Shown here: positions 1-64,000 of the stretch, piece after piece
Layout of the letters: every line of letters starts with the position of its first letter
How positions within the stretch are numbered: the stretch's first letter is position 1
DNA from: Parelaphostrongylus tenuis
Lineage: Eukaryota > Nematoda > Chromadorea > Rhabditida > Metastrongylidae
Reading direction: 5' to 3'
NCBI GenBank assembly: GCA_019055375.1
Contig: JAHQIW010000158.1
Span: 62,001-126,000 of the forward strand
DNA: 64,000 bases
The notes under the pieces: model-generated
Told to the model about the DNA's origin: nothing
What the model saw: the letters and a program-made list of their open reading frames with translations, nothing else
Databases searched by the model: none
Program-made: the position numbers and the translations under genes

Positions 1-324
1 TCTTAGCTATCATTTCATTCCGGCATTCGAATGCGATTGTAAAGCTCTCTAAGCATACCTCTCCGACCAACTTTTCCTTGATACTACACTACTTACGATG
101 AAATTTCCGAAGGCGCAGACTTATGGTTGGAAGTTACTATAATTCCAAGTAGGTCTCCTGATCTCCTTTCCATCATAACTGGATGTTGGATAACAGGCTA
201 CGAGAGCTTCTCAACGTACATATCTTTACAATTCTCAACCTTCGTTGCGGTCACAGCTTCGAAATTATAGAAAGACCAAACTCTACCAAAGACTTACCTA
301 GCTATCTCAAAATTGTGTAAGCAA

Positions 325-356
325 AGTGATGTGAAGAAACTTTTTTGCACATCACT
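325..356. repeat. Relic of the tRNA-hairpin element
   Basis: Arms agtgatgtg and cacatcact are perfect inverted repeats around a 14-base centre that includes ttttttg. The arms and the nearby cttatagta motif match the ends of the tRNA-hairpin insertions at 3109-3290 and 51597-51692, but the tRNA part has gone. The kinship is inferred from short matches. Confidence 0.4.
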
Positions 357-559
357 CTTCATTACTGAGCTTATAGTAACAACATTCCAACGCTAAAGGC
401 GGTTAATAATTCTGTGGAAAGAGAACTAAAAAAAATCCAAGTTATCGACCGTAATTAAATAAGAGTAATTGTTGACCGAAGAAAAAAGATGGAAGATAAA
501 GTCCGCGTGAGGAAGTAATGATAAAATAGTAAAAGTTTTTTTCTCAGTAGACGGCGGCA

Positions 560-1480
560 AATAAATCAGCAATCCTTTTTTTTTGGAAAGAGCTTTTCAT
601 AAGAAATTCGTAATCATTCAAAAGCTTAAATTTCTAACTACTGCGCAACGCGGCCGTTTTTCCTCTAAAACACGCTTTTATGCCGCTGTAAACCTTCAAA
701 TGAAATTACATTTTGCATCAGTCGCGTAAATTTACTACTACTTCGCTGGGTCATGATATGGGCTTGAACGCGCAGAGAAAATCTCGCAGTATCAGAGTCA
801 TGCGATTTATCTGAGGTTTTTTTCGAAACGAAGAAAAAGCTCTTAATCAAATGACAAAAGCAGCTGTTCACATGTGACCCGCTGAAGCTCCATCGATCGA
901 TTGATGGCGGACCTGCCGCATCAAATCTGAACCTGCCAGATCGCGAACGTAGATTGTCCGTAAACAAGAACGCCGATTATATGATACTCAATGTTATTTC
1001 ACCTATTGCATTGTAGTGAAACTGTCTTTCCAGGAAATACGCGAAACGCTGAAATTGTTTTATCTTACACTATCGAAAGACTGCTAACATTCTAAAGGAA
1101 GAACTTTATCATGCGGAAAATATGCACGTGCAAAACAGAAATGCCTTCGCTGAAGCGTTATGAAAAGACTTTTCCAAAAATGCCATGTAACGCTGTAGCC
1201 AGAGAGTTAAACTTTCGAATGATTTCTGAAAGTGCAGTGGGAAATCTTTGTTTAGCAAAAAGGATCGTTCCTTCATTTGTAGCCGTGTAAGGGCAACAAA
1301 CATAGTGAATAACTTTTTCAATGTTAAATATGTTCACGTTCAAGGTTTTAAGAAATTTGCAAAGAGCTTAGTAATTTTTGATGTTTCAGCGCAGGGCATC
1401 AGTTTGGAACTAAAAAGGCACCTTGATAAGCCGCACAAAATTTCGTTCGCTGGCTTGTCCTCGTGTTCGAGATAAGATCT
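560..1480. repeat. Dispersed non-coding repeat R1, copy 1
   Basis: This stretch shares phrases in the same order with 22490-23160, 31860-33240, 38700-39850 and 46450-47330: a 'gaaagcttaaat..ctagcta' start, a ttttatgccgctgtaaacc-like block, 'gtagccagagagttaa', and a 'ttcctcatttgt' end. No long ORF is conserved among the copies. The copies are strongly diverged, so boundaries are approximate. It is probably an old non-autonomous DNA element. The stretch 1480-1890 after it holds nothing I recognise. Confidence 0.5.
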
Positions 1481-1889
1481 AAAATGCAGGAAACTAGAGT
1501 TATATTAGTCGAGTGTTTAAAAAATCAGCACCTCGTCACGACAGCAAAAAAAAACATCTTGCAGGCGAAGATTCTCTTATTTCAGCAATTTTTGCACTAA
1601 ATGAAATTCACTCGGATCATAGATAATCATTTAAAGTTAGAATTAACCAATGTTGATAATTTAGTGATTTTTGTAGAAAGTGATGTTACCTTGAAAAAGC
1701 TGCTCCTAAACAAGAATTGCTGGGTACGTGAGCATTGTAAGTAATGCGTGTTACTGTGCGATAAAGTGGTATACCACTTGGAAGCGATACATGGAGAGAA
1801 ATGTGTTCTAGCAGCATTCTATAATACCAATCTAAGAATTCGTAAGCCTAAGTGTAAGCAAGATAATGAGTAATGCTGAACATATCATT

Positions 1890-2065
1890 CGTTTCAAATG
1901 TTTTTGAGACCACGCCCAAATTTCAGTATTCCTTATATTTAATTTTGAGCCATGCATGTGACCCGTTATAGACGTTTGCACAATGCAGTGCACGTGCTTC
2001 GGCCTTTAAGTCTCGTCGGTTGCACGGTTCCTTAGGGTTCAGCCAATTCTAACTACTAACGGAGA
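1890..2065 (-). repeat. Decayed hammerhead-family C unit
   Basis: The minus strand matches the family C unit intact at 30562-30604. The motif positions are kept but the core has decayed to CCGACGA and GAAG. The outer 'gagccatgcatgtg' and 'ccttagggttcagcc' parts also match the family. It is not expected to self-cleave. Confidence 0.5.
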
Positions 2066-3108
2066 GTAACTCCTGTTAGAAAAATGCAACGCAGTATCTT
2101 TCACACGTACCTGTCGCCTGTATCACCTGCCGTCCCGGTGATCGTCGAGTGACTCGAGCGAGTGCCAGCAACACTTTCATTTTACCCTATCGCATGCAGG
2201 AGTAGCGCACTGGGTCCTCCTCGCTCTAGAGATTCGCTGAGCATCATATTTTTTTCTATAGCTTTTGTGAAGAAATCGGACCAACGGGTCGGTGGACTTC
2301 CTGTAGAGCGCTTGATGTCCCGAGAAATCCAGTCTGTAACGGCTCTCGCCCATCATTGTCGTTCAAGCGCATCACGTATCCAACCCACCTTATTTTCGAT
2401 ATCCTGCTATGTAGAACGGCGTCTCTTTTCGATCGTTGACGTATGTCGGAACTTCGGATCCTTTCTCTCATTTGCGAGATACGGGATACTCCTAGCAACA
2501 ACCTTTCGACTGCGCGTTCGACAACGCCAAGTGATCTTTCATCCTGCCTACATAGCGATCAGGTTTTTACTGCATATGGTTAGGGCAGGGATAATTGTCG
2601 AGTTGAAAAGGTGAGCACGGAGTCGAATGTCTTTTGTCCTCTCCACTACATCTTCGATGCTCTTAAACGTTCCCCAAGCCGCTTGTTTTCTCCTGCTCAA
2701 CTCTGGAACGAGGTCGTTTATCATGTTGTTTTCACGACGTAGATAGATCTAACTGGAGCATTCGGAGATTGTCGTTTCATTGAGCATGAATGGAGCATTC
2801 AAAATCTATCCGTTCCTCATAAACATCGTTTTCGTTAAATTTAGTTGAAGACCATTCTTTCCACAGGCGTTATCGAAATCGGTCAACATTCGTTCCGCTT
2901 GGCTGATGTTTGGTGTTATGAGAACGATATCGTCAGCAAAGCGAAGATAGTTCAATTTCAACAGTCAATTTTCACTCACATATCGTCCCATTCTAATGTT
3001 CGCATGACGTTTTGTAGGTTGGCAATGAATAGTTTGGGCGAAATTGTATCGCCTTGTCGAAACCCTCTTCTTACGTCAATGGTGATATTATTGAAGAATG
3101 GAGATATT

Positions 3109-3290
3109 CAGTCTAAATTCTTTCCATGTTGACTGCCACTTGCAGTGGTATGATCTTATAGTATACCCAATATGTGGAGTACTGTGCAAAAACGCGTCGG
3201 TAGTGCAAGGGTTAGCATACGCTCCCGGAAAGAGTGAGATCTGGGTTCGAATCCCGGCTGACGCAAACGTTTTTGCACAGTACTCCACAT
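3109..3290. mobile_element. tRNA-hairpin insertion with 12-bp target duplication
   Basis: The insertion is bounded by the direct repeat aatggagatatt at 3097-3108 and 3291-3302, inside an RTE relic. It carries a perfect 23-bp inverted repeat (3172-3194 and 3268-3290) that encloses a tRNA-like cloverleaf. The first 60 bases are unrelated to the hairpin. The duplication length fits target-primed retrotransposition rather than the 2-bp TA of mariner elements. Related copies lie at 8701-8955, 51597-51692 and, as a relic, 325-356. Confidence 0.7.
3194..3264 (+). tRNA. tRNA-like sequence inside a hairpin (probably not a functional tRNA)
   Basis: A complete 71-nt cloverleaf can be drawn. The 7-bp acceptor stem pairs gcgtcgg with ctgacgc. 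The D stem is gtgc/gcat, the anticodon stem is cgctc/gagtg, and the T stem is ctggg/cccgg with a ttcgaat loop. The B box is canonical and the body resembles tRNA-Gly. The anticodon loop is ccggaaa, which would read GGA, but position 33 is C instead of the invariant U. A Ser(GGA) tRNA should have a long variable arm, and this one has four bases. I therefore read it as a tRNA-derived head of a mobile element. The inverted repeat overlaps the first base of the acceptor stem. Confidence 0.55.
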
Positions 3291-3544
3291 AATGGAGATA
3301 TTTTAGTAGTGAAACCTTTATAAAGCTCACGAGAAATAATTATGTACCGAATAGGGACGCCCTGGTTATCCAGAGCCTCTATAACCGCTTCTGTTTACAC
3401 TGAATCAAAAACTTCTTTCAAATCGATGAAAATGAGACAGAGTGGTTGTTTGTACTCTCGTGAAACTTCAGTAAGTCTTGTTATCGTATGGATGTGGTCC
3501 ATGGCACTGAAGTACACGTACCATCAAGTGAAAAATCATTGAAC

Positions 3545-3730
3545 GGGCAGTGTTGTACTCTCGATTGCTCTTGGCTGGTAGTCTCAAAATAATTATCAGG
3601 CATTTTGAAATTTGAGCGTAGTCTTAAGAAACACTCGAAACGAACGGTATGATATTTCACAATTGCCAACCAAGAGCAATCAAGTGTACAACATTGCCAG
3701 TTCAGTGATATTTTATCTTGGTGATGCATG
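3545..3730. repeat. Partial family C repeat, inverted halves
   Basis: Two halves face each other. 'gtactctcgattgctcttggct' at about 3550-3580 is matched in reverse by 'agccaagagcaatc' near 3665-3690, and a 'tatcaggcattttgaaatttgagcg' block lies between. The same blocks flank the ribozymes at 30440-31150. No ribozyme core is left here. 3730-4010 has a few short direct repeats of 'agtggtacag' and nothing else. Confidence 0.45.
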
Positions 3731-4009
3731 CAAATAACACAGCTATGTGAAAAAGAAAAGAGCTCTGTGGTGCCGAAGAGGAAGACAGTGGTACAGTGGT
3801 ACAGTTTAAAAGTGGTACAAGCGATTTGAAAGTGGTGATCTCAGATTCGGAGACCAATCCTTTTAAATAAAGTATTTTCTGCTTGGACGCCGATTCGAGA
3901 CATGTAATCAAGTTAAAGAGACATGTCAGGAGTTTTTTTTTATTCAAAGCTCAAAAAATGGTTTTGAGCAGATCTGCAAGCTTGCACATCGTTAGAAGAA
4001 ATTCGTGGC

Positions 4010-4528
4010 GTGTATAATGATGGTCTTTATGCGAAGAATAATTATTGTTGTTTTCAGTTGAATTCATATATAAACTTTGAATTTCCAGCGGGTGCTATAG
4101 AACGTTTTTCTCAACTTAACAAAATAGCTCTCGCGTCTCGAGCATCCGTGGTCCCCTGCGAACATGGGACTAGCCCAGTACTAGCAGATCTAATCGTGTT
4201 CTATGATGGTGTTATTGTGAAGACCTTTATACGGTTTGTCACAACACGACAGAAATTTGTTCCGGTTCTTTTTCTAGCACACAAAAAAGCCTTTGCTGAT
4301 TTTCGAAAGATATTGAAGACCGTAATTTTTACTGATGACACCGCTTGCGTGATTGAATACGTTTGCAATATCGTTAGAAATCTTTCGTTATACGTTAGAG
4401 CTAATGTTCACTCAAAAATTTTCTTAAAACAAGCGCACTTAGACCTTAAACACTTAGATGGTCCGTTTTCACTGACTGTGCGGACCCCACCTCGTATTTC
4501 AAATGGTTACTGCTGGTCATGCATATGA
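4010..4528 (+). CDS. Unrecognised 172-codon ORF, possibly transposon-derived
   Basis: This is one of the longest uninterrupted frames in the window, in otherwise gene-poor DNA. The frame opens on GTG, so the true start (or exon start) is unknown. The product would be soluble and mixed alpha/beta, without a signal peptide or membrane segment. The block FVPVLFLAHKKAFADF followed about 20 residues later by FTDDTACV has the spacing seen around a catalytic Asp in some MULE-type transposases, but this is only a resemblance by eye. No splice sites clearly bound it. It could be a fragment of a mobile-element gene or a chance ORF. 4530-5560 behind it has no recognisable gene. Confidence 0.3.
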   Translation: MYNDGLYAKNNYCCFQLNSYINFEFPAGAIERFSQLNKIALASRASVVPCEHGTSPVLADLIVFYDGVIVKTFIRFVTTRQKFVPVLFLAHKKAFADFRKILKTVIFTDDTACVIEYVCNIVRNLSLYVRANVHSKIFLKQAHLDLKHLDGPFSLTVRTPPRISNGYCWSCI

Positions 4529-5598
4529 TATTCCTTGGTTTCCTGACGTAACCTTGAAAGGGCTTTTTGAGGTCTTCATGATGTTGTTTCCAAGGAATGA
4601 TTTTCGGCGATAGATCCTTGATCGGGTTTCCTACTTGTTGATTTGGAGATGATGTTAAGCCGAAATCAGTAGCAAAATTAGGAAAAAAAAATCAACTGAC
4701 CGCTCATGGACGATGTAAAAGTCGAAATAATAAGCGCACTAAGTCCGTAATTTAGTGGAATTTCCACATGCATAGGGAAGGCAAAGTGGGACGGCCGCAT
4801 TGCATCCAATGCACTTCTTTTCCACCGGTTTTTTACAGTGTGCAGCTGTTTTTTCTCTGTCTTGGTAACCTATGACTTGTTCTTCACTAATGTTGTGTAC
4901 AATGTAGATCGTGGAAAGCTGCTCTTTGCTTACTAATTTCCAAGAACATTCTCGCCGAATCCATCCTATTTGTGACGGAGACCGCCGCTTTTGAACAGAG
5001 TATATATCATAGAGAATGTTGTGTGTGAAATCACACAGTAGTGTCTTTGCTTGGACAACGTACTTCGGCACTCGAAAACATCTTTTCAGTCTAATTTGCT
5101 GATAATCATTGATATGCTCTTTAGCTCTTTAGAGTAACCCAGTACCCATCAAACAAGTGTCATATCAAAAGAGGTGTACTCTGATTGTCACTGGGAGCGC
5201 TTACAGTCTTATCTCAAAGCTACACTAGAAATTTCTAAACCAGGTACTAATCGCTGGATGCGATAACATTACATCTATTAAAAATTTCGTCTGAACGGAT
5301 GGTAGGGTTATTTGACACATCTGTTGGCCACCACGAGTCATTGCATAGGCCACATATGCATTCAATCACTTCATCATATAGAGGAATTGTATTCCTGATG
5401 AGAAATTTACATCATCTTCTTGTTCAAAAAGACATCCAACTTGAGCTCTACTACTGCTCAGACTATCTAGAAACCATCACTTTGAGGGAATGGGCACCTA
5501 GAAGAGTCATTCAAAAAGATATACTGTCGCAAGGATGCTGAATAAGTTGGATCATTATACAAAAAAAAATAAGAGACATATTTTGAGCCATAGGTCTA

Positions 5599-5646
5599 GT
5601 GCTATATAGGCGCCTATTTCGTCCTATTGGGACTCATCAGTAGCAC
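5599..5646 (-). ncRNA. Hammerhead ribozyme, family A copy 1
   Basis: Read on the minus strand, stem I is gtgcta paired with tagcac. The first core strand is CTGATGA. Stem II is gtcc/ggac with loop caata. The second core strand is GAA followed by stem III, a 4-bp helix atag/ctat closed by the tetraloop gcgc. The predicted cleavage site follows ATA. All invariant core bases are present. This is a type I layout with a very short stem III. Confidence 0.85.
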
Positions 5647-5880
5647 CCTCCCTCGGTTCCGTCAATCCCTTGAGGTGAAATAATCCTCTAAAGAAACCGA
5701 CGCCGAGTAAAATTAAACACCCAAAGTAGGATGATGGTATTACCTGACTTTGTGGTGACCGGCAGTCGAGCTTGCGGCTTTTAAAATGAACTATACTTCT
5801 GCTGTCGACTGCTTTTTTACAGACCCGCTCAAAATGATTTAATCTGATAAGGATATGACATATTTTGAGCCATAGGTCTA

Positions 5881-5928
5881 GTGCTATATAGGCGCCTATT
5901 TCGTCCTATTGGGACTCATCAGTAGCAC
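5881..5928 (-). ncRNA. Hammerhead ribozyme, family A copy 2
   Basis: This copy is identical to the one at 5599-5646 across the whole catalytic region, including stem II loop caata and stem III tetraloop gcgc. It lies 282 bp downstream in the same orientation, so the two form a tandem pair. Transcription through both would release a monomer of about 282 nt. Confidence 0.85.
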
Positions 5929-6428
5929 CCTCCCTCGGTTCCGTCGATCCCTTGAGGTGAAATAATCCCGCGTCCGTAAGAGAACCTGACGGGACCGCAG
6001 CGAGCTACGGCTTAAAATGCTAACCGCCGAGCACGACCCAAAAGTTATGATGGATGCTATTGAGCCGTCAGTTAGGCCTTTCGCTGGACCTCGTGCACCC
6101 CCTCGTTCCGTCGCTAGTGCTACCGACGCCGAGTAAAATTAAACACCCAAAGTAGGATGATGGTATTACCTGACTTTGTGGTGACCGGCAGTCGAGCTTA
6201 CGGCTGTCATAATATGTCATATCCTTATCAGATTAAATCATTTTGAGCGGGTCTGTAAAAAAGCAGTCGACAGCAGAAGTATAGTTCATTTTAAAAGCCG
6301 TAAGCTCGACTGCCGGTCACCACAAAGTCAGGTAATACCATCATCCTACTTTGGGTGTTTAATTTTACTCGGCGTCGGTTCTTTTAGAGGATTATTTCAC
6401 CTCAAGGGATCGACGGAACCGAGGGAGG

Positions 6429-6476
6429 GTGCTACTGATGAGTCCCAATAGGACGAAATAGGCGCCTATATAGCAC
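6429..6476 (+). ncRNA. Hammerhead ribozyme, family A copy 3 (inverted)
   Basis: It has the same 48-nt catalytic sequence as the two upstream copies but lies on the plus strand. Core CTGATGA and GAAA, stem I gtgcta/tagcac, stem II gtcc/ggac and the 4-bp stem III are all intact. Confidence 0.85.
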
Positions 6477-6539
6477 TAGACCTATGGCTCAAAATATGTC
6501 ATATCCTTATCAGATTAAAAAATAAGAGACATTAAATAT

Positions 6540-7550
6540 TCTCAATCAGTTAGTAAAATTAAAGCATTTGAAGAACCATGGTAGAAGTGGCTTGTGAGAT
6601 ACTCCATTAAAACCAAGGAACGAACTCGGCTCCCACCTCTCTTGCAAGGCTCTCCGGTAGTTGGCACTGGAACGCCTTAGTCCGGCTAATTCCGAGATTG
6701 TAGAGAGAATCGACTTGGCCAATATTCTTACACTTTTGAAAAATCGAATCCTCAAACAGAAATAGAAGCAGCACGCGAGATCTTTTGAGACCTTTGCGGA
6801 GCATGGAAGCGAAGAAGAGAATTCAATGCAAGGAGTGAGCAGATTCTTAAAACGAATGTGAGGATGAGTTTATTTAAAGCTTATAACACATATCTATCTT
6901 TTTCAGAACTTTTTTCATGCTGTCTACTGCCTTGGCATCCAACAGTTGAGAAGATTTTTGGTTTCACGCTTTGTATAACTATAAATCTTGAGGGTATTTT
7001 TCTTCTTGACAAGTGTCGCTGAATGCCAGTGGTATCGATTCTTGATGTATCTTGGCATAACTTTCCCACAATCTCTAGGGCTTTTTAAAGATCTTATCAT
7101 AGCCATTGACTGGCTTTTGTGAACGGGACTGAGCTTTCTCAGAGATTTCAAGTAGAAAATTGCGGCACAGAGGAATGTGAGATCGGAGCATCCGGTCCAA
7201 AGTCTCAGCGACTGCAATGTGTACATTGTTGCGTAACAATTGCATCATGACTTGCTACATTAGTTTACAATCTTTGAAAGGTTTAGCTACGGAAGTACGA
7301 TATTCGCAGTGCCGATACTTGCGTGCCTCGTGTAACAGCACTAAGAAGATGTATATAAAGTACTGCATTGCATTGAACATGCGAAAATAGTCAATTTTAG
7401 TAGATTCCATCGTTGTGGAGAAAATAATCGACAGAAATCGTCGGCCTTCGCACCGGATCGTATACGGGAGAGACAACAGGTTTGTTTATGGTCCTGACAG
7501 TGTCACATCGTAAGTGCATGTACTGCGCTGAATCTCTAACAACTACGTTT
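6540..7550. other. No gene recognised
   Basis: Only short minus-strand frames occur here, without splice sites that join them or any recognisable domain. The region is unremarkable AT-rich intergenic DNA. Confidence 0.4.
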
Positions 7551-7555
7551 CAGTC

Positions 7556-7603
<48 letters not shown>
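7556..7603. repeat. (AT)n microsatellite
   Basis: About 48 bases of alternating TA, with one tt interruption near 7579. Confidence 0.95.
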
Positions 7604-7604
7604 A

Positions 7605-7900
7605 AGGATAAAGCTCTCGGCGTTGATCAATCCCTGAAGGATGCGCCATGCATTCGACTTAAATTTTTTAACTTCGTTTGAAGTGATTGAATGCACATCT
7701 GGCCTCTACAATGACGCGCGGTGGCCTCCCGCTAAACCGAGTCAGTGCTGATCCTCTCAGACAAGTCTAAGACCTGTCTGGTACCAACTTACCGATCCCG
7801 GAGGGATGGATGGCTTGGTGAGCCATGAGCGCAAGATCGAACCAGTGACCTCGTGTGCGACGCAGGGCACCTCTAACCACTGCGCCACATGCGCATAAAT
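7605..7900 (-). mobile_element. tRNA-derived SINE, family S2
   Basis: On the minus strand the element starts with a tRNA-like head. The A box region reads tggcgcagtggttagaggtgc and the B box reads ggttcgatctt. A body containing 'gccatccatccctccgg' follows, ending near 'gatcaacgccgagagctttatcc'. Copies lie at 12785-12945 (plus) and 19745-20040 (minus), with a stub at 55618-55690. Confidence 0.65.
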
Positions 7901-7929
7901 ATATATTTATTTATTTATTCATTCAAACA

Positions 7930-9010
7930 CTCGTATTCGTTTTTCAATTGCGCATGTGGTTAACATGTTCTATATAAATGTAATGCAGCAAAGACGAACA
8001 ATGTTCCGATGAATCTGCTCGCACCTCGGGACAAGTCCTTGTTTCCTCTTTACTACGTTTTCCTACGCTGTATACTCGCTTGGCCATCTCGTGAAAGGTT
8101 ACGGGTGATTGGATAGAATAAAAATTCTTAAATATTTGAAAGCTGTTTGTCATAATGCCGCAGGATTGCTATAAGAACGGCGCTAATTGAAATGTATGGG
8201 CTGCAGTTCTGTACCCTACTATCCTATATTACGTGATACTTTTGCATTTGAAGTTCATTGGAAACGAATTTCATTCAATGCATAATACTTAATACATTAG
8301 TAGCTTGTCTAGGCCGCGTGTATGTGTTGGAGTCAATGTTGTTTTCATTATATTTCTGTCTTGCTTCCAAAAGAACAAAACAAATAAAATCTCGTATGCG
8401 CGAATTCAAACGTGTGTATAGATAGTTTGGTGTATGTCAAATTGATGCAGCAAAGACGAACAGTTGCCCAGATGAAATTACTCACATCTTACCACAAAAG
8501 CATATTTCCATAGATCCACGTTGTTTAATCGATTGGTCACATTGTGGGTGAAGCGGATAACCGGTTACTGTAAAATACTTTTGGATTTGAGAGAAGTTTG
8601 TCTCTCCGTAACAGGGTTGCTATGAGAACGGTAATTTGAAGGCCATGGATTGTAGTTCGGTGCTCAACTATCTGCGCTATTTCTTGAGTTATAGCTCATT
8701 TATACTTATGAGAATTGAACGGTGAACAAAAACACGACCTCAGACGAGAGTTGAACCCGCGTTTCATCCATGCCAGGGACGGTGAATGTAACTCGGTGGT
8801 GCAGTGGTAGTATGCATCTCCGTTATGGATGAAATGCGGAATGAACTCTCGTCTGAGGTCGCATTTTTGTTCACCACTCAATCTCTTAAATATATATGAA
8901 ATAACATAACATTGCGAAAGAAGCAGTAAAAATACGTAAAAATGCTAGAAATTTGGAGTTATAGTTCATTGCCAGCAAACTTTGTTCAATGCATAATGCT
9001 TGATATTTAT
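7930..9010. repeat. Dispersed repeat R2, two tandem-like copies
   Basis: Two diverged copies (about 7930-8390 and 8400-9010) share 'gcagcaaagacgaacaatgttccgatgaa', 'gctatgagaacgg..aatttgaaggc' and 'tgtagttcggt' blocks in order. A third copy is at 17390-17790. The second copy is interrupted by the insertion at 8701-8955. No coding potential is shared. Confidence 0.5.
8701..8955. mobile_element. tRNA-hairpin insertion with 15-bp target duplication
   Basis: The flanks are gagttatagctcatt (8686-8700) and gagttatagttcatt (8956-8970), a 14/15 match, and the surrounding R2 repeat is continuous once the insert is removed. Inside are arms of about 65 bp (about 8705-8769 and 8817-8885) that pair as a long near-perfect hairpin. 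Each arm contains part of a tRNA-like T-arm (gggttcaactctcg in the left arm, read on the minus strand). The loop holds an A-box-like 'tggtgcagtggtagtatgc' at 8803-8821. No ORF. Confidence 0.65.
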
Positions 9011-10250
9011 GTGGTCTGCCCTGGCGGTGTACATATCCAAAACAGTGTCATTTTTGAAAACATTGCTATTTGGTCGTAAAAATCCAAAATGCCAAACTCC
9101 TCAATTGCTCAGAGCTCCTTAATCCACTTCTTTAATCCTGATACTCCTTAACTTCTCAAGATTTCTTCGTTCATTCACCTTCTTATTTCCAAGTGCTATT
9201 GGAAAGCGGCCAAACTACTACTCAGCATTAATGAGCGAGTGAATTGCCTTTTAACTGATTTGCCATTACGAAGTTGTCGTACGCGAAAGAGTTTATGTTT
9301 TCTCGAGTTCCATATTCTTTCGCTGGTCTTACTTATGAGCGCGTGTCAACATAAAAGAGAGTTTCGTATGTTCAGTATTTCCCTGAAAAAACGCCACCAT
9401 CTAATTCCATCGTTGCATCTGAAGATGTCAAATTTCCTATTTGAGCAATAGAATGGCTAGAGAAGGTCAGCTAATCCATTAGGTCTGTTTGCTTCCTGCC
9501 ACATTGATGTAGCATCCACAGAGGAGTGGAAGGTTTGCGTAATCTGATTCGCAAAGGAAACACCAACACGTGTGTATTGTTACGCCAAACTTCCAACCAC
9601 TATGTGAGCACTTTGAACTTTCAAATCTGATGCATAGCAAATTTCCATTACGTGGATCACCTGAACCACGAAATTGTCGACTCACTTCATCGAATAGCAA
9701 GATTTTTACTTTCTCTAATCGCGTTCGCGAGTGGCCTAGGGTTCCTCCTCACATTGGGGATCAGATAAGCATATATCTTTCTTCTAGATTCTTCGTAAAT
9801 AAAGCAGCCATCGGATCGGAGGCTTTCCTTCTGCGCGTTTGACGTCTCGGGGAATTCCGTCGGTAGTAACTTCCGTTTATTAGTTGTCGTGTAAATTAAG
9901 TATGCTACCCACGCTCTTACTCTTCAAAAGCCTGTGTGCAGATTGGCTTCTCTGATTTTTTTTTCGTTGACGTATGCTCCAGAACTTCGAATTCTTTTCT
10001 CTTAGCGTAATACGAGACTCTCCTGGAACTTTTCAGATTTTCGTGGAATTACTTTTTCACTAAACTTTCTAGCAGCTTATAAGCATCGAAAGATGAATAT
10101 AAGAAGAACCTTATTAGTATGCCGTCACATCGCCGGATTTTCATTGATTGTGAACGCAAACTTAGAATGGGATCGAGTATAATCGGTACCTCTGCACAAA
10201 TACAATGCAAAATTTTATCCTTCATCTTCATTGCTCTTTTTAGGTGTTCT
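9010..10250. other. No gene recognised
   Basis: Short frames occur on both strands but none shows a domain, a signal peptide or matching splice sites. Confidence 0.4.
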
Positions 10251-11559
10251 CATTGAATGTGACAAATTTTTGGTGTGGAAGGTTACTCATTTGTCGGTAA
10301 TCCATCCCTTCTCTCCTAGGCTACAATAATGATTATGCATGGGATTCGCCTCGTGAAATATCGCACAAACTTGCACGTTGAGCTTGTGTTCTTCTCGTAC
10401 ACCCTTTGATGAGTTTCCTCTAAGTTTTCGACTTAAGTAGATATATTTGAGTGCTCAAATAGATTTTGCTTGCAGGGGATGCCTGCAAATGATAGCTTAT
10501 CTACAGATGAGAACATGTCACCACAAATCCATTATTTGCTCATTTTCAGTGTTGCGTACTACTTTTTGTCGATTCTGCTTTTTTTTCCAAATCCATAGCA
10601 AGTCAATACATAGGTTTTATTTTCCAGATTCTGTACACAAACAGTGGATTTCGCAAACTCTGAACATTTCGTCCTATGTTTTATATTGGAACTCTCGAGT
10701 GTGTTTCATTGATCTGTGATACATATAGTGTAATTGTCACTATATAGCCAAATTATAAACGCTCATTCTCCATATCTTGATCGGGTATCAAATTTTATCG
10801 TTTGATATTTGACACTTTGGTGGAATGTGGTGTTTGAAAAGATTCACAGAAATCAAACATTTTTGATAAAACTGGTATGATGCTGATTTGGATATCGTTC
10901 TTCCTTTGGGTCCCTGGAAACCTCCGCACGACGTCACCAGGGCATAATTAGATGCAGTTGCTAGTGATGTGGATCGAAGTGCAGATTGCATCTTTCGACT
11001 TCCTTAAAGTTTTTCGCTAGTGGAGGACCTGCCAATGGTTTTCAGCACCTGGCAATTTCGACCATGTCCCACAAGTCTTCGCTGTTTCATCGTACTTGGA
11101 AAAGTATTCTCAGTGACAAAGGTGGTTCTTGTTAATGCTAATTCAAAATATCTCAATTCATGGGCCCCATTTCAAACGCAATATAGATGCTCCTTTTCCC
11201 CTCATCATTCATTTTGGCTTTATATCGCCTAATGATAATCTGCAAGATGGCTCGTTCTCAGCCAGAATTTCCACTAGCAATGAAGGTGGGGGACATATTA
11301 TAAGGAAAAGAAGGACTGTCCTGCTCTTTCCCATTGGTGTTTCGGAAAGAAATTTTTGAGCGTGTAGTTTCTGAATTTTTCTGGTAAGAAGGTTAGGGCG
11401 TTTTAGTCATTGCTTAAGCAGGACGACGAAAAATCCAAGGCATCCCAGTAACTCATTATGTGCAGAATTGCTTATTAATATAAAAAAGAACTCAGTGTAA
11501 GCACTGTAATTACTACATTTTTCGAATTATCTAGAGATTCTAATAAACCTAATAGTTAT

Positions 11560-12330
11560 TTTTGAGCCATGTATGTGGTGTGCTATGGGCACTTATACAG
11601 GGCAAGACAGGTGTTTCGGCCTCTTGGTTTCATAGTTTGCACGGTGTCTTTTGGTTTATTCAGTTTCGAAGGGAGATATCTCTTGTCTATATAATGCGAT
11701 GCCGTAATACTTACACGCGCTGTCAAGGGATAAAATAAGTGGATGGCAAGTGCTCAATACTCGATTGCTCATGGATGATAATTGGTAGTCGTGAAATATT
11801 ATACCTTTCGCTTCGAGTGTTTCTTAAAACCATGCATAAATTTCAGTATACCTGATGGTTACTCTGAAGTCATGCATGTGGACTGTTATGTGTATTTATG
11901 TAGTGCAAGTCACGTGTTATAGCCTTACGATTTTGTCAGCTGCTCGGTGCGTTTCGGTCCATGCATGGCTCAAAAATAGCTATCACGTATATTGAAATTT
12001 GGGCGTTGTCTAGAGTAACATTCGAAACGGAATATATAATCTTTTACGATTACCAGCCAAGAGCAAGCGAGTGCACAGCACTAACCATTTGGTGATTTTA
12101 TCACTTCAAAAAGCTTGTAAGTATTATGGCGTCGATTTCCATAGATAAGGGATATCTCCTCGCGGAACTGACTAAACCGAAAGGCACCGTGCATCACACA
12201 GCTGAAAGGCCGGAAAAGTGTCTTGCACTGTATAAGTGCTCCATAATAGACCATCAGTATGGCTCAAAAGTAACTATCAGGCATATTGAAATTTGAGCGT
12301 GGTCTCAATAAACATTAGCAACGAAAGCTA
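11560..12330. repeat. Cluster of decayed hammerhead-family C units
   Basis: At least three family C fragments lie here, in both orientations. Diagnostic blocks are 'gagccatgtatgtgg', 'tgtttcggcctcttgg', 'aaatttgagcgtggtct' and 'agccaagagcaagcgagtgcac'. Ribozyme positions survive near 11590-11640 and 11910-11960 (minus) and 12190-12240 (plus), but every CUGAYGA core is mutated. The cluster sits in the TM3-TM4 intron of the chemoreceptor pseudogene. Confidence 0.55.
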
Positions 12331-12784
12331 TGCTGTCCAGAGATTACTGAAGTTAAGGAAGCTCGAGAAGTGATGAACTCACAAAATGATTGGCAAATGA
12401 GGCCTTGAGACATTGCAGGCGCCTGTTCTGCACTACTAGAACGGCTCGTTGTTTAAACGTATTGTGACGCTCGGCGAGAAGTGGATCCTCCAGAGTAACT
12501 ATCGACAATCGGCTCATTAGCTGCAGTCTGATTGAAATCCTCACCTCTCTCTATAGACAAGGTTCCGCTAAGATGGAATTAAGCCATTTGGTGTTCTATA
12601 ATTAATTCTAGTTATCAAGGCACCATGGAGTCAAGAACAACTCTTGCCAGCGGAAAGGTACTTTTAGCAGTTTAACAAAATTCGCTCGAAACCTGAGGAG
12701 CCGCAGACCATACATTGGTTTGCAGAAAAAGACCAATTATTTGCTGCGCTTTCACGTGCTTCATCATGTTACACTAGAGTGTAT

Positions 12785-12945
12785 GTGGCCACTAATTAGA
12801 GGTGCTCTGAGTCGCAACAAGGTCGATGGTTCTATCTTATGCTAATGGCTCGCCAAACTTTCCATCTCTCCAGATTCGGTAATTGGTAACGAATTCGTAT
12901 AGAAGGATAAGCATCAATGATTTGATGCATCGATAAGACACCATA
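12785..12945 (+). mobile_element. SINE S2, 5'-truncated copy
   Basis: It matches the minus-strand S2 copies at 7605 and 19745: 'agaggtgctctgagtcgcaacaaggtcgatggttc' corresponds to the A-box to B-box part, followed by 'ggctcgccaaactttccatc'. Confidence 0.5.
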
Positions 12946-13044
12946 AGTCAGTGTAACGGCTACATATGCTTTCAGTCGCCTTAAACAAGGTTAAAAACTG
13001 TAGAAGAATGCATGTCGCATCTTTCAGGAATTTTCTAGAGCCGC

Positions 13045-13101
13045 GAGAGAGAGACAGAGAGAGAGAGAGAGAGACAGAGAGAGAGACAGAGAGAGAGAGA
13101 G
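13045..13101. repeat. (GA)n-rich microsatellite
   Basis: Runs of gagaga are interrupted regularly by gac, for about 57 bases. Confidence 0.95.
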
Positions 13102-14814
13102 TTTTATGTTACTCTATGAATCATGCAGAAACTGAACAGCGTGCCAGGAAACTCTGCCATGCCGTGCACCACATACTCTCGTCAAACCATTCCTCTATTG
13201 CTTCCCATTAACTCAAAAATCTCGACAATTTTCTTTACGAGAGGTGTTTGGGATACCGTGTCGAACCTGAAACTGTCTTCAATGACTCCCCTGTCTTAAG
13301 TACTGCAAATCCTTGAGCAAATGGACTGAATAAAAGCTATTTCGTACCGAAAACGTGTAGCTTTCGAAGGCTTCACTTTTACCGATAATGGTTGCTTTGC
13401 GACGTGTTATGCCTTTTTAATGATCACTGCTGGATATTCCCATCAATCCCCGGGCAAAATATTTGCAGATTGACTTCCTTGAAATCTTGAATGAGAGGAC
13501 AAAAAGAAATACTAAATGTTCTGCAACGAAACAACTTTAAAGTGGCATATTGCTAACGTTTATGTGTTGTTTGCGCGTTGGATATGTCAGATGACCTTTT
13601 CAGAATTTCTTCACGATCCGAAAAGGTAAAACCTAGTCATTCTTTATAAAAAACGCAGTCTTTTAACTACCTTCTTTCTGCTTATTTACCATTCAAGTGT
13701 TTAGTGTAATGCCAAATGGAATAGTAAGAAAGTAAAAATATTGTCCATGAAGCGGTCTAGGTGGATACGGTCATACACAAAGGGAGAAGGTTCCTATATA
13801 GTATCGAAGTTCCAATTCATAGCTGCCATGTCATTTAGTATTCTCCCTTCGCTATCTACATAGTGATAGCTGTAACCGTATTAAGAGTTTGTTTGATTAT
13901 TACTGATTTGACGCCTTCACGCCTTTATTATGACATCTGACGTGTTGGCTGTTGCAGGGGAGTGTTGAGTTTCGAGTTAGTCTTTAGCAACAATAATTGC
14001 TAACTCAAAATAGAATGCTCGACTTTGTACTTATTCGCCACACGGGTCTTTTCATGTAAACACGGAAAATAACTCACGCTAGGGATACAACTGTTTATAG
14101 CGATAATAACAATACAATAAAAGCAATTTGACGATATGTAGTTGAGGAAATAAGCACGAGCGAAGTGGGTGACTAACTGGAACAGTGGAACACTGGAACG
14201 AGGCATGGAACTATCGAGCTGCCTCCAGTGTAAGGCGGGATCAAGCTTGTATAGGGAAGGACGACAGAAAGCTTAATCTGATAAAGCGCGAAGGATTTCA
14301 GCCGTACAAGCGATGGGGAAGAAAGTTCAGAGCATAAAAACTACAAGTGCACGCTTCGGTGTGGAAGGAATAAAATGTCTTGCACGGGATGACGATGCTA
14401 TCACATCAAGGAAACGGTTGTGGAGTTGAAGTTCATGTGAAAGCGATGACAACGGCCAGGCAAAAGGTGATCGGAATGCAATGGAATAGCTTGTAGGAAA
14501 GGTCACTTGAAACTGTATTACATTTTGATCAAAGGTTCTAGTATTTAGTTAATCTAGGAAGCTTAGACAAAGTAGACTTCAAGAACTATCCGCGGATTGA
14601 GTTCTATATTTGATGATTTCAAGTCTAGGTAGCTCAATGGCTAGAGATGCCTTTCAATGACGCTCAATGTCAGATTAGCTAGTGGTCAACAAGTACTTGT
14701 CCCATAATTTCTTACGCTCTACTGTTTACATCACTGTTTTCTATTCAAGATCAGGTTGTTGCTCAAAAGGTTTTCAATGTCGGATGATCTTCTAGTAGCT
14801 TGGGTATACATTTA

Positions 14815-15140
14815 GATATGGGTGTAGACATCATCGTTCGTCATCTGAAGGAATCGGGCTACCACAAAGTTATGTCTCGATAGACACCTCATACATGACC
14901 GACCACCTCACAATGCAAAGTCGACTCGCTACCTTTTGAGAAATTAGGCTGAACTGCTACACCACACCCACCGCATAGTTCTGATATTGCTTCCTCGGAT
15001 TATTACCTTTTTTCTCTCTAAATGATCATCTGCTGGAGAATAATCTCACTATAAGCAGCTTAAATGTGATCTTGACGACTTTTTTGATTGTGAGCCTCAT
15101 GCTGCTTAATGAAAATCATTCATTATTTGCCCAGTAAATA
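14815..15140 (+). pseudogene. Mariner transposase relic
   Basis: Fragments of a mariner transposase can be followed across frames on the plus strand. A RHLKESGYHKVMSR block leads into a CKVDSLPFEKLG-like block. A TPHPPHSSDIASSDYYLF block follows, corresponding to the conserved PHPPYSPDLAPSDY motif, and then NDHLLE. Most of the catalytic core between the first two blocks is deleted, and stops are frequent. It lies in the last surviving intron of the chemoreceptor pseudogene. Confidence 0.75.
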
Positions 15141-15789
15141 GTTTCCATCAGTAATCATGACATTAATTAGATTTTTATAAATGATTTATCCAATAGATAA
15201 CAACTCAACTGATAAAAGTGTTGAAAGTGAAAAACATGGGGAGACCTAATGATCCCGGCCGCAAATTGATTACAGGTTTGGAATACTTGGACACATCTTT
15301 ACACCAGATGGAACAGAATCCTTGAACAAAGTTTGTGTCATGAATGTCTGCCGAACCATTTCAATTGAAAGTTTCCGCCACGTGTAGCGAGGTGGTAAGA
15401 GCTGTATCTATAATGCAAATTAGTCCTTGGTTCCTCTCTGGGTAAACCAAATTCATCATTATTTAGAGTCATAAAAGTGCTACAGGCTTTGTCAGAAGAG
15501 CAGAATAACAGTAGGTTATCGTAAGTCATTGATCAGGCTAAATAAAGCATTTGCTTCCTTTTTTTTGAATTTTTCAGATGGAACAGAGAACAAATACTAT
15601 AAATGTTGAACTTCGCGTGATCACTTACGCCACAGTTTTATTCCTCGCATTAACAAGCTTGGTTGCTTTCTCGCATTATTCCGACCTTTTTTTCCTCATT
15701 CTATATGGACGGTGTTTGCGATAAAACTGTACAGTGTGCTGTACACCGGTTTGAACCCGCTTTTATACTTAGCTTGCTCGAGGTGAGTT

Positions 15790-16620
15790 GATTGACGTCA
15801 CAGATTGGCGAACAGTGAAGCTTTTGATAAGGTATTAGTTGAAAGATTCATGATGAAGCACAGCAGATTACAAATTTAAGCCTTGATCATGAAATTGTAA
15901 AATGTATTTAGTTATTCTATCACACTTTATGACTTTCATAAATCCTCATCCATGGCGAAGACGACTCTTAACGAGGCGTAAAATCACATAATAGATAGTG
16001 GTATTGCCAGGCTCTCGACTGACAAGCGTTGTCCTATTGAAGTCGAACGAAGTTTTGGAGAAAATCTTTGCTGATAATTTTAGAAATTTCTTTGCTGCCA
16101 TAGCGACTTTCTTAGATTTCTATCGAAAACATTTCTGATAGAGGATTTGTCCATCATGTGATTGCTTAAGCTGTACAAGCGATGAGCCAAATGTGAGTAT
16201 TCTATAATTTATGTATGTTATAGGAAAGCCGCCGGTCGTTCTTTCAGTACATTCGCGAGGCATCACCAGCGCAAACCACCAAACCACCATCCTTAAGATG
16301 ATTTCCGTCAATATATCAATGTGCTAAGTACTTTTAACTTTTAGATGCATCATTTGATACCTAATATGTAAAAAGTTCTGATTTCATTTCACATGCCTTG
16401 TCAACTAACATTCAACAGTACCGATGGTGACGCCGTAATATCCGCTTAGTTACGATTTTCTCGGTGGTAGCTAACGTTTGATATTTGTAATTTTCTTACT
16501 GGGACGATGAAAAGTTATCGGATGTTTATGAAGTGTCTGAATTTGTAGGAAAGATGTAATATTATGCAAATAATTTTTCTATACTTTTATTTATTTCTTT
16601 CAGTATTCTATACTTATTCT
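15790..16620. other. No gene recognised
   Basis: This is where the missing last exon of the pseudogene would be expected. I see no match to it, nor any other supported feature. Confidence 0.4.
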
Positions 16621-16621
16621 T

Positions 16622-17312
16622 CTATCAGACCTACTATGCCTCCCACGCAACAGACGACGACTTTTACTGCGCATAAGGTCGGATCGATTGTTCATGAATG
16701 TTCGATACCGAGAAGTTGTCAAAAACTGACACTTCAGAGACATGTACTCAATCACATATTGTCTCAGTGTTGCACTCAATCGTTACGTTGTTTTCGATCA
16801 TGCATATGAACATGACACGATCGAAGGATGAAGACCAATCATCAGACTTGTTGTGAACACCGAATAGTGGACTTATGTACTCAGTGCATTGAGGCTTTAC
16901 GGTTATCAGCGCAGCGTTCAAGGTCCGCTCTGGTGGACGTCATGAGGACGAAATGAAAAAACGATTGGCGCGTGACCATGGTAGGAAGCATACATGTTAC
17001 TGGACTCTCATTCTTACACTGCTCATATAATGGTGGAATGAACCACGAGAAAACATCCAATACAGGAACAAAAAAGGAGTTATGCTATTTAACTATTTGT
17101 GGACGGCGGCTGGCAAGCGGTTCGGACAGCTACGAAAAGAGGCTGGCAGCGCGCTCCAACGATAATGTGGTTATAATGTGATAATCGTATCTCAAGGCCC
17201 AATGGTAAAGATTGATGTGCAAAAACATTTGTGCCAGGTGAGATCGATTCATGAGCAATCTATCCGAGCTTAGGCGCAGTAAAAGTCGTCGCATCACGTA
17301 GGAGGCATAGTA
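16622..17312. mobile_element. Foldback element with ~75-bp inverted ends
   Basis: The left end (about 16624-16702, with 'tatgcctcccacgc', 'gacgacttttactgcgc' and 'tgttcatgaat') is matched in reverse by the right end (about 17233-17312, with 'gcgcagtaaaagtcgtcgc' and 'ggaggcatagtagtagg'). The 530-bp centre has a plus-strand frame ending in 'RRLASGSDSYEKRLAARSN' that I do not recognise. It is probably a MITE-like or foldback transposon. Confidence 0.55.
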
Positions 17313-17389
17313 GTAGGCTTGACTGGTTTTGATAATGTCATGCCGATCAATGTAGTGCGATCGTCCGTGTATTGCCCTGCATTTCTAAT

Positions 17390-17790
17390 AAGTAGGCTTA
17401 GGTCGAATAAATAAACATCCGTATGCGAGAATTTTAATGCCTGTGTGGATACTATGATATATCCCCAACCTGAATTCGACAATGAAGTGTGATTTTTGTG
17501 ATAAATCTGATTGTATCGCGAGACACGTACATGTTTTTCCTTTAAAGATGTGAACTAGCTTGGCCACATTGTGAGAAGTAAACACTGGCAATCAGATAGG
17601 CTATAATTTTTTGGATCTGAAAGAGGCTTGTCGTTCCTTGATAAGGTTGCCATGAGAACGGCAATTTGAAGGCTATGGCTTGTAGTTCGGTACCTAACCA
17701 CCTACATTAAGGATTATTTTTTCAACTTATAACTAGTAGCAAACAACTTTCTCAATGTTTAATACTTCGAATCTTAGAAGACTCAATATT
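17390..17790. repeat. Dispersed repeat R2, copy 3
   Basis: It shares 'gttgccatgagaacggcaatttgaaggc' and 'ttgtagttcggtacc' with the two copies at 7930-9010. It lacks the tRNA-hairpin insertion and so serves as an approximate empty-site comparison. Confidence 0.5.
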
Positions 17791-17859
17791 ACTTCTTAAG
17801 TAGTGATATCTGCCCGATAGGAAAGGTTGCTTTCCTATAGCTTTCATAATCCTGTATCA

Positions 17860-18275
17860 TTTGTCGCTCGGTTGACCGTCGAATGACTCGGGTGGGCACC
17901 GTCCACATCTCCATTTTAACTTTTTGCGTGAAAGAGTAGCCCAGTGGGTTGTCCTCATCCCAGGGATCCGTTAGCATCATATCTTTTTTCTAGGCTTCTC
18001 GTGAAGAAATCGGACTGTTGGGTCTTGCTGTGGAGCCTGACATCCCAAGAAATGTAGTTGGTAAGGCACTCGTTTATCGACTGACATTAAAGCGCTTCAC
18101 GTATCAGGCCCACATCCGGTAGCCTAGAGTGTTGATCGGTGTCTTTGATTTTCGATCGATGACGTGAATCATAACTTTGGATCTTTTCTTTCATCTGCGA
18201 GATACGGTGTACTCCCGGCCCGAACTTTTCACTACGCGTTCAATAGCGCCAATTGAGCTCGTTTCAGGTGCAGTC
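17860..18275 (-). mobile_element. RTE fragment, C-terminal end only
   Basis: The minus strand gives the RTE tail in broken frames: a wsDFFTrs-like block near 18000, a basic SxxR-GR block, and upstream (near 18200) a block corresponding to SRISQMKERI. It matches the 2130-3545 fragment base for base in places ('gtgaagaaatcgga', 'gcgagatacgg'). Confidence 0.7.
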
Positions 18276-19289
18276 GTCCCATCCCAGATGTTAGTTGTTT
18301 GAATAATTTGATGCTTATGGTCAAACTCGTTTTGACAAGAGTGCTAACGCCGTCGACTCCTCTGCAATGGTATGTTCCAAGGAACGCTTCTTTCTTGGTG
18401 CCATGAACAGCGTAAAATTTGTGGCGTTTTCTCGTCTCAACCAGGCCAGTGACGTAGTACATAATGCTTCTTGCTTGAATTGGTAGATCTTCAACAGTGG
18501 ATTCGTATGATTTGTCCGTGTATCAAAGGGACATATTGTCACTTCAGTCCATTCCGATTTTGGCAGTCTAGTCTGATCCTGGGATTTTGGCTGCCTCTCT
18601 GTACTCGTCTTACGCGGCGCTGCCGTACGGGGGCTCCTTTGGGGTCGCGGGAACGAGAAACATTTATATTACCGTTTTTTGTGCTTTAATACTTAACTTA
18701 TAGCTTGCCAGGCTCTGAACGTCGAAGCTGGATACTCATGGGTAGCCTGCCAGTCTCTTCCGGATTAGCAGGAAGAGCTTATTTGCAGGAGGTGTCTCCT
18801 ACCCGCCCTCAATGTACTTCTCAACCGCTGATTGCAGGCTTTTGGCCAATTTGACTCGTAGTAATAAAAGTCTGTCAAGTCGGCGTTGTACAAACAGAAA
18901 TCTCTTTCCCTGAATCCACTTACGACTTCGGGAAACACCGGGGTCGTTTCTGATTTATTCCCCTATCTACCACCTGAAGACGCATCAAGTGCCCTCGCGA
19001 CTAATCAGGCTCCGAGATGCCTTGAAAAAAGCGATGTGTGAGCTCTGAAGATAACCTTAAAATTACATTTCCAAACTGCTAAAACTCCCTCAATTTCCGA
19101 AGTCCCTCAATCCTTTAGATTGTTTGAGTCGAAAACTCCTTATAACTTTGAAGTTTGATTTCTTGATCCTCTTTCCTGATATATGTTCTCGAGACCGTAT
19201 TACAATTTGCTCTATTCCACGCTCCTTCCACTTAATTCGTTTTCTATCATACGGCCTCCACAAAGGTCTACGACTATCTTACGTGTTGT

Positions 19290-19500
19290 TTTGGGTGCTA
19301 GCTAAGAATTTCGTCTTCTTCATGATTGTAGCAGAATGCCGGTTGAGGCGATTATCCTTGCAATCCAGGAGGTTTGTCAGGCTAAGACGTTTTTGGAGCG
19401 TTCATTTGGTCGATTGCAAGAGAGTAAAGGGGGAGGATCGGACCAATGCTCATTGCTCTGCCTCTGATTTACTGCCTCGGTAACCACTGCAGTGCCAGCA
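19290..19500 (-). mobile_element. tRNA-derived SINE, family S1
   Basis: On the minus strand a tRNA-like head (about 19480) is followed by 'ctctcttgcaatcgacc' and 'gattgcaaggataatcgcctc'. The element ends in a GAAGAAG-type tail near 19310. It is related to 24485-24690, 56622-56830 and 61770-61960. Confidence 0.5.
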
Positions 19501-19744
19501 CCCTACTTTTCCCTAATTGCTATTAAAGAATCGTCAAACTACTGTTTGACATCAAAGAACGTACATATTGCCATTCAACAATTATATCATAATGAGGTTG
19601 TTATCAATGAAGGAGTTTCATGCTTTGACGAGCATCATTCCATTGAATCAGTCTTAGCTGGTGGGCGCGTGATAGCGTAGTAGGACGTTCTATTCATGTT
19701 GAACAATTGAAGAAACACCTTGTATATAACTCCTTTTGTAGTGA

Positions 19745-20040
19745 TTGAGATGAATAAAGGTTAAGCTCTTGACGATGATCAATTCCTGAGGGATGCGCCA
19801 TGCATTCGTCTTCAAGTTTTAGCTTTGCCTGAGATGACTGGATGCACATCTGGACTTCGCAATCATTTGCAGTGGTCTGCCAATGGATTGTGTCAGTGTT
19901 TTTTATACTCTCATACATGTTTACAGCTGATAAACCGACCCTGGAGCGGTGGAAGGTTTGATGAGCTATGAGCACTATATCGAACCATCTACCTTGTGTG
20001 CGCTGAAGAGCACCTTTTATGACTGCGCCACATGCGCTCT
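19745..20040 (-). mobile_element. SINE S2, full-length-like copy
   Basis: It can be aligned throughout with 7605-7900. The minus-strand head has 'gcgcatgtggcgcagtcataaaagg' and a B-box position 'ggttcgatatagtgctc'; the 3' end is 'gggattgatcatcgtcaagagc'-like. Confidence 0.6.
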
Positions 20041-20700
20041 TTCGTAGTATTGAAAGATCATAATTTTATATCTGGGTTATAGAAAGACTCAAGAAGTCCT
20101 ACTGATCCATGAAGTCTCTTTTTTTCGTCCGGATAAGTGTAGTGTCGGTTTTACTCCTACGAAGGGTTGAAAATACTTGCTGTCTTGGTTGAAGCTGGAA
20201 GCAGCAACCACGCATAATGTTGCACGACATCACTAATCTCTACGTGAGTGCTGTACACTTCTCAACGCAGTGGAGCACAGATGTCTTAAAAGTACTTTTT
20301 CTTTGAACTTTTCAAGCAACTATATACCATAATAAGGTAAATAAAAAACAAATCTGTAACAGTTGTAATCACGCTGTTGAATAGCCACTGACAGCCTTAA
20401 CAAATCTATAATGAAATTGTGCAGTATAATGACATTCTTTGCACGATGTATGCAATTAGAATGTTATCTTCTATTTTTATTTACTCTATTTCTGGGTTTC
20501 TGAGCGACTGTGACAAATTTTGATGTGGGCGACCAGCTCCTCATTGACTTTCCATCCCTCCTCCCTACATTATCGCAATGAGCCTTTATGAGATGTACAT
20601 CGTGAAATATCAGACAAAGCTTCCTCGTTGAGCTGAGTTCTTTCGTATGTTATTCGCAAGATTTTTCTCAAGCAATTCTTAAATGAGGCAGATACATCTT
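20040..20700 (+). promoter_or_regulatory. Upstream region of the chemoreceptor gene
   Basis: From about 20510 to the start codon the sequence is similar to 10259-10510 upstream of the pseudogene copy ('tgacaaattttgatgtgg', 'gtgaaatatcagacaaagctt'), so promoter-proximal DNA was part of the duplication. No promoter motif can be named with confidence. Confidence 0.35.
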
Positions 20701-20738
20701 AATGCTCACAGAACTTGTCTGCAAATGCCATCGTAACG

Positions 20739-20843
20739 ATGGTCGAGAAAATATCGCCACAGACGAATAGTGCACTAATCGTTGGAGTTGTGTATATTAT
20801 TTTTCCACTTCCATTACTGATTGTTTACCTAATTTTCAATTTG
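20739..20843 (+). CDS. Chemoreceptor exon 1 (N-terminus, TM1)
   Basis: ATG at 20739 is the first in-frame methionine after upstream stops. 35 codons end exactly at a GTGAGT donor. The hydrophobic run VGVVYIIFPLPLLIVYLIF is TM1. The short N-terminus lacks a cleaved signal, as is usual for this superfamily. Confidence 0.7.
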
Positions 20844-23800
20844 GTGAGTGTTTACGTTTGCTGTTTTTTCTTACTTCCTATCGTAATATATGCTAGGAAC
20901 AACTGTTACAGCACTCTATGATTCTTTGAAAATCCTAACAAATTAGTCTTATGCACCTTTACCGTTCCAGATTTTGCGCACGAACAGTGAATTCTGCAAA
21001 ATTCGAGCATTTGAGTTAATGTTTTATGTCGGAATTCTCGACTGTATTCAATTGATCGCTAACATTTATTGTGGAATTCTCACCATATGGCCATCTATGG
21101 ACATTCATCTTCCATATCTTAATCCGGTTTGGAATTTTGTTGTAAAATGTTTAACTCTTTAGTTCAACGCAGTGTTCAAAAAATCGCGCAGATCAACTGA
21201 TTTCCAATATAATTGACGTGTTATTAATCTAGCAGCTTTTTTTCTTTTAACCCTTAGAAGCCTGTGCGCGACGTCACCACGGATTGACGAGATGCACTAG
21301 CCAGTGGCGTGGATCGCAGATAGGTTTGCTGTTTCTCACTTCGACAAACTCTTTCGCAAGTCAATTGGGACTCATCAATAACTTCTATCTACAACTGACA
21401 GTTTTGGCTAGGTTGTATAAGTCTTAACTATCTCGTAATGCTTAGGGAGGTCTTCTAAGTGGAAAAAGTTGATTGTTCTTGTTAATATTAACGTTTTTAG
21501 ATCATGGGCGCCACTACGAACGTGGCGTGGGTGGGCCTCTTTCCCTTGTCATTTACTGTATCTCTATATCGTCTACTGATAATTCGAAAACGTGCCGATC
21601 CGAAGTCAAATTTTCCACAAGTAGTAAAGGTGAGTCGAGTATAAAAAAGGTGAAGTTTGTATTATGATTTTCTCACCTCGGTTTCCAAAAGCCACGTGTA
21701 GGTTTTTTCTGAAGTCTTGAAAGGGAAGTATTAAGACGATATCCTCTTGAACTTAAGCAGTTATCTATCTATTCAAAGAAAAATGATAGCTTCAGTTTTA
21801 CGACTAACTATGAGAATGAAAACGCTTTTGCGCTTCGTAGTAGTGCAACAATGCCTAAAAATCTATGGAAATAAATATCTGTTGAGCAATTGCATTTGTT
21901 CTAGGTTTGCACCTTTTTTTCGATTTTTGTGCTATTATGTATTACAAAGCTTGTTTTGAACACTTTTGCCTCGATTAATGAAAATATAGTAAGCAAATCT
22001 TGTTCCAAAACAAACTGTAAGCTCTGAAAATCAAAAATCAAAGCAGTAACTCTGAGCAATCTATTCGAAAAATTTGAACGCAGGCGTCATAAGGGCAAGT
22101 GACCTGAATTAGTGATGATGTCAGAAGCCAACGAGCTGTTAAGAAACATGAAGCACAACGTCGTTTTCAAAAATTCCGTTCTGATGCACGACTGATAGTA
22201 CAAGCGATCACCAACGTACTTTGCTTGAAAACGGTATCATAAGGCTTTCTAACCAGCAACTACATGCACAACTGTTCGAGAACTTGTGGAAGAGCTCATT
22301 GCAAGCATTCTAAACATTAAAGCTGTCTTGGTCCATCCATATATTAATATATATGCGCAAAATGTAAGAAATTTGGCAAAATAGTGCCGCTCGCTCTGAA
22401 TAACTACACATAAATCATTGAGTTCTTTTCCGTTATTCGAGAAAAAGAAGGAGCAACCCATTTCACTGGACAAGAAATTTCCAGAAGAGTGTTGGTATGC
22501 ATTCGAAGGCTTAAATTCCTGACTACTGTGCTACGTAACCATTATTAGAAACCTTTTTATAATGCCGTAGGAAAAAGAAAACTTTTGTGTTTCACACACA
22601 TATTTCTCGCAGGACAGAACTGTTTCCTGGAATTATGAGTAGCCGTTCGATAGCTTAAGTTTCGACACTGCCGTGTAGCAAGGAAAATAGTAATGACTTT
22701 CACGTAAGCGGCACATTTTTGTCGGATAATGTGTGCGCTGAGCGAGTTGTATGTTTGCCATGGATTCGATACACCGATTGATCGATCGTAGTGGTAGGAC
22801 CCATATGTGGAGTGCAGTTTTTTTGCTACTCAATCTGTGATTTATTTCCGCTTTGAAAGAAACTCTAGATAAGGAGTATGACTGTGATACTGCAAGGTTT
22901 CCTCTATGCGATCATATGGTTTTCGTATTTCCAGCTGAATATTGGCAAAAGCACGCGCCTGATGTAAGACATAATTATGTTCTGGATGCTGCAGCGTTAT
23001 AAAAAGATCTTTTAGAAAAATGATCGCGTAACACATTAGCCAGAGTAATAAGTTTTCGAATGATTACTACCACTCTTATGAAGAGATCGTGTCCAACGAA
23101 AAGAATCGTTTCCTCATTTGTTACCGGATAACAGAAAAGTACCAATGATTGCTCCGAGATATCGTCTGGGCTTCAACTGCCAAATCAGAACATTTCGTTT
23201 GTCGAGTGTATTGTGCCCTTTAGCGAGAAGTGAATCCTCAAAGAAACCTGCGATTATCAGCTTAGTGTTTCAAGACCGTCGAAGCTCCTCAACATCTGCC
23301 AAAAATGAAATTACATCTAAACAAGAACGTTCAAATTGGTACTCCATAGGTGGTTTGGGTGCGAAGGGATAGAGGAACGCATAATGATACGTACCATCAG
23401 GAAGCACGGTGCTGATTCGACCCTACCTCCAATGCTCTCTTGCAACAACGTGGAAGCGCCATCGCTCGTAGCACCGTCAACATCGTAAAGAAACCGACCC
23501 TACCAGCATTCTACCTATTTATTGAGATGAAATGCTCACGCTGCAGTCGAAACAACGCGAGAAATACTCGAAATGTATGTGGGCGATGCATGCGAGGAAA
23601 TCAGACGAATACTAGAAGTACTGAAGTCCGCATATTGAATGCGATGGTGAGTTACAAAGTAATAAAAGTAGCAGGTTCAGTCCATTACAGCGTCTCTCCT
23701 TGATGGGGATGGGGTAATTACCAGGGAGATGTTCTCTTGACACCTCGGCGAATATTATGGAAATCCTGAACGGCTGCTGTTCACATCGTTTGCAAAAAAA

Positions 23801-26800
23801 GATTGATTCTTCGCAGCAAGCAGCGGTGCATTGAGCTATCAGCGGTACAATAATTGAGTTCCGGGAAGCGAAGTTAGACAACGAAACGTTGTCTGACCCA
23901 CCATGTTTACCAAGCTGAGGCTGAAAGTGTCTTGGACGACTTCACTACCTCAAGAAATCATCGTTTCAAGCCAACAACGGCACTCATTTACAACAAAAAC
24001 ATACAAATTTCACTACTTTTTTGGACCCTGATCGATGTTATGACATGCGACAGGACACTTTGAAAATACCAGTTGAAGCTCGCCACTAATTTTCCGGAGA
24101 ACGTAATGGAATAGACCAGAGAACACTAAGCTTAAAAATAGGAATAGGTCAAAGAACAATTATGCAGTAAAAGAATTTTAGGGTGGCATATTACTGACGG
24201 TTGCGTGCTGTTTTGCGCTCTGGATATGTCAAATGACTTTCTCAGGAATCCTTTACGATCCCAACAGGTAAAAATGCTTAGGCATTCTTTATTAAAATAA
24301 AGTCCAGTGTTTATATGATGTGCAGATACGAAATTAAACATTTAATAGATTACTGGCCGACTCTGCGACGATTTCACCTTCTTCAGATCAATTGGGCATG
24401 TGATCTGCATTTACTCTACTTCATTGATCCGATTGCACAGTGCTTTAATCACTGTATGGATTCCAGTGCTTTTAGCATTTGAATCTTTATTCGCCTTCTT
24501 CTTGAATGTAGCAGAATGTCGTTTGAGCGAATCTCCTTGCAGTCTCGAGGATAGCCTGGCTGTGGCATCCCATAAGATGCCGGTGTTGTTGTGTTGTTGA
24601 CTGCCGGAGAGAGTTTAGGGGGGTGGGGTGGACCTCTGCTCCACGCCCGCAGTGACGACCATCACAACCACTCGGCCGCGCGCCCCGCCAATGTGCTGCT
24701 CAGTCCAATACTTTTACATTGTCGGCGAACTCAAGACACAAATCATCGTTCATATAGTAGACACAATCTTAAAATATCACCATGGACTGCGATCGTGATA
24801 CTTTTAAATACTAAACGTATTAGAATTTTTGCGGCTCGCACTTTTTAATTGAGCATTCATTTTGTCAAGACCCTTCCTTTCGTCACCCATCATCTGAAAA
24901 GGAAACCAATAGTGAAACGCGTAGAAGTATCAAGATCATCAGTTACGTCGAATTCAAAGTGAATCACCAACACGCCTTCTTTCGTAGATGCTTGTCAAAG
25001 CTCACAATTTGGTGTCACCTGTATGACCTGTTATCTCGTAGATCGTCGAATGACTAGAGCGTGGACCACTAATAATTTTTCCCTACAGCGTGTAACCCAA
25101 TGGATCCTCCTTGCTCTATAAATTCGTTGAGCGCAATATCTTATTTGAGCTATTCGTGAAGAAATTGTACCATTGGATCGGTGATGATCCCGCAGTGAGC
25201 TCGGCATCCCGAAGAGTCCAATCGGTAACGGCTCCCATCCATTAGCTGTATTCAAAACTCATCATGAGTCTGACCCACTTTATCCTTGATCGCGTGACGT
25301 GTATAAGGACATGTTTGATTTTCGGTCGCTAACGTAGGTCGATATTTCCACCTTTTATTTCAATTGCGAGATACGGAATGCTCCTAGCATCAACTTTTCG
25401 ACTGTTCGGTTAATGACTACAAGTGATTTTCTACCCTGCTTACGTAGCGACCAGATTTCTGATGCATACGATAAGCAAAGGTAAGTTGTGAGTCGAAAAG
25501 GTAAACACGGATTTGGATGTTCTTCGTCTTATTCATTACATCTTCGATGCTCTTGAACATTTGCCAAGTCACTTACCTCCTCCTGTTTGACTCTGGGAAT
25601 AGGTTCCTCATCACGCTGACTTCCCTGACTAGATAGACTTAACTGAAGCAGCTGGAGATTTTCATTCTATCAATGAGACATTCGAACCAATTCGTTCCTC
25701 ATCAATCCTTCTACAGGCGATGTTAAAACTGGTGAGCATTTGTACAACCTGGCTGACGCCCGATGTTATAAGGACGATATCATCAGTGAAGTAAAGGTGG
25801 TTTAATGGCCGACCGTCAATTTTCAATTCCAAGTCGTCCATTCTAATGTTCGTATGATGTCCTGGAGGAATGAAGTGGCTAATGTGTGAGCATAATCTTC
25901 TCACAAAGTGTTTCTTGGTTTCAAAATTTCACGAGGAGACGTCATAGTTGCATACGACTGTTCGCGATGTTCGATAACACGTTGTCTACAGAGGACTTTT
26001 ATATTCTCGTAATCATTTTTTTTGCCATATCAGATCACCAACAGCATAGTTCTAAATATATATCTAACATTAATAGTTTGCGCGCTTCTGCACGATTTTC
26101 ATGCGTTTCTCTCTCGCTCAGTTGTCATCAATGGTGGCATTCCTCTTCGAACATGATGGTATACGCAAAGCACATTCTGTGATTCTAAAGTTTTTGCTGA
26201 CAGCCAATGCAGACCGATGACATTAACAACGAATCAGTTTGCTCATTGTTAGGACAATCGTTTAAGAGACGCTTGTATTCTATTAGGATCAGCGCGTTGT
26301 TCTTTTCGTTCATCTGTTATATGTTCTTTTTATTACATACCCATCCTGTTTCGAGGTCGATGTGAATTCCTTTGAATCTAGAGTATGAGATAGGTTTCTA
26401 GATCTGGACTGCACTTAGATTCCGACTAGATGTTCTAACTGCGGTTATAATATGGAGGACTTCGTTCAAGCACTTCGTGGCTATGCACAATATTCTTGAG
26501 GTGGTTGATGTTTTAGACCACGTCTCTGCTGAATAACACAGAACTTTGAGAGCTGTTGAATCGAAAGGATGATAAGTAGTTTCAAGGTTATTAGTTTGTC
26601 GAGAAGCCTGGATGTGATCTAAGCTGCTGTCCTTCTTCTATCCAATTCTTCCGTCACGTTGTTCGCCATATTCATTGAAAATGTTAGGTACACATAAAGA
26701 TCTTCGTATCATAGAACTGTCTAGTCCGCATTTTTTGCCTACGCACCCTAGACTTTTCATGATTTGAGTTTTCATCCTACTGATGCGCAGTCCAGCTTTT

Positions 26801-29800
26801 TCCTGCTTTCTCACATTGATCTGTATCATGTGGAGTAGCGTAGTGATTGGACTATCTGCCACTTTTCTTCTAGCATACGACGTTTGTCAATTGTGTTTCA
26901 ATTTTTCTTTCAGCTAAAAGACTTACTAAGGAATGAAGACGGTGAGTGATTGAAAAAAATACTGTGAGACTTTTTGCTAAGATTATGAACGTATTTGTAT
27001 GAGTAATTTGCGGGTCGAATAGATCAATCGAATTTCTGGAAGGCAAAACTGTTGAAACGTCGCGCACCATTGTGTGAGTAAAGCCTGCTGTCAACAACTT
27101 CTTACCAGTTTACTCCGAGATAAATAAGAAGGGTTCTCCAAAAACACGAACTTTTAATCCGTTTTTCCAACTTTGTCACCTATTAATAATTGTTTAGGGT
27201 AATGACAAGCAAGACAGTAGGGAAATAAAAATGTTCACGTCAAAATGTTTAAGATGGGTGTGGTCGTACACGAGTGGAGAAGGCTCCCATATTCTCTCGC
27301 AGTTTGTATTCATAGCCACAATGCCATTTATTATATTCACCTTTTTCAACTACTTAGCGATTGCCGCAACTATATTCAGGGTTTGTTTGATTATACGTGA
27401 TATGACACCTATTTGTTTTTCCCATAATATTCAATGATTCCGAGTGCGGAGAGGTTAATGGCTAGAGGTGCTATTAAATAACGCTCAGCGCCACGGGCTC
27501 AGTCTCGCACCTGACTAATGTATTCTTCAATCATAATGAAGTCGGTACTCAGAACTTGCCTAGGAAGGGCTCTGTCACTCAAGTCTGAAGGTCTTTAAAG
27601 ATGAGAGATTTCAAGAGAGCTAACCGAATGAATAACAGATTCAAGAGAACGATGAATACATCAGAGAGCCAATCGAATGAATAAAGTACAGGAAGCCGCA
27701 AGAAATATGTCGTCGGTTCTGAACGAATAAATATTAAGAAATCATAATGATGAGTCAAAATTATTATCAGACCTTCACTGCACGTTTTTAATTTCGGCAT
27801 GCGCCAATGACACTGAGGATTGTTCATAAGAAGTACAGTGAGTCAAGAGGATAGGAGTGCAAGTAAATTTGAAGAGAATACATTCCTAAAAAGCAGTAAT
27901 GTGACCGCTAGACAAATATGACGGATGCTGTGTGATTGCAAGTAACGCATTCTACTTATTTAATTCGCCCTAATATGACTGTGACCACGAGATTAAGGGA
28001 GAACGAATTAAACAGAACAGTAAGTGCGGCAATGGTATTTTTGGAACTCGGAAAATTTTACGATCACTAGACAGATTAGACACTACTTAGAATGGCCGTT
28101 TGATTCGTTATGCAGCTAAGCACTAGTGTATGGCTGAACCACATTGAGATATCCACTAGCAGTGAGTAAAACGTCAAAAAATTACATATGAAGTACGCAA
28201 TATCGCCAACGTGTACAGTTCAGACCTCCAAAAAAGTCGCTTCTATCCCATATTCACTGAAAGTGTAGCAAGGATGACAAGTGATATGCGCATAAACAAG
28301 AACTGATGGATGCTAATAAGGTTCAAGAGTTGTCCAGAGTAACCACCAAAAACGCTTCGAGAAAGGCATAAGGTAAACTATTCATCTAAAAAAGGGTATT
28401 TAAATGGTCCGGAAATTAGATTGTAGCGATAACACTACATAAGATCTGAGAAATGGAGCCTAAATTGGGGATCAGATTAATACGCAATGACGGGATTAAG
28501 AGTATGATGAGAATCAAGCTCCCGGATGATACACATGAAGTGCGAGGAGCAGTCTTATGAGATTACATGCGTAATACGTAATAAGCAACAACTAGTCATG
28601 AGGGTGACAAGAGCTAATGGAGTGATGCGATGTGTGGGTGCAATGTCGGATACAACAGAATCAAATGCAACCTTAACTGGGGATTACGCTAAGCTGATTG
28701 AGTAGTATTCGCCATTCGAGGTGGCCTCATCGGAAATGGAGTAAGTTGCAGTCTTTTGGATGAGTGGGAACATGTCGATGCGATTAAAGCTAACACGGTG
28801 CTTAAGAAATGGAGTGGTATAGCAGTAGATTATATTTAGACTACTTACTGAAGACGCTTAGCTTGATTTTAGTTCAGACGTATCAATATAGAGGCGAGCA
28901 GACAAGATAAATTAAGAAGACAAGCACTGAGACCGGATGTCTGGCGACTTTAAAGAGACATTAATGAGGAATCGAAGCACAGACCGAGAAAGAGCACGAC
29001 AAGATTACTGACGATATCAAAAAGATCGACTGTTTTTGAAACCCCAAAAAACATTCAATAATCCAAAAAAAAGAATGATTTAAGCTCAAAAAGGGTGGTA
29101 GCCCAGGGTCATACACCGGTGTTTCGGAGGTTCGGCCTCCTTCATCAGTGACCCCCGCCCACATTCAGCCCTGCACTTGAAGCAAGGAGGGTGGCGTATG
29201 TGGTGATGGCACAGTGTACTATGACCTGTACCATCACCACCTCTCAGTGATAGGATTTTGCTGTTAGATCAAAACTATATCAAAACGATCGATGTTTTGA
29301 AAACCCCCAAAAACTTCAATCCTTGCTTTCAATGAAGGGCTGAATGTGGGGCGGGGGTCACTGATGAGGAGGACGAACCTCCGAAAACACCGGTGTATAC
29401 CCTGGCGCTAAAAACCCTTTTTTTGAGCTTAATCCATTCTTTTTTTGGAAGTATATTGAATGTTTTTGGGGGTTTCAAAAACAGTCGATCTTTGATATAG
29501 TTTTGATCTAACAGCAAAAATCTATCGGACTGAGAGGTGGTGATGGTACCAGTGTCATAGTACACTGTGCCATCAACACATACGCCACCCTCCGTGCTTC
29601 AAGCAGGGTGAATGTGGGGCCGGGGGTCACTGATGAGGAGGACGAACCTCGAAACACCGTGTATGACTGGCTTACCAACCCCCTTTTTGAGCTTAAATCA
29701 TTCTTTTTTTGGAATTATATTGATGTTTTTGGGGGGTTTCAAAACAGTCGATCTCTTTGATATAGTTTTGATATAACAGCAAAAATCTATCGCCCCCTGA

Positions 29801-32800
29801 GAGGTGGTGAGGGTTACAGTGTCCATAGTACACTGTGCACATCACCCCACATACGCACCTCCTTGCTTCAATGCAGGGCTGGAATGTGGGGCGGGGGGTC
29901 ACTGGATGAGGAGGACGAACCTCCGAAACACCGGTGTAGAACCCTGGGCTTACCAAACCCCTTTTTGAGCTTAAATCATTTCTTTTTTTTGGATTAGATT
30001 ACTGACCTTTGTAAGGAGAGGGTATCTAGGGCAAAAGACCTTTCGGATGATGATGATTGGAAGGGTGCTTGAGCATACATGAGGGTAAGAAGGTTGACAG
30101 CGACCTGAGATGCATGAGCGCGTTATTGGAATGTTTTAGAGATTGTACATACTCTCAAACGGATAAGAGGAGCCTACTCAATTAATTGAACGGTTAAGCT
30201 TATACAAGAAGGCAAGCAATAGGGTTTGGACGTAGGCTACCACGAAGCAATTTGAGGCGAATAAAGTGTCATCAGAGGCGCGCCCTTTGACATTCGCTCG
30301 CAAGTTTTTTCTGTCCGTCCTTTGTCTAAAAACCGTTCGAAATGCCAGCTGCAAGCCAAAAGCTATCCGTCCGCCGGCCCAACTCTCTAACCGACGCGAT
30401 GACTCATTGCCTGACATTTTTAATTATGTACAATTAGAATATTTCATCATATCTTTCCCTTCGAGTGTTTTCTTAAGCCACAGCTCAAATTTCAGCATGC
30501 CTGGTAATCATTTTATACCCCACGCATGTCAGTGATCTCTTTGAGAAGGCTGACTTATGGAGCCCGATACATGTGTTTCGATCTTGCGACCTCGTCAGTC
30601 GGGCAGTTACCCTTTCTCGTCTTTTGCCAATCCTGCGCGGGTGCTCCACTCCCCACACTAAGAGTTAGCGACGACGAACGTGTTACATTCTATGTCCAGT
30701 GAAATTATCACCGAACACAGAGCGTTGTACACTCGAGTGTTCTTGGCTAATATACATAATATGATTATAAATATTAAGAAAACTTGAAAATATGATGATA
30801 AATGGTTCAAAAAATGATTACCAGGCATACTGAGATTCGAGCTGTGGTCTTAAGAAAACACTCGAAGCGAAAGATATGATATATTGAATATACTAGCCAC
30901 GAGCAATCGAGTGCACAACACTCTGAGTTTGGTGATAATTTCATTGGACATAGAGCGTAAGACGTTCGTCGTCGCTAACTCTTAGTGTGGGGCTGGAGCA
31001 CCCACACAGGATTGGAAAAAGACGAGAAAGGGTAACTGCCCGACTGACGAGATTGCAAGATCGAAATGCGTGTATCGAGCTCTATGAGCAGCCCTCTTTA
31101 ATAGACCATTGACATGCGGGCTCAAAAAATGACTGCCAGGCATTAAAATATTAATTAGTTAACGATATTCACATGTTTCAGCGTAAGCGAGAAGCAGGTA
31201 GATAGCTGTTGTTACTGCTGTTGTAGAAGGTTTTTGTTGTTAAGATAAATTTTTTCCAAACCGCATCCGGAGGCGATTGTCATTTCACTGAGCAGAATAA
31301 AAAAGCTCCAATCCTCCTTTCATTTTTTTCAGATGAAACAAGGATTCAATACTATTCAAAAGGTCGAACTTCGTTTGATTATTCATGCCGCAATTTTATT
31401 TCTGGTGTTGACTAGCTTGATTGCTTTCTGGCATTATTACAAAACCTTCTTCCCCGATTCGATATGGACGATATTTGCGATAAATCTTTACTATATGCTG
31501 TATTGCGGTTTGAATCCGCTTTTATACTTAGTGTGCTCGAGGTGAGTTGGTCGTCATAGATTGGCTTGTGGCGATATTTTCTGTACTGTAACAATTAGAA
31601 GATTTTATACAAAAGAGAGCAATTGCGGAAATTATTTTTCCCTCACAGAATTTTTCTCAAATGTACATGGTTATTTGAGTTTGATTCCTAACTTTCTAAG
31701 CTCTCGAACAAAGTGTAAACAACACTTTGGAATCTGTATAATGAAATGATATATTGCGATTATATCAAATTCCTAACAGTTTTGCGAACCATCTTTCCAC
31801 TGTACCCCTATCGACAATAACGGTATTTTTTGGTTATAAAGGAACAAATGAATTTCGACCTCATCCGCTGCACAAGAATTTTTTCATGGGAGTGTTGGTA
31901 TTCACTCGAAAGCTTAAATGTCTAGCTAGAGCTATACTTAGTCGGTTTCAAAAACAACCTTTCATAGCGTGTAACATCTAAAATAAAGTTAGGTTTCATA
32001 CCCCTTCATTTTTATCACGCGTATAATTCGGTGAAAGCACGAAAAACAAATGAAGATGTTAAGAAAATCCCGTAGTATCTGAGTCAATCATTTGATATGG
32101 ACTTTGAAAGTGGAGAATAAATTCCGAATTAAATAACAAGTTGCACCCCACATGTTTAACCCGCCCGGTCATCGATCGGTCGCTCCGCCCCCTCCTTTCC
32201 CCATCCATAGTTGGCCGGTAATATAGCGTCGAATATGTGAAATTCGATCGTTTTTTTCTTTGCTGCACTGCAGAGAAACTGTTTTTTCCAGAAAATATGC
32301 ATAGTGACGAAAAACTTGCATATTACGCTATTGAACGGTTACTAATTGTCTACAGAAAAAGCTCTGTCCGGCGAGGTGCAAACGAAATCATTTCTTTTTT
32401 CCAAAGCTCTTCGAAAGGAACTTCCCCAAAAAGCGAACACATGTTTGAGCTCCTCGAGACTTGTGCTAAAAAGGGTATCAGCAATCTAAGGAAGGCTTTT
32501 TGTCCAGCGAAATATAAGCGAGATAATGATATAACATGTTACGGTCTGTTAGGTTTAGTGCTATACAGGCACCTGTTTCGCTCTATTGGAACTCATCAAT
32601 AGCACCCTCCCTCTGTTCAGCCGATCCCCTGAGGTAAAATGATCCTCTATAAAGAAATCGATGCCGAGTAGTAAATCAGTTCAAGTCAGATGATAGAGTT
32701 ATCTGACATTGTGGTGACCGGCAGTCAAGGATTATTTCTAATATCTAATGAATTAATCAATTATCTAATTAGCTATTTATTTAATAATTTATTTATTTAT

Positions 32801-33572
32801 TTTATTAATCAGCATTATTTAACCTCAGGGATCAGCTAAACCGAAGACGTGTGCTACTGATGAGTCCCAACACGACGAAACAGGTAGCTGTATAGCACTA
32901 GACCTAATAGCTCAAAACTTACCAGATTATATCATTTTGAGCGGGTCTATATAAAGCGCTCGATAAAAGAGGTATAAGCGAGATAAGAACAAAAACGCAT
33001 GCTCGTGTGAGACGTGATTTTGGATTTTGCAGTGTCACATAGAAGTGTTTTGAAGAACTTTTGAAGCAAGGCTGTAGCCAGAGAGTTAAGCTTTCAAATG
33101 ACTACTAATACCTCTATGAAAAGTTCTTTCACTGCGATTGAGGCTCAACATTCATTTGTTCCATTATAACCAAATATTTCCGCAACAAAAAATGCTGCAT
33201 GTGAAACGGCTACCAATCTCGCACCAGCTTAACAAGAGCGGTTCTTATGATTTACATGCATCAAAATAATATTTGGCAGAATCAGTAGTATTTAAAAAAG
33301 ATGAAGAACTCTTTTCGGGAATCTTTGCCACTGCTTTTTTATATTTCTAACTTTGTCGGCAGAATGAATGCTTGTGCTTTTCCTATAAAAAGCATTTCTA
33401 AGTTTCGCTTCCTCCATTGTATCATTGCAGAATCAATGAGCCAACTATGACTATTTTGAAATATGTGTACTTCAGGAACATCCGTCGGACTTTTCTTCAG
33501 TTCATCCGCGTGGTGTCTCCAGAAAAGACTATCACCATTGTGACTATAGTCGCCAAGAAATCAGTGTACTGA
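20739..33572 (+). CDS. Serpentine 7TM chemoreceptor (seven exons)
   Basis: The exons 20739-20843, 20971-21126, 21501-21629, 24182-24267, 27218-27380, 31333-31541 and 33476-33572 join in phase to 945 nt, or 314 residues. This length is typical of nematode chemoreceptors. Likely segments are TM1 (~12-33), TM2 (~47-70), TM3 in exon 3 followed by a basic loop, TM4 in exon 4, TM5 in exon 5, and TM6 and TM7 in exon 6 with NPLLYL at ~274. A basic tail follows (NIRRTF). It should sit in sensory-neuron cilia and bind an unknown ligand. Exon 2 looks most like the Srt family (FELMFYVGILD), but TM7 does not, so the family is left open (Srt, Srx or Srv superfamily). No stop or frameshift is visible. The introns contain SINE, RTE and three ribozyme elements. 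An alternative last exon is 31599-31749; I prefer 33476-33572 because the tail reads as a GPCR C-terminus. Confidence 0.75.
20971..21126 (+). CDS. Chemoreceptor exon 2 (TM2)
   Basis: The exon follows the acceptor TTCCAG and ends at a weak GTTTGG donor; the pseudogene copy has GTATCA at the same point. 52 codons, phase 0 at both ends. It contains FELMFYVGILDCIQLIA and a loop with LPYLNP. Confidence 0.75.
21501..21629 (+). CDS. Chemoreceptor exon 3 (TM3 and basic loop)
   Basis: The exon lies between acceptor TTTTTAG and donor GTGAGT. 43 codons, phase 0 at both ends. TM3 ends in SLYRLLIIRKR, a position comparable to the DRY region of other receptors. The pseudogene equivalent keeps the frame except for one stop. 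Confidence 0.75.
22490..23160. repeat. Dispersed repeat R1, copy 2
   Basis: It shares 'gcttaaattcctgactactg', 'gtttcacacacatatttctcgcaggacag' and 'tcgatcgatcg' phrases with copies at 38700-39500 and 560-1480. It lies in intron 3 of the chemoreceptor gene. 21640-22490 before it holds no recognised feature. Confidence 0.45.
24182..24267 (+). CDS. Chemoreceptor exon 4 (TM4)
   Basis: 86 nt between acceptor TTTTAG and donor GTAAAA, starting in phase 0 and leaving two bases. It reads GILLTVACCFALWICQM, then YDPN in the second outer loop. It is separated from exon 3 by about 2.5 kb that contains an R1 repeat copy. Confidence 0.7.
24485..24690 (-). mobile_element. SINE S1 copy
   Basis: The minus-strand head reads gcgcggccgagtggttgtgatgg, a tRNA-like A box with the 'GGCCGAGTGG' of Leu/Ser-type tRNAs. 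'ccccccctaaactctctcc', 'gtcaacaac' and 'ctatcctcgagactgcaagg' follow, all shared with the plus-strand copies at 56622 and 61770. Confidence 0.65.
25015..25890 (-). mobile_element. RTE fragment (RT active site to C-terminus)
   Basis: The minus strand carries FTDDIVLI (about 25770-25795) after a DDLELKIDGRPLNHLY block, and continues to the C-terminal ITRCREK-type end near 25050. It matches the 2130-3545 fragment in the same order. Several frameshifts are present. It lies in intron 4 of the chemoreceptor gene, which the pseudogene copy shows was originally only about 100 bp long. Confidence 0.75.
26330..26870 (-). mobile_element. Second RTE-like family fragment
   Basis: The minus strand has GLRISRMKTQIMK, CVGKKCGLD and NEYGEQRDG blocks, which correspond to the GLRINRKKTQFMKN..VYLGRSMNM region seen at 58960-59735. 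It continues in broken frames to a FCVIQQRRGLKHQPP-like tail. It is a different subfamily from the 25015 fragment just upstream. Confidence 0.6.
27218..27380 (+). CDS. Chemoreceptor exon 5 (outer loop, TM5)
   Basis: I placed the start after ACAG so that one base completes the split codon from exon 4. The pseudogene has AG followed by the same T at this point. 163 nt, ending at a GTTTGT donor shared with the pseudogene. It contains WVWSYTSGEGSH and the TM5 run FVFIATMPFIIFTFFNYLAI. Confidence 0.65.
27450..29012. other. Purine-rich intron stretch without ORFs
   Basis: This intron stretch has a tRNA-like A-box phrase 'agaggttaatggctagaggtgc' at about 27450. After it there is no frame longer than about 80 codons, and the plus strand is noticeably A/G-rich to 29012. 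The same texture resumes at 30007-30180, so the ribozyme element at 29013 was inserted into it. Confidence 0.4.
29106..29154 (-). ncRNA. Hammerhead ribozyme, family B copy 1
   Basis: On the minus strand, stem I is gggtca/tgaccc, core strand 1 is CTGATGA, and stem II is ggagg/cctcc with one extra A before it compared with its siblings. Core strand 2 is GAAA. Stem III is aca/tgt closed by ccgg, and cleavage is predicted after GTA. It is nearly intact; the extra A may weaken it. Confidence 0.7.
29355..29402 (+). ncRNA. Hammerhead ribozyme, family B copy 2
   Basis: Core CTGATGA, stem II ggagg/cctcc with loop acgaa, and GAAA plus one extra A. Stem III is aca/tgt with loop ccgg. The 3' strand of stem I reads taccc instead of tgaccc, one base short. 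Confidence 0.7.
29624..29668 (+). ncRNA. Hammerhead ribozyme, family B copy 3
   Basis: The core CTGATGA and GAAA are intact. Stem II lacks one C and stem III lacks one G relative to its siblings. It lies 269 bp from copy 2 in the same orientation. Confidence 0.65.
29896..29944 (+). ncRNA. Hammerhead ribozyme, family B copy 4
   Basis: Stem II, GAAA and stem III are perfect, but the first core strand reads CTGGATGA with an inserted G, and stem I ends agaaccc. It is 272 bp from copy 3. Confidence 0.6.
30562..30604 (-). ncRNA. Hammerhead ribozyme, family C copy 1
   Basis: On the minus strand, stem I is gcccga/tcgggc, six perfect pairs. Core strand 1 is CTGACGA; position 7 is variable in hammerheads. 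Stem II is ggtc/gatc with a GNRA loop gcaa, and core strand 2 is GAAA. Stem III is aca/tgt and cleavage is predicted after GTA. All invariant core bases are present. Confidence 0.8.
31038..31080 (+). ncRNA. Hammerhead ribozyme, family C copy 2
   Basis: Core CTGACGA and GAAA are intact, and stem II is gatt/gatc with loop gcaa. Stem I has one C/A mismatch (gcccga with tcgagc), and stem III is mostly wobble pairs. It is on the sense strand of the chemoreceptor pre-mRNA. Confidence 0.7.
31333..31541 (+). CDS. Chemoreceptor exon 6 (TM6, TM7)
   Basis: Acceptor TTTTTTCAG, donor GTGAGT, 209 nt. It contains TM6 (LIIHAAILFLVLTSLIAFW), a loop, and TM7 ending NPLLYLVCSR, an NPxxY-like motif. The pseudogene exon is 205 nt because of one missing codon and one missing base. 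Confidence 0.85.
32558..32605 (-). ncRNA. Hammerhead ribozyme, family A copy 4 (core mutated)
   Basis: Stems I, II (gttc/gagc, kept by compensating changes) and III (acag/ctgt) are present, but the first core base C3 is T, giving TTGATGA. It is probably inactive. Confidence 0.65.
32851..32898 (+). ncRNA. Hammerhead ribozyme, family A copy 5
   Basis: Stem I gtgcta/tagcac, core CTGATGA, stem II gtc/gac (3 bp), GAAA, and stem III acag/ctgt with tetraloop gtag. Cleavage is predicted after GTA. The stem III sequence differs from the 5.6-kb element but still pairs (atag/ctat becomes acag/ctgt), a compensatory pair of changes. Confidence 0.8.
33476..33572 (+). CDS. Chemoreceptor exon 7 (C-terminal tail)
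   Basis: After the acceptor TACTTCAG, one base completes the AGG codon begun in exon 6. The tail then reads NIRRTFLQFIRVVSPEKT and stops at TGA 33570-33572. A basic tail directly after TM7 is usual for this superfamily. The 1.9-kb intron before it contains an R1 repeat and a hammerhead element. Confidence 0.7.
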
Positions 33573-33579
33573 GTACATT

Positions 33580-35300
33580 AATGTTTGATGTGCATAGCCT
33601 GATATTCGTCTATCCATAGCGATTCCGACATTAATTATTCGATTTTTCGTCAAATTGCATTCATCTGTATTAATAACAATGCTGTAGTGTTTATTCGGTT
33701 ACAATTTAAAAATATTGGCTATTATGAGGTATTTGAGAACATTCTACTAAAACATTAAAAGGTTGTATGCGTCCATAAAAGGTTTTGTTTTATGAAAGTA
33801 ATGTTAGACATGCCTTTTAATATATCCATTATTTGACCTTAGAGCATATATATTGCTGACCTCAGCGAACCTTGAATTCGTTTTCTCGCATATATCATTG
33901 ATCACGAGGTTTCATGAATTTTGCACCTATAATCGGCCGTAGATTGAGAACTTTGGAAATATTTTTGAAATCTTCTTGAATATGTTCAAACTGATTCTCT
34001 CTGGAGCTCTGGGATAACCGGGCTAGACCGTTCCCACGGAAATTAGCGAAGGAGAACTTGTCTTTGAGAAAAAAGTGGCTTAAAATGACGAAGAGGAAGA
34101 AAATTTGCAATCAAAAATTTATTTGTAACCAATTTTCCTGAAAAGTGTGATTGTGTTTCAAAATCAGAAATCTTTTCAAAAATTCTACGTTTTTCTTTGG
34201 TGTCGTGGATTGGGAACTTCACCGTTATCCGTACTCTGTTTCGAACCTTCGAAAAAAATCTTGTTCTCGGGTCAACTTCATTGTTTAAGAGAGCATTCGC
34301 CGGCTTAAAAGAAAAGAATTTGAGCGATTTACTTCATTTCCAAAAATGTTTCACTATTGCGCTGCATGTGCAAAAATAAAATTTTTGTTACTCACTAAGA
34401 CTTTTCTTCCTAATCAAAGTTTTTCTTTTGGAGTTTTAAAAAGCAATCGATAGGCCGAATCTCAGAAATTCCAATAATAATTGTGGTTTTAAAACAGACT
34501 TTCAGTTGCTCTGTAACGGTCAGAAAATATTAGGCTTCGCAAAGTTGGACCGCTCCTATTAACCGCACCTTCTATTGGAAATTCGAGTGAAAATCGATTT
34601 TTGCTTTTCCCAAGTTTCAGAAGACATCTAATAATCAAATTTCAGAGATATCAATGGTGCACTTCTTCCAAGATTACTCCACTTTTGCGCTACGAGAGCA
34701 AAAATAACATTAGATTCTTACAAAATATTCTTCGCTAAACAAAGTTTACGCCTTTAGACTTTTAGAAACGTTTCGATAGCTTAATTCTTGTCAATTCTGA
34801 CTGTGCCCTTGCTTTGTGGAAAGGACTTTTTATATCGTCGTAGCAGTCAAAAGAATATTAAGGTTGCGCCCAGCGCGACATCGACTTCAAGCCACTACGC
34901 TTAGGCGGTATATGTGTAAGATTTCTGCCATATTGGCGTCAAACATCACGTTTTTACCTGCATGTGAACAAGATTTTGCAATAAGCGGCGTCAATACACT
35001 GCACATTGTTTGCCTTTCTGTTGTTTTCTGCTGGCTTCATCGTGCTCCGTCAATTATGAGCCTTTTTGCTTTACCAAGCACTGAAAAGACACAGACATGT
35101 CTACACAAAAACACGGCGTGTTACAAAGCCTAGCGTCTAAGCAAGAAAGGTCGTCGAATCAAGCTTTAGTTCGGTTCCCAAACTTTCTGGCGAATATACA
35201 AGCTTGAGAAAACCTTTTTGGTTAAGTCACACCTTGCGCGCCGAGTGCTAAACCCAATCTTCTTTTGGCGTTACAGCGCACTAAGAAGTCTGTTTCAAAA
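33580..35300. other. No gene; R1-like fragments from 34190
   Basis: 33580-34190 has nothing I recognise. 34190-35300 has phrases of the R1 family ('aatttgagcgatttact', 'gcgctgcatgtgcaaaaataa', 'tcgatagcttaattc') in degenerate form. Confidence 0.35.
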
Positions 35301-35929
35301 ACCTAATACATCTCGAGTAAAAAAATTTTATTTTGCTCTTTTAGCGCAATAAAAAAATCATTTTTAGAAATGAAATACCCAATCTATATTCTTTTCAATT
35401 AAGCTACCAGATGACTACTTGAACATTGAAAACGGCGAAAAATAAGTGTTTCCAAGGGTCGAATCAGAGTACAGAAAGCGGAAAAGTACTGTGGACTGCA
35501 AGTGAGCCCAGATAAATATATTAGCTGGATTGAGATAGCTGATGCTCCAAGTTTACTCGTATCTCATCATCTTTACAGTCACATTTTTTTGAATAACTAA
35601 TCATTTTGAAGGCTTCCTTACAAAGGCTTTTCTCTAATTTACTCAAGAAGTAGTAGCGCCCCACTGAGAGGCATGAATAATTAGACAGTTTCCGTAAAGC
35701 TTCTCATTAAGAATGTTGAGTGTACATGTAGACCTCTGGTAGATTTTCCAGCAATACAGAGTGCGTATAAAGTTTCGTCAAATTTTTCCAGTTACTTCAA
35801 GAGTAGAAAAGTACTGCATAAACAAATGAAGTCATTCAACTGAAGGTATATTTATGTTTATCAGATCTAAAAATAAAACAATAATTGATAAAGTCTATGA
35901 TAATATGCTAGATACACAATTTTTGAAAC

Positions 35930-36175
35930 CACGTATGTGGTCTGTTTATATAGGGCTGACTTATAGAGACCGATACCTTGTTTCGACCTTCAATCATCGG
36001 ACGGTACCTTTCCGTCTTTTGCCAATCCTCTTGGGACACTCAGTCCCCTATACTATGAGCAGGCGACGGCGAACATTTTGTACTGGCTATCGAGTGAAAT
36101 CATCACTGATCATGCGTGGCTCAAAAAGTGATTATCTGGCATATTGAGACTCAAACGTGGTCTTGGGAAAACCTC
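35930..36175. repeat. Decayed hammerhead-family C unit
   Basis: It matches the family C unit ('atagagaccgatacc', 'tgccaatcct', 'gcgacggcgaacatt', 'tggcatattgagactcaaacgtgg'). The minus-strand ribozyme position (about 35967-36003) keeps GAAAC and stem I but the CUGACGA core is scrambled. Confidence 0.55.
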
Positions 36176-36179
36176 GATT

Positions 36180-36870
36180 CGAAAAGTCTACGATAAGTTT
36201 TCAAATTTCCTCCTATAGTCTCTACACATCTGCGGAGTCTCTTCCAAAAATTTCCAACGACACTCCTACAAGCACACGTTTCCACCGGATGAGAAGATAT
36301 TCACATTTAAGCCATTCCCAGAAGCGCCAGAATCGACAGCTTTGCAAGAAGGGCCAAAAAAGTCGGCAGTAGCAAAAACCATGGGCCGCATTAATTTTGC
36401 GGCCTCTGTGATGGTGTGGTCAGCCATTTGCGCTACCGAAAAGATGCCGTTGGTTTTTATGACCAGAAACTTCAAAATCAGCGCTGTCAACTATCCGGAG
36501 CAAGTTCTAGGGGCTTTTAAGCCTTGGACTACTTAGTACTATGGCATCGACAGACTTACGCTCCATCACGACTGAGCTCCTGCGCATTCGACTCGATCAA
36601 CGGTTGCCATCTGTGAAAACAGTTTCCAGGATCTCGACACAAGAACATTTCGTTTTCAGATTTGCCGGGTCTCAACTCAATGTAATACTTAATGTGGTCC
36701 ATAAAGAAGTGAAAGTCACGGTTACTCGCTACACTACTTCGAACGAGCTCAAAACGACACTGACACGCGCTTGGAATGAAATTAAGGTGGAAATGTGTGT
36801 CGAGCATCGCTGAAGATTTTTGACAAGCACTTTGTGAACTCATAGAGGTCAAAGGTGACAAATTTGGAGG
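36180..36870 (+). pseudogene. Tc1/mariner-superfamily transposase relic
   Basis: Plus-strand fragments in shifting frames give KIFTFKPFPEAPES, then MGRINFAASVMVWSAICATE, then MPLVF..RNFKISAVNYPEQVL. A WSI block and an EVKGDKF end follow (near 36850). This is the DDE core order of the mariner-like class whose second aspartate precedes 'MVW'. A gap removes the region after the PW motif, and several stops are present, so it is dead. Confidence 0.7.
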
Positions 36871-36999
36871 TTCATTATAAACTTTTTGGTTTATTGTTAT
36901 AGTTGTTGATTTAATAAACGTAATTATTTCTTCAATTGAATGAACTAATTTTTATGCAGTAATATTTTATTACTGTTGATACATCTAAAAAATTGACAG

Positions 37000-38250
37000 A
37001 ACTATCTCCTTGCAACTTGACTACACACAAATTAGGAGTTCCGTTAAAGCGTTCATTATTGGCTGCCGGAAAGTGTTACAGGCGGAAGATCATCCCCGCG
37101 ACGAACCGTGGCGAACATCAGTAGCCACACGTCCATCGACCCCATACATATGTAGAAAGGTGAACACTATAAATGTAATGTCCTTAATGTATTCATAATT
37201 AATTTTTACGGCAAACCGTGATAAGCATCGATATTTTGTAGTGATCCCAATGGCTTTTAATGGTCTTAGCGGCAAAAAGGAACCGCCTTTGAACAGAATG
37301 AGTAGTAAAGAGCACGCCATCGTTTTATCTGAAGAACTGTCTCATGACAAGCCGACATAAAGGCTTCAAATGTTTTTTGATTTGAATAGTGCACAAAGTT
37401 GCTTCGCGAGTTTCGACGAAGGAGTTTCAAGAGCACCACGAGTTGTGCAATCAGCGCCGCCGATCCAAATGAGCAGACTAAGGCGAAATTGAAGCGAGTC
37501 AGGCAATATGTACCTGAATGCTCACAATAAGGAAAAAGTGGTCGGTTTACTATTTGAAACATTGTTGATTAGCACTGCTGCTGTTGTGGAGCGTACCTTG
37601 GCGTGGCGCTTCATCTATAACAGTCAACGAGATTTCGACTTCCTCACTATCTGCAGAGCTCATGTGCTTTACGTCAATATAACTACGCTTTTTTATGGTC
37701 CTTGTACAGATCCGCTGGAAAATAGAACAATGAAGACGAAAATTGAATGCAGGGGAGGAACAAAAATTGAAATTATAGCCTACAGGAGCACAACGATCGC
37801 ATGTATCCAGTCGACAAATGATCTTCACTGTTTTATCGCTTCTGAAGCGAAATGCTCTCATTGGAATTAGAAAGCCGCTCTGATGCATTTTTATGCTGTC
37901 ACGCACGATATACTCCATTGCTATTCGTGTCGCACATCTGTAATTCAGCAAAACGTCTATTTTTCCATATCCTTCACGGAATAGACACTGATAATGATCA
38001 TGATAATAACCACATTCTACAAAACAGTATAAATGCGAGAATAAAATAAAGTAAAATAAAATAACAATGGGAAGAAAAAAGAAAAAGAACTCCTAGTGTG
38101 AGCTACGTAGAAAAGTTTGGTAATCAAAGCTTCATATGGTATTGTAGCATTTACAATTATTTGCCCCATACACTTTATGTCATGCTAAAACTAGTCCTCC
38201 TTCAACTTGTGATTGCATGGCTTTTTCGAATTGTCAGGCCAGTGGCGGCA
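37000..38250. other. No supported gene
   Basis: The longest frame (minus 37550-37951, 133 codons) and a plus frame of 120 codons overlap and show no domain, codon pattern or splice sites that I trust. Some of 37000-37500 may be further transposase debris. Confidence 0.35.
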
Positions 38251-38259
38251 GAATAGTCG

Positions 38260-38330
38260 CCTCAGTGGTGTAGTGGTGGTACACGCTTTCAGCTTGGGTG
38301 AATTGCGGCCTCAACTCTCGCATGGTATCA
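38260..38330 (+). tRNA. tRNA-like pseudogene or SINE head
   Basis: The A-box-like 'tcagtggtgtagtggtggtacacgc' and a 'ggcctcaactctcg' T-arm position match the tRNA-like loop of the 8701-8955 element. Stems are imperfect, so it is not a functional tRNA. Confidence 0.4.
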
Positions 38331-38699
38331 AATCAGTTTGAATATCAGACTGGCCGTGAATTCTTCCTATCGACTCTTTTCAAGTCACGCTATATGAACA
38401 TTCAATTCAATACATTCGATAAGGTTTGTGAGATGTTTACAGCTTTTTCAGCCGGTACGTCAGTGACTTGCGCATGTGAAGGTGATATCGCCCGCTTCAT
38501 CAGAGCAACACGTCTCATACACGTTTTCCCTATCCCTGATATAAAGTAGGATCAGTATGAAGTGTGTGGCTTTGACGAAGCGGGTAATACCACCGGAACG
38601 TACCTACCCTTCTCACGTACATCCTCCAATTACTCTCATAGATTCTATTACATATTTATACCGAGGTCTTAAAAAGAGTCATTAGTAAAAAATGAATGT

Positions 38700-39850
38700 T
38701 TTTACGATAACTTGGTGTTGCTTACTGCTTCAAATGTATACAGCATTCTTTGCAGCATTAGCCTGTCTTTTTGTAGCGAAAAATTTGCTTCGAATCAAAA
38801 TTCTCTTATATTACATATGAAAATCCGCTGTGAAGTTGAAGCATGGCACTCCAGAGCAAGACATTTGTGTCAGCCAGCACAACGCATTGTCAAGGTCTTT
38901 TTAGAAAGCAAGCTCAACGGTACAATTTGCAGCTCTCAAATTTTTGAATTACCTAGTCTAATAAAAAAGCTGGTTTTTTCCCGTTGTCCGGCATCAAATA
39001 AAGAAACGACCTCTGTCGCTGGACAAAACTTTTCAAAAGAGCTTTAGCAACCACTCAAAAGTTCAAATCCCTGGCTACTAAGAAATCTGCCGGTTTTTTG
39101 AAAAGGTTTTTTTATGACGCTGTACCAAGAACAAAGTTTTGTGTTTCACACACGCGTATTTCTGGCAGGACAGATTTTTTTTTCAAATTATAAGCAAATA
39201 TTCGATAGCGTAACTTTCGAAGATCTCAACACTCTACCTGATATTTTAACAGACCGCTTCACTCCAGTAGAGCAGGGAAAATAAGATTGAGTTTCACATA
39301 TGCGGCACATTCGTTTGTTCACCTAGTATATGTTAGGCGTGGGCTGGGTATGCGCTAGCCGTGGATACGATACAGCAGTCGATCGATCGCGTTGACGCGA
39401 CTCAGACTGGGAGCGCAATTTTTTAATTCTATTTGGGGTTTTTTACCCACTTTGGAAAAAAATCCCAAGATAAAGCGTATGACTCAGATCTACAAGATTT
39501 CTTCTATACGTTCATTGGTTTTTCGTGCTTCCAGCAAAGTGATAGTAATTACGGGAAGCCGGTGTGAAACGTATTTTTTTGAGTGCTAAAACATTATAGA
39601 AGGGTCTTCTAAAAAAGATGCATAGAGAGCAGTATCCAGAGATTTGAGCTTCCGAGTGATGAAAACTTCTTGTCCAATAAAAGAGGTCGTTTCTTCATTT
39701 GCCAGGCAACACAAAACGGTCAAGTTTTACTATATAGTTCCGAAAACTACTGTGAAGTTGAAACAGCGTACTCCCAAAGAAAGAGTTTATCTCGTCTTCG
39801 TTGATAGAAGGTGTTAAAAAAATTTCTCAGAAACCAGCTTGGTAATGGAA
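38700..39850. repeat. Dispersed repeat R1, copy 4
   Basis: It shares 'gtgtttcacacacgcgtatttctggcaggaca' (at about 39140) and 'cgatcgatcgcg' with the copy at 22490-23160, and 'cttcatttgccaggcaacac' with the end of copy 1. Confidence 0.5.
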
Positions 39851-40019
39851 TCGGAGATTCTCAGGCTATCGAATAACTACAAAACTATGAGTGAAATACG
39901 AAAAAATGCTTGATAACAGTTGAAAATATGTTTTTTCTCAGTCGAATGTAATTTCTTGTTGAAAGAGAGATTTTCGATATATGTGCGTTCTATAAGTTAA
40001 AATTATCCCTGTAGAGTCT

Positions 40020-40450
40020 TTCTGTAGTGGCGTTACTGAACGCTCAGTCGAAAGGTCAATGCTAGGATTATCCCGTATCTCGCAAATGAGCGGAAGAATC
40101 CAAAGTTCCACCTACGTCATCGATCGAAGACCAGAGACGGCGTTCTACACGCCAAGATATCGAAAATAAGGTGGGCCGAACACGTGATGCGCTTCAACGA
40201 CAACCGACGGACGAGAGCCGTTACCGACTGGATTCCTCGAAACGGCAAGCGCTTTAAAGGAACACCACTGACCCGTTGGTCCGATTTCTTCACGAAAGCG
40301 ACAGAAGAAAGATATGATTCTTAGCGAATCCCTGGAGCGAGGAGGACCCACTGGGCTACTCTCGTACGCGATAGGGAAAAATGGAAGTGTTGCTGGTATC
40401 CACTCGAGTCACTCGACGATCATCGGGCGACAGGTGACAGGTGACAGAGT
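40020..40450 (+). mobile_element. RTE fragment, C-terminal end, plus strand
   Basis: The plus strand encodes the RTE tail in two frames: a tail with a basic stretch and DRR-PLVRF-like end, then SESLERGGPTGLLSYAIG and a STRVTRRSSGDR terminus. It is very close at the base level to the minus-strand 2130 fragment. Confidence 0.75.
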
Positions 40451-40999
40451 CTTCTTTGAAACCTTTCAAATATCATTCTATCCTCTAATGAAAACAACCT
40501 CTCTTCGTAACGTCAATTTGCCAGATAAATTCCTATAATCCCTTTGCATCGCGTGCACTGATCCAGCGTAACAAAGCGTGCGTGATGTCTAACCCACGCA
40601 GTCCCAATAAGTTAGCTCTTGGAGGACCATGCCCACCATTTGGTACAATCATTTCGTGATTTCCTCGGGGAGCACCCCTTTTTCATTGAACTTTCAGTAC
40701 CCGTTGAATAGCTGAGAACACTGAATTATAACACCGAGTTTGGCTTTGAAAAGACTTCCTGAGGCGTCGTAGCATCAAAGAGAAATTTACATTTTGCTTT
40801 CGAGGTGTACATTGTATTTTGTACGCGTGTTTCCTTGGCTTCTTCGCTAGTCAGAGTTTTTTGAGCAGATTTAACAGTCATTTGCTAATTGAAATGGCGA
40901 TTATGGTAGTGAGCTTAGTTTCTGAAAAGCTTTTATTCCGCTGTAACACTGGGAAAAAAAATTACGTTCACGATATCCTCGGTGCTCTTAGACTCTCCA

Positions 41000-42430
41000 A
41001 GCCTTTCGCTTTCTGCTGCTCAATACTGAAGCTAGGTCGTTCGTTTTAGCGATTTCCAATTTAGATAAATGCAGGCAGAACTCATTTCATTGAGCATGAA
41101 GGGACATTTAACATCAATCCGTTTGTTGTGAACATCGTTTTCGTGAGATTCAACCGGAAACCAATCATTCCACAAGCCTTGTTGAAATCGGTCCCCATTC
41201 GCTCTGCTTGGAAAATATTAGTGTAGTAAGAACGATAACACAAGCAGAGCAAAAATTGTGCATTTGTCGACCTTGTAATCACTTTCATGATATCCCACTC
41301 CAACGTTTGCACACCGTTCCGCAGGGCGATAATGAATAGAATCGTTAGAAAGGGATCGCTTTAACTAACGCCTCTTTTTAGGTCGATGGTAGCACCACCA
41401 AATTGGTGATTATTGTTATGTTATCCTCATATAGTTCAGAGAGTTTTGCTTTTATTCTGAATAGAAACATCTTGATTTCTCATAACTCTCATAGTTAATT
41501 CTGCTTTGTTGAGTCAAAGCTTTACTTCACTCAGCAGAAATGGGACGGTATTTTCTCAGAACTTATGCTTCTGTAATACCTATATGCATTATATTACCTT
41601 GTGGTTATAGACCAGAATACAAAGTCCTCTTCAAAGTGCTGGCTACTTAGATGTAGTCTTCTGTTCTGTCACTCCTGTTGATGGTGACTCGGGGAAAGAG
41701 TTTGTAAGTGACAAACAGCTAGAAGATTGGACGAGTCCTATTGCCGTATATATTCGGTGCCGCAGAGGTCCCCTTTCGAACAATAACACGGAGCTGTTGG
41801 TCTTTCTACATCGCGATGGACAGTCTGAAAAGATCCGTGGCTGCGTCTAGATGAGGTCAGGCCGAAAATTCTTCACGTGCTTAGATCTTATCCTGCCTGG
41901 TTCACTGTTATTCAATTTTTTCCTGGCGAGATAGTACCTTAGATTCTGGAAGAAAAACCGGTGACACAACATCTACATTTTACTTGATTTCATATAAGGT
42001 GTTGAAGGACGTGGTTACTTGAGTAATCCGAGTAGTGTTCGTAGGCGATTTTTCCATTTCTTTCCTAGAAGCACTAACTGCTTTTCCTACACATCGAAGT
42101 GCACTCATTTTGGTTTTGTAGATGGCGAAGCCTTGATGGGCTTAGCAAACCTTCTTCAAGGCCTCTACAGCTTCCTCTACAACTGACTATTCTCTTCAAT
42201 ACTTTTTCAAAATCATTTTTGCGTTTTCACAAGCTCTGAACCGAGTTGTCGATATCCTGTGACGCGCGCGAGTCTGCTCTTATGCATCAACATGAGTTTT
42301 TCTAGGAAGAGGCAAATCTTGGTGGTCTTCAAGCTCACAGCTTTATAGAGTGCCACTGTAAAGTTGTTGAATTAGGCGGTAACCGGTAGAAGATCAATCT
42401 TTGAAGGCGAATCATAGAGCGGCCAATATT
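41000..42430 (-). mobile_element. RTE fragment with internal losses
   Basis: Minus-strand blocks occur in correct order from 42430 downward. They are FAIYKTKMSALR with SASRKEMEKSP (about 42000-42150), a CSKGDLC..NLLAV..LQT block matching the KKGD..NYRPI finger region (about 41650-41800), and AERMGTDFNKACGMIGFRLN with LTKTMF (about 41100-41210). The YADD active site is damaged. Many stops are present. Confidence 0.7.
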
Positions 42431-42514
42431 TGTTTTTTTTTCATCGTAAAGGTAACTATATTTTACTGAGTTAAAAAACAAAAGTCTCTACTGCACTCTT
42501 ACTGGTAGACTTAC

Positions 42515-42623
42515 CAAGAAAAATCGGCACTTCAATTACGAAGTCTAGTAAACCAAAAAGCACTAGTTTTACAAAGACATCTCCTAGTTCCGTGACATAT
42601 TCAAGAACTCCAGGACCGACTAT
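42515..42623 (-). CDS. Candidate last ZP exon, cut by a ribozyme element
   Basis: An open frame reads VLEYVTELGDVFVKL and LFGLLDFVIEVPIFL up to a GTAAGT donor. It resembles the 'F.F.d...V.IECPI.LC' end of ZP domains, but the cysteine positions are V and G or beyond. Its upstream continuation (LSEEILERD) lies across the ribozyme insertion, at about 43090-43125. The phase with exon 43224-43360 does not match, so this is tentative. Confidence 0.35.
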
Positions 42624-45600
42624 CTATTAACCTCGGCATAGTTTCATAGCATGAGTATCTTCTTCTGTTTAGCCGCTCCGAGGTGTTATTGATATTATTT
42701 ATTGAATATCAGCGAAGCATATAACAATACAGTTAGTAATGCAGCATGAATATTACAGCAGTCGTGGTGGCTTACGTTTCGGCACGGTTCGCCATCTTCA
42801 GAGCCGCTTAGATGTTTTAGGTCTTTCAGTTGAACACTGAAGACCTGCCACTTGGAGTCTCTGCTAAAGTGAGACTGACAGTCCAAGTAGCAGGTCCTCA
42901 ATGTTTAATTGAAAGACCTAAAACATCTAAGCGGCTTTGAAGATGGCGAACCTTGCCGAAACGTAAGCCACCACGACTGTTGTTATATTCATGCTGCATT
43001 ATTAACTGTATTGTTATATGCTTCGCTGATATTCAATAAATAATATCTATAACACCTCGGAGCGGCTGAACATAAGAAGATACTCATATATTCAAGAACA
43101 TCACGTTCAAGGATTTCTTCCGAAAGCTATGATTAAATTCACCGTTTCTTTTGAAGATTAAGTAATTAGAAGCATAATTGGAGTACCCTATTACGATTTC
43201 TAGTAAATCCACCTGCCGCTTACCCGTTCTCAACTAGGGTGATATTCTCACGACCGTCAGTACTGAACGCAACACATTTCGCCAATGTATAATTGATGTC
43301 GTTGATGTGGTCGTCGTCGATTTTCAGATCAAAATTTTGACCCAAAGTAACCGCATTCCGCTAAATCAGGCATAACTGTTTAGGAAAATATTATTAAAAG
43401 ATTTAGTATATCCATTTAATTTCAAAACTTCACTAATCATAATTTTCCTCTTGTTATATGGGACCTCTATTTTGTATCTAACAATGAGTCTCAGGATAAA
43501 ATCAGTCTATGAAAAAAGCAAGGATTTGTTTTTTATTTACTCTAAAGTATTGTTTCCTTCTGCAAGAATGCAGACTTCTGAGTTCCTAGACATCACAGTC
43601 TTTAATTGTTGTGAAATACTCGGCAAAAAAAAATACTACCTCGTGTTTTCGTTTTGTTCGCATTTCCATTCTCAAACTAGGATACGAGATATCTCCTAAC
43701 GGCCGTAATATTGTGTGATTCGTATTTCTGAACCATATCTCATTACAAGAGACAAATTCGTGGTTTATTCATTAACTTACCCAACTTGTAAAGCTGTGGT
43801 TACAGATATGTTAGCAGTATGGTTAGTGTAATCACATGAAATACGATAAAGTTGGTCGTGTTCTGTTATTACGGCCGTTTCCGTGAGAGTGTTTCGTTTG
43901 AAGACAATTACATTTTGATAGACGTATTCTTTCTGAAAACGATTTTCAGGTCTTCTGATCTTACACGGCTATTATGGTAAATAAACTAAAACAACGCATT
44001 TCCACATCATTAGCGAAAAAATATCGTTACAGTTCGCTTTCCGCTAATCATTTTCACATCTTTGGAAAAACCTTTCGTTTTCTCAGAGCTTCAGTAATGA
44101 TTTGGTAGCTTAAATTTCAGCAGTTTTGATGTTCCACTTCATTTCCAAAACGACTTTTTATTGCACTGTATCAACGAAAATAAATTATGTTTCACATTCG
44201 CCGCGTTTCTCACTGGACAAAGCTTTTTTTGAACATTTAGTAATATTTGATAGCTTAGATTTCGACAAATCTGACACTTTGCTTTTCTCAAAAAGACCTT
44301 TCTGTTAGGTGGTAGCAGCTAAAATAATGTTTCGTCCCCTGTGAGTAGTTTTTGCTCGGTTACGGTATGTGAATGCCCTCGAGGATGAAATTTCGCAACA
44401 TTTGCAATTAAAGGCACCGAGGTGACCAGTGTTTATCGATGGTCATTCGATAGCATAAACCAGATGGTTCCAAAGCTCAGTGCGATTTTCAGGAAGTTTT
44501 CATAAAGCACAGTAGTACCGTTTTGCCTTCGTGTCTTATGTGTACCTAAAAAAGTACTTGTCTGGCTTTCCAATTTCTCATCTAAACGTTCTTTTATGAG
44601 GATAGAAAGTGGGCTGCTCGTTGTGCTTTTATATTCATCACCACATCTCGTACAAGCGGTTAAGCATGCTATTCTAAACTCACGCAGCCTCTCTCTCTAC
44701 CTTTGCAACAAATAACGTAGTCCTCTTTCTTGCACAGACGACCATGCAAGCGGTCTTAACCCGGTGGAGGCGGTATTCCTATGATCTTCTAGCGTTTCCC
44801 AGACCACTGTTTCATGTACACCCTTTATTAGCAGCCCTTGTTTGTCATGATGGGTGATTTTAATGGTCTCTGATTTAGCACATCAATGCCCTCGTCGTGA
44901 GGCCCAGCCCTTTTTGACGTGCCATCAGTGGCTATTCTTTCGCAATCGTTTAAGCAGACTATGTATTTTTCCAGGGCTAACTCACTAGTAGTCAATTACT
45001 CTATTGTCGATGTTGCATGAGTTGTCAGAGCATATGGAATTCACGCGGAAAATTGGCTGATATCAATCAGCATTCAAGTACACTTTCCTAAGCTACTATA
45101 CGAAATAATAACAAAGCCTAGGCAATACAATTATGCGCCATACACTGAGCAGCTACATATGTTTGCATAGAGGAGAAGAGAGAAAGGAGTCACTACAACT
45201 GGCGCGACAAATAGCCATCAAATGGACTACGGAATAGCAGCTACTGAGGTCTGGTCCAAAAGGTCGTAGGAGTACCACATCATTTTATAAAAGAACATCA
45301 ATCACAATGCAGACTATTGTTGTTAAAATAACTTCATTCTGGTCAAATCGACAACTTGTCCAAAATCTTCTTGATATCCTTAGATCTTAAATCTGAAAGG
45401 CTCAAAAGTGATCAGTTTTTCTTAAAAATCGTTTTGGAAATAGTATGCTGAACTATTAGACTCCATTCCTAGAGCAGTGTGGCTTTCGCTCACTGCCCAA
45501 GCTTTTTTCATCAAAAAGGGCGACATGCCAGCATAAAAAGGTTTCAATATTGTGCAAACCACTACAAAGCCACTACTATTTCAGTAATCCACAAGAAAAT

Positions 45601-48600
45601 CGTTACCGCATGAAAACTGATTCGAAACATGTAAAATTGATACGACGTACCAATTATTATTCAAAATGTCAACCATCAAACGTTTACTAGTATCATTACT
45701 ACTCTCACAAATCTCACGTCGGCCGAACAAGACATGTCTTAGAAGTCTAGATATATCGAATAAATGATAGTAGGACTCAAACAAAGCGGGTCTCTTAATT
45801 ATCATCATGAATTGAAGCCTTACTACAACCGACTCGTCGAGAATCTGTATGTCATCTCATATGATAGTTTTCGCCATTTCACTTTCTTAAAAAAATTCTT
45901 ATTTTTTGCAATTCACTTTGATTTGTTGCTATCCACTTACTACTACGGATTTTTGAGTAACATAACAGGCATCTTCAAATTTTATATCTTATCTTAAGAA
46001 TCTTCACCTAACTTCAATGATTACAATACAATAAATTTCTGACAATGTTTGACCATGTAGCTGCAAATCTTCCTCGTAAAAGACGAAAACTAATGGAGAT
46101 TTTCTCATATTAGAAAAAATCAGTTGACGAAAAAAATTCGATTCATTCTTCTTGGTAATAGAAAAATAGACTTAACCTCACATGGACTAGTGAGCAATGC
46201 GTCGAGCTCAAAGGTATTCGGAGCTGAGCTTCTGTTCCATTCATGACAGCGGAACAATTTTCAAGAGCATTCCGCGGAAAAATTGTGCCACTCATGTGAA
46301 CTGGTGACGAGATCTTGAAATTTTTTTTCGTCAGTTTTATTGATGCTGATTCTCAGATGACCGCTTATATATTATGACATCTCAAAAATTATTAATAATA
46401 AATGGTTTGCAATGTTCTTTTCTGTATGACGGCGATAAATTAATACTCCACCCTATTTGCTGGACCAGAATTTTTCATACGAGTTTCAGCAATCATTCGA
46501 AAGCTCAAATCTCTGGCTAGAGCCTCTATCGCTGGTTTTTCAAAAACTCTTTTAAAACGCTGTGAAACCTAAAATTAAAATAAGGTTCACACCCGCCGCG
46601 CCTTCATTTTTATCACGCATATAATTCGCTGGGACTTCAAAAAGCATATGAACGTGCAAAAGAATTTTCTTATACCTCAGTCAATCCTTTAATCTGAGGT
46701 TTCTTTCAAAGCAGAGGGAAAATTTCCAACTGATTAACAAGTTACATCCCACATGTCTAACGCTTTAGGCCACCAATCCATAGCCTCACTCCTTAACGCG
46801 TGGATTAGCAGGCAAACAAGCTCGCCGAACATGTGAAATCCGATCGTATTTCACCTGCTGGATTGCAATGGAACGGTCCTTTCCTCATAGTAATCACAGT
46901 TTTGGAATCGTCGAAACTTACGCTGTCGAATGATTACTAACAGTCTAAAGAAGGAGCTCTGTCCGGCAAGATTTAAAGCACAAAGTTTTCTTTTTGCTAC
47001 CGCGCAATCAGAAGAGCTTTTGCTTGCTAAAAGCAAATACATTTTTGATATCTTCAAGACTTGTGCTATCAAAAGAATTCTATCAGTGTAAGGAGCGAGT
47101 TTTGTCTAGCGAAATATAAGCGAGATACGAAAAAAACGCGTGGTTGTGTAAAACATAGCTTTATTTTGGATTTCACAGAGCTATAAAGGAGTGTTTCGTG
47201 ACGCCGGGCACGAAAGGCTATAACCAGAGATTTAGCTTTCAAATGAATCTTAACACTGTTGTGAAAAATTTTCGTCCAGAGAATGAGAGTAGAACAATCG
47301 TTTGTCGTGGTCTAACAGAAAAGTATCATTTAAAATAAACGTGATAAAATAACCTTTTTTGATTGATTCAAGAATCGGGCTGAAAGTTGTAAGTTTGTTT
47401 ATTCAATCAGATCGCGCAAAAAACTCAGAACAAAAACATTGTAAAGTGCTAGAAGTTAAATCTTAGAAATACAAAAACAAGAAAGTCGTAGAGTTGGGAC
47501 CTTTGTTATTTCCAGTTGTCATTCTAGTTTTTGCTCTTTCTAATTTTTCAAATCTCTTTAGATTTTACCGCTGTTTTTTTTTTGTCTCATTTATGGGCGA
47601 ATTTGGAGAGACCTTGTTTAGTAATTATGAATTATGAAGATAATGAAGGCGACGCTTTGATGGTCCTCTCTTTAGAGCTATTCATTATGCAATCACTAGA
47701 AACAACCCACCTTTCTGTCATCATATTTTATTAGCTGATCTCCATAAAGATTAGGAAGAAATAAAAATAAACTGTTTAGCAACAAGTAGAAACTAATTGA
47801 TTCACCTTAACAATAATGGTGTCATAGTGACATATGGTTTGCACTTCTACACCAACTTCATGATCTATAAATGGTTCCCTGAGTATCTTCCTCTGAAAAC
47901 ATAATATTGAACGCAATTAAGAAATAAGGACGAGAAGTTAGAAGCTTACTTGATTTCTCTTGTCGGCCGCTTGTAGCTTTCTTCGCTTTGGCTTGCGTAA
48001 TTTTTGAGGTTTCTTCAATTTCGAAGCAGTGGATCCTATCCCTTCAAAGGCAGGTACTCGTTTAGATGAAAGTAAATGACTTTTTCATGGCCGCTGTATT
48101 TTCATATGTATTTTCAAGTCTTTGAGTGAGGTAGCAGAGCTATCCTCAATCTTGGGAAGGTGATCAAACCTCTAACTTTTGCTCTCACATTCCTATAGTA
48201 GTAATGAGTGAATGTTAAGTCTTCATGAAAAACTCAAGCGTAAGAAACTGTCCTATTGCCTTGGTGCTTTTTCAGAAGGAAAGTAATTAATGCCATTTAG
48301 TAAGGCATACTCCATATATCGTTTTGTTTAGGAGGACAAAAGCGTATTTGAAAAATTAGCTTTATGCATAAATTCGCTGAAAAATCAAAAAGCTTGAGTT
48401 ATCGAGCGATTTAAGTAGTTATTAGTAAAGTTTCTCTTTGAAGGAAAGTATTTTCAAAGGACTTGTTGTTAAGGAAACGGCAATATGAAGCCGTGAAATT
48501 TCTTCGGCTTCACTTTTTCATTCTTTAGTCTAAATGAGAAGTGTAAGTCTTGACAAACCAAGTTCACAACTCACCTTTTTGTTTAAAAGCGATTACATTT

Positions 48601-51499
48601 AGTTCAAAGTGTCTGCATTCACTATCAATTTCACTATCTCTCGTCTTCGCCACTGTCATCGAACTCAAAAGCCGACATAGTCCATTTTATAAAAATCAAC
48701 CGCTTCACAACTGAAAATCAAGAAAACTTAACTACAGAGTATTTTTTTCACCCCATACGACCTTTGGTTAGAGAAAAATTGAATATTGGTGCAGAATATT
48801 TTACCTTTTCATCGGATGTGTAAGACAGAGCTGCAAGCATTCCGTAAGCTTTGTTTTTTCAACAGTCATACCTCTATCATTTGACAGACACTTGGATTCT
48901 TCTTCGAAAAGCACGGCTGGAATTAGTTCATGTAATGAGGTGTCCCAGAATTTTCTTTGCACTTCTACATTTTTGGTAATTTGAGTTGTTTTCATTTAAA
49001 GAAATCAGTTGATCGGCGATAACATCATCTTTTCTTATTCGCTTGTTTTCAAGACTTTGTTAAGAGTTTAATATAATCTGATAGCATGTCCCAAGTCTTC
49101 TAGAGGTCTGGTAGGCACTTCTAGCGTTAGACGCAAGCCCTGGCACGCATTATTACATGCGTTTTTCGACCAACAAACAATCGACTGTCAATCACTGCAA
49201 TGTCAAGTGATCTTTTCACTTGACGTGCAGCGTAACATGGTCAGCGCCGATACTCTTAGTTGTAGGAGCACGGTTGACCAAAACGCACCGTGCTACTGAT
49301 GAGGGCTCAAAACAGTCGATGAGATGGACTTCTACTGATGACGCTTGCTAGAAAGCTGAATGCAGGTCTAGCACTAGAAAGGGCCATGCCATACCTCTGA
49401 AGGGCTTATAGTATGCTATTAGAATAAAATCACCATCATGATCATTGACATACAAGGATTAGGTGGGCAAAGATAAAATGCATTTTGCCCAGGAAGAATG
49501 AGGCTGCTGATCAAAGAATATGGAGACGTCACATTTGAGGTAATTGTAGTCTTGAAATTTCTCTCCCACAAATGCTCCAATTCGCGAAAAAGGTGATGTG
49601 ATGAAGCATTAACAGGGTGTCACGGCAAATGTGGTGCAGTGTTTTGGCCCAGTTTCTCCAAAATTTGGCGAGTCTACTTTGCAATGTGAAGTTGAGCGTT
49701 GTGCTGAAAAGAGTAACACTGATTCGTTTCGACGCTTCTCTCGCACTGTTGCTGCCAACTTCTGGAATTGTTCTGTGTAAACGTCGGCAATGATTGTCGC
49801 TTGTTGTCGAGCAGATTCCAAAACAAAATACCTGCTAATGCGTAATGCGAGAAAACCGAAAGCGTTATTTTCTGAGCATCCATGAGGAGTCAATGCATAG
49901 GGTGTTCTAAACATGACTTTGCGGTAGCCCATTTCAATTAGATAGCAAGCAACAGTGCTATAGCCGCATCCTAGTGTTCTTAGAACACTCTTTATTATAC
50001 CATAACCTTTTGTCAATAACTCGATCCGATATAAATACATTCAACACATCAGTTGTGCACAAGGAACTAATGGACAGACACACGGTATTATATATATGCA
50101 TATATATGTATGTATATATCTATAAATTTATATGTATATACACATATATGTATATATATAGGACGTCGCGCACAGTTATCCATAAAAGGGGTGACCGCAG
50201 GGATCGTTGCAACTATCGCCTAATTTGCTTGTTAAGCATGCTTCACAAGCTTTTGGCGAAGATCGGGGTAAAGATCGAAGATCGTCTCATTCTAGAAAAG
50301 CACCTCTGAAGCAGAGACGATGCTCAAAGAAGCTCGCGTCAGTGGCCGTGCTCGAATAAAACCATCGCCATGAGCGACAATCGCGAGAAGAAAAGACGGA
50401 TCGAAAATGTGCTGGGGTCCGCACGTTTCGTGGAGACCGAGCGTCCAAGTATCAAGGAAAGTGTGTTTATAGCAGTCAGTGCAGGTTATACATATCATCA
50501 CATTATAGCATAATTGATAATCAATGGAATATTTTGTTTTACACCACCCGCTACAACAGTGTACTGTGTGGATCACAGCACTTGTTGCATTCGCATCGCT
50601 TCCTCACATTCACTGTCCAAAAGTCTTCAAACACGGCGTGTGTCATTCCGAGTTTTGCTTAAGGATTTCGTCTTTTTCATAGAAATCGCAAGTACTGGGC
50701 GAACAGATCACAATATCTTGAAGGTGAACTGGCTTGAGGGTTTTCCAGATGTTTGTAGGAGAGTGTTGTGGGAGAGAATTGAACTAGCGCACACTGAATT
50801 CAACACGCATCACTGACCACTTGACTCATCGTCCCTCTCCCCATTCGTAATACATAGTATGATAGCAAAATATCATAAACAATATATAACAGCACAATAA
50901 TACAATATGAAATAATACAACCGGTTTAGATATGAAATATATGATATGTTTGTACATGTGCATTATATCAATATGATAAATGAACGAATAAATAAACACA
51001 TCTATGACTTATTTAAATCGCACACAGCTATTTACCTACCGACATCCGCCTCACTCGTACTGTAACAATGCTTCTCAATTACCTTCGGAAGCTTTTTCGG
51101 TTTTGCAGCCGTCACACAAATTCCATTCTTGATGTATGCAAAGTTACAATGTAAATCAGCTATGCATCTGAAATCGACTATGTCCAAAAAATATACACCA
51201 AACAATGATTCTGTCGTCTGTCGGTGCTTACTTTTTAAGGCAATTAACTCTGACAGAAGGTGCTTCTCCGCCATATGAAATGTACATAGCATTTTTGGCT
51301 GAACATCGCTCTAACGGATGATTACAGGTGTTCTCGAACACCTGAAAATTTCAATCATGACTTTTCGCTTTTCCCACTTCTGGATTTCAATATGACAGAC
51401 GTCAGTGTAATATTCTTTTAAGATTTTGAAGTCCTAGACAAACTGTGAAATCAGATTGGTCGGGTATATATATATATATATATATAATATATATATATA

Positions 51500-51545
<46 letters not shown>

Positions 51546-54500
51546 AGTGATTCCACACATGGCTCAGTTACATTTTTCTGAAAAGATTCGCAAAAGTCCA
51601 GTGATGTAAAATGGTGTGCAAAGACGATTGCGTCAGCTGGAATTTACCCAGATCTTACTCATTCTTTTTGCACACCACTCTACATCACTGGGTTTATTTG
51701 AACATCATAACACCGCAATCGGTGGTCAAATAAGATGATTTTCGATTCTCAAAAGCACTGAGTTCAGTGCTCAGTTCTGTACTATCTTAGAAAGTGAAAG
51801 TTGAACTATCCTTGATAACATATCCGTTTTTTCTAGGAACCTGAATAGGAAGTCTAAGTGCCCATTCGCTGGCCATCCTACTGTAGTGCTATCATCCTAT
51901 TACTCCAAACCACAAACAATCAGTGTTACACGGTCGTTCACTTATCGGGTCGAAAGAGCACCAAGTATCCAACTTACACGATTTCCATCTTTTTAGAGCA
52001 ATTCTGAGCAGGCCAAGGGATCCTTTGGAAGACTCTTTCCCGGTAACTACACACCATTCAGGTTTCCTATATGGACGTTGAGATAAGAATAACTCCAGAG
52101 TGAGCAAAATTAGAAGCGAAGCGGATCCGCTTCGCCATCCTTACTAAATCTTTGACGGCCTTGTAAGCTTCTATGCAATTTCCTCATACTCAGTCTAAAA
52201 ACTTGTACGAAATCGCTCATACAAACGTCGATAAAATAGCGCAGAACAATCAATTTATTGCGAGCACCAATTTCGCAAGACGAATGGTCTCAGGAATTTC
52301 AGAGGTGTTGAAACCGACCACGTCCGATCTACTAAATGCTTGATTCAGTCCTATCGAAGACGTTTTTTGACAACTAACGATGATTTCTCAATGAATAAAG
52401 TGTTTCGAAAATTGAGAATTGTGCAAAAATGCATATGCAATTTTTGTACGCTGCGCTTTCAAATTGAAATATATTAGAATTGGACTTTTCACTCGATACT
52501 GATAGCAAACTCCGAGTTCCTAAAGTGTAACAGAATAATTGGAACTGTAAACATGAAAGATGCAAGCTTGATAGTATTGTGTCATGCTGAAAAGAAATCT
52601 CACTTGCTCTCTCGTTTTGTATTCGAAGATGAGCCCTAGAACAATAAGCCCAAAAAGGAACATTTTTCAGCTCTAGAAATCAAAATTCAACAGTGGCGAA
52701 GGACGAGGAATATAATAATGAAGGTGAAGACTTACTCTATGTAGTTTCATTGTAATCAATGATATTTTCTACAAGCTGAGATATGTTGATTTAGAGCAAC
52801 CGTTGTTTATTTTCCCACTAAATGGCTCCCACGATGTCACGCTGCCTTGAAAGAGTTAAGCTTCACAAGAAAAATTTTCAGGCCACGCGCATTGAAATCG
52901 ATGCATGTTATTGTGAGTGTGTTGATTTCTTCATGTTTACTTGGTTAGCGATTTAAAGGAGAGACTGTTCTCTAGACAGAATTCCTTATATTCAAATAGA
53001 GCTTACGCCGTGATGATCGATATGTAAGCAATCAAACAACGGTATCATTTACACAGTGAAGTTAGCACCGCTGCCTGGCATGAGCTCACTTTGAGAGCTT
53101 ATGTAAAATAATTTAGACCGGAGTGCATCTGATGATCGTTGTTGCTAAGTAGGTTAGCTTGGAGTTGGAAATATCCATTAAGTGCGCTCCCCACATGCTG
53201 TGCTCAATTCATGCCAGATTATGCACGTCATGCCTGCAGAGAGTCATACCAACAAGATAAAGTTTTGAATTGAAATATTAACAGAAAGCTTGTTGATCAA
53301 AGCAAAAATAAAACAAGGAGTAAGAATCTCTGCTGAGTACCTGAAAATCGCCACTAATAAACTCGAATGATTGCCCATTTGGATCGTAAGTGATCAGAAA
53401 GCATTCTGAGAAATACTCACTATAAGCCACATAATCGCAATCGCTGGAGCACCTAGCGAGGCACTGAAAAAAAATGGAAATAAAATTTGGTGTTCCTAGC
53501 GCAAAAGCTCAAAGTGACCTACGCTCTCGTAACCGTCGCTGACATTCACCAGCATAGCTTCACCTCTGAGTGCTATCTGATTCCACGGAATCGTGTGAAA
53601 TGAGCTCGAACATTGTTCTTTTCCTGAACTACAACAGCGGTTTGTTGGGTTGTTGTCCATTCTTTCTCTTTCTAGGGCGGTGCACCATCGTGACTAGCTT
53701 GATTTTTATCTACCTTTCAATTATTGCAGTCAGGCAAGTTCTTAGACATGAACCTTATCCCTTTATGGACCATGAGAAGCATTTTGTTTCTCGCCGCGGA
53801 ATGTCAAGTCTCACTCAGGTACAGTATTGATTGCATCGCATCTTGTGGGAACGCAGGCAAGCAGCCAAACAAGCATGCAGAAAGTTGCGTCTCGTGGGAC
53901 AGCGACGACGCGACGTCGCTTGCCTATCAACGCTGGTCCTCAAACGGTTATCAATTCACTAGCGCTCACGGTTGCTTAGGTAATTTGACAGCGTCACTAG
54001 CGACGTTTACGACCCGGGAGGTGATCAGTGCCACTTCTCCTTACACCACATTAACTTTGACCTAAATTCGCTATTGGCATTCTCTATCTGTACAATATAC
54101 ACTCTCAATGATTTCAAAAGTGCCCAAAAAATTCCATCGGTAATACTGCGACGATGTTTTCATTTATTGTCAGTGCATCAGAATTCTTTTTAATCCATTC
54201 TAACATCACGTAATGTGCAGATCTCAGCGATTCTTACGTTCGAATAGTGATCTTCCATTAGTAATCTACGGCGATTATGGAAAATTCGTTTAGGTCTGAC
54301 TGTCGCCTGAGGTTTGTTTCTTCATAGAGACCACTTTCAACGCTGGCAGATATGGCGGAGTGGTTAGCGATGCTCGGTGCTTGATCTCCGGCTGCCCAGT
54401 CCTTTCGGCAGTTACTAAACGAGTGACCAAAGGAAAGCCCAGTGTGACAGTCCTCGAAAATGAAAGGATATTCGTCCAGCCAGTAGCTTTGCAACATTTA

Positions 54501-57500
54501 TGGAATCCGCCCTTTGAATTTGAAAAAGTCTTATGATGACTTGGAAGTATGCCACATTTTAATTGACAGACAGTTGTATGGATATTGATGCTACAATATT
54601 ACCTCAAAAGGAAACTTTTACCCACTTTTTAGCCGCTGATGTTCCATGTAAACAACATGAAAGTCCTTTTCTTCGTTGTAGAGAATTCTCGCTGTCGACG
54701 AATTGGCGGTGTTCAGAAAACATCCTCTACTTTGTGCGAAGAAAGTGATCGATTTGCAAGCGAATTCCTTAAAGTGTAACGAAATAATCGCAACATGTTA
54801 ATTTGTTTGTAAAGCGATCATATTTACGAAATTTTGCAGCAATGTGAAAAGATATGCCAGAAAAGTGACAGCAACTTTGCTTCTGAGTGAATTTTTTTCA
54901 TTTCCTACTCAACTATGGCTTTTCTCTGGGCTTTACGTGAAAAGCAATTTACTCAACTAGATCAAATGGTTATTATAGGCCGATTTTTGGATCGGATTCT
55001 TGTTGGGAAGTTATAGATGTTTTGAAGAGAAGCCAAAACCAAATCTACGTCATCCTTTGGCATGTAAAGAAGTTCAATTTATAGATGTATACAGCGAACT
55101 TTGTGACTGATGCAATGGCGTAGACACTGTAGTTCGTCACCAGCTTCCACTATCTTCTCTGAGTTGCTGTCCAAAAATCTATTTCTGTACATTTGCACCA
55201 CTAATCTAGATCTTGCACCTGAATTTTTTTGTTTTGATTAATCGAATAATCGAGAAAATACTTACAGTGATGGTTTTAAAATAGGAAACCTACTTGGTAC
55301 GCATACTTTTCGAAAAATAGTATTCTGGTTATCGATGTGTCCGTGAAAATCATCAATGTTTATTGATAGACACCAAGCTTTGTTCACTAGAACACCTGAA
55401 AGCAAAAAGGAAGTTTCAAGTCGGAGAACCTAGTCATTTATGGCTACAGAATCCTTTAGGGAGATCTATAAACTCGCTGAGTTTGAATGCCGAAAAAAAC
55501 GGTCAAAAGTTTACATCTACGAAAACTAATGTTGTTCGTTATAAAATCTCTTATCTCGTATGCCGCTCATTAGAAATCATAGCACTACCCTGAGATTTCA
55601 ACGCTCCCAGTAGAAGAGCATAGGTTGACGTTAATTAATCCCTAAGGGGTCGCCACGCATTCGCCTTCAATTTTCGACTTATCATGCGAGTTCCCTCTGC
55701 TTTTATATTGTAGATAGTTTCTTCATTTTCGGACCGTTATTTGACCAATCGTTAAAATCACTAGTTATATGTGACGTCCTGGAAGAATTGAAATCACGAG
55801 GCAGTAAACCTACTTCCCATTCATTGCTGTAGTTACATCAGAGGGCACTACAGCAGCGCTACTTTAGGATTCTGCAAGTTCTAAAAAAGCGATATTTAGA
55901 AAACTCTTTCAAACTCTCCACTGTGGTGAGAAAATGGCAGCCTACATCACAGCCTAACCTATGCACCAAGCAGATGAACTTTCAAAGAGTACAAGGCTGA
56001 GGATTTATTCGCTGTCCCACTTGTTGAGCAAGCATGAGTTGTTAAAACACTTTATTCACACATGCTAACGTTTCTGAGATCTCGCCTTTTTCAGAGCCTC
56101 AAAGGTCACAATCGCAGAGGAAACAAAACAACTACTCAGTACATTTACTGTTTTCTTTGAGTCTTGCAGTCAATAATCAAGGAGAAAACGAACCGTACAG
56201 AGCTCACAGATTGTTACTGCATCTGTCTCATTACAGATGGCTGTCTTACAAACTTTGAGATCATTACTATATCAGTATATGATAATCAGGAAGTAGGATC
56301 ATTAACAGAATCGTAGAAGAAAGAAAACAGGCCGTTTTCTAAGCTTTACTTCACGCAATACGGCCCCATCAACAAATAAAATATAATTGATGGCAAATGT
56401 CGGATATTTTTCAAAGCCCCTAATTACTATCGCCAAAGAGGTGTCCCTCTTAGCTTACTGAAATACAAAAATGTATGCGAGAAGTTCAAGAACTGATATG
56501 GTCAAAATCTTGGACTGCCCACTAATGATAAAAGGGAAAAGCTTTTAGTGATATCAGTAGAAAATTGTCTGATGATATAATATCTTGGAGCTGATTATAT
56601 GTATGTGTATATATATTTGCAGGCGGCGCCGTAGCCGAGTGGCTGTGATATTTGTCACTGCTCCAGAGACGAACCCCTCTAACGCTCTCCGCCATTCAAC
56701 AACCGAACGCTCTACGGAAAGTCACAGTCAGGTTATCTTCGAGATTGCATGGAGGCGCACTCAACTAGTATTGTACAACGTTCAAGAAGAAGAAGACCTA
56801 AAATTGAAGTGAATGCTAGAAGTACTGAGATCAGCGCAGTGCAAAAGCATTGTGAAGACGAATGGTAAAGTGTCACGTACCTATTTGATAAGTTTTCAAA
56901 GTTGACAAGAAATATTGAACAATGAGTTGGTCAATGCAGCAATAATAACAATTTGAAGACGTGTGATATTACTTGACACAGAGTCCAATTATTACCATGT
57001 CTAGTCTTTCACTTGATCAAAAGAACCCGTTAGTAAATTCTTTGGTTCAACCCACTGTTGACGGATCGAAGGACAGAAGAGCACGACTTTAACTCAAATA
57101 ATTATTTAGTTAATCAGTGCTTCATCTAATGAGCAGAAGCGAGGCTCCTGATTAGTAGAATTCATTGAATACAATTCAGTACAGTAATAGTGGTTGACGT
57201 TACAATATATCTCCATGTTTAGAGTCTTTTACTGTTTTTGAGTCTTCAAATTGTTCACTGAAGACAAGTCTCACACAGCTCCCCTATGGAGGAGAAAGAA
57301 CATCCCTACTTATGCAGAATTCTGCGTGGTTTGTCCGTAAAACTCAACAACGTAATTTATCTAAGTCCAATTGTGAGCCCTCAAACATTTTTAGACGTCT
57401 ACATAACGCGCTTCTGACAGTGTAAAACTTAGAATGAATAGTTGAGAACTGAAAATAACAGGTAGTAGTGATTATATTGTTTCGTCCGCAATAACTAGAG

Positions 57501-58063
57501 TGGGAATCGATTTGTTCAGTTGTTAAACCAAATATTTTTTTGCTAAACACACCGCGATGATGAATCGCAAAAATACGTTATTCAATGGACGATTCAGGTA
57601 CAATACTCCTTAACAACGTCTCATTCCACACAGCCATTTATCTCTGACTTCTGCGATATAATCGGCTTTGGTAGTATTAAGCAACCTCTTTTCTTAAAGC
57701 TACCTAACATGAATGCCACAAAAATTTTTGCAATTAGTGATAACCCCAAACTCTTTTTTACACAAAGTAAACTCATGATTTAACTGATTTCTGGAAAAAT
57801 GATCAAAAATTATGTTTGAAAGAAGACAAAGGCATGTAGAGAAATATCACATTAGCTATAAAAATTACATATTTTGGTGATGCATAGCGAAAACTGACCT
57901 GTGCAGTTTGATAAAGCACAGTAATCGTAGCAGTAGGAGCCGCTTTCAGGCTGATCGATGACAAGATTCCTGAGAGGAAAACAGCTTCTGTGCCACTGGG
58001 GCAAACCTCGGATTGGCACCTTGGTACGAAATACAGCAGTGTCGTTGCGAGAAGCCACTTCAT
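42515..58063 (-). CDS. Secreted PAN and ZP domain protein (NOAH/LET-653-like), probably disrupted
   Basis: Minus-strand exons with good splice sites encode, in order, a signal peptide (57899-58063) and three cysteine-rich PAN/apple-like modules (53341-53572, 51083-51341, 48575-48964). A basic linker (47950-48056), the start of a ZP domain (47806-47892), a ZP C-terminal half (43224-43360) and a possible final ZP piece (42515-42623) follow. In nematodes this architecture belongs to apical extracellular matrix proteins that line cuticle and ducts. Phases agree across 53572-53341, 51341-51083 and 48710-47806. Other exons are missing, notably between 57.9 and 53.6 kb, around 49-51 kb and between 47.8 and 43.4 kb, so the model is partial. 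It could be two genes. A 1-nt frameshift at about 48675 and a ribozyme insertion at 42609 suggest a pseudogene, or an assembly error in the first case. Confidence 0.6.
42769..42805 (-). ncRNA. Minimal hammerhead ribozyme, family D copy 1
   Basis: On the minus strand, stem I is ggct/agcc and core strand 1 is CTGAAGA; position 7 is free. Stem II is ggc/gcc after an unpaired T, with loop gaaccgt. Core strand 2 is GAAA and stem III is reduced to the palindrome acgt. Cleavage is predicted after GTA. Such tiny stem III ribozymes are known from Penelope-like elements, where they act as dimers. Confidence 0.6.
42933..42969 (+). ncRNA. Minimal hammerhead ribozyme, family D copy 2 (core mutated)
   Basis: Same layout as copy 1 on the opposite strand, but the first core base is T (TTGAAGA) and stem II has ccttgcc. 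It is probably inactive. Confidence 0.5.
43224..43360 (-). CDS. PAN-ZP gene: 5' part of ZP C-terminal half
   Basis: 137 nt between acceptor TTTAG and donor GTAAGC. It reads AVTLGQNFDLKID, YTLAKCVAFSTDG and ENITLVENG. The order LG..L.i, then C.A....g, then i.LVeNG is the conserved ZP-C core that precedes the next cysteine. This is the most recognisable ZP exon. Confidence 0.7.
43440..47330. other. Long PAN-ZP intron region with R1 repeats
   Basis: R1-type repeat blocks occupy about 43990-44640 and 46450-47330. The latter includes the empty site at 47115-47127 for the family A ribozyme element. The middle of the ZP domain should be encoded here if the gene is whole, but I could not find it. 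44640-46450 holds no recognised feature. Confidence 0.4.
47806..48056 (-). CDS. PAN-ZP gene: basic linker and start of ZP domain
   Basis: Exon 47950-48056 completes a split codon and reads VPAFEGIGS, then a very basic stretch KLKKPQKLRKPKRRK. Exon 47806-47892 follows in phase 0 with EVGVEVQTICHYDTIIVK, which has the cysteine and strand pattern at the N-terminal edge of ZP domains. The basic stretch could be a protease-processing site; that is inference. Confidence 0.6.
48575..48964 (-). CDS. PAN-ZP gene: third PAN module with a 1-nt frameshift
   Basis: Exon 48805-48964 reads KFWDTSLHELIPAVL, KCLSNDRGMTVEK and TECLQLCLTHPMK, the first half of a PAN domain. Exon 48575-48710 continues SCEAVDFYK but meets a stop. 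Shifting by one base at the aaaa run near 48675 restores NGLCRLLSSMTVAKTRDSE and SECRHFELNVIAF, the second half. The needed base is one A in a homopolymer. It is either a real null mutation or a consensus error. Confidence 0.7.
49295..49375 (+). ncRNA. Degenerate hammerhead-like motif
   Basis: It has gtgcta then CTGATGA at 49300, and GAAA then, further on, GTC and tagcac at 49360-49372, so stem I pairs perfectly and the cleavage triplet is the canonical GTC. The 47-nt segment in the stem II position does not fold next to the core, and stem III has a G/G mismatch. It is a decayed or rearranged copy. Confidence 0.3.
49430..50040 (-). pseudogene. Mariner transposase relic
   Basis: The minus strand encodes CGYSTVACYLIEMGYRKVM and PYALTP (N-terminal half), then jumps to ATIIADVYTEQFQKLAATVREKR. 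CKVDSPNFGETG and LFRELEHLWERNFK follow, and the terminal YVNDHDGDFI end lies near 49440 in another frame. This is the block order of mariner transposases. A central deletion removes the first catalytic Asp region and the PYSPDLAP block is damaged. Confidence 0.8.
50083..50160. repeat. TATA/TATG-type microsatellite
   Basis: An imperfect (TATG/TATA)n run of about 78 bases that abuts the RTE fragment. Confidence 0.85.
50160..50465 (+). mobile_element. Internally deleted RTE copy
   Basis: It starts with the RT finger block VIHKRGDRRDRCNYRLICLL and LHKLLAKI (50170-50270). After LEKHL it goes, in other frames, to CWGPHVSWRPSVQVSR (50410-50455), the extreme C-terminus. About 400-500 residues of the RT domain between them are missing. 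Confidence 0.7.
51083..51341 (-). CDS. PAN-ZP gene: second PAN-like module (two exons)
   Basis: Exons 51232-51341 and 51083-51167 are joined across a 64-bp intron (GTAAGC..TTTCAG) in phase. They encode VFENTCNHPLERC, SYGGEAPSVRVNCLKK and CIADLHCNFAYIKNGICV, and end KLPK at a GTAATT donor. The C-x3-C-x5-C pattern followed by NGIC matches the first module's layout. Confidence 0.7.
51465..51540. repeat. (AT)n microsatellite
   Basis: About 76 bases of alternating AT with two small interruptions. Confidence 0.95.
51597..51692 (-). mobile_element. tRNA-hairpin element, tRNA mostly deleted
   Basis: Arms 'ccagtgatgtaaaatggtgtgcaaag' and its imperfect reverse at 51664-51691 enclose, on the minus strand, 'gagtaagatctgggtaaattccagctgacgca'. 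This matches the 3' half of the tRNA-like sequence at 3232-3265; the 5' half is lost. Confidence 0.6.
51700..53340. other. Intron-like stretch of the PAN-ZP locus
   Basis: Two exon-like minus segments can be seen: 52736-52775, which contains a stop, and about 52015-52075 with KPEWCVVTGKESSKG. Neither can be placed in phase. The rest holds no recognised feature. Confidence 0.3.
53341..53572 (-). CDS. PAN-ZP gene: first PAN/apple-like module (three exons)
   Basis: The exons are 53523-53572, 53421-53463 and 53341-53405, with introns of 59 and 15 bases as drawn. The 15-base gap (53406-53420) is far below a normal intron, so either the reading continues differently there or the middle donor is misplaced. 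The product reads LRGEAMLVNVSDGYES, then CLARCSSDCDYVAY, then KCFLITYDPNG. The C-x3-C-x3-C spacing followed by another cysteine is PAN-like. A possible next exon (52736-52775) hits a stop. Confidence 0.6.
53725..53817 (+). CDS. Possible single exon, unrecognised
   Basis: It lies between acceptor ATTATTGCAG and donor GTACAG. One frame reads RQVLRHEPYPFMDHEKHF and VSRRGMSSLTQ, which looks protein-like. A second frame also stays open and continues through the GC-rich stretch to 54065. Strand and frame are uncertain, and it lies inside the opposite-strand PAN-ZP locus. Confidence 0.25.
54070..57890. other. PAN-ZP intron 1 region; SINE stubs
   Basis: It contains a tRNA-like A-box phrase at 54355-54385 ('tggcggagtggttagcgatgc'), a SINE S2 stub at 55618-55690, and a SINE S1 at 56622. 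A minus-strand segment near 57365-57440 (SALCRRLKMFEGSQLDLDK) has an acceptor TTTTCAG and could be exon 2, but no donor fits. Confidence 0.35.
56622..56830 (+). mobile_element. SINE S1 copy
   Basis: The head reads gcgccgtagccgagtggctgtgat, a tRNA-like A box. 'ctctccgccattcaacaac', 'ttcgagattgcatggaggcgc' and a gaagaagaaga tail follow. About 210 bp. Confidence 0.7.
57899..58063 (-). CDS. PAN-ZP gene exon 1 (signal peptide)
   Basis: 55 codons start at ATG 58061-58063 and end at a GTCAGT donor in phase 0. MKWLLATTLLYFVPRCQS is a clear signal peptide, followed by EVCPSGTEAVF with the first cysteine of the mature chain. Confidence 0.65.
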
Positions 58064-58075
58064 TTACTCCCAGTT

Positions 58076-58082
58076 CCCTAAA
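58076..58082 (-). promoter_or_regulatory. Likely trans-splice acceptor before the PAN-ZP start
   Basis: On the minus strand the sequence reads acatttttag, then ggaactgggagtaa, then the ATG. A T-rich AG acceptor 14 bases before the start codon, with no upstream exon needed, is what spliced-leader addition uses in nematodes. An ordinary intron in the 5' UTR is the alternative. Confidence 0.45.
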
Positions 58083-58959
58083 AATGTTCAGGAATAAAAT
58101 GAATTAAATAGACACTCACAAGATGAGACAATAGCAATGACGGAGGTGGTATGTAAAGCGAGTAAGTTGTGATGCTTCCATGAATCCGCTCATTCGGAAT
58201 TGGGAGTCTTTGCAGATAAGGGCGGTTGAAGGTATGATGAAGCTGTAAGAACTGTGAAGTATCATCTTAGTACTCTTTTCAGCAAAACAGATCTGGAAAT
58301 ACTCTTTGATTTTGCCGAGATCTAAATCATAGTCAGCCTAGACGAGGTAGTCAAACCATTCATTGTAGGCATATTATAAAACCACTCCTGGCCATTATGC
58401 CACACTTTTATCTTTCGAAAGGTTAATTTCCATAACTGGAAATCTCAATTTGTACTCTTATTTCTCATAACAATTTTTAGCTAATGCTCAACGTTTGAGT
58501 GGTTAACGCTGAGTCTGAACGGAAACCTCAGCGATGAAAGTGTGGATTGACGGAGACAAGAGCACTGACCTGCAACATAATTTCCAAAAGTTACAGCGAG
58601 AGGACGACGTTTTTGGAACTACAGTAAACATGGAAGCATGTTCATATTAGATGTATATCAGAAAATTGAATGCTTATATGCTAATTTTAATAACAAATAA
58701 AAAACAATCATGCGCATACACTCATTCTTTAATTATTACAATATTTGACAATGGATCTCTGATTTAGCAGATAAGAATAAGCCCAAATTTAGCGAATGAA
58801 TATAATTCACTTCATGAGCTCTTTTCAAGTCGTTTCTTTTCAAAATTGGCGCAATTCTCATACTGTAGTTCTGAACCTTGTAATTCTGTATTGATTAATG
58901 ATTATCGAACCTTTATTTTGTGAAAGACATCTTCATTTTATCGAAAACTACCGAAGAAA

Positions 58960-59735
58960 CAGAGACGATGCTTAATGAACTCAACTAACGAGAAAAAAAG
59001 ATTGGGTTACTCATAATCAGGACAAAGACACAGTTTTTGGAGCATGGTGCGAAGATGAGCAAATCGAATTGGATGGTTCTGATTAAGGAGACCGACCTGT
59101 ATGTGTATCGTGGACGTATAATGAACATGGAGAGCAACGTCAAGAAGGAACTAGACAGAAGAATGAGGGTAGCACAAGTCGCATTTCGGCCTCTCAAAGA
59201 AGACATAGAGCAGATCCCAAACTCCGCTCTCATCTTTTCGATTCAACTGCTCGCTCTGTTATGCGCCAGACGGGTGAGCCAATATTACAACCACGTCAAG
59301 AAGTCTGCGCATCACCGACAGAACGCTCCAGTGAAATCTTCCAAAATTCAATCGGCACTCATAACGTCTAGCCGGTTTGCGTAGCTCAGATTCATGATCC
59401 ATAAATACATACATCGATAGCGAAACACAGATGGACCAGTCATATAGGAAGAAGTACAGATGACAGATGGACGAAAAGGACAGGTAAAGTGGATTCCAAG
59501 AGAATTCGAGCGTCCTCCTGAAAGACAAACGATGTGCAGACTTGCTTGTGGCTGACGTCAACCATATACAGCCGCAGATGACACCGAGTTTGAATCACGG
59601 AATGGAACTCGCATGCGTCACCATGCTCCGAACAGACTACCGCCATGAACGACAGTTGCGCGAGAGAGAAACCAATGGAAACTATGTTAGAGATTGCACT
59701 ACTAATGAAGACAAGCCGTCCAAGTATCCAAGTGA
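58960..59735 (+). mobile_element. RTE-type fragment (second subfamily)
   Basis: Plus-strand blocks occur in order: a 'KKRLGY..' RT region near 58990, then KETDLYVYRGRIMNMESN and KKELDRRMRVAQVAF, then HLFDS-like and TSK-like remnants. A damaged WTKR..WIPREFERPP-like block near 59460-59520 and a PSIQVSK-like end at 59720 follow. Frameshifts are numerous. Confidence 0.75.
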
Positions 59736-59739
59736 GTAA

Positions 59740-61765
59740 GTATTCAATTGGGTATGAGTTACGCTGTAAACTTAGGCTTACATAAGCATGAAATTTAATA
59801 ACAATGCAAAGAGATGTGTAGCTCTTCTATTATATTTCACCATGGGGATCTCAAAATAATATTAACATTGGCACAATTCAATTCACAAAAAAATTTTTTC
59901 CATTATTGTCTTCGCTACATTATCGGAGTCCTCTAAAAGTATACTTACCCAAAAAAAAATTGCTCATAAGCAATAAAGGTGAGGATGTCAAAGAGATATT
60001 TGGTTTATGTATTACGCAACACTTTTTGTAACCCACATGAATCCACTAAATCGCCTACGATTCTAAAATAGATCAAGCTATTTTCTTGCAGAAGGTGTGC
60101 AGCGTACTTCTTCGAGTTTTTTTTTTCGTTCAGCGCTTTTTACGACTTCCTGCTACTTGATTGTTTTGTATACAATCTCTCTAATGCCCTTTATTTTTGA
60201 TTTCATTATATTTTCGAATCAAATAGATGGCAAACTGCCAGAATGTGAAACTGTGTTAGTGCGCAGAGGCATCTTCTCCTATTATAACCTATGACTCATT
60301 TTTCTCGACCACCAAATTATTTCAGAATAAGAAGACAGGAATGATTAGCATGTATTTGATGTTCGAGCTTAGCCACCTAATGAGATTGGCAAATAAGAGA
60401 GCATCCTTGGAATCTTCAATGAGAGTGGCACACTCCAATACTACATTACGAACAGCGTGAATAAATCCTGAGGGTTCATTGACTGAATATCGACTAGGCG
60501 GCATTATATTCTGTTCAAAGATTTCCTTAGGAAGATGTCTATGCTATGAGATTTCAAACATGTCTCAAACAAAACTTATGTATATGTGGTCACAACCGAC
60601 AAAAAGAATCAAAGACAAGTGGGGAAAATGCTAAATATACTTCACGAAAAGAAGTACGGAAGAGTGATTGTGAATGCAACTGAGTGATGGCGAATTTTAT
60701 AGAAAGAGACGAAACTTCGACGTGAAGCGAAGAAATTGCAAAGTTTGAACTTATTTGGTCAATAGTTAACAAGCAAAAACTGTATATCGATAAGCACTTT
60801 ACTCTTTTGTGATTCAATTAATCGTTCAAATTAGGTTATCAAACGTCGGACTCTAAGATTTATTTCGAGTCTTTTTGAGGGATCCTTTTGACATCACATT
60901 TAGATTCATTGACGACCTTATGGAGTTTTCCTTTTAGAAAGTATTTAGGCACAGCTCAAATCGATTTTGCATTTGTTACGCTTTAGCGAAAAATCTTCCA
61001 TATGATACTTTGATTACCGAACGTGACTGAGCATTCAATTTGACCTTATGTTCAGCTGTTCATTAGAGGGTTACCAGGGTGCAAAGTGACTAGGATTGCA
61101 ATGATTCAAAGAGGAGTAGGAGTCAGTAAAGTGAACTTAGTATTAAAAGTTGTCACTTGTTCATCAGAACTGGTACTTATAAATCAATGAAACTATTAAC
61201 GAATGAGCATTTAAAGCAGACACGGTAATCGTCGTTCATTGGGCTGATTGAGTGCTGTGGAACAAGGTGGGTCGAACATGAAAGTTATAGGGCCACGTCA
61301 CGTGTACGGAATGATGGCCCCGATTTGATTGAACGATTCCAGACAAATAACATTTGAACGGGTCAACGGAATCGTGGAAGTTGTCGTCTCAAAGAATTCC
61401 TGAAGCATCGATGCGCAACATTTTCATGCTAATCGGCGTACGACGACATCATGACGAACAACTTTGAAAACTTGATTCAAATGGAGAGATGTAGGGTTTA
61501 CATTGACTCAATTATGTACAACAATTGTTAGCTTTATTGAATGTACCGTGTGATATTACACACTACCGTGTATTTTCAGACCGTCGACTGCAAAGAGAGA
61601 TGATTTACAAGGTCTTGCATGTCTTGATTTACCACTTAAGTCAATTTGGGCATTTTTTATCTATGTAAATCCAACCTTTTTTTCCAAGAAAAACTTCAAC
61701 CTGAACTATTTCTGACGATGCAAAATACGTAGGCATCCTGCATATTCCGATAACTCAGTTAAGAG
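59740..61765. other. No supported gene
   Basis: A plus frame at 60097-60294 follows a CTTGCAG acceptor and has one hydrophobic run, but its start includes a T homopolymer and it lacks support. The rest holds nothing recognised. Confidence 0.35.
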
Positions 61766-61769
61766 TGGG

Positions 61770-61960
61770 AGGGGCAGTGGCCGAAAGGTTGTGATGCTCA
61801 ATGAGGCGCAGTGGGGTCAAAACCCCATCCTTCAATACTCTCCACCAGTCAACAACGTGCCTCTATGAAACGCTATAGCTAGACCATCCTCGAGCTGCCA
61901 GGAGACGCTCTCAACCAGTATTTTACGACGTTTAAGAAGAAGGAGAAGAAAAGAGTTGAA
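61770..61960 (+). mobile_element. SINE S1 copy
   Basis: The head is ggggcagtggccgaaaggttgtgatgc. 'actctccaccagtcaacaac', 'catcctcgagctgccagg' and a tail aagaagaaggagaagaaa follow. It aligns with 56622-56830 along its length. Confidence 0.7.
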
Positions 61961-62573
61961 TGCTAGGAGTACTGGGATCCGCACAGTGAAAAAAAAACCG
62001 TGAGGGTCGGTCAATAAATTGTCAAGATTTGGAATATTTTACGTATCTACGTAACAAGAAGAGTCTTTGAAATGCTTATGAGATGGCACCGTTTTTATCA
62101 TAGCTAGATTTTTTCTCACCAAGTTTCTTCCACAAGTGATAAGTCTAATTCTACATAGGAATAAGTGTACTGGAGCTGATTCAAGCTGTAGCACACTGCA
62201 TCCTGGTGGCCGACTCTAGTGTTTCTTCAAGACGAAAACCTTATCTTCGCGTCTTTACGTTTAAGATGTACTCTTCAATATCACCACAACCCGTACCGTG
62301 TCCGAGAAGACGACTTATTCATGTGGTAGAGCAATTTAGTAACTTTGGATAAATCAGCTTTCTCCGCGTGTCTGTAGATTGCTTCAAAAAGATAATTATG
62401 ATGTGGATAAGGGATACGGTGAAGACAGAGACCATTAAAAAGTAGGAAATATAACGACCGAGTTGCAGTGTTATACGATCATCTGTTGCAATGACAGTCA
62501 CTTTCAAATATTTTTCCTGATCCGATGTAACATTGAAAAGCTTATTTTCTTTCAATCTGCAGGAGCTGCAAAT

Positions 62574-62809
62574 TACAAGCGCTCAACGGTTTGTTGCAGT
62601 GATACTACTCACGAAATTCAACGAAACCTGAAGCCACAACAACAGATGTTTGTTATTGCTCGCTCTGGTTTCGCAACTCCTAAAACCAATTTGGGTTTTT
62701 TCCTAAATCATCTCGCTTTCAGCAAAATTAAGCAGGTCTCAGAGTATTACCTTAACTTTTTATTTGCTGATACAATAGCAGAGCAATGCGTCAAATCGGA
62801 AACGTAGTG
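62574..62809 (+). CDS. Possible terminal exon, unrecognised
   Basis: An acceptor TTTCAATCTGCAG precedes an open frame of 78 codons ending in TAG at 62807-62809. It contains CCSDTTHEIQRNLKPQQQM, FVIARSGFATPKTNLGFFL and KIKQVSEYYLNFLFA. The sequence is soluble and looks protein-like, but I cannot name a family and see no matching upstream exon. Confidence 0.3.
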
Positions 62810-64000
62810 ACGGTTCGAGTCCTTGGCACGGAGATATTGGTTCCAAGTTCTGCTTGCATTTCAGAATTTTATTGTTATACATCTCTAATAATTATATCTT
62901 ACTTTTGAATTGATATTTTCATTAAGTAGTATTTCATTCTACAAGCCATTCCAAGCGAGTATTACTCCATTTGAAAACATATTTTATTTTCAAATCTAAT
63001 TTGTTCTGAACATGTAACCATATTCAGTTTTCAGATAATTAAAGGTAGATCTAATTAGATAAAAAAGCATCTCAAGTTTCGCTCATCATCCGTATCGGTA
63101 GAAGGGAAGGAAACCTATGATTGTACTTATATCAACCTTGAGTCTTCTGATTCACAAAACGTGTCAGGAATGTTCAAGAGATCAACTGAGTTATGGAGCA
63201 AGATTGTATCACCTCCTTAGCCTACATACATAAATTTATCCAACAACAGCAATTTGCTTCACCAAGCCAGTGATCAATTGAGGAAAGCGATGCTAACATA
63301 TTCAAAAAGCACCATCTCCATGGGATTCTTATAGCGGTGTTGATAATGACAGCTCTCAACTTCAATCAACGTATCTCAGACTGAAGTGAATTAGATCACT
63401 TGCAATAAACACACCACAATTCATTGACCTTTCCTTGCAGCGAAAAGCTTTCCACACAGATATTCAAACCCAAGTTTACCAGAACTTATGTGTTAGACTT
63501 ACTGATTATAAATTCACTAAATTATGCGGGCTGTCGCACTTATACTTTCCGATGCCATCTTTCCAGAACCTTCTAAACCTACTGTGCCTGTGTTACGGTC
63601 GACAATTTGTGGAAAGCAATTTGTTCACAGAATGTCGTCCACTAAAGTCACCTGCTATGTAGTGTTCGATACGAAGTATTAATCGATATAAATGCTTCTA
63701 GGTACTGTTTCATAACTTACGCTAGTTTTTTAACAATGAAAATTGTATATTTTAACTGAAACTCCCCTCAGAATGTTAGTACAGAGGGCTCGCAAGAATG
63801 GTGGTATGTGGCGCGTCTCAGATGGCGAACAGGGAAAACTAAACGTGAACCAAAAGCGAGCGTCTCTTTTCAGAGACGTAGGTGGATTCAGGAGATGAGC
63901 TTCCTATCTTCAGCGCCAATTTGACAGAATTCTATCTCTACGAGTCAAGCCGGCCAAAAGCCTGCAAACAAGCGGCTGGGAAGTACATGGGAGGCGGTTA
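62810..64000. other. No supported gene; one exon-like ORF
   Basis: A frame at 63441-63662 follows a TTCCTTGCAG acceptor and reads RKAFHTDIQTQVYQNLCVRL before ending in TAG. Another frame from the same acceptor is also open for about 45 codons, so I cannot choose. The last 200 bases have higher GC and no ORF. Confidence 0.3.

Follow-up and report, generated by a model that had tools for sequence, protein, structure and literature searches.

What do the ribozyme-bearing elements found in one stretch of a nematode genome have in common, and what moves them? The stretch, 64 kb of Parelaphostrongylus tenuis DNA analysed over its whole length and here called the window, holds 13 hammerhead motifs spread over five elements (E1 to E5). 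A first-pass annotation had read these as four unrelated families of non-autonomous elements that share one architecture and may share one Penelope-like reverse transcriptase (RT). We report that the architecture in question amounts to a single insertion anatomy, with divergent units and ends at two template positions, common to the ribozyme elements and to the Penelope-like elements (PLEs) of the same genome.

Results

Hammerhead motifs and elements of the window

The first-pass count of 13 motifs in five elements holds. Ten motifs have an intact CTGANGA core (5640-, 5922-, 6435+, 29148-, 29361+, 29630+, 30598-, 31044+, 32857+ and 42801-, the sign giving the strand), and three an altered one: TTGATGA at 32599-, a one-base insert at 29902+ and TTGAAGA at 42937+. 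A strict descriptor, which requires all three hammerhead stems, accepted six of the 13, or seven with a relaxed core, and gave zero further matches in the 64-kb window. Dinucleotide-shuffled versions of the window yielded a mean of 0.01 strict matches (100 shuffles) and 0.07 with the relaxed core (30 shuffles), so that chance is ruled out as the source of the motifs and the concern that they might be as frequent in shuffled sequence falls away. Those failing the strict descriptor look like decayed copies, and intact hammerheads of families B and C are present at other genomic loci; by sequence and fold, each unit carries a Type I hammerhead, and families A, B and C all have genomic copies in which it is intact. 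At the Rfam curated (gathering) threshold, a scan of the window returned zero hammerheads, its sole match being a tRNA, and across the genome Rfam Hammerhead_1 gave 31 matches, 20 of them exceeding the cut-off.

E1 (5580..6516) is a family A retrozyme insertion with minus-strand units on the left and a plus-strand unit on the right, enclosed by an exact 16-bp target duplication (5564..5579 and 6517..6532). Its three hammerheads (5598..5647 and 5880..5929, minus strand; 6428..6477, plus strand) all passed the strict descriptor, and 153 nt of its interior (5969-6121) have no match to the family A unit. E2 (32527..32972), an older family A insertion within an exact 14-bp duplication (32513..32526 and 32973..32986), combines a minus-strand remnant with a TTGATGA core, accepted by the relaxed-core descriptor (32557..32606), and a plus-strand hammerhead that passed the strict one (32851..32898). 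The family B retrozyme insertion E3 (29013..29995; exact 11-bp duplication at 29002..29012 and 29996..30006) has one minus-strand and three plus-strand motifs: 29106..29154 (minus) and 29355..29402 (plus) failed the strict descriptor, the former with a one-base insert near stem II and the latter with a damaged stem I, 29625..29668 (plus) passed it, and 29896..29943 (plus) is a remnant with a one-base insert in its core. E4 (30444..31141), of family C, has a minus unit on the left, with a hammerhead passing the strict descriptor (30562..30604), and a plus unit on the right, whose hammerhead failed it through a stem I mismatch (31038..31080); its 11-bp duplication (30433..30443 and 31142..31152) has one mismatch. 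E5 (42609..43087; exact 12-bp duplication at 42597..42608 and 43088..43099) represents family D, by sequence comparison a head-to-head, pLTR-like derivative of a PLE, with a minimal hammerhead of PLE type that failed the strict descriptor (42770..42805, minus) and a minimal remnant with the TTGAAGA core at 42937 (42932..42970, plus). The very short stem III of minimal PLE hammerheads is found both in family D and in the PLEs here, and such hammerheads reportedly cleave as dimers. Two PLE fragments complete the inventory, both on the minus strand: a decayed C-terminal piece from the GIY-YIG region (44514..44755; tblastn, two pieces of 36% and 44% identity) and a pLTR fragment (56024..56112) with 78% identity to the PLE copy L078.

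As claimed earlier, all five elements combine units of opposite orientation, and the 11-16 bp duplications attributed to four of them are exact in E1, E2, E3 and E5, with that of E4 in addition. The absence of an ORF is likewise borne out: the elements have no coding frame, their longest stop-free stretches being 54-100 codons, and a Pfam scan of ten window frames gave zero matches above the curated cut-off. A frame with RT plus GIY-YIG is absent from E1-E5 and present in L078; E1-E4 are therefore not classed as PLEs, and E5 is classed as a PLE-derived remnant. On present sequence comparisons, E1-E4 fall among the metazoan-type retrozymes, as members of families A, B and C, and E5 is a pLTR derivative of a PLE. 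E1 and E2 belong to one family, so the number of four families stands; that they are unrelated is true only in part, since E5 comes from a PLE and some families have a 3' stretch in common.

Genomic copies and samples

The window does not hold the only copies: the genome has many recent ones, with at least 188 matches to family A, 297 to B and 51 to C. Tandem units of 150-450 bp with GC below 50%, our criterion for a retrozyme, occur in family A (282 bp, 43.3% GC) and family B (270-271 bp, 43.9% GC); for family C a single 312-bp tandem spacing was seen among the matches listed, and no tandem in eight fetched loci. Units differ by a mean of 2.1 edits within one block and 7.2 between insertions.

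The family A sample comprised 39 loci from the best 40 of 1645 candidates, plus E1, and is biased to young, query-like copies because the best-scored candidates were taken. From 41 measured elements we excluded those with no duplication (L060, L061, L075), with a 7-bp repeat only (L045a, L059, L076) or with an internal repeat mistaken for a duplication (L069, L074), leaving 33. L051-L054 are near-identical duplicates with one common target duplication, and the omission of L052-L054 left 30 independent insertions, 25 of two blocks and five of one. At L044 a third block of opposite turn, 98 nt from the element, was treated as a neighbouring insertion and omitted. For family B six loci were fetched, four with a duplication at their ends and two, L121 and L123, with none and with unsettled outermost ends; on contig C3012 plus units lie 47 kb left of minus units and were scored as two insertions. 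From the eight family C loci we omitted L105, whose right end is unclear, and L106, a repeat of L100. Family C ends are backed by duplications at L100, L101, L104 and E4, and those of the remaining three insertions were placed visually, at the point where similarity stops; plus and minus matches 159 kb apart on contig C2681 were scored as two, and C1172 and C1174 probably carry the same insertion. PLEs were sampled as ten fetched pairs of 20 divergent ones, nine forming one group (PLE1 type) and L097/98 belonging to another family.

Orientation, ends and duplications

At all 42 two-orientation retrozyme loci counted, units face away from a central junction: 25/25 independent two-block family A insertions with a duplication of at least 10 bp (from the best 40 of 1645 candidates), and, among the matches listed, 8/8 family B and 9/9 family C contigs with both orientations close together. 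This regularity in three families, together with exact duplications directly outside the ends in 26 of the 30 independent family A insertions of that same best-40 sample, makes it very improbable that we are looking at satellite arrays rearranged after insertion or at assembly artefacts, even though the near-identical loci L051-L054, with their one duplication, are of the kind expected under that reading, and long arrays may have expanded later.

The outer ends fall at two template positions, alpha and beta, about 50 nt apart. One end of each kind was found in 23/25 family A insertions (p 9e-6 against independent ends; best 40 of 1645 candidates), E1 being one of the two that break the rule, and five of the 30 independent insertions in that sample have a single block only. 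The same pairing holds in all five family B insertions with a duplication (L119, L120, L122, L124 and E3), in 7/7 family C insertions with both ends readable, four of them with a duplication, and in E2 and E5. The alpha-beta spacing has a median of 51 nt in A (n=23), ranges over 44-66 in B (n=5) and 32-57 in C (n=4), and is 43 in E2 and 41 in E5. Family A duplications have a median length of 12 bp (range 10-17), and the only target consensus at family A insertion sites is A/T richness. A MITE-like DNA transposon could also be read from the target duplications and the inverted arms, which reach 294 bp. We consider that origin scarcely credible: neither the fixed-length duplication nor the identical inverted ends of a MITE are found, the two ends differing by about 50 nt of sequence, and the arms consist of tandem repeats, with a unit of 282 or 270 bp, that break off at varying inner positions.

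The PLEs of the genome have the same anatomy. Among 150 scored GIY-YIG matches, 20 of 22 neighbouring pairs within 5 kb are divergent and none convergent. The Penelope-like RT with GIY-YIG domain that the first pass had proposed to look for is present in the L078 copy, as an open frame of 893 codons with RT (RVT_1) plus GIY-YIG; named relatives of the protein are from nematodes, mostly strongylids. In 7/9 PLE1-type pairs each match end is no more than about 10 nt from an exact 12-13 bp duplication, the exceptions being L085/86, with no duplication, and L095/96, where a 10-bp repeat stands 19 nt away from one of the ends; the L097/98 pair has a 12-bp duplication, and PLE duplications overall are of 12-13 bp. 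By match ends, all nine PLE1-type pairs have one alpha and one beta, as does L078, with a median spacing of 49 nt (n=10). Families A, B, C and D thus insert like a PLE, head-to-head, with a tail at one end and a target duplication, a likeness that bears on mechanism and not on membership.

Twin priming likewise inverts the 5' part of an insertion and leaves a ragged inner junction, and a LINE RT working in this way could take the place of the PLE enzyme. We regard this as quite unlikely, given that a poly(A) tail is absent from the ends read, that ends fall at fixed internal sites and inversion is the rule, and that the PLEs of the genome match in ends, spacing and duplication length.

Inner ends and the central junction

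Inner ends are scattered in position. In family A, paired inner ends lie 19-129 nt apart on the circular unit, none closer than 19, and do not depart from uniformity (KS p 0.58). Family A inner ends show no excess at the hammerhead cut site (5/50 against 3.7 expected), so ribozyme cleavage is unmarked in the DNA. Gaps are negative at 12/25 junctions, which may reflect microhomology or alignment overrun, and the longer block lies on the beta side in 16/23 family A insertions, no significant preference (p 0.10).

These ends bear on self-priming, proposed for rotifer Penelope, in which a folded-back cDNA or antisense template serves as primer for copying itself, so that the layout becomes head-to-head; the available text of PMC3846280 describes that outcome, with palindromes at junctions. 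A single template would also make the two blocks of an insertion alike, and block pairs are indeed closer than the median of other insertions in 15/21 family A insertions. Yet the paired inner ends of family A are unrelated in position, and the blocks of L044 differ by 3.75%; of 21 right blocks from other insertions, 20 are closer to its left block than its own right block is. Moreover, the two outer ends coincide with specific start sites next to the duplication, and the two copies of L078 start about 0.9 kb apart within the element. Self-priming as the source of these insertions therefore seems unlikely to us.

The tail between alpha and beta

Tails were compared in 15 pairs among A, B, C, D, PLE1 and PLE2, each against 1000 shuffles. 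Family B and PLE2 aligned over 26 columns, a result that 0/1000 shuffles equalled; the pairs equalled by at most 20/1000 were A-B (6), A-C (4), B-PLE1 (15), B-PLE2 (0), D-PLE1 (0), D-PLE2 (0) and PLE1-PLE2 (0). That the tails of A and C are directly homologous to those of D, PLE1 and PLE2 was rejected, as shuffles do as well. A hexamer, A[GC]TCG[AG], recognised post hoc, stands 7-15 nt before beta in 6/6 modules. A motif common to retrozymes and PLEs is accordingly put forward as a candidate, clear for family B only. A hairpin around alpha was discarded as a common structure: it is better than shuffles only in A (21/1000 equal) and C (48/1000), and no better in B, D, PLE1 and PLE2.

Discussion

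We consider it likely that A, B and C are non-autonomous retrozymes, and D a pLTR derivative, moved by PLEs of the same genome through double initiation and cDNA joining. Tandem copies would be transcribed and the RNA cut by its hammerheads, and the pieces circularised, probably by a host ligase. The PLE enzyme, acting in trans and probably as a dimer, would cut both strands of an A/T-rich target site, leaving a stagger of about 12 bp, and each target-strand 3' end would prime cDNA inside the ribozyme RNA, one strand at alpha and the other at beta, which lies some 50 nt downstream; the interval from alpha to beta corresponds to the PLE 'tail'. A circle or multimer as template would give tandem units on both sides, and the two cDNAs, at times from different RNA molecules, would be end-joined, leaving units that face outward on either side of a central point of joining. 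The outward orientation, alpha and beta ends, spacing, duplications, scattered inner junctions and matching PLE anatomy are all seen in the DNA, and this anatomy gives good support to the first-pass suggestion of non-autonomous elements sharing a Penelope-like RT, from which we infer mobilisation in trans. We lean, by a small measure, to a more specific proposal: retrozymes and PLEs have one cis-acting initiation module (alpha, a tail with an AGTCGR-type motif, and beta), and integration as a rule requires one cDNA per start site and one per target strand, sometimes from two RNA molecules, joined end to end.

The elements resemble metazoan non-LTR retrozymes (Cervera and de la Pena 2020, PMC7229834; available text of the review PMC7761336) in their Type I hammerheads, tandem units (270-282 bp in A and B), GC below 50%, absence of a frame, duplications longer than 4 bp and co-existence with PLEs; they differ in their head-to-head two-block insertions, two end sites and partly shared PLE-like tail. 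PMC7229834 has no mention of inverted, head-to-head, opposite orientation or nematode, and in the available text of PMC7761336 'inverted' occurs in the reference list only and 'nematod' is absent. That text names PLEs as likely mobilisers and describes the repeats as lacking a conserved motif that points to the mobilising element. Mobilisation by PLEs is thus an earlier proposal (2020), made then without a shared motif, to which we add the candidate motif.

PLEs with an inverted pLTR (available text of PMC3846280) likewise have head-to-head pLTRs, with an optional 31-bp tail on one of them and, in the examples given there, 8-10 bp duplications, whereas here A-C are non-coding, the tail is one-sided in nearly all two-block insertions and the inner ends are not mirror-symmetric. 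A biochemical parallel to our proposal is Poseidon PAc of Anolis, which has a hammerhead in its pLTR: in vitro both strands are cut and extended, and RT starts internally, at two sites that delimit the tail (PMC11167929). In that system the ribozyme is dispensable for insertion and the start sites are used equally between strands, whereas most insertions here have one of each, so that PAc gives no reason to expect the one-each rule (PMC11167929).

How animal retrozymes move is posed as an open question in the available text of PMC7761336. The four families and the local PLEs are alike in layout, end rule, spacing and duplication length, and this common anatomy, with the tail sequence shared by family B and PLE2, means that a single purified protein and a single RNA would be enough to put the question to the test. 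For PLE integration two models coexist, self-priming and two-strand, and the 25 duplication-delimited insertions fit two primed strands and cDNA joining. If the proposal of one initiation module is true, retrozymes would be parasites of PLE double initiation, and their insertions an in vivo record of the PLE mechanism.

Results

The first-pass annotation had described about 13 hammerhead ribozymes in five elements of mixed orientation with target duplications, and this observation proved correct: 13 motifs are spread over the five elements of the window, with the CTGANGA core intact in 10 and altered in 3, and all five elements (E1 and E2, family A retrozymes; E3, family B; E4, family C; and E5, family D, a pLTR derivative of a Penelope-like element, or PLE) combine both unit orientations with a duplication of 11–16 bp, identical between its two copies in every element but E4, which has a single mismatch. 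The motifs are also far more frequent than in shuffled sequence, a comparison the annotation had itself raised, since a three-stem descriptor passes 6 of the 13 (7 with a relaxed core) and 0.01 (0.07 relaxed) per shuffled window. The core is constant across families and the stems vary, being GTGCTA/TAGCAC and GTCC/GGAC in family A, GGGTCA/TGACCC and GGAGG/CCTCC in family B, and GCCCGA/TCGGGC and GATC/GATC in family C. By eye, stem III pairing is kept via double changes in the older family A copies L001–L008 and E2 (TAGGCGCCTA to CAGGCGCCTG, CAGGTACCTG). Within E1, 153 nt (5969–6121) lack a match to the family A unit and may be captured sequence or belong to a variant of greater age. Elsewhere in the window, positions 49280–49400 (+) contain GTGCTACTGATGA, GGCTCAAAACAGTCGAT and GGTCTAGCACTAGA and resemble a scrambled family A remnant, with no blast match to the family A unit at E 1e-4; a tRNA gene lies at 3194–3265 (+; Rfam, 53.1 bits), and a frame at 49609–50040 (-) weakly matches the mariner-type transposase PF01359 (E 0.0068, under the cut-off).

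Across the assembly (481.5 Mb, 5105 contigs), there are at least 188 matches to family A, the long ones mostly 94–98% identical, at least 297 to family B and at least 51 to family C, these counts being lower bounds with the best 40 candidates scored per family. Tandem arrays have a period of 282 bp in A and 270 bp in B; on one contig, C1459, 13 minus units of family B are followed by 15 plus units among the matches listed. The insertions analysed are high-scoring, young copies. One insertion with one duplication is common to four loci on three contigs (L051–L054, L051 being oppositely oriented), reflecting either a segmental duplication or haplotypes assembled separately.

Wherever oppositely oriented units lie near each other in a counted retrozyme locus, the minus units are on the left and the plus units on the right, so that the units point outward. 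This held for 25/25 independent two-block family A insertions whose duplication is 10 bp or longer and, among the matches listed, for 8/8 contigs in family B and 9/9 in family C, two of the latter (C1172 and C1174) probably representing one insertion. PLEs behave similarly: with GIY-YIG matches taken as markers of PLE 3' ends, the 22 neighbour pairs no more than 5 kb apart among 150 matches comprise 20 divergent, 2 tandem and no convergent pairs.

The duplications fix the ends of family A insertions, and the outer ends fall at unit position 14–33 (alpha) on one side and 68–79 (beta) on the other, the side bearing each varying among insertions. We read these two positions as reverse transcriptase start sites. 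One alpha and one beta end occur in 23 of the 25 two-block insertions, for which independent choice predicts about half (p 9e-6); L071 and E1, the latter in the window itself, depart from this. Such pairing was also found in E2 and E5, in family B (L119, L120, L122, L124 and E3), in family C (L099–L104, with L099, L102 and L103 read without a duplication, and E4), and among PLEs in L078 and in 9/9 other pairs tested from its group. In one pair of a second PLE family, the longer end is on the left and the shorter on the right. The two positions lie about 50 nt apart (median 51 in A and 49 in the L078 group, PLE1; single values elsewhere 32–66), the widest spacing, in L124, arising because its short end stops early and the narrowest, in L100, because its tail is shorter than that of other copies. 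Five one-block family A insertions with a duplication (L047, L048, L063, L068 and L072) end at alpha in four cases and at beta in one, so that either start site can act alone.

PMC3846280 describes inverted pLTRs with an optional tail on one, the head-to-head layout being the most frequent, and explains them by self-priming. In the 25 two-block family A insertions, however, the positions of the two inner ends show no relation to each other (KS test against a uniform distribution, p 0.58; distance never below 19 nt), which speaks against such a fold-back, and they meet at -9 to +11 nt in 23 cases, the remaining two having 36 and 210 unmatched nt. Because of this, the junctions (12 overlapping, 1 abutting, 12 with extra bases) look like two separate cDNAs joined. 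Units differ by a mean of 2.1 edits within one block (54 pairs, ten loci) versus 7.2 between insertions (514 pairs), a pattern that copying round a single RNA circle or homogeneous multimer would produce, although arrays that expanded afterwards would show it too. Within an insertion, the left and right blocks differ by a mean of 1.67% (21 insertions), compared with 2.47% across insertions (p 7e-4); since in 6 of the 21 their distance is not below the median for the other insertions, the two strands may sometimes be copied from different RNA molecules.

The stretch between alpha and beta, the tail, is partly shared. That of E5 is plainly a PLE tail by alignment (0/1000 shuffles as good against PLE1), and B aligns with the second PLE module, PLE2, over 26 columns directly before beta (0/1000). 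The tail matches of A with B and C are weaker (6/1000 and 4/1000), and the tails of A and C match those of D and the PLEs no better than shuffled sequence does. All six modules contain, 7–15 nt ahead of beta, the hexamer A[GC]TCG[AG], which was chosen post hoc. As the stretch encodes the protein start (MPR...) in PLEs and nothing in retrozymes, in the latter it would reflect an RNA signal.

The Penelope-like reverse transcriptase with a GIY-YIG domain to which the annotation had pointed is present in L078, a head-to-head PLE pair in which the minus copy is truncated at its 5' end (635-codon frame) and the 893-codon stop-to-stop frame of the plus copy contains RVT_1 (E 1e-11) and GIY-YIG (E 2.4e-7). 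The closest protein matches at 73%, and the nearest named relatives, from Necator, Ancylostoma, Haemonchus and Nippostrongylus, are 48–59% identical where coverage is at least 80%, which makes a strongylid nematode the probable host. Like family D, the PLE pLTR bears a minimal hammerhead whose stem III is nearly absent, and such a motif recurs in 9/12 further PLE 3' ends. The window itself holds a decayed GIY-YIG-region fragment (44514–44755, -; 36–44% identity to the L078 protein) and a pLTR fragment (56024–56112, -; 78% identical to L078).

Discussion

Metazoan retrozymes have been defined, with PLEs named as candidate movers (PMC7229834), and PMC7761336 states that no motif reveals the machinery they use. 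A PLE protein is known to cut and extend both strands, with initiation at two internal sites, one at each boundary of the tail (PMC11167929). Literature titles and abstract openings yielded no nematode or head-to-head retrozymes, in a search that did not combine inversion terms with 'retrozyme' and whose coverage excluded most subscription journals. The retrozymes described here have the same two-site anatomy as that PLE, and most of the insertions use one site per strand; this link is what the present analysis contributes. Because retrozymes and PLEs share this anatomy, we infer from the sequences that the retrozymes would be mobilised in trans by PLEs, the case being strongest for family B.
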